Source: Phycisphaerae bacterium
GTDB lineage: Bacteria > Planctomycetota > Phycisphaerae > UBA1845
NCBI GenBank assembly: GCA_013360585.1
Contig: JABWBH010000037.1
Location: 1-64,000, forward strand
DNA length: 64,000 nt
Reading direction: 5' to 3'
The notes below the pieces were generated by a model that saw nothing but the letters and a program-made list of their open reading frames with translations, was not told the origin of the DNA and ran no database searches. Position numbers and translations under genes: made by a program. Shown in pieces: positions 1 to 64,000 of this stretch (position 1 is its first letter; each line of letters opens with the position of its first letter).

Positions 1-1
1 C

Positions 2-745
2 GGCGGGAACGCGACGGTCACGGGATACTCGCCTGAAGGTATCGTCGGCGGTGATGGCGGGGGTGACACGACGACGGGCAACGGCGCGGATGGGACGCCC
101 GGTTCAAATGGGGTGAATGGCTCGGGCGAGAATGGGAGCGATGGGGAAACCGCTGCTGACTGTCAATCGTCGAACGATACGGGCGGTAATGGGACGTTGG
201 CGATAGGCGGTCCTGGCGGCCCCGGCGGCAACGGTAGTCATGGGACCGCGCCCTTCGGACACGGCGGGAACGGCGGGGCCGGGGGGCACGGCGGACATGC
301 AACAGGCGGTCATGGCGGCGCAGGCGGCGCGGGCGGCGACTGCTGCGAATGCGGTCCCCCGGCGAGTTGCCCCGGCGGGAGCGGCGCTAGCGGCGGCAAT
401 GGCGGGAATGCGATTGGTGGATCCGGCGGTAAAGGTGGGAACGGCGGGACCGGGTACGGGCCGGAGTCGGATGGAGGCAACGGGGGCCGCGGGGGCAACG
501 GCGGCGGTGCATACGGTGGTCATGGTGGAAACGGCGGACATGGGGGAGACGGCAATGGTCCGGGAGGCGGAGGAACCGGCGGGAGCGGCGGGGGTGCAAT
601 GGGTGGTGTTCCGGGGATCGGTGGTTCTGGTGGGGCAGGGGGAGCGGGTGGAGAAACGGGTTCGGCCGGCGCGAGTGGAAACAGCGGTGTCGGTACGCCG
701 GGATCCGCGGGAACCAACGGGCTGAACGGCGATGAGTGTGAATGA
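2..745 (+). CDS. Glycine-rich PGRS/collagen-like repeat protein (5' truncated by window edge)
   Basis: Frame is open from base 2 (GGNATVTGYSPEGIVGGDGGG...) through the ORF at 113 to the stop at 745; dense GGNGGxGG / GGxGGxGG repeats. Confidence 0.75.
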   Translation, partial: GGNATVTGYSPEGIVGGDGGGDTTTGNGADGTPGSNGVNGSGENGSDGETAADCQSSNDTGGNGTLAIGGPGGPGGNGSHGTAPFGHGGNGGAGGHGGHATGGHGGAGGAGGDCCECGPPASCPGGSGASGGNGGNAIGGSGGKGGNGGTGYGPESDGGNGGRGGNGGGAYGGHGGNGGHGGDGNGPGGGGTGGSGGGAMGGVPGIGGSGGAGGAGGETGSAGASGNSGVGTPGSAGTNGLNGDECE

Positions 746-777
746 CGGATCCGCGTAACTGTAATTGAACTCTGACT

Positions 778-813
778 CGCCGCGCGGCGTGAGATGCGCC
801 GCGCGGTGTTTTG
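778..813 (+). terminator. Rho-independent terminator for the glycine-rich gene
   Basis: CGCCGCGCGGCG-(TGAGATG-type loop)-CGCCGCGCGGTG stem of 12 pairs including one G-U, followed by TTTTG. Confidence 0.75.
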
Positions 814-1038
814 CTTCATCCGTATCCGCCGGGGCATGGCTGCACCTGTCCTCCGCCGCCTTGTCCGGTCATCGAGGCGGATTGTTCAGGATGTTGTGAC
901 GACGAGGCTTCGTGCCTCGCCTGTTGCGGTTCCCTTGGATTGTCGCCCAACAAGCTGATAATTTGCAATCAGGTATGCGAAAGCGAGCAGTGGTGACTCC
1001 CAGCTTAACCGTAGCGCTGCGCCCAAGGAGGGTCATTC

Positions 1039-2202
1039 ATGGTATACCTGATAACGGCGCTCCTGATGATGGCCGGACAAGGGTCGCCAGTTGCCGCTTC
1101 GGCGCGTGGATCCGGTGAAGGTCGCGTGATTCATGCGGAGAAGTGGTTCGGGGGGCCGTCGTTGCGGTATCCGGAAGACCGATCCCTCGTGATTCTCTTT
1201 TTCCACACATCTCCGCCGCGCGACCAGGCCGAAGCCTATATCAAGGCGTTAAGAACCCACGTGGAGCACCTTAACCAGCTCGTCCGCGAGCGAAAGGATG
1301 TGCTGGTGTTGGGATTGACCAGCGAGCCCGAGGACCGGCTGAAGGAGTTCGTTCTCGCGTGCAAGCCGAAGTTCGCCCTGGGCGTTCGTTCCACGTCTGC
1401 GAAGTCCTTCGGGGTTGAGCGATTTCCGAGCATCGTGGTCCTCAAATCCGGAGTTTCCAGACAGGGGGAAGGTCTGACGTGGATTGCGGAATGCCTTGGG
1501 CCGCCCCTTGCAGAGCGACCGACCTCCCCGAGCGAGCGGTCGATTGAACAACTCAAGGAAGCCCTTGCGGTCGCTTCCGGCGGGGTCGCCATGCCGGATG
1601 AAGCGAGGGAAGCCTTGGAATCCTTGCGCATTCGCATGGACTACGGGGAGTTCGCGTCCTTGTGCGACGACCTCGAAAAGCGCAATGCGATGTCACCGTC
1701 GTGGCTGGGCAGAGTGCGGTATCAACGCCACCTCGCGGATCCGGCCGTCGTGGAAAAACAGGCTTGGGACACGCCGGTTACGGCGGCTCAGAGCCTGTGG
1801 CGGCAGACTCGTGATGATCCGGTGTGGGATCCGATCGAGGATTTCTTCAAGGATTTTGAATCGCGCGGTGTTTTGACGGTGGAAGAAGTGGTTCAGGTGT
1901 ACCGGGCCCACCTGGGGGACGATCCCGCGGACCTGCTGACGCGAATCTGGCTCGCGGACACGCTCCGGGCGCTGGACCAGCAACACCTGACGCCCGCGCT
2001 GCGGACGATGCCGGACATCGAGCCGGACGCTGTCATCCGCATTCGCCTGATGATCGCCTTGTGCGCCCTTGCTCCTGACGGCGACCCGGAAACGCTCAAA
2101 CATCTCGAGGATCGGTTGGACGTTGAAGACAACATCCGCGCGAAGCCGATGCTTGAAGCGGCTGTGAGAATGTTCCGCGAGGGAAACAATCGTTCCGGAT
2201 GA
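1039..2202 (+). CDS. Secreted thioredoxin-fold-like protein lacking an obvious CxxC
   Basis: 387 aa; AAGGAGG upstream of ATG; signal-like N-terminus; 'RSLVILFFHTSPPRDQAEAYIKAL...RFPSIVVLKSG' resembles a thioredoxin-like fold. Confidence 0.65.
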   Translation: MVYLITALLMMAGQGSPVAASARGSGEGRVIHAEKWFGGPSLRYPEDRSLVILFFHTSPPRDQAEAYIKALRTHVEHLNQLVRERKDVLVLGLTSEPEDRLKEFVLACKPKFALGVRSTSAKSFGVERFPSIVVLKSGVSRQGEGLTWIAECLGPPLAERPTSPSERSIEQLKEALAVASGGVAMPDEAREALESLRIRMDYGEFASLCDDLEKRNAMSPSWLGRVRYQRHLADPAVVEKQAWDTPVTAAQSLWRQTRDDPVWDPIEDFFKDFESRGVLTVEEVVQVYRAHLGDDPADLLTRIWLADTLRALDQQHLTPALRTMPDIEPDAVIRIRLMIALCALAPDGDPETLKHLEDRLDVEDNIRAKPMLEAAVRMFREGNNRSG

Positions 2203-2523
2203 TCGGATCGGGGCGGAAGCAGCGCTCACGGGAGCGTCGCGATGCTCGAAACGGACGGCATGATTCCGCACGCGGTGACAGCCCCGTGACCGTATCGTTC
2301 GGGCGGTCCTCGATCACGGACAGGGGAAGACCCGGGTCATCCGGGAACCGGGTTTCCGATAGAGGAAGTCCGACAGGGACATGGCGAGGGAGCAGGGGGC
2401 CGGGTTTGCCCGGTCCGTGCTTCCGCCATCCCTTCCGTCGAGCACCGGCCACTCCGGGGGAGCGTTGACTTCACCCTGGCGCGCCCCCGTAACCCTCGTC
2501 TACATATTTCGACAAAAAAGCGC

Positions 2524-2575
2524 TTGCATGGCTACTATGAGCATAGTAACATTCCGATGATACTAGTAGAGGAGG
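2524..2575 (+). promoter_or_regulatory. Promoter with embedded BlaI/MecI-type operator
   Basis: TTGCAT (2524-2529), 17 nt spacer, TAACAT (2547-2552); dyad TACTATGAGCATAGTA at 2533-2548; second palindrome TACTAGTA at 2561-2568; AGGAGG RBS before ATG 2580. Confidence 0.75.
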
Positions 2576-2579
2576 CCCG

Positions 2580-3008
2580 ATGGCGTCGAAGCATCCGAAC
2601 ATCACGACCGCCGAGCTGAAGCTGCTGAAGATTCTCTGGGACGTCGGTCCGGCGACGGTGCGCGACGTCCGGGATCGTCTGACGGAGGACGAGGCGGGCG
2701 TTCCCGCGTACACGACCGTGATGACGCTGATGAACCAGCTCGCCACGAAGGGGGTGCTCCGCGTGGATCGTTCGCGTCAGCCTTTTGTCTACGAGGCCGT
2801 CCTGCGCCGCGACCAGGTGCTCAGCGCCCGCCTGAAGCAATTTCTTTCCCAGGTCTTTGACGGACAGGCGGGGGAACTGGTGCTTCGTCTGATTGATGAG
2901 GCGGATCTTTCCGCCGAGGACGTTCGGCGCATCGAGGCGCGGATCGAGAAGCTGGAGGAGAACCGGCGGGATTCCTCGACGAAGTCGAGCAGGGGGGGCA
3001 AGCCGTGA
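2580..3008 (+). CDS. blaI: BlaI/MecI/CopY-family transcriptional repressor
   Basis: 142 aa; 'ITTAELKLLKILWDVGPATVRDVRDRL...YTTVMTLMNQLATKGVL' winged-helix signature. Confidence 0.9.
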   Translation: MASKHPNITTAELKLLKILWDVGPATVRDVRDRLTEDEAGVPAYTTVMTLMNQLATKGVLRVDRSRQPFVYEAVLRRDQVLSARLKQFLSQVFDGQAGELVLRLIDEADLSAEDVRRIEARIEKLEENRRDSSTKSSRGGKP

Positions 3009-5425
3009 CCGACGCGTTGACGGGATGGCTGGGGCTGGGGACGGCGTTCAAAGGCGTCGCGGCGTGGCTGCTGGCGTCGGTGGCGGGTGGAACGGTCGTG
3101 GCGCTGCTGACGGCGCTGCTGTTGTCGACGGTGCTGAGAAAAACGAGACCGGCGCTGAAGGGGGCGCTGTGGATCGTCGTACTGGTGAAGTTTCTCGTTC
3201 CGCTGGGACCGGGGGTTCCGGGGTCCGCGGCCAGTCTTCTGCCTCGCGTGGATCGCTGGACGGCATCTTCTCCGAAACCGCAGACGGCGACGGCGGGCGC
3301 GTCTCAACCGCAGGTGTTCGACGCGGGACTTTGGTCGCCGCAATTCGTGCTTGAGGAAGCGGCGGTCTCGACGACTGCTGCGCCGACGCGACGATGGCGC
3401 ATCGCGGAAGGTCTGCTGGCGGTCTACGTGTTGATCTTCAGCGTGATTGCGGGGCGGCGCGTCCGATCGTACCTGGTGTTTGCGCGATCCTGTCGCCGTC
3501 TGCCTCACGCGGATGCGGCGACGCGCGAGGTGGTGTTCGCCGTGTGCGGTCGGCTGGGCATTCGCCCGGTGCGCGAGGTGCGGATCAGCGAATCCGCCCC
3601 CGCGCCGTTCATTCTGGGTCTGTTTCGTCCGGTGCTGGTGCTGTCGCCGAGGCAGTTGAGCGACGCCTTAGAGCTCGAGGCCGTCGTTCTTCACGAGGTG
3701 GCGCATCTTCGTCGGGGCGATCTTTATGTTCGTGTGTTGCAGTGTCTGGCGGGCACACTGCTGTTCTTCTGGCCGGTGGTCGCGTGGGTTAACCGTCGGC
3801 TGGACCTGATCCGGGAGCAGGCGTGTGACGAGTGGGCCCTTCGTCACGGTCGGCTTTCGCGGGGCGCCTACGCGCGATGTCTGCTTCGCGCGTTAAGCCC
3901 GGTTCCGGTCCGGCGGTTCGGATGGCGTCCGGCGACGATGGCTTCGAGTCTGAACTCTGTTGAAAGGAGAATCGAGATGATCATGCAGCGGCCGGGTCAG
4001 GCGGCGGTCAGTCGTGCGGCGAAGGCGGGCGCGGCGGTGGCGGTGTGCGCGTGGGCGGCGTTTGTTCTGGGCGGAGCGCAGGCCCGTCCGATCGAGGAGG
4101 AGAAGCAGAAGCAGGTTCGCGTCCAGGTGACGCGCGACGCCGAGGGGGACGAGATCGAAGTCGAAGACGTCGTCATCGACGGACAGCGCAAGCAGTGGGT
4201 CCGCCGGAACGGCGAGGAGATCGACTTCCAGGAATTCGAGGCCGGGGAAGGCGACGTCTGGTTCGTGCCCGAGATGGAAGGTCTCGGCGCGGACGGGCTT
4301 TTGCAACTTCACCTGCTGGCGGATGACGGTACGGGCGCTAAGCCGCGGATCATGATGCTGCACGGCGGCGGACTCGGGGTTCCGATGGTTCCTCCCGGGT
4401 TCGCGGAAGCACATCCTGAGGCGGACGCCGACGGTGATGGCAAGGTCTCGCACACGGAGTACTCGGCGTATCACGTGGCGATCATGTTGTCGCAACCTGA
4501 GGCGGTGATGGAGAAATTCCCGCGGGCGGACCGGAATCAGGACGGCGTGCTGGATGCGGCGGAAGCAGCGCGGCTGGTGTCGCATCCGGGGATGCCGGAA
4601 GGAATCGGCATGCACGCCGGTTCGATGATCAGCCGGGGGGGGTGGACGGGCACGCCGGCGTGGATGGCGGTCCGCGTTCATACGGCGGACAAGATCGGCG
4701 TCGGGGGGGAGCAGACCTTCGAGATCGAGCTTGAGACCGACGGCGAACCGGTGGAGGGTGTTGAGGTCGAAGCCGACGAGATCGAAGTGCAGACGGAGAT
4801 TTCGGACGGCGAGGAGAACGTGGTCATCGTAAAGCCGCAGGTTCGCACCGCGATCCGCGCGACGCCCGGAAACGAGGATCAGGTCGTCGTCATCGCCCCC
4901 GAGGAGGGCGACAAGGTTGCGGCGGCGGCGGCCGCAGGCGTCCCGCTTCCGCCGGGAGGTCCGGACTTACAAGAGTTAATCCGCAAGCGCATGCCGTCGC
5001 CCGCGGACTGGGCGCGGGAGAACATCCCCTTCCAGCCGACGGCGAACGACGTGGCGGTCTACATCCGCACCGTCGAACAGACCGAGGCGGAGCAGTTCCT
5101 TCAGCAGTACCCGGACGCCGACGTGGACAACAACGGGAAGATCACGGAGGAGGAACGCCGCGCGGCGATCGAACGTCAGCGCAAGGCCGCCGCGGAGCGC
5201 ATCAAGGCGCAGCACGAGCGCCTGTATAAGGAGCACCCGGAGTGGGACAAGGACAAGAACGGTTCGCTGTCCCGCGAGGAAGTGCGTGCGGGTTTGATGG
5301 GTCAGAACGCTCCGAAGCAGACTGCGTCGCCGCCGCAGACGGTCGGTCCGCAGACGCTCGAAGTCCGTGAAACCGCCGACGCGCCGAGCGAGGCGATCAA
5401 GGTCGCGGCGCCGAAGAAGGACTGA
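3005..5425 (+). CDS. M56-family (BlaR1/MecR1-like) membrane metallopeptidase with four EF-hand-like loops
   Basis: 806 aa; overlaps blaI by ATGA-type junction; 'LEAVVLHEVAHLRRGDLYVRVLQ' HExxH and 'REQACDEWAL'; EF-hand loops DADGDGKVSHTE, DRNQDGVLDAAE, DVDNNGKITEEE, DKDKNGSLSREE. Confidence 0.88.
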   Translation: MTDALTGWLGLGTAFKGVAAWLLASVAGGTVVALLTALLLSTVLRKTRPALKGALWIVVLVKFLVPLGPGVPGSAASLLPRVDRWTASSPKPQTATAGASQPQVFDAGLWSPQFVLEEAAVSTTAAPTRRWRIAEGLLAVYVLIFSVIAGRRVRSYLVFARSCRRLPHADAATREVVFAVCGRLGIRPVREVRISESAPAPFILGLFRPVLVLSPRQLSDALELEAVVLHEVAHLRRGDLYVRVLQCLAGTLLFFWPVVAWVNRRLDLIREQACDEWALRHGRLSRGAYARCLLRALSPVPVRRFGWRPATMASSLNSVERRIEMIMQRPGQAAVSRAAKAGAAVAVCAWAAFVLGGAQARPIEEEKQKQVRVQVTRDAEGDEIEVEDVVIDGQRKQWVRRNGEEIDFQEFEAGEGDVWFVPEMEGLGADGLLQLHLLADDGTGAKPRIMMLHGGGLGVPMVPPGFAEAHPEADADGDGKVSHTEYSAYHVAIMLSQPEAVMEKFPRADRNQDGVLDAAEAARLVSHPGMPEGIGMHAGSMISRGGWTGTPAWMAVRVHTADKIGVGGEQTFEIELETDGEPVEGVEVEADEIEVQTEISDGEENVVIVKPQVRTAIRATPGNEDQVVVIAPEEGDKVAAAAAAGVPLPPGGPDLQELIRKRMPSPADWARENIPFQPTANDVAVYIRTVEQTEAEQFLQQYPDADVDNNGKITEEERRAAIERQRKAAAERIKAQHERLYKEHPEWDKDKNGSLSREEVRAGLMGQNAPKQTASPPQTVGPQTLEVRETADAPSEAIKVAAPKKD

Positions 5426-5471
5426 CGAAGAAACCGACGCAACGACATTCGTTGCGCAACGAACGCAGACT

Positions 5472-5504
5472 CGAACCCCGCGGTCACTCGGACTGCGGGG
5501 TTCG
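5472..5504. terminator. Hairpin downstream of the M56 gene, possible terminator
   Basis: CGAACCCCGC ... GCGGGGTTCG perfect 10-bp inverted repeat, 13-nt loop; no strong T-tract. Confidence 0.45.
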
Positions 5505-5815
5505 CTGCATCGGGAGCCGTCGAAAAACGAAACCGACAACGCATGCCCTGTTGCTGCGACACGGCCATCGGTGGACTGATGACAGGCGTAACCGGGTCGC
5601 CAGGGGTGGTATTGTCAATCCCCTGTTCATTGAGCGAACCACATTTTTCCGCGGGCGGAGGGGATCCTGGGCGTGATCATCGGGTATCGTCGAGCGCGAT
5701 TTTCGTCGGCCTGAACGGGCGAGGCGTCGGCGTCGTCCGGGTTTCGCTGCACATGGGGGTCGCCCTTGTTCTCGTCGAAATCGTCGTTCCCGGCGATCAG
5801 CCGGTCCGGCGCGGT

Positions 5816-6118
5816 CTACTCATCCTCGTCCAGCAGGTTCGCCGCATCGAGGTCCACGCGCACGACGGTCAGCTTCACAACGTCCGTGCAGGCCGCGTCG
5901 CTGTTGGGCGTGAATTTCAGCCGCAACCGCACGTCGCGCACGGACTGGCTGACCAGGACTCCCTCGACGTGAAGCACGTCCGGCTCCGTCCCCAGGGACC
6001 ACGACGCCGGAAGCGTGACGGGCTCCGTGCGGTTCGCGTTCTTGTACACGCGGATGCGTTCCGCTGCGTTGGGGGCGGCAAGCTGCACCGTTCCCCCGCC
6101 GCTGGCGCACGGCAGCAC
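5816..6118 (-). pseudogene. C-terminal remnant of a secreted hypothetical protein
   Basis: 100 aa protein-like segment 'ERIRVYKNANRTEPVTLPASWSLGTEPDVLHVEGVLVSQSVRDVRLRLKFTPNSDAACTDVVKLTVVRVDLDA'; frame closes with a stop just upstream and no N-terminal domain. Confidence 0.5.
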
Positions 6119-6374
6119 ATCCAGAAGGATCGGCAGCGCGTTGTGACGTCGGCGTTACGTACCGCCTGGCACTACATAGATCCATCAGGGGGGAACGCAT
6201 CTCGATCCTTACGCCGGCTCCGTTGAGTTCTTTCGGACATATGAACCTCGTGCGACCGAAGCAAAGGAAAGTGCCGCGCGCATTACTCAGTTCATTCCGG
6301 AGATCATAACGCATGACGTATGAGCCGGGGGTTTCAAGGCGCGCCGGTTCGAAGGATCCTCCGCCTTTGCTTTC

Positions 6375-8207
6375 TCACGGACACGCGTACGCCAACTCGT
6401 CCGTCGCTCCGCAACCCCAGGCGGCGGTGGCGAGGCCTGCGCCCTGGGGGACGCCGGTGAACTTCGCCTTGCCCTTGCCACGGTCGTTGAGGACGCCGGC
6501 GAATTCCCGGCCGGTGGAGAGTGTGACAAGGTAGGTATCGCCGGAGCGGCCTCCGCTGAGGATGACGACGAGCGTGAAGGTGCCCGCACCCTGCTTGCAG
6601 CGGACCTTTTTGATCCGCTCGCCGCCCGTGCAGGGGCAGCCGTCCGACGAGCAGATGAGAAAGTCCGCGTCGCTTTCGTCGGCGCCGGTGCGGCCGTCGG
6701 CGTCATGCACCACGAGGCGCAGGCGGCCCTGATCGGTGGGCAGATCGGGCACGGTCCACGCGAAGCCGCCGGTAGGGGGGAGGTCTTCGGCGACGATGGT
6801 GTCGAAAGTGTCACCGCCGTCGGTCGAGAGCAGGATGTCCACGGACGTCACGCCTTCGTCGTCGTCGCTGATCCAGCTCACGTCCACGCTGTCGCCGCCG
6901 CGCAGCACGTCGCCGCCGCGGAGGTTCTTGAGGTAGACGGTCGGGTTGCGTCCGCCGGGCGGGGCGGGCATGTGCATGACGATGCAGTGCAACACGCCGG
7001 CGGCGGTGACGATCGCCTGCGCGTCGATCTGCACGATCGTCTTGTCCGGCAGAGCGGCTTCGTAGACGGTGAGGGCTTCGGCATTGTGCTGGCGGACGGA
7101 ACTGTTCGTGTAGGACGGGATCATGACGACATCGTTGCACATGACGACGTTGGTGTACGTGTAATGCGTCCCGGAGACGCTGCGCGCGGGGGTGCGGAAG
7201 ATGCGGTAACCGCGCGCGGCAAGGTCGTCCGCCGCGCGGTCGCAGATGCGGTCCTGCGACGAGCCGTCGTTGAACGGCCAGTCGGAGATGATGATCGCGT
7301 CGTCGGCGATGACCTGCATCCACATGTCGATGTGCTGCGTCGCGTCCACGGTGCGGTCGAAGGGGTTGAAGAAGGTGGTGTCCAGGTTCTGGAACTCGCG
7401 CCACAACTCGTGAATCTGCTGCTCGGTCTTGTCGGGGTTTTCGTTGTTGATCAGGCGGGTGGTGAAGGACCGGCCGAGGGCGTCGAGGTGGAAGTTCCCG
7501 CCGCCGTGCGTCAGCGGAATCTCATACAGCGCGTGGTTCCAGACCGTGCGCCAGAAGAAGGGCTGATCGTCGTCGCGCGGGCGCGGACGGTTGTAGCGAT
7601 GATCGACGATCGCGCGGCATCCGCCTTCGACGACGTACCGCGGGCCGTAGTCGCGGATCCAGATCGTGTCGGTGGCGACGAGGTGCGTGCGGACGCGGGC
7701 CATGTCGGCGCCGGCGTTGGAAAGCTGCACGAGGGCGTCATCCCGGTCGGTCGTGTCGTCGCACATGACGTACACGTCGGCGTCGCCGGTGGTGGTGATG
7801 TGCCGCGCCATCTGGGCGAGGATCAGCTTCCACGAGGCGTTGCCCTCCCAGGCGACGAGGATGCCCTGCATCGGTTCATACTCCGCCGGACAATGCACCG
7901 GTCCGGTCGGAGGGACGACGGCGCGCTGCGGCGGTGCGGGCGGGAAGGCCTTCAGGTAGCGCAACTCATCGTCGGTGAGATTCCGCGGCAGCGCATCGCC
8001 CTCGGTCAGCGCATCCGCGGGGCGCGGCGGAGCGGCCGATGAAGCCGTCACCGGATCGGCCACGCAGAACGTCACCGCGACAAAACCGCAGAGCAGCGCT
8101 ACGCCAACGATCCGCGGCAGACCACGCCCCTCCGGGCGCCCCGTCGTCGAAATCAACATGACAACCCTCCTGTTGGACGTTCCCCCCGGGGGCTGATGCT
8201 GTGCCAT
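6375..8207 (-). CDS. Secreted peptidylarginine/agmatine deiminase-family protein with C-terminal domain shared in this window
   Basis: 610 aa; signal-like N-terminus; 'TIWIRDYGPRYVV', 'THGGGNFHLD', 'AAGVLHCIVMHMP' catalytic-type motifs of the PAD_porph family; Ig/BNR-like linker; C-terminal 'IKKVRCK...CP'. Confidence 0.88.
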   Translation of the reverse strand: MAQHQPPGGTSNRRVVMLISTTGRPEGRGLPRIVGVALLCGFVAVTFCVADPVTASSAAPPRPADALTEGDALPRNLTDDELRYLKAFPPAPPQRAVVPPTGPVHCPAEYEPMQGILVAWEGNASWKLILAQMARHITTTGDADVYVMCDDTTDRDDALVQLSNAGADMARVRTHLVATDTIWIRDYGPRYVVEGGCRAIVDHRYNRPRPRDDDQPFFWRTVWNHALYEIPLTHGGGNFHLDALGRSFTTRLINNENPDKTEQQIHELWREFQNLDTTFFNPFDRTVDATQHIDMWMQVIADDAIIISDWPFNDGSSQDRICDRAADDLAARGYRIFRTPARSVSGTHYTYTNVVMCNDVVMIPSYTNSSVRQHNAEALTVYEAALPDKTIVQIDAQAIVTAAGVLHCIVMHMPAPPGGRNPTVYLKNLRGGDVLRGGDSVDVSWISDDDEGVTSVDILLSTDGGDTFDTIVAEDLPPTGGFAWTVPDLPTDQGRLRLVVHDADGRTGADESDADFLICSSDGCPCTGGERIKKVRCKQGAGTFTLVVILSGGRSGDTYLVTLSTGREFAGVLNDRGKGKAKFTGVPQGAGLATAAWGCGATDELAYACP

Positions 8208-8232
8208 GATAGCGTCCGACGGGGGGCGTAAT

Positions 8233-8266
8233 CAAAAACCCGCCTGGCGCTGGGCGCCAGACGGGT
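8233..8266 (-). terminator. Rho-independent terminator of the 8303-9172 gene
   Basis: Minus-strand ACCCGTCTGGCG-CCCAG-CGCCAGGCGGGT (12-bp stem with one G-U) followed by TTTTTG. Confidence 0.8.
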
Positions 8267-8302
8267 CTCATTATCCTGCAATGGCAGGCTGTGCTCCGAA
8301 AC

Positions 8303-9172
8303 TTACGGGCAGATGAAGACGCGCGAATCCTCAGTGCCGCAATCCCACTCCGCCGTCGCTTCGTTCGGACCGCTGCCGACGCCGAAGAACTTGAACTTCG
8401 CCACGCCGTTGCTGTTGGCGAACTTGCTGAGCTGCTGCCCGCTGGCCAGCGTCACCGTGACGCGGTCTCCCGGGTTGGCGCCTTCGGTGTTCACGATCGC
8501 CTTCAGGCTGCCGTCATTGCGCAGCTTGCACTTCGCCTTGCGGATCACTTCGTTGCCCGTGCAGGAGGCGATCTGGAAACCGACGCCGTAGAAGCCGTTG
8601 TTGGCGGCTGAGAAATTGCTCGGGATCTCAAAGATGCCGTTGCTCGGCGAGAACGTCGCGTCGATGTAGGTGAGGTTCGGGTGAACCGTCTGCGACACGT
8701 TGAAGTCCAGGCAGGACGTCTGACCCGCGCCGTTGAAACCGCCCACGATGTAGCCCTGACCGGCCGGCAGGGTCGTCGGCGTGATCTTCACAATGCGCCA
8801 GATGCCGTCGAGCGGCGCGCCGGCGCCCGCCGGGATCGTCACGTGCGTCGAGGCGATCAGCGAGCCGTCCGGACGGAAAATACCGACTTCATGGGCGCGC
8901 TCCAGACCATCGAGGTTGTCGTCATGCCACGCCATCGCCACCACCGTCACCGGCGCATTGACGTTGAACGCCCAGCCGATCGTCTGATTGTTGTTGCCGC
9001 CGCACGAGCCGCTGCCGGGCGTGAAGTCCAGCGCGTTCGCGCCGTTCGACACCACCGGGTTGTCGTCGATCACGCCCTCGACGGCGTCATCGGCCGGATC
9101 CTCGCTCTGCGCCTGAACCGCCGTGGCGCAAAGCGCGCAAACCAACATCCCCCTCCAAAGCTTCCGAATCAT
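8303..9172 (-). CDS. Secreted hypothetical protein with shared C-terminal domain
   Basis: 289 aa; signal peptide MIRKLWRGMLVCALCATAVQAQ; C-terminal 'VIRKAKCKLRNDGSLKAIVNTEG...FICP'. Confidence 0.8.
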   Translation of the reverse strand: MIRKLWRGMLVCALCATAVQAQSEDPADDAVEGVIDDNPVVSNGANALDFTPGSGSCGGNNNQTIGWAFNVNAPVTVVAMAWHDDNLDGLERAHEVGIFRPDGSLIASTHVTIPAGAGAPLDGIWRIVKITPTTLPAGQGYIVGGFNGAGQTSCLDFNVSQTVHPNLTYIDATFSPSNGIFEIPSNFSAANNGFYGVGFQIASCTGNEVIRKAKCKLRNDGSLKAIVNTEGANPGDRVTVTLASGQQLSKFANSNGVAKFKFFGVGSGPNEATAEWDCGTEDSRVFICP

Positions 9173-9702
9173 AACCTGTCCTCCTCTTTCTGAAGTGTCG
9201 CCGTCTGGGACGAGACTTGAATGAAAACTAACCGCCCGACGCCACGAATGCGCCGCTTCTCCAGCCCACGGTTGCCTCTCCTCCCCGAAGGATGGCTCCG
9301 ACTTTATCCGTCAGCTTTATAAGACGCAATCCGCACCGATTACTGTCACGTTAGATTCAGGCGAAGACTCCGCCGCATTCGTGAGAGTGAAATAAGCAGT
9401 TGATCCCGCAATAAGTTAAGCGTTGCTTCAAGATCGTCGGAGCAGGGGGCGTAAGAACACTCCAGAGTCTCCACTGGACTCCGGTTGACGGGCTTTGGAT
9501 TCGCATGAACGTACGATCATGCCCGGAAATCGACGGGATTGCCTGTGCCCCCGAAGATCCCTCCGCAAGTCCTATCCCCGGAGGATCACCGCTCAATTCG
9601 GGAACGCGAACCTCCTGTCCGCTCGTGCGGAGCAGATCGGCGCGCTCCGACTTGAAAGTGCAAAGAAGCCTGCAACTTCCCGCGATCGTGAACTAAGGAC
9701 GA

Positions 9703-10641
9703 TCACGGTGCGTAGATGGCCTTGCCCATCAGGGAGAGGATCAGCTCGGTCGCCAGTTTGGCGGTTGTGTTGCGGTTGTCCAGCGCGGGGTTCGTCTCGA
9801 CGATGTCCAGCGCGATCACCCGGTCCGCTCGCTCCGCCAGCATCTCCATCACGAGGTGCGCCTCGCGGTAACTGAGTCCGCCGGGGACGGGGGTTCCGGT
9901 TCCCGGGGCCGTCGCGGGGTCGATCACGTCCATGTCGAACTGGACATAGACGCCCGCGGTTCCGGTCGTGACGACGTCGATCGCCTGCCGCATGACCGCG
10001 GACATGCCCTGCTGGTCAATGTCGCGCATCGTGAAGACCCGGACGTGGTTCTCCTTCAGCGCTCGACGTTCCCCGGGATCAAGATCGCGGACACCGACCA
10101 GAGCCACGTGTTCAGGCCGGACCTTCGGACCCGACGCATGAAGGTTCACGAACTCCGGATTGCCCAGACCGAGCGCGACCGCCAGGCCCATCCCGTGAAT
10201 ATTGCCGCTCGGGGTGGTGTCCGGCGTGTTCATGTCACCGTGGGCGTCGATCCAGAGCGCCCCGATCGCGGCGGCGCGTCGGCGGTAGTGCGCGGCGGCC
10301 CCGGCGACGCTGCCGATCGCGATGCTGTGATCGCCGCCGAGGACCAGCGGGAACTCTCCGACCTCCAGCGCCTGCTCCACGGCACGAGCGAGACGGCGGT
10401 TCACATCCAAGACCGGTTCAAAGAAGCGCAAGGTGGGATCGCCGGCGTCGAGGGTCTCGAAGACGCCGGTCTCGATGTCGCCGCCGTCGCGGACCGTGTG
10501 CCCGAGGTGCTGAAGGCGGCGCTGCACGCCGGCGATGCGGATCGCGGACGGACCCATGTCCACCCCACGATGTCCGGCGCCCAGATCCAGCGGCGCTCCG
10601 ATGATGCGTACCTGGCGCGGTTGCACGGGATGTTCCTTCAC
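9703..10641 (-). CDS. rocF: Arginase
   Basis: 312 aa; 'LVLGGDHSIAIGS', 'ALWIDAHGDMNTPDTTPSGNIHGMGLA', 'QFDMDVIDPATAPGTGTPVPGGLSYRE'. Confidence 0.92.
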   Translation of the reverse strand: MKEHPVQPRQVRIIGAPLDLGAGHRGVDMGPSAIRIAGVQRRLQHLGHTVRDGGDIETGVFETLDAGDPTLRFFEPVLDVNRRLARAVEQALEVGEFPLVLGGDHSIAIGSVAGAAAHYRRRAAAIGALWIDAHGDMNTPDTTPSGNIHGMGLAVALGLGNPEFVNLHASGPKVRPEHVALVGVRDLDPGERRALKENHVRVFTMRDIDQQGMSAVMRQAIDVVTTGTAGVYVQFDMDVIDPATAPGTGTPVPGGLSYREAHLVMEMLAERADRVIALDIVETNPALDNRNTTAKLATELILSLMGKAIYAP

Positions 10642-10708
10642 CTTGAGAGGGGCGGGTCATCCGCCCGGAAACGTCATTCTGCGGGCATCACCCCTGGCGC
10701 GCCTCGAT

Positions 10709-10790
10709 GCGGCTGAGAGGACTCGAACCTCCACGCCTTGCGGCACCAGATCCTAAATCTGGCGCGTCTGCCAGTTCCGCCACAGCCGCG
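10709..10790 (-). tRNA. tRNA-Leu (anticodon UAG)
   Basis: Reverse complement GCGGCTGTGGCGGAACTGGCAGACGCGCCAGATTTAGGATCTGGTGCCGCAAGGCGTGGAGGTTCGAGTCCTCTCAGCCGCA; acceptor GCGGCTG/CAGCCGC, anticodon loop TTTAGGA, variable arm, T-loop GGTTCGAGTCC. Confidence 0.95.
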
Positions 10791-10883
10791 AACGAGGCCC
10801 GGCGCCGGACGATCGATCCGGCGTGTCTGATTATCCGCCGCCGATCCGACAATGACAATTCAGCAGACGACGCCGAGACGCAT

Positions 10884-11684
10884 TCAGGATTTTCCGGCAG
10901 CGGCGATGGCGGGCGCTCCGTGCGGCGGAAGGTCGGCACCCAGGGACTGCGCCACCGTGGCCTGAAGGTCGCCCCACGTCTTCTCGCGGTCGAAATTGAT
11001 CGTCGGCGGCGCCAGGATTCCCCCGGACATGACCACCTTGATCGCGTCCTCGACGCTCCAGTCCAGCTCGATCAGGTCGCTGCGGCGGACGACGAAGACG
11101 AAACCGGTCGTCGGGTTCGGCGTGGTGGCGATGAAGCAGGTGCAAAGCTCGTCGCCGGACTTGGCGTCCCGGGCCACCCCGGTCACAAATCCGATCGAGC
11201 GGCAGTTCGGCTCGGGGAAGGGAACCAGCGCGACGCGTTGAAAGTTCGTCTCCTGCTCCCCGCCGAAGGTGACCAGGATCTTCTTGCAGGACCGGTAGAC
11301 GGTCTTGACCAGCGGAACGCGGTCCAGGATCCGCTCCATCGCGTCAATGACCCGCCGACCGACGAAGTGCGCCGCGAAAAGGCCCACCGCATAAAGCAGC
11401 CCGACCGTCAGAAACACCGATGCGACCGCGATCGTCCACTGAATTGCGGGATTCTTGAGCTGCTCGCCGTGAATCCCCTCCCAGGTGATGCCGAGGGCGT
11501 CCGGCATGTACTTGACCCAGCCGCCGTCGAGCACGCCGTAAACGACCCACTGCGAGGAGTCGCGCATCAGCTCGAAGAGAAACCGGACGATCACCCACGT
11601 CACGTAGATCGGCAGGATCGTGATCAGGCCGGTGGTGACGCGGGCCTTCAGCAGCTTCTTGAACGTGTTGGCGACTCGACTCAT
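10884..11684 (-). CDS. DUF502-family membrane protein
   Basis: 266 aa; two TM segments; 'GLITILPIYVTWVIVRFLFELM', 'RVPLVKTVYRSCKKIL', 'CTCFIATTPNPTTGFVFVVRRSD'. Confidence 0.85.
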   Translation of the reverse strand: MSRVANTFKKLLKARVTTGLITILPIYVTWVIVRFLFELMRDSSQWVVYGVLDGGWVKYMPDALGITWEGIHGEQLKNPAIQWTIAVASVFLTVGLLYAVGLFAAHFVGRRVIDAMERILDRVPLVKTVYRSCKKILVTFGGEQETNFQRVALVPFPEPNCRSIGFVTGVARDAKSGDELCTCFIATTPNPTTGFVFVVRRSDLIELDWSVEDAIKVVMSGGILAPPTINFDREKTWGDLQATVAQSLGADLPPHGAPAIAAAGKS

Positions 11685-11785
11685 GCGGATGACTGCGTGC
11701 GGACTCGTCGGCGGCCCGCGGATTCACCGCGCGGCGCGACTTCGTCCTGAAAACGATAGACGTCGCGGAAACGCCCGTCAACGCG

Positions 11786-12643
11786 CTACGCCACCGACGC
11801 GAACGGCCGAAGGCGCGCCACCAGCTCCGACACATCCTTCGGTTTGCGCGCCAGATCGATCGGAAGGAACACGCCGTGATTGTGATCGCTGGCGATGATC
11901 AGCATCCGGTCGTGCAGCACGTCGTATCCGGATTCCTGCGGCTGATGTCCGCAGACGAAAAAGTCGCACCCGAGCATCAGGCGCAGCGCCTCCAGCTCCT
12001 CCGCCGTCTGATACCGCCCCCACACCAGCAGGTACCCCGATCCTGGTTCGACCAGGTCGTGCTCCTGCGTCGGACGCGCCAGCACGCCGGGGTCGAACCG
12101 CGGCAAGTCGCGCGGTGACGGCAGCGAGTGCGCGACGAACACCCCCGTCGCCGTCCGGGCTGCAAGGGGCAGCGAGCGGATGAACTCCGCGATCGCGATG
12201 AGCAGTTCCGTCGCGGCGCTGTCGAACGCCCGGCGGATGCTGCGCTCGAACTCGAACGTCGCGATCCGCCCGTTCTTGGCGATCTCGTGCCCGGTCAACT
12301 GCGACAGCTCATGATTGCTCTGCAGAAAATGAACCTGATCCGGGTGATCGCACTTCCAGCGGGCCGCCTCGATCAGCAGCTCGTAAGAGGTGTCCGGCGC
12401 ATCCCACGCCGCCGGCTCCTCGTGGATCAACTCGTGCAGAATCACGTGACGCGCCGGAGCATGCTCCAGGTCGCAATACCGCTGGAGCTTTGCGAAGTTG
12501 CGGCGATGACCGTGCATGTCCCCTGTCACGACGAGCTGTCCGTAAGCGGGGAAGTGCAGAGTGGATCCCTTCAGCAGGGATTCCTCGCGGTTCAGCTCGG
12601 CGGCGTGCCGCAGCGTCTTAATCGCTTCATGCGCGTCGATCAT
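11786..12643 (-). CDS. Calcineurin-like metallophosphoesterase (PPP-like)
   Basis: 285 aa; 'LVVTGDMHGHRRNF', 'FLQSNHEL', C-terminal 'FVCGHQP'. Confidence 0.8.
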   Translation of the reverse strand: MIDAHEAIKTLRHAAELNREESLLKGSTLHFPAYGQLVVTGDMHGHRRNFAKLQRYCDLEHAPARHVILHELIHEEPAAWDAPDTSYELLIEAARWKCDHPDQVHFLQSNHELSQLTGHEIAKNGRIATFEFERSIRRAFDSAATELLIAIAEFIRSLPLAARTATGVFVAHSLPSPRDLPRFDPGVLARPTQEHDLVEPGSGYLLVWGRYQTAEELEALRLMLGCDFFVCGHQPQESGYDVLHDRMLIIASDHNHGVFLPIDLARKPKDVSELVARLRPFASVA

Positions 12644-13584
12644 CCCGTCGTCTCAATAATCCCCGGAGCGTCGCTCCCTTCGGCCAAATCCTGGTCTTCG
12701 TCGCCGCCCTGCGCCATCTCCTCCGGTTGTCCCACGGCGCGACGACGGCGGAACTCCTCGCGCTGGCGCTGCCAGATATCCCGGATCATCCGAAGGCGAT
12801 GCTGCACCTGCACCATGTCCGCCGGACGCTTCGACGGATCCTCCCGGCAGCAATCCATCACCAGATTCGACAGCGCCAGCGGAATCTTCGGATTGATCTC
12901 GATCGGTACGACCGGTGCGTCCTTGTCCACGATGGCGATACCGCCCCGGGCGTCCGCGCCGCGGACCTGGGTCGGGTACGTTTTCAGCGTCAGAAGGTAG
13001 TACATGGTCGCCCCGAGGTTGAAAACGTCCGTCCGCTGGGTCAGCGCCCCACGCTCGACCTGCTCCGGCGCAATGTAATCCGGCGTCCCCTGAATCCGGT
13101 CCTTCCGATGCCCGATCAGACACGCCTGCCCGAGGTCGATGATCTTCACGACCCCTCCCGGGGCGATCATGATATTGTTCGGCTTGATGTCGGTGTGGAC
13201 GTACCCGGCCTGGTGCAACGCGCCAAGTCCCTCGCAAACCCGAAGGAAAAGGTTCAGGAACGCCGCGAGGCGATTCGGCATCGATCGGTCCAGGCCGGTC
13301 CCGGGAACATACTCCATCACGAGATATAATTCTTTGATCTGAAGAAGCTTGCGAACGCGATGCACATCGAAGCACTTTCGGATGACCGGGTGATCGACCT
13401 TCGTCGAGACTTCGTACTCGGTCTCCGCCTGCTCCAGGAAGCGATCATCCTCGGCGCTGTTGCGGGTCACGCGCTTGACCGCATACCGCTGCCCCGTCTT
13501 CAGATCCACGGCAAGATAGATGCGCGAGCGCGCACCGGTTCCGATCCCCTGTGTCAGCCGCAACCCCGCAAGCATCCCGCTCAC
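12640..13584 (-). CDS. Serine/threonine protein kinase (Hanks type)
   Basis: 314 aa; 'YAVKRV', 'GYVHTDIKPNNIMI', 'IIDLGQACLIG', 'GTPDYIAPEQ'; 4-nt overlap with the downstream phosphoesterase. Confidence 0.88.
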   Translation of the reverse strand: MSGMLAGLRLTQGIGTGARSRIYLAVDLKTGQRYAVKRVTRNSAEDDRFLEQAETEYEVSTKVDHPVIRKCFDVHRVRKLLQIKELYLVMEYVPGTGLDRSMPNRLAAFLNLFLRVCEGLGALHQAGYVHTDIKPNNIMIAPGGVVKIIDLGQACLIGHRKDRIQGTPDYIAPEQVERGALTQRTDVFNLGATMYYLLTLKTYPTQVRGADARGGIAIVDKDAPVVPIEINPKIPLALSNLVMDCCREDPSKRPADMVQVQHRLRMIRDIWQRQREEFRRRRAVGQPEEMAQGGDEDQDLAEGSDAPGIIETTG

Positions 13585-13737
13585 GAATCCCCTCTCGCCT
13601 CCCGAATCTCTGACTCCGCCTAACTTAATGCCTCATCGACCGCCGGCCAACTTTGCCTTGTGCCCAATGCGGCCGGAGCGCATCGGGCGGCGGGAGGTGC
13701 GGTTCAGGACGGGGCCGTCGGGGCTACGATCGCGACG

Positions 13738-14088
13738 TCACGCGGGCGGCGCGGGGGGCGTCGTCCGGACCGCGACAATTCTGAGGGACTCAACTTCGAC
13801 TTCGTCCAAGGCGCGGTCCGCAAGGGTTCGCCGGAGATCCTCCAGGTGCCGCTCCCGGTCCGCCAGCCAGCGAACCGGCGCCCACGCACTGTGCTCGTCC
13901 GTTACGCACAGCACCTCCGGAAGGAACTCCACATCATCCAGATCCAGCCCGGTCAGCATGACCGCGCGGGCGCATTCGTCCGTCAACGCCGCGTACTCGC
14001 GCCGCAGGTCGGACAGATCGAGCCGCGCCAGTCGTCCCGTCCGGTTAACTTCCACGCTGGCGATGATTTCGGGGCTGGGGTTTGACAT
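13738..14088 (-). CDS. Hypothetical protein
   Basis: Likely start MSNPSPEIIASVEVNRTGRLARLDLSDLRREYAAL; compact protein between kinase and PQQ genes. Confidence 0.55.
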   Translation of the reverse strand: MSNPSPEIIASVEVNRTGRLARLDLSDLRREYAALTDECARAVMLTGLDLDDVEFLPEVLCVTDEHSAWAPVRWLADRERHLEDLRRTLADRALDEVEVESLRIVAVRTTPPAPPA

Positions 14089-14101
14089 CAGGGTTCGTGG
14101 C

Positions 14102-15460
14102 TCACTTTCCCGGCAACTGACGAATGCAGTAGAGATGAGCGGAGGTGCGGATGAAAAGATCGGCGCCGGCGGGAGCGGGCGTCGAAATCGTATAACCGTC
14201 GTCCAGCATGTTCGTCGCCAGGATGTTGAAGGCGTCGCCTGCGGCAAGCACCGTCGTGGTCGCGATCTCGTTGGTGATGTAGATGCGCCCGTCCGCCAGG
14301 ACCGGCGAGGCGCTCACCGTCCCGTCGGCGGTGCGTTCAGGCCCCCACAGCACCTCGCCCGTGGACGCCTTAAGACACACGGCCACGCCTCGGTCGTCCA
14401 CCAGGTAGATCCGCGTTCCGTCCGTCACGGGGCTGGGCACGTCCGGCGCGCCTTTGCCTTCGTACTTCCACGCAAGATGACTCCCGGTCACATCGCCTGT
14501 CCCCCCAAGTCGGTACGCCAGCATCGGCTTGACCCGCGTCGGGGCGATCACCAGTTCCGCCGCAACCACCGGCGACGGGACGATCCGGTAGTTCCCGGCA
14601 AGCTGCGGATTCAGCCCGCCGCCGCGCCAAAGCTCACGCCCCGTCAGCGGATCGTGTCCCGTGACGTAATTCGCACCGACGACGATGACCTGCTCCCCTT
14701 GCGGCGTGCGGGCGATCGTCGGCGTCGTGTACGCGTCCGGACACTCCCGCTGGGCGTCCGTCTTCCGCCCCTCCTTCCAGAGGACGTTGCCGCTGTCCGC
14801 ACCCACTGCCGCCAGGTACGACTCTCCCGAGGCCTGAAGCACCTGAATCAGGATGCGGTCCTTCCACAGCACCGGCGACGACGCATACCCCCACGCCGGC
14901 AGGAACGCGCCCCACTCCGCCGCGAGATCTTTCCGCCAGAGTTCCTTTCCGCCGAAGTCCACAGCCGCCAGCACGCCCGTCCCGCTCAGCACCCAGACCG
15001 TCTTCCCGTCCGTCACCGGCGACGGTGAGGACAGATTCTGCTTCCCGAAAAGCCGGTTCCCGTCGTCGAGGCGATATTCCCAGACCGGCTTGCCGTCACG
15101 CCGGTCGAAACACAGCAGGAGGAGGTCTGGACCGCCGGGGTTCCGTCGCGTCATGTTCGGCAGCACTCGGGCGACGTCGCCGTCCGCCTCGGCTTTCGGA
15201 GCGGACGGGGACGTGACGAAGACGCGCTCGCCGGAAACGATCGGGGACGAACCCGCCCACGAGGGCAGCGCGCGTTTCCACGCCACGTTGCGGTCTTCGC
15301 CCCACGTCAGCGGCGGCTTCGCGCTTCGCGACGCGCCGGTCAGTTCCGGACCGCGCCACTGCGGCCACGCTTCATCGCTTTCGGTGCGGGCCGACGCGAC
15401 CGGCGCAGTCAACGCGACGCATACCAGCATTAAGGCGCATCTTTGTGGTTCTTCAAGCAT
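14102..15460 (-). CDS. Secreted PQQ-binding-like beta-propeller protein
   Basis: 452 aa; signal peptide; 'WPQWRGPELTGASRSAKPPLTWGEDRNVAWK', repeated 'GKELWRKDL / NVLWKEGRK / GRELWRGGG / GEVLWGPE' blades. Confidence 0.85.
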   Translation of the reverse strand: MLEEPQRCALMLVCVALTAPVASARTESDEAWPQWRGPELTGASRSAKPPLTWGEDRNVAWKRALPSWAGSSPIVSGERVFVTSPSAPKAEADGDVARVLPNMTRRNPGGPDLLLLCFDRRDGKPVWEYRLDDGNRLFGKQNLSSPSPVTDGKTVWVLSGTGVLAAVDFGGKELWRKDLAAEWGAFLPAWGYASSPVLWKDRILIQVLQASGESYLAAVGADSGNVLWKEGRKTDAQRECPDAYTTPTIARTPQGEQVIVVGANYVTGHDPLTGRELWRGGGLNPQLAGNYRIVPSPVVAAELVIAPTRVKPMLAYRLGGTGDVTGSHLAWKYEGKGAPDVPSPVTDGTRIYLVDDRGVAVCLKASTGEVLWGPERTADGTVSASPVLADGRIYITNEIATTTVLAAGDAFNILATNMLDDGYTISTPAPAGADLFIRTSAHLYCIRQLPGK

Positions 15461-15675
15461 GCGCGAAGACTTTCAGCAAGGACCGACGATTCGGGTCTGA
15501 GAGCACCGTGTGCGGCGATCCCCGAGCGCCCGCGCAATGCGGCGTGGAAACCCCAACCGCGTCGCACTACTCTCGCAAAACGGCACGCGAACTGCAAGCC
15601 CCGCGGCAGGGGACACGCGGATCGGCGCATGACCGCACGTTCCGGGCGGCTCGTTCGTGCGTTAGGATTCGTCCG

Positions 15676-16488
15676 ATGTTCAATGATTTCGCCTTGCTGC
15701 TGTCCGGCGGGATGCTGATCGTCCTGGCGCTGGGACGCCTCGACGAAATTGCCGGCGCCTACCTGCGCCTCGTAGGCTTGATGACACTGGCATTGACCTC
15801 GCTGGCGCTGGCGTGGCCGCTCCTGTCGCGGGGCGGCGGAAACGCCTCCGGAAATACGGTACGACTGTTTATCTCGGGTGCGGCGGCGCTGGGCGCCGTC
15901 GGGGTGATCCTTAGCGCGGCCGCGGACCGGAAGAGGTGGGTCCGTGCAGGCGCCGCGTTCGGCGGGTGCGCGGGGATTTCAGCAGTTTGCTTCCCCCTCA
16001 CCCCCTCCGCACCGACCGCCTCCGCCGGCCTTTTTGCGGAAATCATTCCCCCGCTGCATGCCCTCGGCATCATCACACAGGCGCTTCTTCTGGGCGCCGT
16101 CACCTGCGCCTGGTTGCTCGGACACGCCTATCTGACCGCCACGCGGATGACGATCGCCCCCCTTCAGCGCTTCGGAACGATCCTTCTGACGACCCACTTC
16201 GCCCGGACCGGGTTCGTCGCCGCAACCTTGGCGACGGCTTTCGTTCACGCCCGGTCGGCGGCTCGACCCCTCTGGACCGAAATCACCACTCTGGACGCCG
16301 TCGTGCTCATCATGCGGCTCGGCGTCGGCATCCTCGTCGCCGGGGTCTTCACCTTCATGACGCGGGACTGCATCCGCCGCCGCAGCACCCAGTCCGCCAC
16401 CGGCATCCTCTACTTCAACTCCGCGCTGATCTACCTCGGCGAACTTTCGGCGCTTCACCTGACCCGGATCACCGGAACGCCCTGGTGA
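15676..16488 (+). CDS. Multi-pass integral membrane protein, hypothetical
   Basis: Likely start MFNDFALLLSGGMLIVLAL; about 7 hydrophobic segments. Confidence 0.65.
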   Translation: MFNDFALLLSGGMLIVLALGRLDEIAGAYLRLVGLMTLALTSLALAWPLLSRGGGNASGNTVRLFISGAAALGAVGVILSAAADRKRWVRAGAAFGGCAGISAVCFPLTPSAPTASAGLFAEIIPPLHALGIITQALLLGAVTCAWLLGHAYLTATRMTIAPLQRFGTILLTTHFARTGFVAATLATAFVHARSAARPLWTEITTLDAVVLIMRLGVGILVAGVFTFMTRDCIRRRSTQSATGILYFNSALIYLGELSALHLTRITGTPW

Positions 16489-16533
16489 CGCCCGGGCGGC
16501 ATTCATCTCGCTTCAGGAGGGCCCTGAAAGGGA

Positions 16534-16568
16534 ATTCGCCACTGCGGCTTGCGGCCGCACTGGCGAAT
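16534..16568. repeat. Long intergenic hairpin (REP/BIME-like)
   Basis: ATTCGCCA-C-TGCGGC-TTGCG-GCCGCA-C-TGGCGAAT: 8 bp + C/C mismatch + 6 bp stem with 5-nt loop, between convergent genes. Confidence 0.6.
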
Positions 16569-16810
16569 CCCAGGAGGAAGGAGGAGGTTGTTTCGGACAC
16601 TCTTATTATCGTATTTGTCCGGCCTGCGGGAGAAGTTTTTTTTCCGAATTCTGCTAGATCCCTGAAAACTCCGGGCAGAATGCCGGTTTTTTGAGGGCCA
16701 CGCCCGTGTCACCCGGTCTCGACGTACACGGGGGAGTTCACCCCATCAGCAGCGCCCCTCCCCTGCCATGTCGCCACGAGCCGGTCGCCTCGAAACCCGG
16801 GACCGCTAAA

Positions 16811-16832
16811 AACCGCAAGAATAACAGCGGTT
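16811..16832. terminator. Candidate bidirectional terminator
   Basis: AACCGC-N10-GCGGTT flanked by TAAA upstream and AACTTTT downstream, in convergent intergenic space. Confidence 0.35.
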
Positions 16833-16969
16833 AACTTTTGAGGGCCCTCTCCGCGATCCCGCGACGGAGTGACGGTCCACCGTCAGAGATTCTCAGGCGG
16901 ACGATGTGACGGGAACCTGTCACCTTGTGAGTTTTTTGTCATTCAGGGTCGTGATGCGAAGGCGCCTTT

Positions 16970-17938
16970 TTACCCCGCTCCTTTGTTTCCGGCGTCGAAC
17001 GTCGGGCGAAGTGCCAGGAAACGCCGCACCTCATCGCCGGTCGGCAAGCCCGACTGTGCCCCCGACTTCGTACATTTCACTGCCGCTACTGCGGACGCGA
17101 ACCTCAACGCCGAGGGGGCGTCATCACCGCGGCACAGCGCCATCGCCAACCCGGCAGCAAACGCGTCCCCCGCGGCGGTCGTATCCACCACGTCGACCCG
17201 GAACGCGGGCAAGGCGAATTCGGTCCCCGCAGTGACCCAGACGGCGCCCCTCGCCCCCAGTTTCACCGCAGCCGCCTGCGCGCCGTGGGCGACGAGCGAT
17301 CGCCCCGCCGCCCTCGCAGACGCCTCGTCGCACACGTTGATCCCCGTCAGGACCGAGGCCTCCGACTCATTCGGCGTCACCACGTCGGCACGGAGGATCC
17401 CGCTGGGAAGGTGCGTCGCGCCGCACGGCGCCGGAGCCGGGTCGACGATCGCCCTCACGCCTGCCTCCCGGGCGATCCGCAGCGCCTCGGCAACCGTTTC
17501 CAGCGGCGTCTCAAACTGCACCAGCAAGGCGTCGGCGCGGGCGATCAGGTCTCGTGAAGCCCGAACATCGTCGGGCGTCAGTGCCGAGTTCGCCCCCGGC
17601 GCCACGCAGATCGCGTTCTGTCCCTCCTCGTCGACCACGATCATCGCGACGCCGCTCGCCGCCTCGGGGGTCGCCCGAACCGCATCAACCTTGACCCCGG
17701 ACTCAACCAGACCGGCCCGAAGGGATTCCCCGAAAGCGTCGCAGCCGACCCGTCCGATCATCGTCGTTTCCGCCCCGAGCCGCGCGGCGGCGACAGCCTG
17801 GTTTCCGCCCTTGCCCCCCCGAACCTGAAGAAACGCTCCGCCGAGCACGGTCTGCCCGGGCGAGGGGATCACGCGAGCATGAATCACAAGATCCAGGTTG
17901 AGGCTTCCGACGACGACGATCCGCGGAGAACCTGACAT
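16970..17938 (-). CDS. rbsK: Ribokinase / PfkB-family carbohydrate kinase
   Basis: Likely start MSGSPRIVVVGSLNLDLVIH; 'GGKGGNQAVAAARLG', 'DTTAAGDAFAAGLA'. Confidence 0.88.
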   Translation of the reverse strand: MSGSPRIVVVGSLNLDLVIHARVIPSPGQTVLGGAFLQVRGGKGGNQAVAAARLGAETTMIGRVGCDAFGESLRAGLVESGVKVDAVRATPEAASGVAMIVVDEEGQNAICVAPGANSALTPDDVRASRDLIARADALLVQFETPLETVAEALRIAREAGVRAIVDPAPAPCGATHLPSGILRADVVTPNESEASVLTGINVCDEASARAAGRSLVAHGAQAAAVKLGARGAVWVTAGTEFALPAFRVDVVDTTAAGDAFAAGLAMALCRGDDAPSALRFASAVAAVKCTKSGAQSGLPTGDEVRRFLALRPTFDAGNKGAG

Positions 17939-18052
17939 GTCTGAGCAGCCTCCACGACACAAGCACCAGCCGACAACAAGCGGGGGACGAACCCGGTCGC
18001 CCAGGTCCGTCCCCGCATTCATCCTCGGATGAACATCAACCCTCGTCCGCAA

Positions 18053-20056
18053 TTACGGACACGTCACCGTCGTCGTCAGCCCGCACGCCGGCCGGGTCAG
18101 CGCGACCGTGTGATTGCCTCCGCTGAACGGACCGGCGAAGAGCTTCGCCTTGCCGTCGAGCACGCCGAGGTTGAAGGACTGCGCGTCGATCATCACCGTG
18201 ATCGTCTGTCCGTCGAAGCTGTTGTCACGGAACTTGACGACGACCTTGATGTCGCGGTTGTCCTTGCACACGGCGCGGAACTTCTTGACCTTGTCGCACG
18301 GGCACTGTCCGCGGCAGGTCGTGCCTTCGCCGGCGAAGCTGCCGTTGCAGTCGCGCTCGAGAACGATCTCGCAACGAGCGTCATCCACGCAGCAGGCGCC
18401 CGGTTGCGGGCAGGAGTGCGTCCCGCACTCGGTCCCGAAGTTCCAGTTTCCGCCGGCATTGACGCATTCGAGCAGAAGCAGGTCCGCACATGATCCGTCG
18501 TCGAAGCAGCACGCGCCCGGTTGCGGCTCGGAACCGCCCGCGGCCACGACGGCCTCGTAAGCGTCCACGCGGCCGTAGCCGAACGTGTTGTCATTGCCCG
18601 GTGAACCGAGGTCCACCGCCGTCTGCTCCAGGATCGCCTTGATCTCGAAGTGCGCCAGCCCCGGCGCGGCCTCAAGGATCAGCGCCACGGCGCCCGCGAC
18701 GTGCGGCGTCGCCATCGATGTCCCCGACAGGTTGGTGTAACCGTTGCACGGGCTGTGCCGGCAGGACGTCGTATCCACGCCCGGCGCCGAGATCGTCGGC
18801 TTGATGCACCCCGGCGGATGCGGGCAATCACGCCACGGATCGATGTTCTCCCACGTCACCGGTCCGCAGCTCGAAAAACTCGCGATCCGGTCGTTGCAGT
18901 CGGTCGCCCCGACCGTAATCACGTCCGGAACATCGCCCGGCGTGCGGACGTTGTCCGGCGGGTTCCCGCAGCCCTCGTTCCCCGCGGCATAAATCACGAT
19001 TACGCCGGACTGAATGCTGTTCTCGACCACCTCACGCCACGTCCGGCGGTCCGGGTTCACGCTGTGAGGCCAGCCGAGGCTCGCCGTCGTCGCATGCGCG
19101 CCGTTCTCCAGCGCATACTGGTGGCACAGCCAGACCGACAACTCGCCCGAGAAGCTGTTCCAGAACTTCGTCGTCATGATCTGAACGTCCGGCGCCATCC
19201 CCGTCTGTGTACCGTTGGCGCCGTCACCGCCCACCGTTCCGGACACGTGCGTGCCGTGACCGAAATTATCCGAGATGTTCTCACTGCTGCCGTTGCCGTC
19301 GAAGCTCCACCCGTGAACGTCGTCCACGTAACCGTTGCCGTCGTCGTCGATGTCGTTGTTCGCAATCTCGCCCGGGTTCGTCCAGATCTGGTTGCGAAGA
19401 TCCGGGTGATCGATGCAGCAACCCGTGTCGATCACCGCGATCACCGCGTTGCGCCCGGTGATGCCCAGCTCGTTCCACACCCGCGGCGCGCTCATCCGGT
19501 CCACCCCGCATTCCACCGCCAGCGGCTGCGCCTGATTCTCCGACACCTCATACGGCAGCACATCCTCCAGCGGCAGCGCCCGATCCCAGTTCAGGTAATC
19601 CACGTCCTCACGCGCCGCCAGCTTCAGCGCCATCCCGGGCGTCACGCGCGCCCCGATCACGTTCGTGATCCACAGCGCGTGAATGTACTCGCGCCCGACC
19701 TCACCACGCCCCTGGCCTTCGATCAGCGTCGAAAGCACACCCGCCTGCGAGCGGCGCGCCACTCCCTTCAGTACGTCCATCACCGCCCGGCGGCGCGCGT
19801 TCTTGTCCGCGATCAGCCCCGAGAACGCCAGGTCTTCCGGCGTGGCGCGATCCTTCATCACGATCGACACCGGGATCAGCTCGCCCGGCTCCGCGTTCGC
19901 CACCACCGACAGCAGGTCGGCACGCAGCTTGTTGCTCAGGTTCGCCGGAATCCCGTCTTTCGGCAGCGCAGCCGCGAACGCCGAGAACCCGACGCTCGCC
20001 GCCAGCCCCGCACCCAGCACTTGCCTCAACCCTCTCATTGATCTCCCCTTTCCCAA
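18053..20056 (-). CDS. Subtilisin-like (S8) serine protease with Cys repeats and shared C-terminal domain
   Basis: 667 aa; 'AVIDTGCCIDHPDL', 'FGHGTHVSGTVGG', 'LSGTSMATPHVAGAVALI'; two 'PGACC.DD..C' repeats; C-terminal 'KVKKFRAVCKDNRDIKVVVKF...TVTCP'. Confidence 0.92.
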   Translation of the reverse strand: MGKGRSMRGLRQVLGAGLAASVGFSAFAAALPKDGIPANLSNKLRADLLSVVANAEPGELIPVSIVMKDRATPEDLAFSGLIADKNARRRAVMDVLKGVARRSQAGVLSTLIEGQGRGEVGREYIHALWITNVIGARVTPGMALKLAAREDVDYLNWDRALPLEDVLPYEVSENQAQPLAVECGVDRMSAPRVWNELGITGRNAVIAVIDTGCCIDHPDLRNQIWTNPGEIANNDIDDDGNGYVDDVHGWSFDGNGSSENISDNFGHGTHVSGTVGGDGANGTQTGMAPDVQIMTTKFWNSFSGELSVWLCHQYALENGAHATTASLGWPHSVNPDRRTWREVVENSIQSGVIVIYAAGNEGCGNPPDNVRTPGDVPDVITVGATDCNDRIASFSSCGPVTWENIDPWRDCPHPPGCIKPTISAPGVDTTSCRHSPCNGYTNLSGTSMATPHVAGAVALILEAAPGLAHFEIKAILEQTAVDLGSPGNDNTFGYGRVDAYEAVVAAGGSEPQPGACCFDDGSCADLLLLECVNAGGNWNFGTECGTHSCPQPGACCVDDARCEIVLERDCNGSFAGEGTTCRGQCPCDKVKKFRAVCKDNRDIKVVVKFRDNSFDGQTITVMIDAQSFNLGVLDGKAKLFAGPFSGGNHTVALTRPACGLTTTVTCP

Positions 20057-20239
20057 AGCATGTCCGGAACCCTTGAGGATGACGGCGCCGCGTCCCCCTT
20101 GACTTGCGCAGCGCCGACCAAGGGTCGGCAGGAATCCCCTCGCCCGTGCAGACCGCTCGACCTCCCCCCTCGGGAAATTCAGGTCAAGCCTCGCACGGAC
20201 CCCGACATTGTACCGCGCGGTCCAGCCGCACCCAACCCG

Positions 20240-21982
20240 TTACGGGCGGGCTTCCACCACGAAATCCGACACGACCTCCGGAACCAGCGTCGGATCGAGA
20301 ATGTCCCGCCGGTAGGCCTCCACGCCGTACGTGGTCACCCGCAACCGCTGCGTGTCGCGATCCACCTGGAACTCCGTCCACCCGAACATGTTGACCGAAA
20401 AATACCCCCCGGAAAGGAGCGTCGCCGGAATGTTCGAATCCTGAAGCCCGATCGGGTCATATCCGAAAAGCGCCAGCAGGCCGTTCAGCGCGTCCTCGAT
20501 GAAACCGTCCTTCAGACTTCGCGGAAGCTCGTCATAATAAATCCGGATGTTCGGCTCAAGGATACCGAGCTGGATCGCCTGATCCACGATGACCGACCCC
20601 AGCACCGGATCAAACGCCACCGCGCCCGTCGTGACCTCCCAGCTTTCCACCGGAATCTGCGGTCCGAGAAGGTCATCCGTGTACGTCAGGTTGTTGACGA
20701 TCGTGCCGTGAATGTCCGCCGCGATGAACACCACGTTGCGGATGTCTTCGTCGCGAATCATCCGCAGCAACGTCGCCCGCTCCTCCGCATACCCCTCGTA
20801 CCGGTCCGACGAGAGGATCGGTCCGAGGTTCTGGATCGGCTCGGGGATCAGCACGAACTTCCACGTGACGCCGCGCCGGTGCGCGTCGCGCAGATCACGC
20901 TGAAGGTCGCTGAACTGCTCCGCCCCCAGCATCGTGCGGTCACGCTGCAGCGACACCAGCAGGAAATACGTCGTGCTCAGCGGATCCTCCAGATTCACCT
21001 CCCAGTCGAGGTTCATATCCCGGAAGCTCCGCGCATCCAGCAGGAAGACCGCCGCGTCACGTCCGAACGTGCGATAACGGTAGAGCTTTCGCTTGCCCGC
21101 GGTCCGGCAGTCGCCCGTGTCCCCGTAATACTCGTCGCGGATCGGATGATAATCCTGAAACGCGCGCAGACCGCCCTCAAAGAACACCGTCTCGTTGATG
21201 TATTCTCCGGTCAGCCCGAACAACGGATGCGTCCACGGCGCCGCCCCGCCCGCGAAGTTGTCCGTCACCTCGTGATCGTCGATCGTCGCGAACCACGCCG
21301 TCGAGGCCCGCAGCTCCGCCAGCGAGTTCAGACCCAGAAACGGCGAGTACACCTCGGCGTACTTGAGGCGAAACTGGCTCAGCCGCGTTGCCTGCGCCAC
21401 GCCGATCAGCGCGGGCGACTCGTAATCCGCGTAGATCGTGTCCCCCATCGCCACGAAGAAATCCAGATCCCGCCCGGCCGCATTGCGGATCGACGGATAC
21501 GGCGCGAGGTCGCCGCGCCAGTCTCCCGAGACGCCGAAGCGAAGCCCGTGAAAATCCGCGTCCCCGTGCGCCGTGCGGAACCGCCCCAGCGCCCGTCCCC
21601 CGCCCGCGTCCGTCACGCGCGTGTAATACTGCGTCCCGGCCGAAAGCCCCGCCGCTTCAACCTTCACGGGAACCAGCGGATCGCTGATCGTCCGCTCGAA
21701 CCGCATCGCGCCGGCGAACTGCGGGTCCGTCGAAAGCTCGATCACCACCGGACCTCGCGAGGCCCCCCGCGCCCAGATCACCGCGGAATCCTCCGACACG
21801 TCCCCCGCCGCCGCCTGCGTTTGCGGCGGAATCGATCGCGGCGTCCCGCATCGCACGCACAAAAGCGCCGCGACCGCAAGCCCCAGCCGCGCCCGCCTAC
21901 CGATCGTCCCGCTCCACCCACAACTCATTTCGACGCGCATACGACCTCGCATCAGATTCGATCTGCGCAGCCTGGCGGTCAT
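20240..21982 (-). CDS. phoD: PhoD-like alkaline phosphatase/phosphodiesterase
   Basis: 580 aa; 'FGVSGDWRGDLAPYPSIRNAAGRDLDFFVAMGDTIYADY', 'TIDDHEVTDNFAGG', 'VFIAADIHGT'. Confidence 0.87.
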   Translation of the reverse strand: MTARLRRSNLMRGRMRVEMSCGWSGTIGRRARLGLAVAALLCVRCGTPRSIPPQTQAAAGDVSEDSAVIWARGASRGPVVIELSTDPQFAGAMRFERTISDPLVPVKVEAAGLSAGTQYYTRVTDAGGGRALGRFRTAHGDADFHGLRFGVSGDWRGDLAPYPSIRNAAGRDLDFFVAMGDTIYADYESPALIGVAQATRLSQFRLKYAEVYSPFLGLNSLAELRASTAWFATIDDHEVTDNFAGGAAPWTHPLFGLTGEYINETVFFEGGLRAFQDYHPIRDEYYGDTGDCRTAGKRKLYRYRTFGRDAAVFLLDARSFRDMNLDWEVNLEDPLSTTYFLLVSLQRDRTMLGAEQFSDLQRDLRDAHRRGVTWKFVLIPEPIQNLGPILSSDRYEGYAEERATLLRMIRDEDIRNVVFIAADIHGTIVNNLTYTDDLLGPQIPVESWEVTTGAVAFDPVLGSVIVDQAIQLGILEPNIRIYYDELPRSLKDGFIEDALNGLLALFGYDPIGLQDSNIPATLLSGGYFSVNMFGWTEFQVDRDTQRLRVTTYGVEAYRRDILDPTLVPEVVSDFVVEARP

Positions 21983-22196
21983 CCTGCCGACGCTGCATTC
22001 GAATCCCCGCGATCAGCATCGCCGCTCCGCTCAGGAAGGCAAGCATTGAGTACGCCGGCGCGAAGAACAACAGCAAAACGCCTGACACGATCGTTAACCC
22101 TCCGACGATCATCAGCAGCGTCTGAAGCGGAAGGAAGATCAGCCCGAGCAGGATGATCGTCATCGGAACCACGATCGGGAGCACGTATACAAGCAC
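21897..22196 (-). CDS. Small membrane protein
   Basis: GTG start at 22196 preceded by AAGGAG; 'VLPIVVPMTIILLGLIFLPLQTLLMIVGGLTIVSGVLLLFF'; C-terminus overlaps the phoD-like gene start. Confidence 0.6.
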   Translation of the reverse strand: MLVYVLPIVVPMTIILLGLIFLPLQTLLMIVGGLTIVSGVLLLFFAPAYSMLAFLSGAAMLIAGIRMQRRQDDRQAAQIESDARSYARRNELWVERDDR

Positions 22197-22211
22197 GGGA
22201 AAACTCCTTGC

Positions 22212-22580
22212 ATGCGACAAGTGATCCTGCACACGCCCGTCATGATACCGCTCTCACACGCCTACATGAACTTCGGTTGCGCGGAAACGCATCTCTGCAA
22301 ACTTGCACGAGGAGGCCGGATTCACCGGTCCTCCTTGGACGGCGACTTCATTGCCGAGGTGCAGGTTCGGCTCAACTCGGGGAAGGACACTTCGTCGTAC
22401 TTCCGCTACCTCACCCCGGACAACGAGAATCGGGCCGGGCTTCAGGGGTCTTTTTCGGGGGCCGTCCTGCTGAAAAAGAGGCACAAGGGGAAGCTGACGA
22501 CGCTGGATTCGTCGGGGGTGTTTCCTCTTGATCCGGACGTGCTTCGTGTCAAATGCGTGGGTTCCGCGCTGGAAGTGTGA
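22212..22580 (+). CDS. Hypothetical protein
   Basis: 122 aa with protein-like composition ('RSSLDGDFIAEVQVRLNSGKDTSSYFRYLTPDNENRAGLQGSFSGAVLLKKRHKG'); start uncertain. Confidence 0.4.
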   Translation: MRQVILHTPVMIPLSHAYMNFGCAETHLCKLARGGRIHRSSLDGDFIAEVQVRLNSGKDTSSYFRYLTPDNENRAGLQGSFSGAVLLKKRHKGKLTTLDSSGVFPLDPDVLRVKCVGSALEV

Positions 22581-22910
22581 CGTCATCCCGAGAGAACGCC
22601 CGGGGCGCCGACGCCTTCGGCGACGGAAAGGGATTCTCGGCTGGGGTGGGATCCGGGCCGATCATCCTTCCGAAGCCGCGCCCGTAAGGATGCATGCTTC
22701 TCGGGTCTTTCACGCGGCTTTTTAAGCAGCGCGCAAGAGCCGGCAGGCGAGCAGGAGCCTGGTTGTAATCATTGAAACAAAGATGATCATGATCGACTGA
22801 TGAAGCGGCTGGACGGGCGGCGACGTTAGAGGTCGTCTGCGGGGAGTCCGATGAGATACCGTGGAAACGTAATCATCGCGTTAGAGGCGCTGCCACGCTA
22901 GGCTAGCCGC

Positions 22911-25091
22911 ATGACCCGCGACGACATCTGCTCGGCATTTCTGGATCGCCTCAGCGTCTCGCCTTATCCTTTCCAGGAGGAGGCGCTGCTCGCGTGGTTC
23001 AGCGACGCGGAGGGCGTGCTCGTCACCGCGCCGACCGGGATGGGCAAGACGCTCATCGCCGAAGCCGCCATCTACGAGGCCCTGACGACGCGCAAGCGCC
23101 TTTATTACACGACGCCGCTGATCGCGCTGACCGACCAGAAATTCCGCGAGTTTCAGGGCAAGGCCGAGGCGTGGGGCTTCTCCCGCGACGACGTCGGCCT
23201 GATCACCGGCAACCGCAAGGTCAACCCGAACGCCGTCGTCCGCGTGGTGGTCGCGGAGATCCTTCTGAATCACCTGCTGTCCGGCGAGGAGAACTTCGAC
23301 GAGGTCAGCGGCGTGGTGATGGACGAATTTCACTACTTCAACGACTTCGAGCGCGGGACGGTCTGGGAGCTGTCGCTGGTGCTGCTGCCGCGGAACGTGC
23401 GCCTGATGCTGCTGTCCGCCACGGTGGGCAACGCTCCGGAGTTCGTCTCGTGGCTGAAAAAAGAGCACGGGCGGTCGGTTGCGCTGGTGCGGACGGATGA
23501 GCGCCGCGTGCCGCTGGAATACGTCTGGGTCGGCGACAAGCTCCTGACCGAGCTGCTGCCCGAGATGGTCACCGGCGATGATGCGACGCAGCGGTCCCCG
23601 GCGCTGGTGTTTTGCTTCAATCGTGACGAATGCTGGGAGATCGCGGAGGTGATGAAGGGGCTGGCACTCGTCGGGGCGGAGGCGCGGGCCCAGATCGAGG
23701 CGTCGCTGCCCGCGGAGGAGTTCTCCGACGGCGTGGGTCCGAAGCTGCGGCAGATGCTCATCCGCGGCGTCGGCGTACATCACGCGGGCGTGCTGCCGAA
23801 ATACAAGGAACTCATCGAGGATCTCTTCCTGCGCAAACTCGTCCCCTTCGTTATCTGCACGGAAACGCTCGCCGCGGGCATCAACCTTCCGGCCAGGTCC
23901 GTCGTCCTCAGCACGCTCCTGAAAGGACCGCCGCGCGAGCGGAAGCTCATCTTCCCCTCGGCGGCGCACCAGATGTTCGGCCGCGCGGGCCGACCTCAGT
24001 TCGACAAAAAGGGCTACGTCTACGCCGTCGCGCACGAGGACGACGCCCGCATTGCAAAGTGGAAAAAGAAATACGACCAGATCGACCCGAAGTCGAAGGA
24101 TCCGGGCATCCTCCGGGCGAAGAAAGACCTCGAACGCAAACGCCCGACGCGACGCACGAACGAGCAATACTGGACGGAAGGACAGTTCAAGACGCTCATC
24201 GCCGCCGGTCCCGGGAAACTCGCCTCGCGCTCGATGATTCCGTATCAGGTGCTCGTGTTCCTGCTGCGGCGCGATGCGTCGCTGTCGCGCGTCCGCGAGT
24301 TCCTCGGCAAGCGGTTCAACACCCCCGACCAGATCGAGAGTTTCCAGCGGCAGCTTGATCATATGATCGGCAACCTCGCGGCGATGGGCTTCGTCGAACT
24401 CGACGCCGACGCGGCGCACGTGCGTCTTACCGATCGGATCGCCGAGCTGGCGCTGTTCCGCAGCATCGACCCGTTGTACGCCGTGTTCCTGTGCGGAATG
24501 CTGAACACCGCGGATTTCACGGAGAAGCTGCTCGCCCTGGAATCCGTCCTGCCGCTGCCGCCGTCGATCGAGCGGACGATCTTTCCGCCGGAGGATCTGC
24601 CCCCCGGTCCGCTCGAGACGAACGAGCTTCGCCCGCTGATGATCCAGTTGGGCGTCATCGTCGCCGGCATGGCGCCGAAGGAGGACGTCGAGGAAGAGCG
24701 CCGCGGACACGCGATGTGGGAGGACGAGCCGCCCCCCCGCCCCCCCGTCTTCGCTGAAATGCTCAAACTCGCGTTTGACGCGAAGCTGCCCTCGCCGGAG
24801 GACATCCTCGTTCAGCCGAAGTGGGCCGCTGGTGGCGTCTTCACCCTCGAAAACAGCTTCTTCAAATACATCAAGAACCGCGGACTCGAGAAGCAGGAGG
24901 GTCTCATCCTGCGTCACCTCCTGCGCCTCGTCATCCTCGCCGGCGAGTTCAAGGAGAAAACGCAGGATCCGCACTACGCCGAAATCGCCGACCGCGCCAC
25001 CCGTGCCGCTCAGCAGGTCGACCCGCGCTACACCGACCGCTTCCTCGCCGAAGCCGTGCAGGCCAAGGCCCTGGCGATCACCCCGACATAG
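22911..25091 (+). CDS. DEAD/DEAH-box (Ski2-like) helicase
   Basis: 726 aa; 'VTAPTGMGKTLIAEAAIYEAL', 'VVMDEFHYFND', 'LLSATVGNAPEF', 'VCTETLAAGINLPARSVVL', 'HQMFGRAGRPQFD'. Confidence 0.9.
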   Translation: MTRDDICSAFLDRLSVSPYPFQEEALLAWFSDAEGVLVTAPTGMGKTLIAEAAIYEALTTRKRLYYTTPLIALTDQKFREFQGKAEAWGFSRDDVGLITGNRKVNPNAVVRVVVAEILLNHLLSGEENFDEVSGVVMDEFHYFNDFERGTVWELSLVLLPRNVRLMLLSATVGNAPEFVSWLKKEHGRSVALVRTDERRVPLEYVWVGDKLLTELLPEMVTGDDATQRSPALVFCFNRDECWEIAEVMKGLALVGAEARAQIEASLPAEEFSDGVGPKLRQMLIRGVGVHHAGVLPKYKELIEDLFLRKLVPFVICTETLAAGINLPARSVVLSTLLKGPPRERKLIFPSAAHQMFGRAGRPQFDKKGYVYAVAHEDDARIAKWKKKYDQIDPKSKDPGILRAKKDLERKRPTRRTNEQYWTEGQFKTLIAAGPGKLASRSMIPYQVLVFLLRRDASLSRVREFLGKRFNTPDQIESFQRQLDHMIGNLAAMGFVELDADAAHVRLTDRIAELALFRSIDPLYAVFLCGMLNTADFTEKLLALESVLPLPPSIERTIFPPEDLPPGPLETNELRPLMIQLGVIVAGMAPKEDVEEERRGHAMWEDEPPPRPPVFAEMLKLAFDAKLPSPEDILVQPKWAAGGVFTLENSFFKYIKNRGLEKQEGLILRHLLRLVILAGEFKEKTQDPHYAEIADRATRAAQQVDPRYTDRFLAEAVQAKALAITPT

Positions 25092-25125
25092 ACGCGGTTG
25101 CGACCCGAACCGCGCCCGCCTGTCC

Positions 25126-25231
25126 TTAACAGCCCGTTGAAAAAGGGGTGCGCCTCCCTCCGGGAGGCGAATGTCATCGGGAAAAACCGGTATCACAAAA
25201 ACCGATCCCGGGTTCTTCAGCGGGCCGTTAA
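25126..25231. mobile_element. MITE-like element with 16-bp terminal inverted repeats
   Basis: TTAACAGCCCGTTGAA (25126-25141) versus reverse complement of TTCAGCGGGCCGTTAA (25216-25231), 14/16 match; internal hairpin CGCCTCCC/GGGAGGCG at 25151-25169. Confidence 0.5.
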
Positions 25232-25294
25232 CGGCGCGAAGATAGGTCAAGAGCAAAAAGGCGTTCTTAATTCCGCCCTGTCCCGGAGGGCTGA

Positions 25295-25711
25295 AGCGGC
25301 GTCACAAAAGGACGCCGACGCTCCGACGTCTTTTTCCTCGAGGACGCGGGCATGCGCAGCGACGCGGCGCTGCAACGCACGGGGCGCGCGAAGGATCGGA
25401 CGCCCATCGCAGCCGCCAGCGGCAGGCGGCAGTCGGTCAACGCCATCTCTGCGGTCCAGGCGCGCCGCGCGTTCCGGTGCAAGCGGTGCACCAGGCGACG
25501 AAACGCGGCGCAGTTCACTGGTTTCCTGAAGAATCCGATGAAACCCCACCGTCGGCCGGTGTTTCCGGTGGCGGACGGGCGCCCGGCGCACATCGCCGGG
25601 GTTGCGGCAGCACCTGTGCAGAAGCTCAAAGGAAAGCAGGAACTGCACTTTTTTCCCGACCGCGCCCCGGATCTGAACCCGGAGGAGTTTGCGGGGTATC
25701 ATCATGTTCAA
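25295..25711 (+). pseudogene. IS630-family (DDE) transposase remnant
   Basis: 'DVFFLEDAGMRSDAALQRTGRAKDRTPIAAASGRRQSVNAISAVQ...NAAQFTGFLKNPMKPHRRPVFPVADGRPAH...KLKGKQELHFFPDRAPDLNPEEF' contains the three IS630 DDE blocks; no N-terminal HTH in frame. Confidence 0.8.
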
Positions 25712-25969
25712 TCCGCCAGGCAAAGCCCTTCTCGTTCATGTTTCTCACTTCCTGCCAGCCCTGATCCTTCTCGATCGGGAACCGAAGGGGTCGCGAAACT
25801 CTGCTCGCTTTTCCTCGCGGGCGCCCCCCCCGGCGAACTGACGATCAAGCGGACAGGTCGATTCCGCCGATGATAGCCCCAACGATTGACCGATCGCAGA
25901 GGCGTCGGCAGGGATGCGGACCGGGAAAGCGCGGCGCGGCGCCGGGACCGGTCCGACGGAGGCGGAATT

Positions 25970-26053
25970 ATGTTTGATTTCATTGCCTGGGTGGCGACGG
26001 TGTTCGGGTTGATCTACATTCTGTTCATGGGCGGTCTGGTTCAGACTGCGTAG
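25970..26053 (+). CDS. Small hydrophobic peptide A (27 aa)
   Basis: ATG preceded by GGAGG; MFDFIAWVATVFGLIYILFMGGLVQTA*. Confidence 0.55.
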   Translation: MFDFIAWVATVFGLIYILFMGGLVQTA

Positions 26054-26099
26054 GTAGATGAGGTCGGACGGTGGGGCGGGCGACGGCGCGGCGATCGAA

Positions 26100-26158
26100 C
26101 CGCCGCGGATCCGATGATACGCGTTCAGTTTCGCGGGTCTTCCCCTCATCCGCGGCGG
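26100..26158. repeat. Inverted repeat upstream of small peptide B
   Basis: CCGCCGCGGAT (26100-26110) and ATCCGCGGCGG (26148-26158), 11-bp perfect, 37-nt loop. Confidence 0.6.
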
Positions 26159-26291
26159 ATTCGGGATCCTGCCGGGGCCGTGACGGGAGGGACTTCCGGT
26201 GCGCTCTTCGCTAACCCTGAATCGCCCGGAAATCGGCGGATCGGTGGCCGAAGCCGCAGCATTCGGAACACCGGGATTAAGGAGAAAAAAC

Positions 26292-26375
26292 ATGGATGGA
26301 TTAGTGCTCGCACTGGCCGGTCTCGTGCTTGCGGTTCTGTTCGGGCTGATCGACGTGCTGATTCAGACGAGCTAA
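26292..26375 (+). CDS. Small hydrophobic peptide B (27 aa)
   Basis: ATG preceded by AAGGAG; MDGLVLALAGLVLAVLFGLIDVLIQTS*. Confidence 0.6.
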   Translation: MDGLVLALAGLVLAVLFGLIDVLIQTS

Positions 26376-26397
26376 GCCGTAGCAGTCCGCCGTCAGC

Positions 26398-26421
26398 AGC
26401 CCGTTTTTCAACGGGCGGCTG
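26398..26421. repeat. IS-end-like hairpin CAGCCCGTTTTTCAACGGGCGGCTG
   Basis: GCCCG/CGGGC stem; TTTTTCAACGGGC at 26404-26416 is a 13-bp perfect inverted match to 25132-25144. Confidence 0.55.
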
Positions 26422-26630
26422 GGGCAGGCAACCTCTCCGTGACAACGACCCGGGTTGCAATGCGCGCGTGCTTTGCAGTTTCGCGAGGATTCCGCCCCCT
26501 TTCAGCAACTCTGAGTGCCTCGCGGCTGAAGGGGATCACAGGCAGGGCCGATCCCCGCGTTGCCGTTACCGAGCCGGCACGTTGATGTTCCGGACCCTGA
26601 TTCAGCCCGCCCGCCGTTGTGTTGTATTCT

Positions 26631-27779
26631 TCACGCCGCGGCTCCCTCCGCGACCGGCATCCCCATCCGCCGCAGCCACCGGAAGTGCGACGCCACGCCG
26701 GCGAAAAAACTGTGGTTGACGCGGTAATTCAAACCGAACTCCTTGCAGGTCTGCGCCACGATCGGCGCGATGGCCGGGTAGTGGGCGTGGGAGATGTGCG
26801 GGAAGAGGTGATGCTCCGTCTGAAAGTTCAACCCGCCGAGCAGCCACGACAGGACGCGGTTTCGCGGCGCGAAGTCGACCGTGGTCTGCACCTGGTGCGC
26901 CGCCCAGCTCGTCTGCATCCGGCCGTTCTCCTCGAGCGGCATGGGGAACTCCGCTTCCTCGACGCAGTGCGCCAGTTGGAACACGACGCTGAGCACCACG
27001 CCCTGAATGAGCATCGCCAGGACGTAGAACAACACCACCGTGGACCACGGATGCACCCACATGGGCACGCCGAACGCCAGGGTGAAGAACGTGACCTTTC
27101 CGCCGAAGAAAAACAGCAGATCCCAACCCTTGGGGCGGGCGAAGCGGTGTTCGCCGATGCGCCCGGTGATGAGGCTCCGGAAATCATCGACGAAGTGCCA
27201 CTTGATCGGCAGGAACCCGTACAGTGCCCACATGTAGAAATGCTGGAAGCGGTGCAGGCGCAGGCGCTTCTGGTGCGGCGAAAGCCGGCCGAGAACGCCG
27301 ACGTCGATGTCGTCGTCGTGACCGGTGATGTTCGGATACGTGTGATGAAAGGCGTTGTGCTTGCGCGCCCAGATGTAGGAGCTGCCTCCGAGCAGATCGA
27401 GCGCCATGGCGGAGAGACGGTTGACCCACCGGCGGTCCGAGTAGGCGCCGTGCCCCCCGTCATGCTGAATGTTGAACCCGATGCCCGCACACGCAAGCCC
27501 GAGCAACGCCGCCAGCGGCAGGGCGACCCCCCACGACGTCGTAAAAAACACCAGCACCACGTAAGTCGCAACGAAGCCGCCGAAGACGACGGCCGATTTC
27601 AGGTACATCTGCGGACAATCGCGCGGTTTGCGCCCGGTCCGGGCGAAGTACTCCTCGACGCGCTGGCGTAGGGCGTTGCGGAAGCCGTCGTTCGACTCAA
27701 ACTTGGGCGGGTTGCACACCGGGCTGGGCGCGACAATGTCGCCGGGAACCGCCGATGGAACGCTCGAAAGTGAACTCAT
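26631..27779 (-). CDS. Fatty acid desaturase
   Basis: 382 aa; histidine boxes HDGGHGA, HNAFHHTYPN, QTEHHLFPH; four TM segments. Confidence 0.9.
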   Translation of the reverse strand: MSSLSSVPSAVPGDIVAPSPVCNPPKFESNDGFRNALRQRVEEYFARTGRKPRDCPQMYLKSAVVFGGFVATYVVLVFFTTSWGVALPLAALLGLACAGIGFNIQHDGGHGAYSDRRWVNRLSAMALDLLGGSSYIWARKHNAFHHTYPNITGHDDDIDVGVLGRLSPHQKRLRLHRFQHFYMWALYGFLPIKWHFVDDFRSLITGRIGEHRFARPKGWDLLFFFGGKVTFFTLAFGVPMWVHPWSTVVLFYVLAMLIQGVVLSVVFQLAHCVEEAEFPMPLEENGRMQTSWAAHQVQTTVDFAPRNRVLSWLLGGLNFQTEHHLFPHISHAHYPAIAPIVAQTCKEFGLNYRVNHSFFAGVASHFRWLRRMGMPVAEGAAA

Positions 27780-27941
27780 GCCTGAGTGTCGTCTCCTTCA
27801 AAAGAACCACGGATACCGCGGGAGCATGAAAGGGGACGGGCGTGTCAGGCCCGCCCCCCTCGGTTCGCCCAGATCCGTCTGCCTGGAAAGTCCTCCCGAG
27901 ATCGACCGTCACGCAGCGGCGTCGGCCGCTCCTGCGGTGAA

Positions 27942-27968
27942 TTCGCGCGGGCTGAAGCCCGCGGCTCG
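27942..27968. repeat. Dispersed hairpin repeat, family 2, copy 1
   Basis: TTCGCGCGGGCTGAAGCCCGCGGCTCG; inverted copy at 58053-58079. Confidence 0.7.
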
Positions 27969-27977
27969 GGTTTCGGT

Positions 27978-28310
27978 CTAGTACGACCGACGGCCTGAAC
28001 CCCCGCGGGACTTCCCGCCACCGTAACCGCCGCCGCCGTAACCGCCGCCGCTCGGGCGGCTCTCGCGCGGTTTGGCCTCATTCACGGTGAGCGCACGACC
28101 GTCGTGCTGCTGACCGTTGAGCGCCGAGATGGCGGCTTCGGCTTCGGAACTCGAGCTCATCTCGACGAACGCGAAGCCTTTGCTGCGCCCGCTGTCGCGG
28201 TCCATGATGACCTGCGCCGAATCCACGGTCCCGTGCGGCGTAAACAGCTCGCGGAGCTGCGCGTCATCGACGCTGTAACCCAGATTCCCGACATACAACT
28301 TTTTGCCCAT
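27978..28310 (-). CDS. RRM-domain RNA-binding protein with glycine-rich tail
   Basis: 110 aa; 'KKLYVGNLGYSVDDAQLRELFTPHG', 'SKGFAFVEM', tail GGGYGGGGYGGGKSRGGSGRRSY. Confidence 0.93.
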   Translation of the reverse strand: MGKKLYVGNLGYSVDDAQLRELFTPHGTVDSAQVIMDRDSGRSKGFAFVEMSSSSEAEAAISALNGQQHDGRALTVNEAKPRESRPSGGGYGGGGYGGGKSRGGSGRRSY

Positions 28311-28722
28311 GAAGATTTCTCCTGCGTAAGGGCTGATCGATCCACATCAGCTTTCGGGATCGAACGAAAGGGGCCAACATGACCCTGCGGTAGGAGTTGG
28401 CGAAAGAGGCGAGAAGGCAGGCTCTTTTAGCAGAGCGTGAACATCAAACCCGGTCGTCAGACCTAACCATGCCGAGCATGATACCTCGATCCGGTTCGGA
28501 CGCAAGTCCCTCAGGGCAACCGCATTCTGACATCTGCCGCTCGCCTAGCATGGCCAGGGGAGTACACCAGGCCATGCCACCCGGCCGTCGGCGCGAAAGA
28601 GGCGCCGGGAAACGGCCCGGCACATCAGAATCGGGAAGCCGTCGCGGCGCCGGCGCCGCGGGTCGGGAAGGTCAAGCGTGATCCTGCTTCTCGCTTTCTC
28701 GCGGACGACGCGGCTCCGCTCG

Positions 28723-30549
<1,827 letters not shown>

Positions 30550-30552
30550 GAA

Positions 30553-30590
30553 AGCTCCTAGCTGCCAGCTCCTGGCTCCTAGCTGTTAGC
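30553..30590 (-). repeat. Heptanucleotide repeat (AGGAGCY) in the glmS leader
   Basis: Minus strand AACAGCT AGGAGCC AGGAGCT GGCAGCT AGGAGCT TTC ATG. Confidence 0.75.
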
Positions 30591-30600
30591 CGCCCCATCC

Positions 30601-30622
30601 GAGCCGCGCCCGTCAGGAAGCG
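30601..30622 (-). repeat. Dispersed intergenic repeat, family 1
   Basis: GAGCCGCGCCCGTCAGGAAGCG (reverse complement CGCTTCCTGACGGGCGCGGCTC). Confidence 0.65.
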
Positions 30623-30905
30623 CGCCGGGTGATATCGGGTTTCGAATCTTTTCCGCCGCGCCAGCGCCGCATCCCGGATCTCACGCCCCAAATCCAGCCT
30701 GCTCCGAGCCGCGGTTGCACGATTCCGTGCGGCGACTCCTTCGCCCCCCGCGCCGATTCTGCGCTCCCGCCACGCGGTCTACGTCATTATATCGGCATAC
30801 CGAACCGAGGACACTCACCGGCTCTTCCGACCCGCGGAGACCTTCCGCCGCCGTTTTCAGGAGATCCTTGCGCCCCGCCGCCGTTTTCGGTAAGAAGCGG
30901 TCCAA

Positions 30906-31379
30906 ATGAGCGTCAAAACCAACCAGATTCAGGAACTTCTCCCGCGCAGCGACCGGCGACCGGCGGTGCGCCTGGCGAGCGTTCTGTGTGGCGGTCTCAC
31001 CGTGTTGCTCACGTTGGCGGAACTTGCCAGCCGGGCGTTGATGTTCGGGTGGCAGGGGAAGACCGTATCCGCGGCGCTGGTCCACGGTTGGTTTCATGTG
31101 TGGCGCTGGGACGCAACGTACCCGAGCGGGCTGATCATCGACGGCGCAGGCGCCTCGATGGCCGGCTGGTACTTTCCCAAGGCTGTGGCCGCGCCGCTGT
31201 GGCCCCTCGCGCTGACCGGACTCGTCGCGACCATCGTCCTCTGGCGCCGCAGTCACCGCCCGCCGCCGGGGCATTGCCACGCTTGCGGATATGATCTGAC
31301 GGGGAACAGGTCAGGGAGATGTCCGGAATGCGGGACGGTGATGCCCGCAACGGACGTCATCAGCGCGTCGAAAGAATGA
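30906..31379 (+). CDS. Membrane protein with C-terminal zinc ribbon
   Basis: 157 aa; TM segments; 'CHACGYDLTGNRSGRCPECGTVMP'. Confidence 0.75.
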   Translation: MSVKTNQIQELLPRSDRRPAVRLASVLCGGLTVLLTLAELASRALMFGWQGKTVSAALVHGWFHVWRWDATYPSGLIIDGAGASMAGWYFPKAVAAPLWPLALTGLVATIVLWRRSHRPPPGHCHACGYDLTGNRSGRCPECGTVMPATDVISASKE

Positions 31380-31577
31380 AGCGACGTCATGATGCAGCTT
31401 CAGGATGTGCCGGTCTGTGCCGCAGACCCGCCGTGTCGCAAGGCCCGCCACCGCCTCATCATGTTCCCGCTCGAAGCAATACAGACGCCTCGCGCCTTTC
31501 GATCGCTCCGCTTGGCCGCCGCGCCGCGCGGCGATAGCCTGATTGCCGGCGATCAGGTCGGAGTCCGCTTGAGGGGT

Positions 31578-31653
31578 TTGAGGGCCTCGCTCCTTCACGG
31601 TCGCGGGTCGGTTACTTGAGGGCCTCGCTTCCTTACCGTCGCGGCTCGGTCAT
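31578..31653. repeat. Tandem pair of about 38-bp repeats containing family 1
   Basis: TTGAGGGCCTCGCTCCTTCACGGTCGCGGGTCGGTTAC followed by TTGAGGGCCTCGCTTCCTTACCGTCGCGGCTCGGTCAT. Confidence 0.75.
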
Positions 31654-31726
31654 TCGGGAACGAATGAACCACGGAACCGACGCGAGAGGGATCGAAAACA
31701 ATCAGAAGGATCGAACACGAACGAAC

Positions 31727-32050
31727 ATGACGACGCGGCTTGAGAAACTGAACCAGATGCTGGAGCGCGAACCGCAGGACGCGTTTCTCAACTTCGGCGT
31801 GGCGATGGAGCTGGTGAAAGCGGAGGACTACGCCGGCGCGGTCGCCCGGTTCGACCGACTGCTGTCGATCGATCCGGATTACACGGCCGGATATCATCAT
31901 AAGGCGCTGGCGCAGCTCGCCCTGGACCGGATCGCCGAGGCGCAGGCGACGCTGGAGGCGGGGGTCGAGGCCGCCCGGCGGGTGGACAACGCCCACGCCC
32001 TCGCGGAGATGTCGGAGCTGCTCGCCCGGGTCCGCGCCACGCCGCGCTGA
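31727..32050 (+). CDS. TPR-like small protein
   Basis: MTTRLEKLNQMLEREPQDAFLNFGVAMELVKAEDYAGAVARFDRLLSIDPDYTAGYHHKALAQLALDRIAEA. Confidence 0.8.
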   Translation: MTTRLEKLNQMLEREPQDAFLNFGVAMELVKAEDYAGAVARFDRLLSIDPDYTAGYHHKALAQLALDRIAEAQATLEAGVEAARRVDNAHALAEMSELLARVRATPR

Positions 32051-32352
32051 GACAGGGGGGCGCCTTCCTCCGCCGCTCTTCCACCGCGTCCTCTCCCCCC
32101 TGTCGCGCGTCTTCGCTCTTATTTCCCGGTGCGGGGTCTTTGCATCGACTCGGGCGCCGACCTTCCGGTCGGCACGCGGCGCGATCTCGGATCGCGAATC
32201 TCCGGTCCGCGGGGTGCGAAGCAGAGCTTCGTAATCCTGGCGCGCCCGATCTGTTTCTGCATTGTTTTTCAGGCCGGCGGGAACTACGATGTTGGAGTCG
32301 CGTCGGATCGACGCAGCCGGGGTGGGCATGCCTTTCGCTGAGGGGAGCGAAT

Positions 32353-34086
32353 ATGAAGCTTTCGATGATTTGCGTGGCGGGGTTGGGGTTCGCGCTGACG
32401 GGGCTTTCGGCGGCGGGTCAGGAGGCGCAGCCGCCGGCGGATCCGCGCACCGTGCCGCATGAGACGCAGGACATGACGCCGGACGGCGAAGTGGAACCGG
32501 TGGGCGTCTGCCCGGCGGTGCGGTTCGAGTACGGTCAGGGGCGGTACACCACGGTTCAGGTCAACGTCAACGGTCAGGGCGATAACATCCTCGGCGACGC
32601 GGCCAACGAACCGTCGATCGCTGTGGACCCGACGAATCCGAACCGGATGGCGATCGGATGGCGGCAGTTTGACACGGTGAACAACAACTTCCGCGAGGCG
32701 GGGCGGGCCTTCACGACGGACGGAGGGCAGACGTGGACGTTTCCGGGAGTGCTGACAAACGGAACGTTCCGCAGCGACCCGGTGCTGGCGGCGGACCGCG
32801 CGGGGACGATCTACTACTGCACGCTGAAGAACAATTTCCTGTGCGACATGTTCATCTCCAGCGACGGCGGGGCGACGTTCGGCTCGCCGATCGCCGCTTA
32901 CGGCGGGGACAAGGAGTGGATGGCGATCGACACGACCGGCGGGATGGGCGACGGGCACATCTACCTGGCGTGGAGCACGGCGGCGGGCTGCTGCGGGAAC
33001 CGGATTTTTACGCGTTCGACGGACGGCGGGCTGAGCTACCTGAACCCGATCACGCTGCCGAGTTCGCCGATCTGGGGAACGCTGGCGGTGGCGGGGAACG
33101 GCGACCTTTACGTTTGCGGGAGCGACGCGTTCTCCACGTTTATTGTCGTGCGTTCGACGAACGCGGATGACCCCGGGCAGACGCCGACGTTCTCGACGCG
33201 CAACGCTGCAATCAACCTGGGCGGGACGGTCGTGTCGTTCGGCGGACCGAACCCCGAGGGGCTGGCGGGCCAGCTCTACATCGCGGTGGATACGTCCGGC
33301 GGGCCGCGCGACGGACACCTGTACCTGCTCTCCACGGTCGATCCTTCGGGGACGGATCCCGCGGACGTAAAGGTGGTCCGCAGCACGGACGGCGGCGCCA
33401 CCTGGAGCGCGCCCGTGCGGGTCAACGACGATGCGAGCACGACGGCGTGGCAGTGGTTCGGAACGATGTCGATCGCCCCGAGCGGACGCCTTGACGCGGT
33501 CTGGAACGACACGCGCAACACGGGCAACACGTTCCGCTGCCAGACCTTCTACGCGTACTCGACCGACGGGGGCGCGACGTGGTCGCCGAACGAAGCCACC
33601 GGACCAGTCTGGGATTCCAGCGTCGGCTGGCCGCGGCAGAACAAGATCGGCGACTACTATCACATGATCTCGGATGATCTGGGCGCGCATCTGGCGTACG
33701 CGACGACGCTCAACAACGAGCAGGACGTGTATTACATGCGCGTCGCGGTGGACTGCAACGGCAACGGCGTGCATGACGGCGACGACATCGCCTCCGGTCG
33801 CAGCGCGGACGCGAACCGCAACTGGATTCCGGACGAATGCGAAGGGGCGGACTGCGGCCGCATCGACAAGTTCAACGTCGGCTGCACCAACGGGCGGCTG
33901 AAGGCGAAGGTGGTTTCGACGCTGGCGGCGGGGACGATCCTGACGGTGGACAACAACGGCGACCGGCGGACGCTGACGATCAACGACCGCGGCAAGGGGA
34001 AGGTCAAGTGGACCGGTCAGAGCGGCGCGCACACGGTGTTCATTGTCGAGTGTCCGCAGTTCACGCGATCAACGACGTGCAATTGA
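32353..34086 (+). CDS. Secreted BNR/sialidase-like repeat protein with dockerin-like segment and shared C-terminal domain
   Basis: Start MKLSMICVAGLGFALTGLSAAGQ; repeated 'STDGGATW / TTDGGQTW / SSDGGATF'; 'DCNGNGVHDGDDIASGRSADANRNWIPDECE'; C-terminal 'GRIDKFNVGCTNGRLKAKVV...TTCN'. Confidence 0.85.
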   Translation: MKLSMICVAGLGFALTGLSAAGQEAQPPADPRTVPHETQDMTPDGEVEPVGVCPAVRFEYGQGRYTTVQVNVNGQGDNILGDAANEPSIAVDPTNPNRMAIGWRQFDTVNNNFREAGRAFTTDGGQTWTFPGVLTNGTFRSDPVLAADRAGTIYYCTLKNNFLCDMFISSDGGATFGSPIAAYGGDKEWMAIDTTGGMGDGHIYLAWSTAAGCCGNRIFTRSTDGGLSYLNPITLPSSPIWGTLAVAGNGDLYVCGSDAFSTFIVVRSTNADDPGQTPTFSTRNAAINLGGTVVSFGGPNPEGLAGQLYIAVDTSGGPRDGHLYLLSTVDPSGTDPADVKVVRSTDGGATWSAPVRVNDDASTTAWQWFGTMSIAPSGRLDAVWNDTRNTGNTFRCQTFYAYSTDGGATWSPNEATGPVWDSSVGWPRQNKIGDYYHMISDDLGAHLAYATTLNNEQDVYYMRVAVDCNGNGVHDGDDIASGRSADANRNWIPDECEGADCGRIDKFNVGCTNGRLKAKVVSTLAAGTILTVDNNGDRRTLTINDRGKGKVKWTGQSGAHTVFIVECPQFTRSTTCN

Positions 34087-34151
34087 CGGATGGGCGAACT
34101 GATCGACCGACGCCGGTGCGGCGGCAAAGCCCTGTCGTTAACGGAAAAGAA

Positions 34152-34175
34152 CCGCTTCCTGACAGGCGCGGCTCT
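34152..34175 (+). repeat. Dispersed intergenic repeat, family 1
   Basis: CCGCTTCCTGACAGGCGCGGCTCT. Confidence 0.65.
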
Positions 34176-34264
34176 GTTTCAGGCGGGGCGGGATCTTTGC
34201 GTCGAAACGTCGGCGGCCGCACGGCGCCTGAGTCGGATTGAGATTCTCGGATTGAGATTCAAGG

Positions 34265-35365
34265 ATGACGCAGCGAGAGGTCTGGCTGGAGGGCGTCGCG
34301 GCGCGCGGAGGGGCGCTGCGGGAGGTGGGCGGCATCCGTGTTCCGGCGCGGTTCGCGTCGGCGACGGAGGACGGCGCGGCGACGGCGGACGAGTGCGCGG
34401 CCGTGTCGCGCGGGCGGGCCCTGTGCGATCGGACGCACCGGGGACTGATCCGCGTTACGGGGAAGGACCGAGCGGCGTGGCTGCACAATCTGGTGACGAA
34501 CCAGGTGAAGCCGCTTTCCCCGGGCGAGGGCAATTACGCCTTTGCGCTGAACGTCAAGGGGCGCATTCTTTTCGATCTCGTCTATCTCGTTCGGGCTGAG
34601 GACATTCTGCTGGATATCGAACGCCGCCTGCTGACGGATGCGCTGAAACACTTCAACAAGTACATCATCATGGAGGACGTGGCGCTGACGGATCTGTCGG
34701 CGGAGACGTGCCGGATCGGCGTGCTGGGGTCTGGCGCGGGCGAGGCGGCGACCGCTGCGGGATGGGCGACGGCGGAGAACGCGGCGCTGTATCAGTCCGG
34801 TCTTCTTTCGGATCCGGCTGGGGAATGCGTCGCGTGGCGCAGCGACTTCTGCGGCGTGCGGGGGTATGAAGTTTCGTTCCCCTCGCGGGAGTGGAACACG
34901 GTAGCGGCGCGGTTGGCAGCGGCGGGGGACGCGGCGTGGATCGGCTGGGATGCGGTCGAGGCGCTGCGCATCGAGCAAGGCGTCCCGGCGTACCCGAACG
35001 AGATCAATGAGGCGGTTCTGCCGGCGGAGACGGGGCAACTCGCCCGCGCGGTCAGTTTCAACAAGGGATGTTATCTCGGTCAGGAGATCGTCGAGCGGAT
35101 GCACGCGCGGAAGGCGGTCTCGCGGGGGCTGGTGCGGCTGATCTTCGACGACGGCGACCCGCCCGCACCGGGGTCGCCGGTTCTGGATGCCGACGGACAG
35201 GTCATCGGAGAAGTGACAAGTTCATGTCGCTCTGTCCGTCTTTCCCGCCCGGTCGCGCTGGCCTACGTGAAAGCGACGGCGGCGCGCGACAAGACGCAAC
35301 TGGCCGTCAACAACGGCGCGGAGCGGCGCACCGGCGTCGTGGCGTCGTCGCCTTCTGCCGTCTGA
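34265..35365 (+). CDS. ygfZ: Folate-binding YgfZ/GcvT-like protein
   Basis: 366 aa; 'GLIRVTGKDRAAWLHNLVTN', 'FNKGCYLGQEIVERM' (KGCYxGQE motif). Confidence 0.88.
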   Translation: MTQREVWLEGVAARGGALREVGGIRVPARFASATEDGAATADECAAVSRGRALCDRTHRGLIRVTGKDRAAWLHNLVTNQVKPLSPGEGNYAFALNVKGRILFDLVYLVRAEDILLDIERRLLTDALKHFNKYIIMEDVALTDLSAETCRIGVLGSGAGEAATAAGWATAENAALYQSGLLSDPAGECVAWRSDFCGVRGYEVSFPSREWNTVAARLAAAGDAAWIGWDAVEALRIEQGVPAYPNEINEAVLPAETGQLARAVSFNKGCYLGQEIVERMHARKAVSRGLVRLIFDDGDPPAPGSPVLDADGQVIGEVTSSCRSVRLSRPVALAYVKATAARDKTQLAVNNGAERRTGVVASSPSAV

Positions 35366-35442
35366 CGTCGCCGCAGCCGGTCCATCATCGTCAGGTCCGG
35401 GGCCGGTTGGCGCACTCGTTCGGATCCGTCGGACTCCGATCG

Positions 35443-35829
35443 TCAGGATTTCGGCACCTGCGGTTCGAGGGCGCGCAGGTAGCGGAAGTCGAAGATGCCC
35501 GCGTCGTGTCCGTCGGACCAGTGAAGCTGGATCGCGTAGTTCCCGGCGAGTTCCGCCCCGGTGACGCGAGGGGTCGGCTGGTTCGGGGCGATATTAAGGA
35601 CCGGCAGCAGCGTGCGCTCCTCGCGCTGGGTGCGGCAGGTGGCGCAGGGGCAGTAACGGCGCAGCAGCGCGACGGGGTAAGCGACGGTGGCGCCATCCCT
35701 CCAGCGGACGGTCAGCGTCTGCTCCGCACGGTTGAGCTTCAGATCGACCGGTGCGACCGCGTCCTCGTCGAAGGAGGTCTGGCGGACGGTTCGGTCGAGC
35801 TGCGGCGCGTCGGACGGTTCAGCGGGCAA
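35443..35829 (-). CDS. DUF971-domain protein
   Basis: 128 aa; 'LTVRWRDGATVAYPVALLRRYCPCATCRTQREE', 'YAIQLHWSDGHDAGIFDFRYLR'. Confidence 0.85.
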   Translation of the reverse strand: MPAEPSDAPQLDRTVRQTSFDEDAVAPVDLKLNRAEQTLTVRWRDGATVAYPVALLRRYCPCATCRTQREERTLLPVLNIAPNQPTPRVTGAELAGNYAIQLHWSDGHDAGIFDFRYLRALEPQVPKS

Positions 35830-37153
35830 CGATCTGTCCCTCCAGCAACCGCGCCCGGGCGCGTTGCACGCGGACGATCCCGACGTCGGCGCGCATGCCC
35901 CTGGTGAACGACTCGATCAACGAACCGAACTGCTCCACGCTCCGCACGCGGTACGACCCGAGAGTATAAAGCAGGTCTCCCGGCTGCAACCCGGCCCGCG
36001 ACGCCGGGCTTCCCGCCTCGACTTCGGTCACGACGACGCCCTCGTCGCGCGACCAGCCGAGCCGGCTGGCCACCTCCTGCGAGAGATTCTCGACGCGCAC
36101 GCCGAAAAGCCGCTGTGCAAGCTGGCGTCCGTCGAGCGCCGGCATCGGTTCAAGACGGATGCGTGCCGAGCCCGGCCGCCCGTCGCGCACAAATCGGACG
36201 TTGACGACATCGCCCGGGTTGTGCGCCAGCAGCGTCATGTAGAAGTCCGTCCCGGACGAGAGCGGACGATCATCCAGCGCGAGAAGAACGTCGCCCGCCG
36301 CCAGCCCCGCGCGGGCCGCCGGCGTCTCTCCTCGGACCTGCACGACGCGCGGCTCATCCGGTGCGACGCGCAGGCCCAACTGCGTCCGCTTCACTTTTTC
36401 GGGATCGAGCAGATCCGGCATCAGGCGTCGCAACTGATCCACCGGGATGGCGAACCCGATGTTCTGGGCGTCGGTGCGGATCGCGGTGTTTACGCCGATC
36501 AACTCGCCGAGCACGTTCAGCAGCGGACCGCCCGAGTTTCCGGGGTTGATGCCCGCGTCGGTCTGGATGAGGTCTCCGTAAAGCACGCGGCCGTTGAAGT
36601 CGAGATCGCGGTGCAGGGCGCTGATGACGCCCGTGGTGACGGTGTTCTGCATGCCGACCGGATTGCCGACGGCGATCGTGGTCTCGCCGATCATCAGGTC
36701 GTCGCTGCGTCCGAGGGGGATCGTCGTGAGCGGGCGCGGCGCCTCGATTTTCAGGACCGCCAGATCATGCCGCGTGTCCCGGGCGACGACCTCCGCCGCG
36801 TAACGCGCCCCGTCGGCGAAACTGACCTCCAGGTCCGCGCCCTGCGCGGCGACATGGGCGTTGGTCACGATGTATCCGGCGGGATGAATGACGAACCCGC
36901 TGCCGATGTTGGTGCGCTGCGTGGTCATCGGTCGCCGCGGCAGGTTGAACATCTCCTCCAGCGCAAGCCCGCCCCACCGCTGAACCTGAATCTCCTGGCT
37001 GGCGGTGATGTTCACCACGGCGTCCCGGACCTTCTCGCAGGCCTCGACGATGGGCGTGCGCCGCAGCGCAAGGCGCGGATCCGAAGGCGTGTCTTCGCTC
37101 AGGCGGCCCGTCAGGATTGCCGCAAGACAAAGAAAGATTCGTGCTCCCGACAT
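35819..37153 (-). CDS. DegP/HtrA-like trypsin-type serine protease with PDZ domains
   Basis: 444 aa; 'YIVTNAHVAAQG', 'HDLAVLKIE', 'TDAGINPGNSGGPLLN'; two PDZ-like regions. Confidence 0.92.
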   Translation of the reverse strand: MSGARIFLCLAAILTGRLSEDTPSDPRLALRRTPIVEACEKVRDAVVNITASQEIQVQRWGGLALEEMFNLPRRPMTTQRTNIGSGFVIHPAGYIVTNAHVAAQGADLEVSFADGARYAAEVVARDTRHDLAVLKIEAPRPLTTIPLGRSDDLMIGETTIAVGNPVGMQNTVTTGVISALHRDLDFNGRVLYGDLIQTDAGINPGNSGGPLLNVLGELIGVNTAIRTDAQNIGFAIPVDQLRRLMPDLLDPEKVKRTQLGLRVAPDEPRVVQVRGETPAARAGLAAGDVLLALDDRPLSSGTDFYMTLLAHNPGDVVNVRFVRDGRPGSARIRLEPMPALDGRQLAQRLFGVRVENLSQEVASRLGWSRDEGVVVTEVEAGSPASRAGLQPGDLLYTLGSYRVRSVEQFGSLIESFTRGMRADVGIVRVQRARARLLEGQIVAR

Positions 37154-37327
37154 AAGATTCTCGCTTATCCGCCGCTGAAATGCGTGATCTTCAATCGCGT
37201 GCGGCGTTCATGTTTCAAAGACGATCGTCCGTGGGTGATCCTGTCAGAGCGATCCCCCGAGGCCGGCGGAACGCGGGGAGCGGCGTGGGCGTCGTGTACG
37301 CACCATCCTCGACGGAGCGCCGTGAAC

Positions 37328-38170
37328 TTACCCGGAAGCGTCCGGCGATCCGCCCGCCGCGGGCCACGCCTTCTCCACCGCGGCCCGGACGATCCTCGCA
37401 TCGAAGTAATTCGTCGACATGCCCGCATCCACGACAAGCCCCTGCGCGTTGATTCCGGCGGAACGCTCGGAAAGCAGAAAAACCGCCGCGTCAGCGACTT
37501 CCTCGGTGCGCACGGCCTGCCGCCGCAGCGTCGCCTGCTCCGCGTAAAGGTAGTAGTCGAGATAATCCGGAATGCCCGCCGAGGCGCTGGTCTTGAGCAG
37601 ACCGGCGCACACCGCGTTAAAACGCACCCGCGAGAACCGACTGAACGACTTCGCGAGGAAGCAGAGGGCCGAGTCCAGCGCCGCTTTGGCGGGCGCCATG
37701 TAACCGTAAGGCTCGGCTGCCATCCGGGTCGTCGAGATCGAGATCGTTACGACCGACGCCTCGTGGCTCAACACGGGTTTCAGCGCATTGGACAGCGCCA
37801 CGAGCGAGTAACACGACACCTCGACGGCCTGGAGGAAATCCTTGCGACAGACTTCGTGAAACCGCCCCGTGAATCCTTCGTAGTTGGCGAACGCCACGGA
37901 ATGAAGGAACCCGTCGAGCGCGATGCGTCGTCCGGCGATGGCGGTCGCGAGGCTCTGAATTTGCGCGTCGCTTTGCACGTCGCAGACGAATATCTCCCGA
38001 TCCGGAAGAAGCTTCCGGACGCCTTCGCGGCGCGCCTCGGAGCGCACGCTGTAAAGCACGGTCGCGCCCTGCTCCTCGAGGCGCTGGGCGACGTGCCACG
38101 CGACGCTCTTGCGGTTGGCGACGCCGAGCACGAGGAAGGTTTTGCCCGCCAGGTTCAGAAAGCTCGTCAT
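37328..38170 (-). CDS. fabI: Enoyl-ACP reductase (FabI-like SDR)
   Basis: '[24 protein letters not shown]', '[19 protein letters not shown]', '[13 protein letters not shown]'. Confidence 0.82.
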
Positions 38171-38631
38171 GTGCCCGCTCCCGCCGCCGCATCTGCCGGG
38201 CGCGTCCGCGTCACGGCGAACTTGCAGCGCAGCGCCGTCTCGTCCTCGATCGACGCTTTGCCCGTCATGAAGAACGCGCCGCCGAGTTCTTCGTCCAGCG
38301 CAACGTGAATCCGAAGACGATCGCCCGGCCTGACGACGCGCTTGAACTTCGCCTCCAGGATGCGGGTCACGATCGGGACGGAACCCTCCTCCGCGGCCGC
38401 ATTGCGCCGCCGCATCAGGATCGCCCCGGCCTGAAGGCAGCATTCGCAAAGAAGCACCCCGGGCATGACCGGGTCGCCGGGAAAATGCCCGGAAAAGAAG
38501 GCGAGATCCGGGGTGGCGTGAAACACCGTCGTGATGGCGTCCTCGCCGATCTCGACCACATCGTCAACAAAAAGAAACGGGGGACGGTGCGGAAGCAGCG
38601 CCAACCAGTCGGCTCGGTTCATGAAGGGCAT
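38167..38631 (-). CDS. fabZ: 3-hydroxyacyl-ACP dehydratase (FabZ-like)
   Basis: '[16 protein letters not shown]', '[28 protein letters not shown]'; 4-nt overlap with the FabI-like gene. Confidence 0.85.
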
Positions 38632-38686
38632 CTTAGGGCGCGACGGCGTGGTTTGCACGTCGCAGGCGGCCCTCGAAACACGCCGG

Positions 38687-39667
38687 TCAACCCTCCGCGG
38701 CCGGAATCGCCGACAGATCCCGCCGCGCTGCGTCGTCAAGACTGACGTTAAGCGCCGCCAGGTTTTCTCGAAGCTGCGACAACCGGGTCGCGCCGAGGAT
38801 GACGCTGGAGACGCCGGGCTGCTCCAGCGCCCACGCCAGCGCCGCTTGCGCTCGCGTACACCCGAGACGGTCCGCCACCGGCTGCACCGCCCGCGCCCGC
38901 TCGACGTTCTCCGGCGTCACGAGCTTGTCGCGCAGCCAGTCCAGGCGGGACATGCGCGCGTCCTTCGGCACGCCGTCGTCGTACTTTCCGGTCAGCAGTC
39001 CCGACGCCAGCGGACTCCAGACCACCGCGCCCATCCCGTGCCGCTCCAGCGCCGGCTGCACGTCCTCGAGGTACTTGCGGCGATAGAGGATTGAAAGCTG
39101 AGGCTGCTCGACCTGCGGAGCGTGAAGATGGCGCCGATCGCACAGCGCGCGAACGTCGTTCACCTGCGCGCCCGTCCACTCACTGGTGCCCCAGTAAAGC
39201 ACCTTGCCCTGACGGATCGCGTCGTCCATCGCTCGGGCGGTCTCCTCCAGCGGCGTTTCCTCGTCGAAGCGGTGGCAGAAATAAAGGTCGAGGTAATCCA
39301 CCCCGATCCGCTCGAGGCTTCGGTCGATCGACTCCAGGATATGCTTGCGCGACAGGCCGCGGTCGTTCACGTCGTCGCTCATCGGGAAGTAGACCTTCGT
39401 CGAGATCACCAGCTCGTGTCTGGGAAACTCGCGCAGGACGCGGCCCATCGCTTTCTCGGCCTTGCCTTTTTCGTAGACGTCGGCGATGTCGAAAAAGTTG
39501 ACGCCCGCGTCGAACGCGGCGGTGATGAGGCGGCGCGTCGCGGCGCGGTCGGTGATGCTCCCGCCGAACGTCGTCCAGCCGCCCAGGCCGAACACGCTGA
39601 CGCGTGTACCGCACTTGCCCAGCGGACGATATTGCATCGTGATGTCCTTCATGCTCCCCTCCTGCAA
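38687..39667 (-). CDS. Aldo/keto reductase
   Basis: 326 aa; 'GVNFFDIADVYEKGKAEKAMGRVL', 'YLDLYFCHRFD', 'LGATRLSQLRENLAAL'. Confidence 0.92.
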   Translation of the reverse strand: MQEGSMKDITMQYRPLGKCGTRVSVFGLGGWTTFGGSITDRAATRRLITAAFDAGVNFFDIADVYEKGKAEKAMGRVLREFPRHELVISTKVYFPMSDDVNDRGLSRKHILESIDRSLERIGVDYLDLYFCHRFDEETPLEETARAMDDAIRQGKVLYWGTSEWTGAQVNDVRALCDRRHLHAPQVEQPQLSILYRRKYLEDVQPALERHGMGAVVWSPLASGLLTGKYDDGVPKDARMSRLDWLRDKLVTPENVERARAVQPVADRLGCTRAQAALAWALEQPGVSSVILGATRLSQLRENLAALNVSLDDAARRDLSAIPAAEG

Positions 39668-39733
39668 AGGCGCGTCGCGAACTTCACGCGAGAAATATCA
39701 CCTGCGACTTTCGCGGTTCGCCCGGCGCCTCCG

Positions 39734-42700
39734 TCAGGGAGCGTTCGTACCCGAAGCGCCGGCAAGTTGAAAGCGGTCCTTCTCCTGCGTCACCCCGAAC
39801 ACGGCGAGTTCCGACCGCTTCGGCGCCAAGGCGTCAACAATGCGCTTCATGTCCTGCTCCGCCTCTCGCAACCGCACCCGGAACGTACTCATCTGCGCTT
39901 CGAGCGCTTCGCGCTGTCGGGCGATCTTCTCGAATTCCGGTCCGCCGCGCTGACCTCCCCCTCCCCGGCCGCCCTGCCGCGCGACCAGTTCCGCCGCCTT
40001 GCGGTCCAGCTCCTTCATCTCCGCCACCATCTCCTTCAGATCAGCGGTCAGACCCTGCGAAAGCGCATCCAGCTTGAACCACTCCGCGAGCAACGACCGG
40101 GCGTCCGCTGCGGCATTGTTATACTGAATGACGATGCCTGATAACCCTTCCGGAAGCTCGACGGGCGCAACCGTGTAAACGCCGCGTTCCCGTGAAGTTT
40201 GCGCGGGTCGCGCCGGCGTCGGATCAGAAAGACGGGTCGGTCCGCTCGCCGCGTCCGGTGCGATCGCGTACATCATCAAATCAAGGTATCCCGCGTCCGC
40301 CGTGCGCCCCGCCCTCCGCGCCACGGTCATGCCGTCACGAAGCGCGCCAAGCACCGCATCTGTCAGATCCTTCGTCTGAGGATCGTCGGAACGAAGACGG
40401 CGCAACGCCGCGAGACCTGAGACCGCAGCGGAAAACGTGCCCGCGTTCGCCCAGCGCCGGATCGAGTCCGCTAGCGAACCCGTCGATCGGGTTCGAATGA
40501 CCTCCTGGATCACCACCGATCTCGGGTCGTCGCTTGCGCTGTCGTAACGCCAGAGGACCAGGTTCCGAAGAAGCGCGGCCGACTCCCGCGGTCCGTAAGC
40601 GGGCGTTTCATAAAGAAAGGCGCCGCTTCCGGTGGCGAGAAGGTCAAACGACGTCAGAATGACGACGGGCCTGCCGCCGACTTCGACCGCCTCGATCCGC
40701 GGTCCCGTCCCTTTTAACGCTGACCGTCCCCAGCGGTTCGGCGCGAAGTCACCGAGGCGCGTCCCTCCCGGAATCTCCCCCGTCAAGACGGGATGATCCG
40801 CCGGAAACTCGCGCCGGCTTCCGCCGAGTCGTTCCGCCAACACCCCCAGCAGGCGATGTGCGGCATCATCAGACGACGGGCTGAACGAAGGGGTCTCGAT
40901 CCAGATCAACGCCCCGCCCCGGGCCAACTCAACAAGCCGGTCCCGCGTCGACGCATCCGGATCCGCCTCGCCCCGCGCCTCCACGTAAACCAGATCGACC
41001 GCAGCGTCGGGCGCCAGGTCGGAAAGATCGCAGGTGACGAGGCTCAACCCGGTCTCGTGATCGAGACGCCGAGCGATCGCGTCCCAGCGCCCCGCCGTCG
41101 TCTCACGCCCCCGCCCCGGACACAGCGACGCAATCATCAAGTGTCCTCTCGCCGGAGCCGCCGGTCCGGAAAGCTCCGGTGGACGAAGACGCTTCGGAAG
41201 GTGGGGATACTCCGGCGCGGCGCAAAGCCGCAGGTTCGTCATGATGTTGAACAAGTCCGGGTGACGCTCGTCGAGGTTCTGGTGCCACGCCCCGGCGATG
41301 TCCGTCGGGCACAGGTACACGCACGTCCTTCGGTCGTCGCCGATCCCTTCGATCCGCAGTTCCCCTGCGAGTTTCGAGGACTCCTCCGACGGCAGGGCCG
41401 TGTATACGGGGTGTGCGGGTGGCAACGCGGAGAACGTCCAGGCGCGGTCGGCGAAGACCTCGGCGCAGATTTGACGAAACCCCGACGAGAATCGCTCGGA
41501 CGCCAGATCGGCGTGTGCAAAGATCGTCCCCCCTGCGTCAACGTACTCCCGCAGCCGCAGCTTCTGCGCCGGCGACAGCGACGGCCGGTCGAATCCGCTG
41601 ATAAGCAGGATCGGCGCGTCCAACCAGTCCGACAGGGGAGCCTCGACCGAGACGACCTGCCACTTGTATATCCGCTCGTGCTTCGCGGAGAGGTGGCTGG
41701 TGAGAAAATGAAGATCCCGGTAATACCGGTTCCAGTCCTCGCTCGCTCCGTAACGAAGCTTCGCAAAAAGCACCGGCGCCCGGCCGTAAGTCAGAAACAG
41801 AAGGTGAAACGCTTCGTTGATCGTTCCCGACTGCCCCGGCGAAATCGACTGCACACCCGCCCGGTACCAGTCCACGCTGCCGATCAACTTCCTCCCGGAC
41901 GCGACACCGAGGCGCTCCAGCCCGAAAAGCTGGTAAGGCCCCCCAGCCAGGAGATCATGCTCGGCCAGCCACCCGAACCCGCGCTGCGCGGCACGCAGCG
42001 CACGCTCCACATCTTCGCTTCCGCGCCCGCGCGACGGCACGCCGTGCAGCCGTGTGTAAGGCGGCTCCTTCCGGACAAGATGCTGCGACATCGTTACCAG
42101 CAGGGTGTTCACGCCCGCGGTCGTCATCGTAGCCGTTCCGGCAGACTCGCCCCTGTAAGACCAGCTCCCGTCGTCATTCTGGTGCGTCAGCCAGTGCCGC
42201 AGGACGGAACTTCAGCCGACGCCGTTTCGGCCGCCCACAATCCCAGCACCGCGAACTGCGAACATGAGTGATCGCCGCTTGTGCCCTCCGCGTCGTATCC
42301 GTAAAACCCGTCGCTCTTGATCGCCCCGACCAGCCAGTCCGTGTCCGCCTGAAGCAGTCGGCGGTACTCGCGGCGGCGTTCATCTTCGCCGGTACGCGAC
42401 GCCAGCAGCGCCCAGACTCCCGCCCGGAGACTCCGGCTGTAGGTGCCGGGCAGCGGGTGCTCGGCCAGGTAGCGGACGGCGCGCTCGATCGTCTCATCAT
42501 GCCAGGGAACTCCAGCGGACAGCAGGGCGAACGTCACCAGCGCCGTCACGCCTCCCGCGTGAACGCCATCCAGTTCGTCGGAGAACGCGCCTCGTTTCGT
42601 CCCGTCAACAACCTGTGCCGCCTTCAAACTCCGGATGAGTTCCTCCATCCTCATGTCCACGTGCGCGTCATCGGGCGGAATTGCTCCTGAGACGCCGCAT

Positions 42701-42789
42701 CCGAAGGCGCAAACCGCCCCCAGAAAGACCCCCTTCCGGTGATGTCGGATTGTTCGCACGTCCGGCGCCCCCAGACCTCGCCTTGCCAC
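39734..42789 (-). pseudogene. DUF4159-type protein split by an apparent frameshift
   Basis: Upstream ORF 42187-42789 ends '...LGLWAAETASAEVPSCGTG*'; the continuation 'SVLRHWLTHQNDDGSWSYRGESAGTATMTTAGVNTLLVT' is in another frame leading into the 797-aa ORF at 39734-42127. Confidence 0.75.
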
Positions 42790-42958
42790 CGCTGTCTCTC
42801 TGCTATCGGATTATTCGAGGATCGGCCTTGCCGTTCCAGGGAGGGGCTGACCTGGTGTCCCCCCAGCCCGTGGCGTCTTACCAGATTGCCCCCGAAGAAT
42901 GATTGCAAGCTGCCCCCAGCCTGCTGACAATGCGACACTTATGCAAGGAGGCCTGAAC

Positions 42959-45640
42959 ATGCGCGGATGCTGGACCTTGTTCATCCTCGGTTCGTCGATC
43001 CTGACGGTCATGTCGGCGGGTTGCGCCCCGCCGGATTCCGGCGACGGCAGCAACACCAACGACAATTCCTCCGGCGCTCCGACGGACCGGGTCGGCAGCG
43101 GCACCGCCCGCGTCAGCGGCGTCGTCTACTCCGCTCACGCCGAACCGGCGATCCCGCTCGGCGGCGCGATCCTCGTTCTCGGCGACGCGGTCGCGGTGGC
43201 GAAAGTCAACGGCGCTTTCGATCTTTTCGGCGCTCCGGCAGGACTTCAGCCGCTGATCGTGGACGGAACGCACCTCGTCGTCGGCGACGGGCGTTACGGC
43301 GCGTTCACGTCGCGCCTCGACGTGGTCCAGGGAGAGCAGCGCTTGCTGGAGGAACCGGTCTACCTGCCCTTCATTCCCGTGGTAAGACAGGCGACCGTGG
43401 TTCCGGAAGAGCAGACCGTCGCAACCTCGGAAAGCGGCGTGGTCTGGACGATCCCGCCCGGCGCGGCAAGGAGAGACGGCGACCTTTATGACGGCTGGCT
43501 GTCGGTGATCGATGTTCCGGCGGATCGCGCGCCGCTTCCGCTTTCGGACGACCTTCGCACCTCGATCGTCTCGCTGCTGACGCTGCAACCGATCGACCTG
43601 ATGTTTCAGGGAGGCGTTGCCCCGCGGTTCCCGAACGATGGCGCGGCGGACGCGGACCCGCGCTTTCAGACGCTTCGTGAACTGGATATCGCCACCGGAC
43701 AATACGAGGACGCATTGATCCTTCAGCGATCGTCGCAGGCGTGGCGAGCGGTCAGCGGCGGCATCAGGCGTGCCGGGTGGTTTGCGCGCGCGACGACGAT
43801 CCGCGTGCGCGTGTACGAACCCTGCACGGAATCCGGCGCCCCTTGCGTGGCGACGTGGACGGATGCCCGGCGCATCGTCCGGTCCTTGCGCGCAGGCACG
43901 GTTGCCGGAGCGCGGGCGACGCTTGAACGCCTCGCACGAGCGATGCTCGATCACGAGCGCACCGTCGAAGGCGCGCAGGCGCTGGCGGCGACAGCACTGG
44001 GGGATTTCCGAATCTGCCGTGAAAACGTCGCTGGGATGCTCGCCACCTACCGCCGCCTCGATGACGCGGAGTCGGTTCTTGCCGCGATCCGGACCGCGAC
44101 GGACGCGTGCGCCGATGATGCCGCGTGTGACGCCGCCGACGAGCTGGCCGAACTTCGCGCCGCCCAGGCCACGCAGGCCGCCAACGCACTCATCACCACC
44201 ATCTCCGATCATCTCCCCCGTTTCAACCAACTGGACGCCGCGTTCCAGATCGTGTCCCCTTACTTCGACGGCACGACCTCGATCGAGGAATCCTCGCTCG
44301 AAGCGTTTGAGCAGGCGGTCCTCGATGTGCTCGAAAGTTTCGTGGCCTTTGATCCTTTGCGGTCGCCTGCCGACGCCCACGACGAGATGCTCGATCACCT
44401 CGACGCCGCCAGCCACGCGATCGACGAGGCGCTTCAATCCTACCGCAGCCCGGTCACGAGGTCGGCATCTGCACCGATCCACGTCATGCAGGTTGGTCTT
44501 GATCAGGGTCTGCGGACCTCCGGCGAGGTCTCGACGGACAACGCGGAAATGACTCTTGCAGATCAACCGGAGCCGTCGTTAGTTCTGGCGATCGATCCGG
44601 CCACCGGACGCTGCAGCCTCCCTCGCAGCGTTCTGACGTGGTTGGCCGACGGACCGCCTCTCGACATCACGGTGGACCGGGCGTTGCGAAGACGGGCGCT
44701 TTCGAGCGGACTTCCGGCGGCGGAGGAATTGTCGCCGCAATTTCCGACCTGCCTCTTCCAGGTGTCGGGCGTCGAGCGAGAAGGCGCAAACGTCTTGTTC
44801 ACCGGCGACGGCGGCGCACGAGTCGGTTTCGCCGTCGACGGAGAGCCTCTCGCGTTCATGTCCGGCGAGGGGTTTCACATCACCAACCTTCCTCGCGGCG
44901 GTCGTTACGAACTGGTCGCGTTCAGCGATCGGGAGGATGCCGTTTCGAAGGTTCGCATCCAGTATGACCCGGACCCGGCGTTGTTCGACTTCGACCAGCC
45001 CGTCACCGGAACGTTCGACCTTTTCCGACGCGCCGAGGTCGTCTTCTTTGAAGCCCTGGCCGGCGAAACGGTCCTGGCGGAAGTCGCCTGCTGCAACGGA
45101 GAAGGAACCGCGTTCGAGGCGGAGGTTTATGACCCGGCCGGTCGTCGGCTTGCCGCCGAAGATCGCCCCGGCACAGGAGACGCTGCACCCCTGCGCGGGT
45201 TCGACATCGTTGAGGACGGACTTCACCGACTCGTCGTCAAACCCGACGCCGCCACCTTCGGCGACTACCGGATCGTAGTCAGCAAGACGCCCGCTCCGCA
45301 GATCCGGGACATCCAGTCAGGCGAGGAGGTGACCCTGGATTTCACGGTGGAGCAGCCGACGGTGATCCTGCGCTTCACGGCGGTGTCCGGACAGACGGCA
45401 GAAATCTCCGGGCTCTCGTCCGACAACGTCGATCGCGTCGACCTGCGCGTCACGACTTCGGAGGGTGAAGTCGTCGTTGACCGGGCGACGCTGTATTTCG
45501 ACGGTTCGTCTTTTTCCCGCGTACGCTTTCCCACAACGCAGTCGGCGGCGTACCTTGCGACGCTTCGGGCGCCGGGTGCAGGCGCGCCGGTCGCGAGATC
45601 CTGCGTCATCCGGCTTGACCTGAACTCCGCAACACCCTGA
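42959..45640 (+). CDS. Large lipoprotein with carboxypeptidase-regulatory-like and pre-peptidase-like domains
   Basis: AAGGAGG RBS; lipobox in [32 protein letters not shown]; 893 aa. Confidence 0.8.
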
Positions 45641-45662
45641 CCGGGCGGGCAACAGGCGGCTC

Positions 45663-46352
45663 ATGCGCATCAGCGAGATCTTTTTCAGCATTCAGGGCGA
45701 GGGCAAGCTGTCCGGCGTCCCCAGCGCCTTCATCCGCACGACCGGATGCAACCTCCGCTGCACCTGGTGCGACACGCCTTACACCTCGTGGACGCCGGAG
45801 GGGGAGGACATGACGATCGACGCCATCATTGATCGGATCGCGCCCTACCCGACGCGCTTCGTGGTCCTCACTGGCGGAGAGCCGCTGTTGCAGAACGACA
45901 TCGTCGAGCTGACGCGCCGTCTCCGCGACGACGGTCGCCACATCACCATCGAGACCGCCGCGACGATTTACAAACCCGTCATGTGCGATCTCGCCAGCCT
46001 CAGCCCGAAACTGGCGAATTCAACGCCTCTCGCCCGCGACGGGGGAAAGTACGCCGAGGCGCACGAACGCGACCGCTTCCAACCGAACGTGATCGAAGCG
46101 TTCATCCGCACCGCGCCGGACTTTCAGTTGAAGTTCGTCGTCGAGCACGAGCAGGACGTCGAGGAGATCGACCGGATGTTGCAGCGACTGCCGAACGTAC
46201 CCCCGGAGAACGTTCTGCTCATGCCCGAGGGAACCGAAGCGTCCCTGCTCCTTCAGCGAGGCCGGTGGGTCGCGGAAATCTGCAAGTCCCGCGGATTCCG
46301 CTACTGCCCGCGACTGCACGTCGAACTTTTCGGCTGCCGCCGCGGCGTCTGA
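45663..46352 (+). CDS. queE: 7-carboxy-7-deazaguanine synthase (radical SAM)
   Basis: 229 aa; 'EIFFSIQGEGKLSGVPSAFIRTTGCNLRCTWCDTPY' with CxxxCxxC and 'LTGGEPLLQ'. Confidence 0.93.
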   Translation: MRISEIFFSIQGEGKLSGVPSAFIRTTGCNLRCTWCDTPYTSWTPEGEDMTIDAIIDRIAPYPTRFVVLTGGEPLLQNDIVELTRRLRDDGRHITIETAATIYKPVMCDLASLSPKLANSTPLARDGGKYAEAHERDRFQPNVIEAFIRTAPDFQLKFVVEHEQDVEEIDRMLQRLPNVPPENVLLMPEGTEASLLLQRGRWVAEICKSRGFRYCPRLHVELFGCRRGV

Positions 46353-46398
46353 CCTTCGGTTTTGACCGCGCCAGCGACCGGGGTAAGATGTCCGAGGG

Positions 46399-47148
46399 GT
46401 GACCCACGGGGCGTATTCGATGCACACCGACCCTTTGCGAGGCGAACCGCGCATCGTTCACCTCGCCGCCGGTCCTCATCAGACGACTGACGGCGTCGCC
46501 GCTGACCTTGCCGTTGCGGGAATTCCGATCGAAACCGTGACCGATGTCTACGCGGCGCTGGCCTCAGCCAGCCTCCTGAAGCGCGCCGGGCACGGCGTCG
46601 TCCTGGTCGCCTGCGCGGATGAACTGCTCAACGAGGATCTTGAACTTTTCTCGCTGCTTGAGGAGTTCGGCGACGCGATCAAGACCTTCGTTTACGGAGA
46701 CCGCCGATCCGCGCCTCTGATTCAAAGCGCTCTGGACCGCGGCGCCTCGAACCTCTCCCACCTCCCCGAGCACTTGGCGCGCATCGCGCCTTGCCGCCCG
46801 TCTTGCACCCCTGAAAGACCCGAGGAATCCCGCGCCGACGCCGCCATCCTGCGGCTCAATGCCGCAGCCCCCGCCGCACCGATCGCGGACAAGAGCGCCG
46901 CGGACACCCGCGACGACAAAACCCCGGAATCCGCGGTGCGCGTTCCCTGGCTGCGGTATGCGGACGCCCCGCGCCGGATTCCGCCGACCGACCGCCCTCG
47001 CGCGACCCGGATCGAGGCCGGAGCGGACTCCGGCTCAAATCCCACCTCGTTCGACTCGCCGCTGCTGACCCGCGCGGAGCTGGACGCGCTCCTCTCCGAT
47101 TTGACGGATTCCGTGACCGCGCCAGCTCGCCAGGAGCGGTCAACATGA
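46399..47148 (+). CDS. Hypothetical protein upstream of a diguanylate cyclase
   Basis: 249 aa; ends overlapping the GGDEF gene start; disordered C-terminal half. Confidence 0.6.
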   Translation: MTHGAYSMHTDPLRGEPRIVHLAAGPHQTTDGVAADLAVAGIPIETVTDVYAALASASLLKRAGHGVVLVACADELLNEDLELFSLLEEFGDAIKTFVYGDRRSAPLIQSALDRGASNLSHLPEHLARIAPCRPSCTPERPEESRADAAILRLNAAAPAAPIADKSAADTRDDKTPESAVRVPWLRYADAPRRIPPTDRPRATRIEAGADSGSNPTSFDSPLLTRAELDALLSDLTDSVTAPARQERST

Positions 47149-48539
47149 GCGGATTCGGATCGCCCACCCCGGATTCGGACCGAGGCCGCGCGGCGACGAC
47201 GGCGCTTCGATCTTCGGGGGGATGTTTCCGGATCGTCGTGTTCCCGGCCGTGTCTTTTCTCAGCGAATTGCGGGCCGACCTGTCGCGGCGATACCCGAGC
47301 GGAGAGGTGGAGGCGCAGGACACAATGCTTGCCGGCATCGCCTCCCTCGGACGCCGACCCGCCGATGCCATCGTCATCGGCGTCGAGGCGGCGCATCCCC
47401 GCCTGGCCGAAGCGGTCAGCGCCACGCGGCGCCTGACGGGTCCGCGCGCCAGGATCCTTCTCTGCTGCGCCCCCGAGGCGGAGCCAGCCGCACGCCGGAT
47501 CCTGCGCGCCGGCGCGGACGGTTATGTACTGCATCCGCTGTGCGGCACGCAGATTGATGCGGCGCTCGGGCTTTCGACGCCGCTCACGTGGGAACAAGGC
47601 CGACTCACCCGCGTCCCTCCGGGCGCGTCCTCTGCGGAGCTTGAAGCACTCGGGCGGGCGCTGGCCCGCGTCGGGGGTCCGCCGCAGCTGCTCCTCGAAG
47701 CGCTGGTCGCCGCAGTGCGCACCGCGCTCCGTGCCGAGTCCGTCGCCCTCGTGACGCTACGCCGTCACGTCGTCAGCGGTCCGGATGTCGGCACGCCCGT
47801 GCTCGTGTGTCCGGTCGCCGACGACGCGGGATCCCTCGGCGAGCTTCGCGTCGGCCCGAAAATGCGCGGCGCGTACCGACCCGATGACGCCGAGAGGCTT
47901 CAAGTCTACGCGGCTTTGTCCGCACACCTGCTTCGCGCCTCCCGGCGGCAGCGGCGCTGGCGGCGTCTTGCGCAGACTGACGCCTTGTGCGGCGTGATGA
48001 ACCGCCGCGCGTTGGAGTCGCGCCTCGAGCGTGTTCTCGATGAAGCGCGGGATCGACGCATGCCCGTCACCGTCGTCTGCCTTGACCTCGACGACTTCAA
48101 GAGCTACAACGACGTCTTCGGTCACGATGTCGGCGACGACATCCTCCGCCGCACAGCGCAGTTGATTCGCGCCGGATGTCGCGAGCATGACCTCGTCGCC
48201 CGCCTCGGCGGAGACGAGTTCGCCGTCGTCTTCTTCGACCCGACAGGGCCGCGGGTCGCAGGCTCCCGACATCCGGAAAGCGCGATCCGGGTTCTCGACC
48301 GGTTTCGCGAGGCGCTCAACCGGGAGTCGTTCGCCCCGCTCGGAATCTCAGGGCGCGGACGCCTGACGATCAGCGGAGGACTCGCCTCGTTTCCCTGGGA
48401 CGGTGGGGAAGTCGCGTCCCTGCTTCACTGCGCGGATCAGGCGCTGCTTGAAGCGAAACGCCTGGGCAAAAACCGCATCGTCCTCGTTGGGGATCCTGAC
48501 GGATTCGCGCCCCGCGCCGCGGCTCCTGGTGCGACTTGA
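47145..48539 (+). CDS. GGDEF-domain diguanylate cyclase with degenerate receiver-like N-terminus
   Basis: 464 aa; 'VTVVCLDLDDFKSYNDVFGHDVGDDILRR', 'DLVARLGGDEFAVVF'. Confidence 0.9.
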   Translation: MSGFGSPTPDSDRGRAATTALRSSGGCFRIVVFPAVSFLSELRADLSRRYPSGEVEAQDTMLAGIASLGRRPADAIVIGVEAAHPRLAEAVSATRRLTGPRARILLCCAPEAEPAARRILRAGADGYVLHPLCGTQIDAALGLSTPLTWEQGRLTRVPPGASSAELEALGRALARVGGPPQLLLEALVAAVRTALRAESVALVTLRRHVVSGPDVGTPVLVCPVADDAGSLGELRVGPKMRGAYRPDDAERLQVYAALSAHLLRASRRQRRWRRLAQTDALCGVMNRRALESRLERVLDEARDRRMPVTVVCLDLDDFKSYNDVFGHDVGDDILRRTAQLIRAGCREHDLVARLGGDEFAVVFFDPTGPRVAGSRHPESAIRVLDRFREALNRESFAPLGISGRGRLTISGGLASFPWDGGEVASLLHCADQALLEAKRLGKNRIVLVGDPDGFAPRAAAPGAT

Positions 48540-48589
48540 TGCACCACGTCCGGCGGCGTCGTGCCGGTCTTACGAAGCGGAGTGATGTT

Positions 48590-50443
48590 CTACGCCGCCG
48601 TCCGACCGTCAACCTGCGACAGCGCCGCAAGCGCGTCATTCAGCGCCGCCCGACGCTGCTCGAACGGCGCCAGCGCCGGTTCCACCACCCGCGACATGAG
48701 TAGCCCCTCAAGCATCGACCTCGCGGACTGGATTCCTTCCGGAGCTTCCCGTGCCGCTCGAATGTCACGCAGCGCCCGCGCATACATGATCGTCAGACTG
48801 ACAACGTAGATCACCGTGACCACGACCAGTCCGCCGAGAATCTTCACGGCGCTCAACGCCGCGACGATCTGATACAACCCGCCCGCCACGCCCGTCACAC
48901 CTTCCGCCGACGCCACGTGCAGCACCCCTTCCAGCACCGGCTGAACCAGCGGAAACCACCCGATCACGAACCAGACCAGCCCCCGCTTCCACCACGACGG
49001 CGCCGCGTCCCCCTCCCGCGCCGCTGCGATCACACGCTCCTCGAGCTGATGCACCAGCTTCGTGCTTTCCGAGCGAAGCCCTTCCGCGGTCGATCGGACA
49101 TCCTCCGCGCCGCCCGGACTTAGCCGCAAGCGCGAAATCAGGTCCGCCTGATCCGACGCGATCCGAGACCGCACCAGCCGGATCCGCTCCTCCAGACCGA
49201 TGCCGGACACGTTCAGCGCCTCGTCGGGCGTACCCACCGCCGGTTTCGGCGACGACGCCAACCGCTGTCCCACCCAGCGCGGCAACCACCCGAAAAGCCC
49301 GTAAACCCAGCCCAGCACCGGCCAATCCGCCAGCCGCTGAGCGAGCAACTCCTCCGCCAGACGACTGTCCGACCGCGCGCGCGATGAAAGCTGCTCCACC
49401 GCCTCCGTCACATACCCCGGACCGAACCCCTCGCAGAGTAATTCGCGCCGGTAATCCTCCTCGCAGATCCGCATCAGACGCTCATTGATCCGATCCAGGT
49501 CGAAGTGCTCCCGAAGCAGTGACGCCCCGACCTCGCACTCCCGGCGACGGTTCGCCTCCTTGATCCGCCGGACTTCCTCCGCCTTCACAGGTCCGAGCAC
49601 GCGATCCCGCATCCGCCGGAACTCCGCGCTCATCCGCCTCGAAAGCTCGAGCACTGCCTCCCGGTCCTGGGGATACCGCCGCCACTGCGGATCATCCCAC
49701 AACCACTGCACGCGCGCCGCGAAGCCCTCCTCGGTCGGAAACTCCGCCGCCACAAGAAAGTGACGTCCCTCCTCGCCGCCCAGCCCGGCCCGGCTCGTCG
49801 CAGCCAGAAACCACCGACGCTGCGCCTCCAGGAACGACGCCGCTCGATCGCCGTCCTGCTCGACGAACACGTCCGCATCCGTCAGCAATTCGTCCACCTT
49901 GTTCAGGACGCAGTGAACGTTTCCGGGATCCTTCAGCACGCGCCGCGCTAGCGAGACCCACGCTCGATCCCCGGCCTTCCGCGGCGTCACCACCCACAAC
50001 ACCCGGTCCAGCAGCGGCGCGATCTGACGGACGATCCGCGCATGATCGTCGAACTCGCTGTCGAAGTCCGGAAGATCAACCAGCACCACGTTCCGCACCG
50101 CGTCCACCCGATGCGTCACGGTGTCGATCGTCGTCAGGCGTGAAAGATCCTCGAGACGCCTTACCACCGCAGCGCCCGCCGACTCATGCACGTACGCCAG
50201 CGGACGCGACGTCCCCTCGCCCACCTCGTCCGCATCGACCGAAATCGGGGCCCCAACCAGGCTGTTTACCAGCGTGCTCTTGCCCACATCCTTGCCGCCC
50301 AACAATCCGCAAAGCACCACTTCATCCGAAAGCGCCCGCAACGCGCCAAGCTCCAGGTCCGCCGCCGCGGTGTTCGTCAATTCGGAAAGCCGCCGGTTCA
50401 GCGACTCCAGCGGATCCGTGATGGGCGCAGCGACCGCCGTCAT
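48590..50443 (-). CDS. Dynamin-like large GTPase, membrane-associated (B)
   Basis: 617 aa; G1 GGKDVGKST, G3 DLPD, G4 NKVD; C-terminal TM hairpin. Confidence 0.82.
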   Translation of the reverse strand: MTAVAAPITDPLESLNRRLSELTNTAAADLELGALRALSDEVVLCGLLGGKDVGKSTLVNSLVGAPISVDADEVGEGTSRPLAYVHESAGAAVVRRLEDLSRLTTIDTVTHRVDAVRNVVLVDLPDFDSEFDDHARIVRQIAPLLDRVLWVVTPRKAGDRAWVSLARRVLKDPGNVHCVLNKVDELLTDADVFVEQDGDRAASFLEAQRRWFLAATSRAGLGGEEGRHFLVAAEFPTEEGFAARVQWLWDDPQWRRYPQDREAVLELSRRMSAEFRRMRDRVLGPVKAEEVRRIKEANRRRECEVGASLLREHFDLDRINERLMRICEEDYRRELLCEGFGPGYVTEAVEQLSSRARSDSRLAEELLAQRLADWPVLGWVYGLFGWLPRWVGQRLASSPKPAVGTPDEALNVSGIGLEERIRLVRSRIASDQADLISRLRLSPGGAEDVRSTAEGLRSESTKLVHQLEERVIAAAREGDAAPSWWKRGLVWFVIGWFPLVQPVLEGVLHVASAEGVTGVAGGLYQIVAALSAVKILGGLVVVTVIYVVSLTIMYARALRDIRAAREAPEGIQSARSMLEGLLMSRVVEPALAPFEQRRAALNDALAALSQVDGRTAA

Positions 50444-52203
50444 GAACCCTCCTCCGCATCTTCAAGGCGCGCCAGCGCCGCCGTCAGAGGATCGTCCGCC
50501 GGCATCACCCAGCGCGACGCGACCGCGTATTGCTCGTCGGCGCACTGCCGCGTGTAATCATCCACCAGCGCCGCGAAGTCCGCGCAGGCATCCCGCACCG
50601 CCAGAAACTCAACGCTGCCGATCAGCCGCTCCCGCGCAACGTGAGCAAGCCGACCCAGCGGCTTCGCTCCCGCAGCCCCGCCTCCCAACGCCGCCACAAT
50701 CAGCGGCAGCGGGATCCCCAGCAGAGGTCCGGGGACCGCCGCTAGCAGCAGCACGACCGCCACACCACCCGCCACGGTAAGCCCCAACCCCTGACACTCC
50801 GCCGAAACTTTCGACGACCACGCCGTCAACGACGCATCCACCCGCCGCCCGGCCGACGTCACGCGTTCCCGCCAGATCAGCTCAGCGGTAAAAACCGGCA
50901 CCGGCGACGTCTCCCCCGTCCAGTTCCGGACTTCGTCCCAGAACCGGCTCGACTGCGCCACGCTCGTCAGTTCGTGATGCCGCCGCCGCGCCGCCTGCTC
51001 AAAGTACGCCCACGCCCGCGAAAGTCGGTCGCCTTCCCGAACTTCCGCGCTCGATCCCTCCGCCCGCGCCGCCTCCCCGGACCCCGACCGCGGCGACAAC
51101 CACCCCAGCATCGGCACACGCGTCAACACGCGCTCCAACTTGCGCCGCTGGTGGTCGATCCAGTCCCGCGCCTGACGGAGGCGCAACACTCGCGACACCA
51201 CGTCCAGATGCTCTCGCTCAGCCGGCGTCATCAGCGCCGGATAACAATCCCAGGGTTGCACCTTGAACCGCGCAGCCGCCGCGTCGAGCACAACCCGAAG
51301 ATCCCGCAGCCGCGCCGTCCGCTCGCGGTTCTGGTTCAGCACCTCCCCGGCGAACTCCGACGTCAGCCGCCGAAGGTGCGCCGATCGCGGCTCACCGCGC
51401 CCGCGCACAAAGGCCTCCACCGCGTCCAGCGCGCCCGGCGCAAACCGGCAGAACCCTCGCCCGCGACGAAACTCCAGTATCACCGCGTTCTCGGCCCCGA
51501 GACGCCGTCCCTGCTCCCGCAGACGCTCCTCCTGCTCTGAACTCAAAACCCCCTCGCGCGTCCGGTTGAACACCGCCAGCCGCGGCTGCCGAAAACGCGT
51601 CGCCTGCTGCTTCAGGTCCGCGATCGCCTGACGATCGAACCACCGCTCGTGATCGATCACCACGATCAGCCGATCAAACCACGGCATCAGCGACAGCGTC
51701 ACGTCGCCTTCCGTCCGGGCGTCCTCCGACGTGAAATCCGGCGTGTCAATCAACACCACGTCGCGCAACGCCTCCACTCCGTGCGAGACGATCAGAACTT
51801 CGCCAGGCGCCCCGATCTCCTCTCCGTCCAGACCGGCTTCCCGGCACTTAAGCGTCGGCCACAACCGGCGCTCCTGGATGAGTTCCTCCACCCGCTCGAC
51901 CCGCGACGCATGAACCGCCACGATCGGTCCGAGCGTCGCATGTCCCCGCGCCGTGATGCGGCTGGCGCGATGACCCTCCAGCAGGTTGTTGAAAAGCGTG
52001 CTCTTCCCCGACGACGCCCCGCCCACCACCGCAACAAACTGCAACCCGCTGTCGTCGCCCTGACGCATCCTCAGGCTTAACGCCGTCTGCTGCGCCTGAT
52101 CCGTCCACGAAAATTTGTACACGTCGCGCAAGCGAGCGCCGTGCTCCGCGATGATGTCCAGCGGGTCGTGGAACGCCGGAGGGTTGGCAGCGGACGAAAT
52201 CAT
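50440..52203 (-). CDS. Dynamin-like large GTPase, membrane-associated (A)
   Basis: 587 aa; G1 GGASSGKST, G3 DTPD; C-terminal hydrophobic 'GGVAVVLLLAAVPGPLLGIPLPLIVAAL'; 4-nt overlap with next GTPase gene. Confidence 0.82.
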   Translation of the reverse strand: MISSAANPPAFHDPLDIIAEHGARLRDVYKFSWTDQAQQTALSLRMRQGDDSGLQFVAVVGGASSGKSTLFNNLLEGHRASRITARGHATLGPIVAVHASRVERVEELIQERRLWPTLKCREAGLDGEEIGAPGEVLIVSHGVEALRDVVLIDTPDFTSEDARTEGDVTLSLMPWFDRLIVVIDHERWFDRQAIADLKQQATRFRQPRLAVFNRTREGVLSSEQEERLREQGRRLGAENAVILEFRRGRGFCRFAPGALDAVEAFVRGRGEPRSAHLRRLTSEFAGEVLNQNRERTARLRDLRVVLDAAAARFKVQPWDCYPALMTPAEREHLDVVSRVLRLRQARDWIDHQRRKLERVLTRVPMLGWLSPRSGSGEAARAEGSSAEVREGDRLSRAWAYFEQAARRRHHELTSVAQSSRFWDEVRNWTGETSPVPVFTAELIWRERVTSAGRRVDASLTAWSSKVSAECQGLGLTVAGGVAVVLLLAAVPGPLLGIPLPLIVAALGGGAAGAKPLGRLAHVARERLIGSVEFLAVRDACADFAALVDDYTRQCADEQYAVASRWVMPADDPLTAALARLEDAEEGS

Positions 52204-52287
52204 GCAGTCGGAACGCAGATCCCGCGACGACGGTCCGCGAACGACCGACTCGCACGACGGTTTCAGATGCGGCGCCCGTTTCCGACG

Positions 52288-53064
52288 TCAGCGCCCTTCA
52301 CGCAGCGCCAGCGGCGGCGCCAGCACTTCGGAAAGTATCACCGCCTTGCGCAGTTCATCAAGACTCATCCCCATCGAGAAAAACGTCGCAACACGAGAGT
52401 GCGGTCCGCCGGAGGATTCGGGCGCCGAAGTCTCGCTTTCCGTCCGGCTGACCGGTCCGCCGATCCAGTCCGACCCGACCTGCCGTGTGCGAAGCTGCTC
52501 CTCAAGCCGTCCCGGACGCTTTGCCGCGGATGAATCCGAGTGCTTCTCCGCCGGTCGCGCGGGCGGCCCGCCGCTTCCGGACGATCGACGCCGCGCCGGG
52601 CGTGATCCGCCCCCCTCGCGCCCCCCTCGCGACGCAGGGTGCGATACCGCGTCTGACGATCGCACCGGAACGGGAGGCGGAGCCTGCCCCGCAGACCTCG
52701 GGGGTGCCGGTGGCGACGGCTGACGCGGCCCCGCCGCCTCTGTACGAGAGGATGCTGCCGGACTCACCGACGGTGGACGCTGCGGCCGAGCCGACGGCGG
52801 CGCGGCAGGCGGACGCGGCGGTGATCCAATCTGACGCGGGTGCGTCGGTGATGTCCCGGCGGAGCCGCCGGACTCGTTCATCTTCCGACGTTCCTCCTCA
52901 ATGATCCGCCTGAGCGTCTCGTCGCTGTCCGGTTCCTCCGCGCTTCCGTTGCGCCGTCGCAGCGCGGCGCCGAGCATCGGCAGAACCACAATGATGATAA
53001 AGAACACGATCTCAAGAAGGTCGCCGATCGCAAAGCCTCTGCCCTGGGAAAGAAGGTTCATCAT
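52288..53064 (-). CDS. Single-TM protein with Pro/Ser-rich linker and conserved-looking C-terminal helix
   Basis: 258 aa; TM 'LLEIVFFIIIVVLPMLGAAL'; C-terminus 'SLDELRKAVILSEVLAPPLALRE'. Confidence 0.7.
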   Translation of the reverse strand: MMNLLSQGRGFAIGDLLEIVFFIIIVVLPMLGAALRRRNGSAEEPDSDETLRRIIEEERRKMNESGGSAGTSPTHPRQIGSPPRPPAAPPSARPQRPPSVSPAASSRTEAAGPRQPSPPAPPRSAGQAPPPVPVRSSDAVSHPASRGGREGGGSRPARRRSSGSGGPPARPAEKHSDSSAAKRPGRLEEQLRTRQVGSDWIGGPVSRTESETSAPESSGGPHSRVATFFSMGMSLDELRKAVILSEVLAPPLALREGR

Positions 53065-53145
53065 GCTGCTTTCACTCGCGTCCTTCCACCGCTCCCACCG
53101 CGTCCCGCATCAGCGCCTCGCTTCGAACCGCGCCCCTCTCTGTCT

Positions 53146-53169
53146 GAACCGCGCCCGACAGGAAGCGGG
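53146..53169 (-). repeat. Dispersed intergenic repeat, family 1
   Basis: GAACCGCGCCCGACAGGAAGCGGG. Confidence 0.55.
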
Positions 53170-53244
53170 TGACCTGCTCCCCTTTTCCTGATCCAGATGC
53201 TATGAGAGTCTAACCGGTCGCGGGACGACCAGGGAGGACTTTCG

Positions 53245-53310
53245 ATGAAGCGGAAGCGGCATACGCCGGAGCAGGTGATCCGCAAGCTACGCGAAGCGGA
53301 CGCGGCGCTG
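53245..53310 (+). pseudogene. IS3-family transposase OrfA N-terminal remnant
   Basis: MKRKRHTPEQVIRKLREADAAL then loss of homology; preceded by GGACGACCAGGGAGGAC leader. Confidence 0.75.
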
Positions 53311-53351
53311 TTCTTCGTGTCTCGCGTCGTCTCCGCACCGCCGCCCCTGCT

Positions 53352-54407
53352 TCAACCGCGCTTCTCCGCCGATCCGTCGCCGCCCGCCGCCGGTCCGCCG
53401 CCGATCGTCTCCCGCATCTGCGTGTCCGCCTGAAGGTTCTTCATCCGGTAGTAATCCATGATGCCCAGGTTCCCCTTGCGGAACGCTTCCGCCATCGCCT
53501 TCGGAACCTCCGCCTCCGCCAGCGTCACCAGCGCCCGGTTCTCCTCGATCTTCGCCTTGTTCTCCGCCGCCAGCGCGATCGCCATCGCTCGCCGCTTTTC
53601 CGCTTCAGCCTGAAAACGCCGCTTGTCCGCTTCAGCCTGATCCGCCTGAAGCTTCGCGCCGATGTTGTCGCCCACGTCCACATCGGCGATGTCGATCGAC
53701 AGAATCTCGAACGCCGTCCCCGCGTCGAGCCCCTTCTGCAGCACAGCCTTGCTGATCCGGTCCGGGTTCTCCAGCACCTCCTTGTGCGAATCCGCCGACC
53801 CGATCGCGCTGACGATGCCCTCGCCGACGCGGGCGACGATCGTCTCCTCCGTCGCCCCGCCGATGAGCTGCTTGATGTTCGTCCGCACCGTCACCCGCGC
53901 CTTCGCCTTGAGCTGAATCCCGTCCTTCGCCACCGCGTCGATCGTCTGCTTGCCGAACTTCGGATTCGGCACGTCAATGACCTTCGGATCCACGCTGGTC
54001 CGCACGGCGTCGATGATGTCGCGACCCGCAAGGTCGATCGCGCACGCCTTCTTCCAGTCCAGATCGATCGCCGCCCGGTTCGCCGCGATGATCGCATGCA
54101 CCACGTTGATGACGTTTCCACCCGCCAGGTAGTGACTCTCCAGGTCGTTCACGGTGATCTCGTGGATGCCGGCCTTGACGAGCTGGATCTTCGCCAGCGT
54201 GATTGAACGCATATCCACCTTGCGCATGAACATGCCGATCAGGTTCGTCATGCTCACGCTCGCCCGGGAGAACAGCGCCTGAATCCAGAGATTGAAGAAC
54301 CGCCACAGCACGAAGATCACGGTCAGACCGAAAAGCCCGGCCACCACCAAAATGACAAGCCACCACGTGGACGTCTGCGCCAGCATGAGCGGTATTCCAA
54401 ACATCAC
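53352..54407 (-). CDS. floA: Flotillin-like protein FloA (UPF0365)
   Basis: 351 aa; '[43 protein letters not shown]', '[26 protein letters not shown]'. Confidence 0.95.
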
Positions 54408-54471
54408 GGTTTCCTTCGTTCAGGTTCCTTCCGACCACGTTCCTCAATCAACACGGTCGCTCGGCAGACTG

Positions 54472-54966
54472 TCATGTCGCTTTCGCCACAACCAACTGCC
54501 CCGAACGCGCCGCGAGCCCGACCACGACGGCGTCGCGCTCGATGTGACCGCTTTCCGCCACGCACGCCACGCGGCGGTCGCCGAACCGGCACGTTCCCAC
54601 CGGACGCAACGGCGTCAGCGCAAAACCTGTCGCCCCGATCAGCCCCGCCAGCGACTCGGTCTCCACGCCGATGTGCTCCGCCGTTAGCGTCGGGTTCGGC
54701 GGCGCCAGCAGCCTTCCCGCCGGCGTGCGATACCAGTGCTTCACCCCGACATACACCATCGCCGGCCACAACACCAGGCACGCCGTAATTGAGATCACGC
54801 CCGCCGTTGCGCCGTACAACACAAACACTTTGTACACCGCGAAGCCCAGCAACCCCAGACCGACGACGGTCAGAATCGCGTGCGACGGCAGAAAGATATC
54901 CGCCACCAGCACAAGCAGACCGACCGCGAACAACCCGGTGATGATTACGATATCCGACATACCCAT
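54472..54966 (-). CDS. NfeD-like short membrane protein
   Basis: 164 aa; TM segments then OB-fold-like 'LIGATGFALTPLRPVGTCRFGDRRVACVAESGHIERDAVVVG'. Confidence 0.82.
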   Translation of the reverse strand: MGMSDIVIITGLFAVGLLVLVADIFLPSHAILTVVGLGLLGFAVYKVFVLYGATAGVISITACLVLWPAMVYVGVKHWYRTPAGRLLAPPNPTLTAEHIGVETESLAGLIGATGFALTPLRPVGTCRFGDRRVACVAESGHIERDAVVVGLAARSGQLVVAKAT

Positions 54967-55024
54967 GTTTCAGACGCAACGCACTCGCACCGGTCGCAAC
55001 CGAAGACTCCTCCTCGATCGCAGT

Positions 55025-56782
55025 TCACCGCACCTCACGCACCACCACGCGGTTCCCCTGCCGCTCGACCACTTTCACCCCCACGCCGCTTTCGATGTAC
55101 TCCCCTTGCGTCACCACGTCCACCAGCACCGCCCCGAAGCGCGCCTTTCCCGCAGGACGCAGCGGACCCTGACTCACCCCCATGTCGCCCGGCTGCGCCA
55201 AGCCGTAGTACGCATCCTCCACCGCCACCGCGTCCGCCGTCGGATTCGCGGGGATCACCTTCCGGAAGATCGGGATATGCGGCATGTACTTCGCCAGCAC
55301 GAACATCCCGACAAGCGACGTCGTCAGCGCGAAGACCACCGCTTTGACCCCGGTGTACAAAGCGTCGATCGTCGGCTGCAACTGCGGCACGTACAACGGC
55401 GATGTCCGGCCCGGTTCGTCCGGCATGAACGTCGCCACCAGCCCCGCCAGAAGCAGCAGCGCCCCGGACACGCCCGCGACCCCGAATCCCGGAAGGACGA
55501 ACACCTCGACCGCCAGCAGCACGATCCCCACCCCGATCAGCACCAGCTCCCACGTGTTCGCCAGCCCCGTCAGGTACGGCGCACCCACGAAGATCGCCAG
55601 CGCAATCAGCGCCACCAGCCCCGGAACGCCCACGCCCGGCGTGTTGAACTCCACGTACGCCCCGAGAAACACGAGGATCAGCAGAAACCCGCGCACATAA
55701 GGCGACGTCAGCCACGTCGCCAGGTTCTCCGACCACAACGTGTCCATCCGCGTGATCGTCGCCGCGCCGTAGCGCGCCTGAAGGTCCGCATCCTGGGCGA
55801 TGATCGCCCGGTTGAATCCGAAGGCGTGCGCCTCTCCCGCGTTCATCTCCAGAAGCTGGTCCTCCCGGTCGATCGGCTGCGTCAGCGCGATCGCTTTTCC
55901 CGTCACCAGGTCCACGTAAGACTCAACCAGCCTCCACTCCCCGGACGCCGCCGCCCCGTCTTCGCCCATCCCGAGGATCGCCCGCGTCACCTTCTGCACC
56001 GCGTTCCCGTCGGAACCCGCCTCGCGCTCGCCCAGCCGCTTCTGCTTTTCCTCGCGGAACACGAACTCGCGCTCGCCCGTCCGTGCGTTCTCGAGCCACC
56101 AGACCTCGCGCTCCGGGATCACGAACGCCTCACACAGCACCTCGCTGTACCCGTTCAGCTTCGCCGACGACCGGAACCGCGCCAGCACCGGCGTGTACAC
56201 CTTCGGCTGCAGCGCCTCCGGAACCGCGTCCGCCCCTTCCGCGCCGAACATGATCACCTGCGAGTCGCCCATCGTGGACGACGGCGCCATCACGATCTCG
56301 TTGCACGCGACCGCGATGATCGTCCCGGCGCTGTGCGCCTGCGGGTTCACCCACGCCGCCGTCCGAAGATCGCGCGTGTTCTCGATCAGGTGCGCGATGT
56401 CCAGCGCGCTGTCCAGGTACCCGCCCGGCGTGTCCAGCTCGAACACCACGAGGTCCGCCCCCGCCTTCCGCGCCGCCTCGATCCGCCGCTTCAAACTGCC
56501 CGTCGTCACGTCGGTGATCTCGTCGCGGATCGTGATGATCGCCGCATGCCGGTAGGACCGGTCCGCCGCACCTTCCTCCGCAGCCGCCGGGGTTTTCGCT
56601 GAATCCTCGGGCGCCAAGGCCGATTCCGCCGCGGCTTCGCTCGACTCGGCGGGAGGCGATCCGGACGTTGCGCCCTCCTGCAACGACCCGGCGGCGATCG
56701 ACCGCGATGTCCACGCCGCAGTCATCGCCCCCAGAACGGCCAGGGTGAACTTCAAAGATAGGCGAAGGCGGATGCGCAACAT
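55025..56782 (-). CDS. NfeD-family membrane protein with ClpP-like serine protease domain
   Basis: 585 aa; 'LVVFELDTPGGYLDSALDIAHLI', 'NPQAHSAGTIIAVACNEIVMAPSSTMGDS', TM cluster, C-terminal OB domain. Confidence 0.9.
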   Translation of the reverse strand: MLRIRLRLSLKFTLAVLGAMTAAWTSRSIAAGSLQEGATSGSPPAESSEAAAESALAPEDSAKTPAAAEEGAADRSYRHAAIITIRDEITDVTTGSLKRRIEAARKAGADLVVFELDTPGGYLDSALDIAHLIENTRDLRTAAWVNPQAHSAGTIIAVACNEIVMAPSSTMGDSQVIMFGAEGADAVPEALQPKVYTPVLARFRSSAKLNGYSEVLCEAFVIPEREVWWLENARTGEREFVFREEKQKRLGEREAGSDGNAVQKVTRAILGMGEDGAAASGEWRLVESYVDLVTGKAIALTQPIDREDQLLEMNAGEAHAFGFNRAIIAQDADLQARYGAATITRMDTLWSENLATWLTSPYVRGFLLILVFLGAYVEFNTPGVGVPGLVALIALAIFVGAPYLTGLANTWELVLIGVGIVLLAVEVFVLPGFGVAGVSGALLLLAGLVATFMPDEPGRTSPLYVPQLQPTIDALYTGVKAVVFALTTSLVGMFVLAKYMPHIPIFRKVIPANPTADAVAVEDAYYGLAQPGDMGVSQGPLRPAGKARFGAVLVDVVTQGEYIESGVGVKVVERQGNRVVVREVR

Positions 56783-56995
56783 AAGCCCTCCTCCCGGAAG
56801 CCCCGTCGGGACACCCCGCGTTGATTTGGACTTCTCCAGGATATCTTAGGTCGATTGTCAGGTCGGACAAGTTGAATTCCCGACCGAACTTGGAACCGCC
56901 GTCGGACCAGCCTTGCGGACGAAAGGCGGAGGTCGGGGTGAAACCGAAGGCTCAAGCCGCCTCATAACCCTGATTCACGATCCCCGACGCGCAGG

Positions 56996-58012
56996 TCACG
57001 CCCCGTCCAGCTCCCAGCGCTCATCGCGGATCGCTTCGGTAATCCGGTCGGCCATCTCGACCGCCGCCAGCCCGTCCTCCGCGGTCACCGCGGGCGCGGC
57101 GCCGGTGCGCACGCTGGCGAGAAACGCCTCGATCTCGCTGCGCAGCGGGTCGCCCTCCTCGACCGCCAGCGGCTCGACCTTCACCAGCGCGCTGTAATCC
57201 ACCCCCTGCATCTGCGACAGGTCGTCGAAGTTGCGCTCGCGGGCGAGCTTGATCACGTCGATGTGATCGCGAATCCGGATCGCGATGCCCGTGCGTTTCT
57301 GATAATCCATCGCGACGTACCCGGTCGGCGCGAAGATGCGGATCTTCCGCTCCGTCTTCAGCGCCAGACGCGACGCCGTCATGTTGACCACCGTCCCGTC
57401 CGCGAAGCGGATCCGGGCGTTCGCCACGTCCGCGTGAGGCCCCAGCAGCGCCACCCCCACCGCGTGAACTTTGTACTCCCGCTGCCCCACGAGGTGCAGG
57501 ATGATGTCGATATCGTGGATCATCATGTCCGCCACGACGCTGATGTCCGCGCTGCGGAACGTGAAGGGGCTGATGCGGTGCGTCTCGATGAACCTCGGGC
57601 GCAGGCTCATCCGCAGCATCGCCTGCACCACCGGGTTGAACCGCTCCGAGTGCCCGACCTGCACGAGCGCCCCGCAGCGCCGCGCCGTCTCGACGATCCG
57701 CCGCGCCGACGCCGCGCCCGACGCCAGCGGTTTCTCAATAAGCACCGCGACCCGGCGCTCGATCAGCGGCGTCGCCACCGTCTCATGAAACGCCGTCGGC
57801 ACGGCGACGCTCGCCGCAACCACGTCGCGCGGAAGCTCCCGCGCATCCGTCAGCGCCGTGCAACCGAACTGCGACGCCAGCGCTTCCGCCCGCCCTCGAT
57901 CCGAATCCACCACCGCGGCAAGACGACACCCTGATAAACCCGCATACGTGCGGGCATGATGCGCTCCCATCTTCCCCGCGCCGATGACCGCAACCTTCAG
58001 TACTTCCGACAT
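56996..58012 (-). CDS. Gfo/Idh/MocA-family oxidoreductase
   Basis: 338 aa; 'VAVIGAGKMGAHHARTYAGL', 'VLIEKPLA', 'DIDIILHLVG'. Confidence 0.9.
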   Translation of the reverse strand: MSEVLKVAVIGAGKMGAHHARTYAGLSGCRLAAVVDSDRGRAEALASQFGCTALTDARELPRDVVAASVAVPTAFHETVATPLIERRVAVLIEKPLASGAASARRIVETARRCGALVQVGHSERFNPVVQAMLRMSLRPRFIETHRISPFTFRSADISVVADMMIHDIDIILHLVGQREYKVHAVGVALLGPHADVANARIRFADGTVVNMTASRLALKTERKIRIFAPTGYVAMDYQKRTGIAIRIRDHIDVIKLARERNFDDLSQMQGVDYSALVKVEPLAVEEGDPLRSEIEAFLASVRTGAAPAVTAEDGLAAVEMADRITEAIRDERWELDGA

Positions 58013-58052
58013 GAGGGCAGCCTAACCCGCGCATCGCGCTTCAGGCAACCGT

Positions 58053-58079
58053 CGAGCCTCGGGCTTCAGCCCGCGCGAA
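58053..58079. repeat. Dispersed hairpin repeat, family 2, copy 2 (inverted)
   Basis: CGAGCCTCGGGCTTCAGCCCGCGCGAA; reverse complement differs from 27942-27968 at one position. Confidence 0.7.
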
Positions 58080-58181
58080 AACCCCAACCTGCTCCTTCAA
58101 CCACCGCCTCGCCAACCCCACCCCGCGCGGCGCGTCCACCTGCTCACATCAGCGCGCCCCCGCTCACCCGCGCCGCAAACC

Positions 58182-59186
58182 TCACTCCGCGCTCACCCCC
58201 TGCCACGTCTGAAGCAGATGCATGTAATTCGCCCGCTCGTAAACCTGAGGATTCGGACACCGCGAGAGGCTCAGGCTCCCCACGAGTTGGCGAAGGTTCG
58301 CGTACTCGTTCTCCTCCAGCCACGCCGCCAGGTCCGTCCGCAGGCGCCGCAGATGCTCCGGTCCGTGCAGAAGCAGCGCCGACGTTGTCTGCACCGCCGA
58401 CGCCCCGCACATCATCGCCTTCACCGCGTCCACCGCGGTATGTACGCCCCCGGTCACCGCCAGCGACGCCTCGACCCGATCAAACAGGATCGCCAGCCAC
58501 CGCAACCGCGGCAGCAGGTCCGCCGACGTGGAAAGATGCAGATGCGTCACCGCGGCGAGCATCTCCAGGTCGACATCCGCCGCGAAGTACCGGTTGTACA
58601 ACACCAGCGCATCCGCCCCCACCGTCGCCGCCCGGGACGCGAAATTCGCCAGCGACGTAAAAAACGGCGACAGCTTCACCGCCACCGGAATATGCACCGC
58701 CTCGGACACCGACCGGATCACCGACTCCAACCGCGCCTCAATAAGTCGTCCTTCGATTTCTGGATCCGCATTCAGCACATAAAGATTCAATTCGATCCCG
58801 TCGGCCCCCGCTTGCTCCGCCAGCCGCGCGTACTCCAACCAACCTCCCGGCGTCGTCCCGTTCAGCGACGCCAGCACCGGCGCGTCCACCGCCTCGCGCA
58901 CACGCTGAAGATGCGCCAGATACTCCTGCGGTCCGACCGCAAACTCCGAAGGCTCGGGCAGATACGTCGCCGCTTCCCCGAACGAGTGCGCTGGTTCGTG
59001 CAGCGCCTGATGCGTCGCGAGGCTCTCCGCGGTGATCTGCTCCTCGAACAAAGACCGCAGCACGATCATCGACGCCCCCGCATCCTCCAGCCTCCGTGCC
59101 CCCGCCACTGTGTCCGAAAGCGGACCCGCCCCGGCGATAAACGGGTTCGGAAGGTGAAAACCCATGTAATTCGTCGTAAGATCCAT
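58182..59186 (-). CDS. Dihydroorotate dehydrogenase-like flavoprotein
   Basis: 334 aa; 'MGFHLPNPFIAGAGPLSD', 'GADGIELNLYVLNADPEI', 'IPVAVKLSPFFTSLANFA'. Confidence 0.85.
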   Translation of the reverse strand: MDLTTNYMGFHLPNPFIAGAGPLSDTVAGARRLEDAGASMIVLRSLFEEQITAESLATHQALHEPAHSFGEAATYLPEPSEFAVGPQEYLAHLQRVREAVDAPVLASLNGTTPGGWLEYARLAEQAGADGIELNLYVLNADPEIEGRLIEARLESVIRSVSEAVHIPVAVKLSPFFTSLANFASRAATVGADALVLYNRYFAADVDLEMLAAVTHLHLSTSADLLPRLRWLAILFDRVEASLAVTGGVHTAVDAVKAMMCGASAVQTTSALLLHGPEHLRRLRTDLAAWLEENEYANLRQLVGSLSLSRCPNPQVYERANYMHLLQTWQGVSAE

Positions 59187-59459
59187 CCAACATCTCCCGA
59201 GACTGAACTTCTCGCCGCGCCGCAGGAATCAGGACGGGCGACCGCGTCGTTCCGCCGCAATACCGGACACTCCGGCCGGCCGGCCAGCCAGCACGTAGGT
59301 GGCAGCCGGTCGCTCCGGGGCGACCAATGTCCGCATCCGAGCGCGCACGCCGACGCGCCCGGTCCTCCTGGCGACAAGAGCAATATGCGTGCCAGCAAGC
59401 TCCACGTGCCCCGGATTCACCCGAAGTCGAGTCCTGCTTCAGGGGCCCAGGCCCGTCGT

Positions 59460-59984
59460 TCACGGCGCGCCCTGGCGCGCGCGGTAGCCCGGTGCGGGAA
59501 TGCCGAGTCCCTTGGCGCCCCACAGCAGCGGGTAAAACACCAGCGGCGCAGCGCACGCGGTGTACAACGTTGATGTCGCCGCAGCCCAGAACTCCGCCGC
59601 AAAACCGCCCAGCGTTCCCGGCCACGCGAATCCTCGATAAAGCAGAAGCGCCGCCGACAACACTGCCCCAGCGGCAACTACGAGGGCGATCTGCACCGCC
59701 ACGTGATAGATGAACACCCGATCTCGCACAACCGCGAGCGTCAACCCCGCCAGGCCGTAACTGACGGTGAACACCCCGACCGGCTCGATGCTCGTGACAT
59801 CCAGGGCAAGCCCCACGATCCACCCGCCGCAAAGACGCACCGGGCGACTCGCGTGAAGCGACAGGAACGCCGCGAGCATAAGGGGAAAATCCGGACGCGC
59901 TGCCCCCCACTGAAACCGTGGCGTAACGACACCCTGAAGCGCCACCGCAACCGCTGTCAGCAGAATCAGCACCCACGCCCGCAT
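59460..59984 (-). CDS. mreD: MreD-like rod-shape-determining membrane protein
   Basis: 174 aa; 5-6 TM; 'RPDFPLMLAAFLSLHASRPVRLCGGWIVGLALDVTSIEPVG'. Confidence 0.6.
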   Translation of the reverse strand: MRAWVLILLTAVAVALQGVVTPRFQWGAARPDFPLMLAAFLSLHASRPVRLCGGWIVGLALDVTSIEPVGVFTVSYGLAGLTLAVVRDRVFIYHVAVQIALVVAAGAVLSAALLLYRGFAWPGTLGGFAAEFWAAATSTLYTACAAPLVFYPLLWGAKGLGIPAPGYRARQGAP

Positions 59985-60075
59985 CGACTTCCGACTCCGT
60001 CCGACTCCGTGTCCTCGTGTCGCGCCGGGAGAGTCGTATTGGCAGCCTCAGACCCCGCCCGATCAACACCAGACC

Positions 60076-60100
60076 CCCGCTTCCTCACGGGCGCAGCTCG
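60076..60100 (+). repeat. Dispersed intergenic repeat, family 1
   Basis: CCCGCTTCCTCACGGGCGCAGCTCG. Confidence 0.55.
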
Positions 60101-60139
60101 ATCTTGCAACCGGTTCATACGGTTCTGCTGACAACGCGG

Positions 60140-61270
60140 TTAAGGCTTCGCGCGCTGAGCCGACGGCGGCGCCGAGAACAGAGGAGGCGCTTCTCGCGAA
60201 ATCTTCAGAATCGCCCCCGCCGCCGCCACCTGCAGGCGCGGATCTTCGCCGCGCTCCAGAATCCGGGCGAGCGCCGGCAGCGCCGCCGGATCGCCGATGT
60301 CGCCCAGCGCCGCCGCCGCCATCGCGCGGATGCGCACGCGCTGCGCTTCTGGCGCATCCTCAGCCTCTTCACGCCGCGGACGGTTGAAGCTCAAGCCCTT
60401 TACCGCCAGATCCAGACCGTCGCGCTTCCCCAGGCGCCCCAGCGCCCGCGCCGCCGCCAGCCGCGTCTCCAGATGCGACGCGTTCCCGAGCTTTTCCCGC
60501 AGCAACTCCGCGTCCGTCGGATTCCGCGTCGTTCCCAGCGCCCCGACCGCGAACGCTTCCTGCGACCCGATCCCGCTGTGCGCCATGTAGTGAAGCTGCG
60601 ATCGCGCCTCCTCCACCCCCAGCGCCGCGAGCGCCTCGAGTGCGAAATCCTGCACGCGCGGATCCTTGTCGCGCATTGCCCGCGCGAGCGGCTGCACCGC
60701 GCTAGGCTCGCCCAGCCGCCCCAGCAGCATCGCCGCGTTGCATCGGACGAGCGAATCCGAATGCGTCAGAAGCAGGTCAACCAGTTCGCCGGAGCGTTCA
60801 CGATGCCCCAGCCTGTGCCTTGCGTACAACGCCGCGGCTCGCACGCTGGCGTCCGGGTCGTCCAGCAGCTTTCGCGCGGCGGCGCCGGCGGACTCATCCT
60901 TCAGATCGCCGACCGCCGCACACGCCGCGAAGCGCACCCCCGGATGCTCATCAAGTAGCGCGAGACGGATTCGGGGACACAATGCCTGATCCTCCGCCCC
61001 CGCCATCGCCTCCACCGCCGCTGCACGCACGACGGGATTGTCCGGGTAAACGACCGCCCGCCGCAGGCACTCCCGCGCAAGGTCCAGCGACGACGATGTC
61101 CCCCCGCGGCCGGACAAGGTCGCCGGATACGGGTCCGCCGGTCCTGGCGCAGCGCATCCGGCGCCCGCCGCTGCCAGCACTCCCGCCAGCCGCACCCACC
61201 CCCACGCCCCCGCGCCGCCGGCTCCCGGCCGGTTCAACCATCCCCGTCTCCCGCATCCGTCCGTCTTCAC
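60140..61270 (-). CDS. HEAT-repeat lipoprotein
   Basis: GTG start at 61270 overlapping the lnt stop; lipobox 'GVLAAAGAGCAAPG'; repeated 'VRAAALYARHRLG / VRCNAAMLLGRLGEPSAVQPL' HEAT units. Confidence 0.82.
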   Translation of the reverse strand: MKTDGCGRRGWLNRPGAGGAGAWGWVRLAGVLAAAGAGCAAPGPADPYPATLSGRGGTSSSLDLARECLRRAVVYPDNPVVRAAAVEAMAGAEDQALCPRIRLALLDEHPGVRFAACAAVGDLKDESAGAAARKLLDDPDASVRAAALYARHRLGHRERSGELVDLLLTHSDSLVRCNAAMLLGRLGEPSAVQPLARAMRDKDPRVQDFALEALAALGVEEARSQLHYMAHSGIGSQEAFAVGALGTTRNPTDAELLREKLGNASHLETRLAAARALGRLGKRDGLDLAVKGLSFNRPRREEAEDAPEAQRVRIRAMAAAALGDIGDPAALPALARILERGEDPRLQVAAAGAILKISREAPPLFSAPPSAQRAKP

Positions 61271-63072
61271 GTCGTGTTCTCCTGCACCACGGATGATCCC
61301 CGGCCCCGTGCCCGGGCAAAGATGTAGTCGAGGCAGAACACTGCCGCCGCCAGCAGGCAAGCCCACCCGAAATCGTCGCCGTGGACGCTGTACCACGTTA
61401 ATCGGTCGTCCGTCATGACGCGGGCCACGGAAAAGCCGGAGTTGTCCGCTCCCGGCGGCGGTCCTTCCGGGTTCACACGATCACGAATCCGCCCCGTCGG
61501 ATCGATGAAGCAACTGACCCCGGTGTTGACGGACCGCACGATCCCCAGCCGGTTCTCCACCGCGCGGAAAACGCACGTCGAAAGATGCTGCTCCTGCTGC
61601 GTGCCGCGCCCGAACCAGCCGTCGTTGCTGATGTTCAGCAGGAAATCAACGCGCTTGCGGCGGTCCGAGTCGGCGGCGAACTCCCGGCTGATGTAGGGCA
61701 TGACGTCCTCGTAACAGATCGGGATGCCGAACCGCCAGGTCCGCCCGTCCTGCGAGGCGGCCTCCATCGTGAACGTCCGGAACGACTCGCCTGGAAACGT
61801 CGAGAACTCGACGTTGTTGGGCCCGCTGAAGGGCACCAGCGCGTTAAGCCAGAAGTAGACCGGCCGGAGGCGCCCGAACCGGAAGGGCACGATCTCGCCG
61901 AAGTAAACGAGGTGCCGCTTGTCGTAGCGCCCGGGCTCGCCGCCGTCGGGATGAAACACGTAAGCGGAGTTGTAGACGCGCTCCGGCGCGACGAGATCAT
62001 ACGGGCGGAACTCGACCGTCGCCGCCCCCATCACGACCACGCCGCCGGTCCGGCGACTGAACTCCTCGACGTACTCATAATCCGAAGGGCGCGGATGCGT
62101 GGGCGACAGAATCATGCCCCAGGTCGATTCCGGCAGCAGGTAAAGGTCCGCGCGATGCGCGGCGGCAGCGCTCATCAACTCGCGGTAGCGGGCGAACTTC
62201 TGCCGCGCCGACGCCTCGTCTCCCGTCACAACATTCAGGTAGTCCCCCTGGATCGTCGCCACCAGCGGTCCCTCGCTCAGGCGGCTCGTGCGTATTCGAA
62301 CCTGTCCGTAAACAAGGCTGAACAGGAGCAACGCCCCCGCGAACATCGCGCCGAGCCGGGCAAGTCGTGCGCGGATCGACCGCGCCGTCGCCGACTCCCG
62401 ACCCAACCGCGCCAACACCAGATCCGCCACCGCGCCGTTGACCGCTGCCGTCACGAACGTCACGCCGTAAGCGCCGACCAGATCGGCCGTCTGAATCAAC
62501 GTCAGCACGCGGTACTGGCTGTGCGCGAGCATGAACCAGGGAAACCCGGAAAACAGGATCGCCCGCAGGAACTCCAGCCCCGTCCACAACACCGGGAACA
62601 CAATCGCCAGAGGTACCGTCCGCCGGCGCATCAGGTGGCGCAGCGGGCACGCCGCCAGCACCTCGAACAACGTCATGTAAACCGCCAGCGCGGCGTACCA
62701 CGGCCCGGCGGCCTGCTTCAACCACGACATGTTCAGCAGGTAGAACGCCGAAGTCGAGACGAACGTGAACGCGTAGACGCGACCCGGATGCCGGGACAGC
62801 CCCACCCCGACGATCCACGGAGCAAGGCACACGAACGAAACCGGCCACGCCGATATCGCCGGGTGGATCAGACTGCGCAGACCCGCCGCGACGATGAACA
62901 ACGTCAGAAGCGCCCAACGCGACGCAATTTCGGCGCCCAGCTTCGGCAGCGGTCCGACGGACGCTTCATCCGATCCGGGATCGTGCGAATCCGCACTCCC
63001 GCGCCCGCGCGCGGGAGGCGCATGTCTTACCCCCGTCGGGGCGGACGTTCTGACTTTGACGGTGACGGGCAT
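61267..63072 (-). CDS. lnt: Apolipoprotein N-acyltransferase
   Basis: 601 aa; N-terminal TM region and CN-hydrolase domain ('LYLLPESTWG', 'PICYEDVMPYISREFA', 'NISNDGWFGRGTQQEQHL'). Confidence 0.93.
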   Translation of the reverse strand: MPVTVKVRTSAPTGVRHAPPARGRGSADSHDPGSDEASVGPLPKLGAEIASRWALLTLFIVAAGLRSLIHPAISAWPVSFVCLAPWIVGVGLSRHPGRVYAFTFVSTSAFYLLNMSWLKQAAGPWYAALAVYMTLFEVLAACPLRHLMRRRTVPLAIVFPVLWTGLEFLRAILFSGFPWFMLAHSQYRVLTLIQTADLVGAYGVTFVTAAVNGAVADLVLARLGRESATARSIRARLARLGAMFAGALLLFSLVYGQVRIRTSRLSEGPLVATIQGDYLNVVTGDEASARQKFARYRELMSAAAAHRADLYLLPESTWGMILSPTHPRPSDYEYVEEFSRRTGGVVVMGAATVEFRPYDLVAPERVYNSAYVFHPDGGEPGRYDKRHLVYFGEIVPFRFGRLRPVYFWLNALVPFSGPNNVEFSTFPGESFRTFTMEAASQDGRTWRFGIPICYEDVMPYISREFAADSDRRKRVDFLLNISNDGWFGRGTQQEQHLSTCVFRAVENRLGIVRSVNTGVSCFIDPTGRIRDRVNPEGPPPGADNSGFSVARVMTDDRLTWYSVHGDDFGWACLLAAAVFCLDYIFARARGRGSSVVQENTT

Positions 63073-63132
63073 CGGTTCGGACCTTTACCGTCCGGGGCGC
63101 GAAGCATCAAACCGCCCCCCGGCGCGCGAACC

Positions 63133-63161
63133 CGCGGTCCGGGCTTGGCGCCCGGACCGCG
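63133..63161. terminator. Strong hairpin between secF and lnt
   Basis: CGCGGTCCGGGC-TTGGC-GCCCGGACCGCG perfect 12-bp stem; no U-tract, so terminator function uncertain. Confidence 0.55.
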
Positions 63162-63226
63162 TTGTTCGCTCGTTCGGATCGGAAGACGCCACGACGCACC
63201 GGAAGCGGGTTCTCCGACGACGCGGC

Positions 63227-64000
63227 CTACGCCGGCGCGGTGCGGACCGACTCCGACCGGCCCCGGACGATCCAGTACGCCACGCCCGCCGCGAGGACCG
63301 CCAGCAGCACCAGTTGCGTCGCCCGGTGATCCACGTTCGCCAGCACGAGCGCCGCGGCCAGCGTCCCCGCGATCAGCTTCGACACGATGAAGAGCTTGTC
63401 GGGACGGTACAACAGCGGCGAAGCCACCGCGATGGAACTGTACGTACCGATCAGAATGCCGATCAGGAAAGCGTAATTGAACCCACGGATGCCTTGACCG
63501 CCCATCGTATACAGGAACATAAGCATGATGAGCGTGGTTCCCCCCGTCAGCACCGTCCTTGACAACGTCTCATTAATGCCCGTGTTCAGCAGTCCCGCGT
63601 TCAGATTGCCCTTCCCGCGGTTCTCACGGATGCGGTCGAAGACGACGACCGTGTCGTTCAGGCTGTATCCGATGATCGTCAGCAGCGCCGCGATCATCGC
63701 CAGGTCCACCTTGAACGGAAAGATGCCCAGCGCCTGCCCGATCGACGTTGCCCCGATGACGTGGCTGAACGCGATCGCCCCGAGTACAAACGCCACGTCG
63801 TGGAACGTCGCGACGATCGCCGCCAGTCCGTAGTCCAGCCCGCCGAACCGGATCCAGATGTACGCGAGGATCGCCCCGAGCGCCACAATGATCGCCGCGA
63901 CGGCGTCCTGCCGCGCCGCCTCGGCCACCTGCGGCGCGAACTGAATCACCTTGCGCAGCGTGCGCGACGTGCCCAGCGCGCTTTCAACCAGCTTCAATTC
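63227..64000 (-). CDS. secF: Protein translocase SecF domain (SecF or SecDF C-terminus; truncated by window end)
   Basis: 'GGLDYGLAAIVATFHDVAFVLGAIAF', 'TIIGYSLNDTVVVFDRIRENR', 'LTGGTTLIMLMFLYTMGGQGIRGFNYAFLIGILIGTYSSIAVASPLL'. Confidence 0.93.
   Translation of the reverse strand, partial: ELKLVESALGTSRTLRKVIQFAPQVAEAARQDAVAAIIVALGAILAYIWIRFGGLDYGLAAIVATFHDVAFVLGAIAFSHVIGATSIGQALGIFPFKVDLAMIAALLTIIGYSLNDTVVVFDRIRENRGKGNLNAGLLNTGINETLSRTVLTGGTTLIMLMFLYTMGGQGIRGFNYAFLIGILIGTYSSIAVASPLLYRPDKLFIVSKLIAGTLAAALVLANVDHRATQLVLLAVLAAGVAYWIVRGRSESVRTAPA

What the first reader, a model, noticed from the sequence alone, without database searches (positions are those of the whole stretch)
6378..34083. One C-terminal domain shared by four unrelated secreted proteins
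Seen directly: a PAD-like deiminase (6378-6626), a secreted hypothetical (8306-8560), a subtilisin (18056-18298) and a BNR-repeat protein (33856-34083) all end in a similar roughly 75-85 aa module. Examples: 'IKKVRCKQGAGTFTLVVILSGGRSGDTYLVTLSTGREFAGVLNDRGKGKAKFTG..', 'IRKAKCKLRNDGSLKAIVNTEGANPGDRVTVTLASGQQLSKFANSNGVAKFKFFG..', 'VKKFRAVCKDNRDIKVVVKFRDNSFDGQTITVMIDAQSFNLGVLDGKAKLFAG..', 'IDKFNVGCTNGRLKAKVVSTLAAGTILTVDNNGDRRTLTINDRGKGKVKWTG..'. Pattern: (I/V)(K/D)Kxxxx C near the start, a V/T-rich beta core, a GKAK/GKVK motif, and a conserved 'CP' or 'CN' at the very C-terminus. Known parallel: in Porphyromonas, PPAD and gingipains carry a C-terminal type IX sorting domain. Inference: this may be a lineage-specific sorting, anchoring or processing domain.
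Basis: partly seen in the sequence, partly recalled or inferred. Interest (0 to 1): 0.88.

Follow-up and report, generated by a model that had tools for sequence, protein, structure and literature searches.

The report
New C-terminal domain on secreted proteins
About ninety otherwise unrelated secreted proteins of one uncultured planctomycete genus end in the same small disulfide-rich immunoglobulin-like domain, which is in no domain library searched and sits where related bacteria carry a dockerin attachment domain, so it is probably a new tag that holds enzymes at the cell surface.

Summary
The four tails are real (three on the minus strand), and a profile built from them finds about 90 copies in this 4.2-Mb genome. 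Of the 92 strongest, 91 end 0-3 residues before the stop codon. Carriers mostly have signal peptides (87/96 against 39/232 controls) and unrelated bodies (about 50 clusters). The domain is an 85-residue, seven-stranded Ig-like sandwich (AlphaFold pLDDT 96 and 94) with four near-invariant cysteines, the last invariant and usually followed by a final Pro. It is lysine-rich and basic; its bodies are acidic. No Pfam or NCBIfam family reaches its cut-off. It is abundant (at least 77 copies) only in two genera of one Phycisphaerales family; the other 46 family genomes have 0-4. Those genera are depleted in dockerins and cohesins, and the window genus also in PEP-CTERM tags. Orthologues of the PAD-like carrier in tail-less relatives often end in a dockerin-type domain instead. 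Best reading: a lineage-specific C-terminal anchoring or assembly tag that took over from dockerins. It resembles the T9SS C-terminal domain in place and fold but is not a member: no T9SS family matches and SprA is absent. The partner is unknown.

The parts
6378..6644 (-). C-terminal domain of the PAD_porph-family protein (CDS 6375-8207, minus)
   Evidence: E 3.5e-25; fold
6375..8207 (-). secreted PAD_porph/agmatine-deiminase-like protein carrying the tail
   Evidence: Pfam PF04371 E 1.5e-33; signal peptide by heuristic
8306..8566 (-). C-terminal domain of the DUF4082 protein (CDS 8303-9172, minus)
   Evidence: E 1.1e-20
8303..9172 (-). secreted DUF4082 protein carrying the tail
   Evidence: PF13313 E 9e-7; signal peptide by heuristic
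18056..18310 (-). C-terminal domain of the subtilase (CDS 18053-20056, minus)
   Evidence: E 1.7e-22
18053..20056 (-). secreted S8 subtilase with GACC Cys-rich repeats followed by the tail
   Evidence: PF00082 E 1.6e-53; signal peptide by heuristic
33841..34083 (+). C-terminal domain of the BNR-repeat protein
   Evidence: E 6.6e-20; fold
32353..34086 (+). secreted BNR-repeat protein carrying the tail; start chosen at the ATG before the signal peptide MKLSMICVAGLGF
   Evidence: PF13088/PF02012; signal peptide by heuristic

Best explanation
The tail is a new, lineage-expanded Ig-like C-terminal module that acts as a surface-retention or assembly tag for secreted proteins, standing in for the dockerin domain that relatives carry at the same place. 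SHOWN (by sequence or prediction): carriers have Sec-type signal peptides, unrelated bodies, and one shared basic, four-cysteine, seven-stranded Ig-like domain at the extreme C-terminus; the domain is under purifying selection and has spread among genes, with signs of 3'-end copying. INFERRED: after Sec export the domain folds and is stapled by two disulfides (Cys1-Cys3 from co-loss, Cys2-Cys4 by elimination). Once outside, its constant basic face and last strand dock on one common partner, either a receptor protein or an anionic surface polymer, so that many enzymes are held at the cell or matrix. NOT SHOWN: the partner, outer-membrane passage, and any cleavage.
For: At E<1e-8, 91 of 92 own-genome copies end 0-3 residues before the stop. 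Signal peptide in 87/96 carriers against 39/232 control ORFs. Bodies fall into 50 clusters and match 41 Pfam families: S8, M12B, M14 and M23 peptidases, PAD, BNR, GSDH, PQQ, PHB esterase and others. Tails median pI 8.5, mean net charge +2.6, 7.3% Lys; bodies pI 4.5, -5.3 per 85 aa, 1.1% Lys. Distribution: 77 to at least 104 copies in five genomes of two genera, 0-4 in the other 46 family genomes. Dockerins 8,5,18,21,7 against a median of 41 in the other 31 (p=0.001); cohesin in 1/5 against 23/31 (p=0.034); PEP-CTERM 6,6,10,8 in the window genus against a median of 18.5 (p=0.008). PAD orthologues in tail-less genomes end in dockerin-type modules; a homologous subtilase ends in one too (L171). 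M12B and M14 peptidases, two carrier classes here, are the dockerin-bound peptidases of the proposed freshwater 'planctosome' (PMC6461901). Orthologous tails have median dN/dS 0.21.
Against: No receptor or co-occurring machinery was identified. Low dockerin or PEP-CTERM counts also occur in some tail-less relatives (G025 has 8 dockerins, G004 6 PEP-CTERM), the tail-rich genera still keep some of both, and the comparisons rest on two genera, so they are not independent events. Strict C-terminality could partly reflect how the domain spreads (3'-end recombination). Not every tail-less orthologue or homologue has a dockerin (L136, L168, L170 do not). One strong copy is internal. The signal-peptide rule is a home-made heuristic.
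Confidence: 0.5

Rival explanations
1. The tail is an outer-membrane translocation and sorting signal read by a dedicated unknown translocon and possibly cleaved, working as the T9SS C-terminal domain does in Bacteroidota.
For: Position at the extreme C-terminus, Sec signal peptides, and an Ig-like seven-stranded sandwich like the solved T9SS domain of RgpB (PMC4804311); invariant Cys in the last strand.
Against: No match to T9SS tail families, SprA absent, two disulfides would make a rigid unit to carry through a pore, no translocon found, and dockerins, whose place it takes, are binding modules rather than export signals.
Confidence: 0.2
2. The tail is a general polyanion- or polysaccharide-binding Ig module (no dedicated receptor) that keeps acidic secreted enzymes in the anionic matrix by charge.
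For: Strong charge contrast and lysine enrichment; Ig-like sandwiches among the fold neighbours include carbohydrate-binding and adhesin domains.
Against: Charge alone does not explain near-absolute C-terminal placement or the invariant terminal Cys; about 16% of tails are not net positive.
Confidence: 0.18
3. The tail is a stabilising cap (disulfide-locked end that protects exported proteins from carboxy-terminal proteolysis or helps folding) with no targeting role, spread by gene conversion.
For: Two predicted disulfides closing the end of the chain; 3'-end DNA copying among unrelated genes.
Against: Does not predict the co-depletion of dockerins and cohesins or the swap in orthologues; relatives' orthologues do without such a cap.
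Confidence: 0.1

Closest known systems
GC-type dockerin / Dockerin_1 C-terminal modules of Planctomycetota (NF041540, PF00404)
   Same: Same place at the C-terminus of the same secreted enzyme families; tens of copies per genome; some also end in Cys-Pro (L140, L144, L171)
   Different: Dockerins are calcium-binding helical EF-hand-like modules; the tail is an all-beta, basic, disulfide-rich Ig-like domain with no sequence relation detected
T9SS C-terminal domain of Bacteroidota
   Same: About 80 residues, extreme C-terminus, signal-peptide proteins, seven-stranded Ig-like sandwich
   Different: No sequence family match, no SprA in the genome, four conserved Cys
PEP-CTERM/exosortase
   Same: Extreme C-terminal homology region that expands rapidly in paralogues of exported proteins
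   Different: PEP-CTERM is a motif plus transmembrane helix plus basic end; the tail is a folded soluble domain with no transmembrane helix
Bacterial Ig-like domains Big_3_5 and Big_1 (PF16640, PF02369)
   Same: Weak profile similarity (15 of 74 tails to Big_3_5 at E<=0.1, best E 3e-5) and the same general fold
   Different: Those are usually tandem internal repeats (own knowledge) without the four-Cys pattern and terminal Cys-Pro

Membership tests
T9SS C-terminal domain | Match to T9SS tail models (Por_Secre_tail, TIGR04183, TIGR04131) | tested here: not met
   74 tails scanned against Pfam and NCBIfam at E<=0.1: none among the listed hits
T9SS C-terminal domain | T9SS translocon (SprA) in the genome | tested here: not met
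   TIGR04189 no match at E<=10 in a 97%-complete genome
T9SS C-terminal domain | C-terminal Ig-like seven-stranded sandwich on Sec-exported proteins | tested here: met
   comparison text
T9SS C-terminal domain | Cleavage by a PorU-type sortase on export | not testable with these tools
   needs mass spectrometry
PEP-CTERM | PEP motif, transmembrane helix and basic cluster at the end | tested here: not met
   no such segment in the tails; the genome has exosortases and only 6 PEP-CTERM hits
Dockerin type I | Two calcium-binding F-hand repeats | tested here: not met
   all-beta model, no Dockerin_1 hit among tails
Bacterial Ig-like (Big) superfamily | Ig-like beta-sandwich with profile similarity | tested here: inconclusive
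   fold agrees; sequence similarity weak, no Big hit for the window proteins

The most novel reading that the evidence does not exclude
A previously undescribed C-terminal anchoring or sorting system of Planctomycetota, with its own dedicated receptor, which replaced most of the cohesin-dockerin and PEP-CTERM systems in two genera and serves about ninety secreted proteins per genome.
Probability: 0.4. Interest if true: 0.82.

Novelty: new variant of a known kind. Interest (0 to 1): 0.68.

Why it matters
How planctomycetes place their large exported proteomes is poorly known. This domain marks about ninety exported proteins in one genome at once and gives a clean contrast between close relatives (five tail-rich genomes against 46 in the same family). 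That makes a search for the partner by phylogenetic profiling or pull-down directly feasible, as profiling was for PEP-CTERM and EpsH (PMC1569441). The dockerin-to-Ig swap on orthologous proteins would be a natural experiment in replacing one attachment module by an unrelated one.

Tried and rejected
Membership in T9SS, PEP-CTERM and dockerin families (see table). A close structural homologue: Foldseek against the PDB gave only generic Ig-like neighbours at E>=0.005 for both models. Foreign origin by composition: tail GC and GC3 (0.66, 0.85) are close to those of bodies (0.65, 0.82). A wider phylum distribution: none of 391 other genomes matched at 1e-5, but only 13 candidates per genome were scored. 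Degenerate-pattern search with the larger tail alignments failed for lack of conserved stretches; a four-member alignment worked and named the relatives. Papers describing this domain: none found in five searches.

Full report
What was checked. The four reported tails are in the sequence; the PAD, DUF4082 and subtilase genes lie on the minus strand, the BNR gene on the plus strand. Leave-one-out profiles recover each tail above 999 shuffles of itself. Pfam names the bodies PAD_porph, DUF4082, Peptidase_S8 and BNR and finds nothing above cut-off in the tails; NCBIfam likewise.

Scale. The four-tail profile matches 87 places at E<=10 in the window's own genome of 4.24 Mb, and a profile of 74 of these tails matches 113 at E<=1. 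After reading out the open frames, 91 of 92 copies with E<1e-8 end 0-3 residues before the stop codon. The exception is an 882-residue FG-GAP-like protein with a copy in its middle, which looks like a fusion of two genes. Weaker exceptions (L051, L048, and L081 from a sister genome) have one or two copies followed by a Cys-rich module. In sister genomes and named relatives 61 of 64 copies end 0-3 residues from the stop, two of the other three being short tail-like fragments.

Carriers. A simple signal-peptide rule is met by 87 of 96 carriers and 39 of 232 control frames; the controls include spurious frames, so the contrast is a guide only. Bodies fall into 50 similarity clusters and match 41 Pfam families: subtilases (7), M12B, M14 and M23 peptidases, BNR, GSDH, PQQ and PHB esterase among others. 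Of ten window neighbours scanned, those with a family are PfkB, GcvT and an M56 peptidase, with no shared export gene.

Anatomy. AlphaFold gives confident models for two divergent tails, both seven-stranded beta sandwiches (pLDDT 96.3 and 93.8); PDB neighbours are generic Ig-like domains. Four Cys columns hold 86, 83, 88 and 91 of 91 tails. Cys1 and Cys3 are lost together (p=8e-5), and sub-groups gain further Cys in matched pairs (columns 105-120, 35-66, 31-89), as expected of disulfides; relatedness among tails inflates these values. Tails are basic and lysine-rich, bodies acidic. Tail GC is close to body GC.

Distribution and spread. Named relatives are Phycisphaerae/Planctomycetota MAGs (Bin_14R, SJ659, BroJett003, SURF_32). 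In 51 genomes of the family, four of one genus and one of another have 77 to at least 104 copies (at most 104 candidates were scored per genome), and the other 46 have 0-4. No other genome of 391 sampled in the phylum matched, with reduced sensitivity. DNA of unrelated genes in sister genomes is 88-93% identical over only the last 90-170 bases, pointing to copying of 3' ends. Orthologous tails are conserved, with median dN/dS 0.21 over 28 pairs.

Replacement of dockerins. PAD orthologues in tail-less genera end mostly in dockerin-type modules, in some after other domains (L137-L140, L143-L147, L151), and one simply stops (L136). A homologous subtilase in G021 ends in a dockerin while the G008 homologue has neither. 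Dockerin_1 counts are 8, 5, 18, 21 and 7 in tail-rich genomes against a median of 41 in 31 relatives (p=0.001). Cohesin is found in 1 of 5 against 23 of 31 (p=0.034). PEP-CTERM is 6, 6, 10 and 8 against a median of 18.5 (p=0.008). Exosortase is near-universal in the order, but the window genus keeps only two copies and lacks the short (about 190-250 aa) forms seen in many relatives. These counts rest on two genera, so phylogenetic independence is limited. A published model, the planctosome, has cohesin-dockerin pairs holding M12B and M14 peptidases on freshwater planctomycetes (PMC6461901); M12B and M14 enzymes are tail carriers here.

Interpretation. The most economical reading is a C-terminal retention or assembly tag that took the dockerin's place. 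That it is exported and folded outside is well supported; that it docks on a common partner is inferred from the swap, the one-fits-all position and the constant chemistry. Rivals are a T9SS-like translocation signal, a generic polyanion binder, and a stabilising cap. The T9SS analogy is good in fold and position but membership fails on sequence and on SprA.

Noticed in passing
L140, L144, L171 (C-termini): Dockerin tails of relatives also end in Cys-Pro (...GPCP, ...ITCP), the same last two residues as the Ig-like tails; meaning unknown.
   Followed up: no
G000-G003: The window genus lacks the short exosortase-like proteins (about 190-250 aa) that many relatives hold, keeping only two long ones.
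   Followed up: partly
L083, L092: Partial tail DNA copies (88-100% identical over 100-160 bases) lie as fragments near tail genes, as if tails were being copied by recombination.
   Followed up: partly
L036 (G000:C80:62000-74500): Five adjacent genes with mostly unrelated bodies carry tails 62-78% identical to each other; a similar run lies at G003:C6:4700-16300.
   Followed up: partly
window 3005-5425 (+): BlaR1-type M56 peptidase followed by several EF-hands.
   Followed up: no
L048 (G000:C27), L081: Small proteins made of two tandem tail-like domains plus a Cys-rich end; possible partner or regulator of the tails.
   Followed up: no
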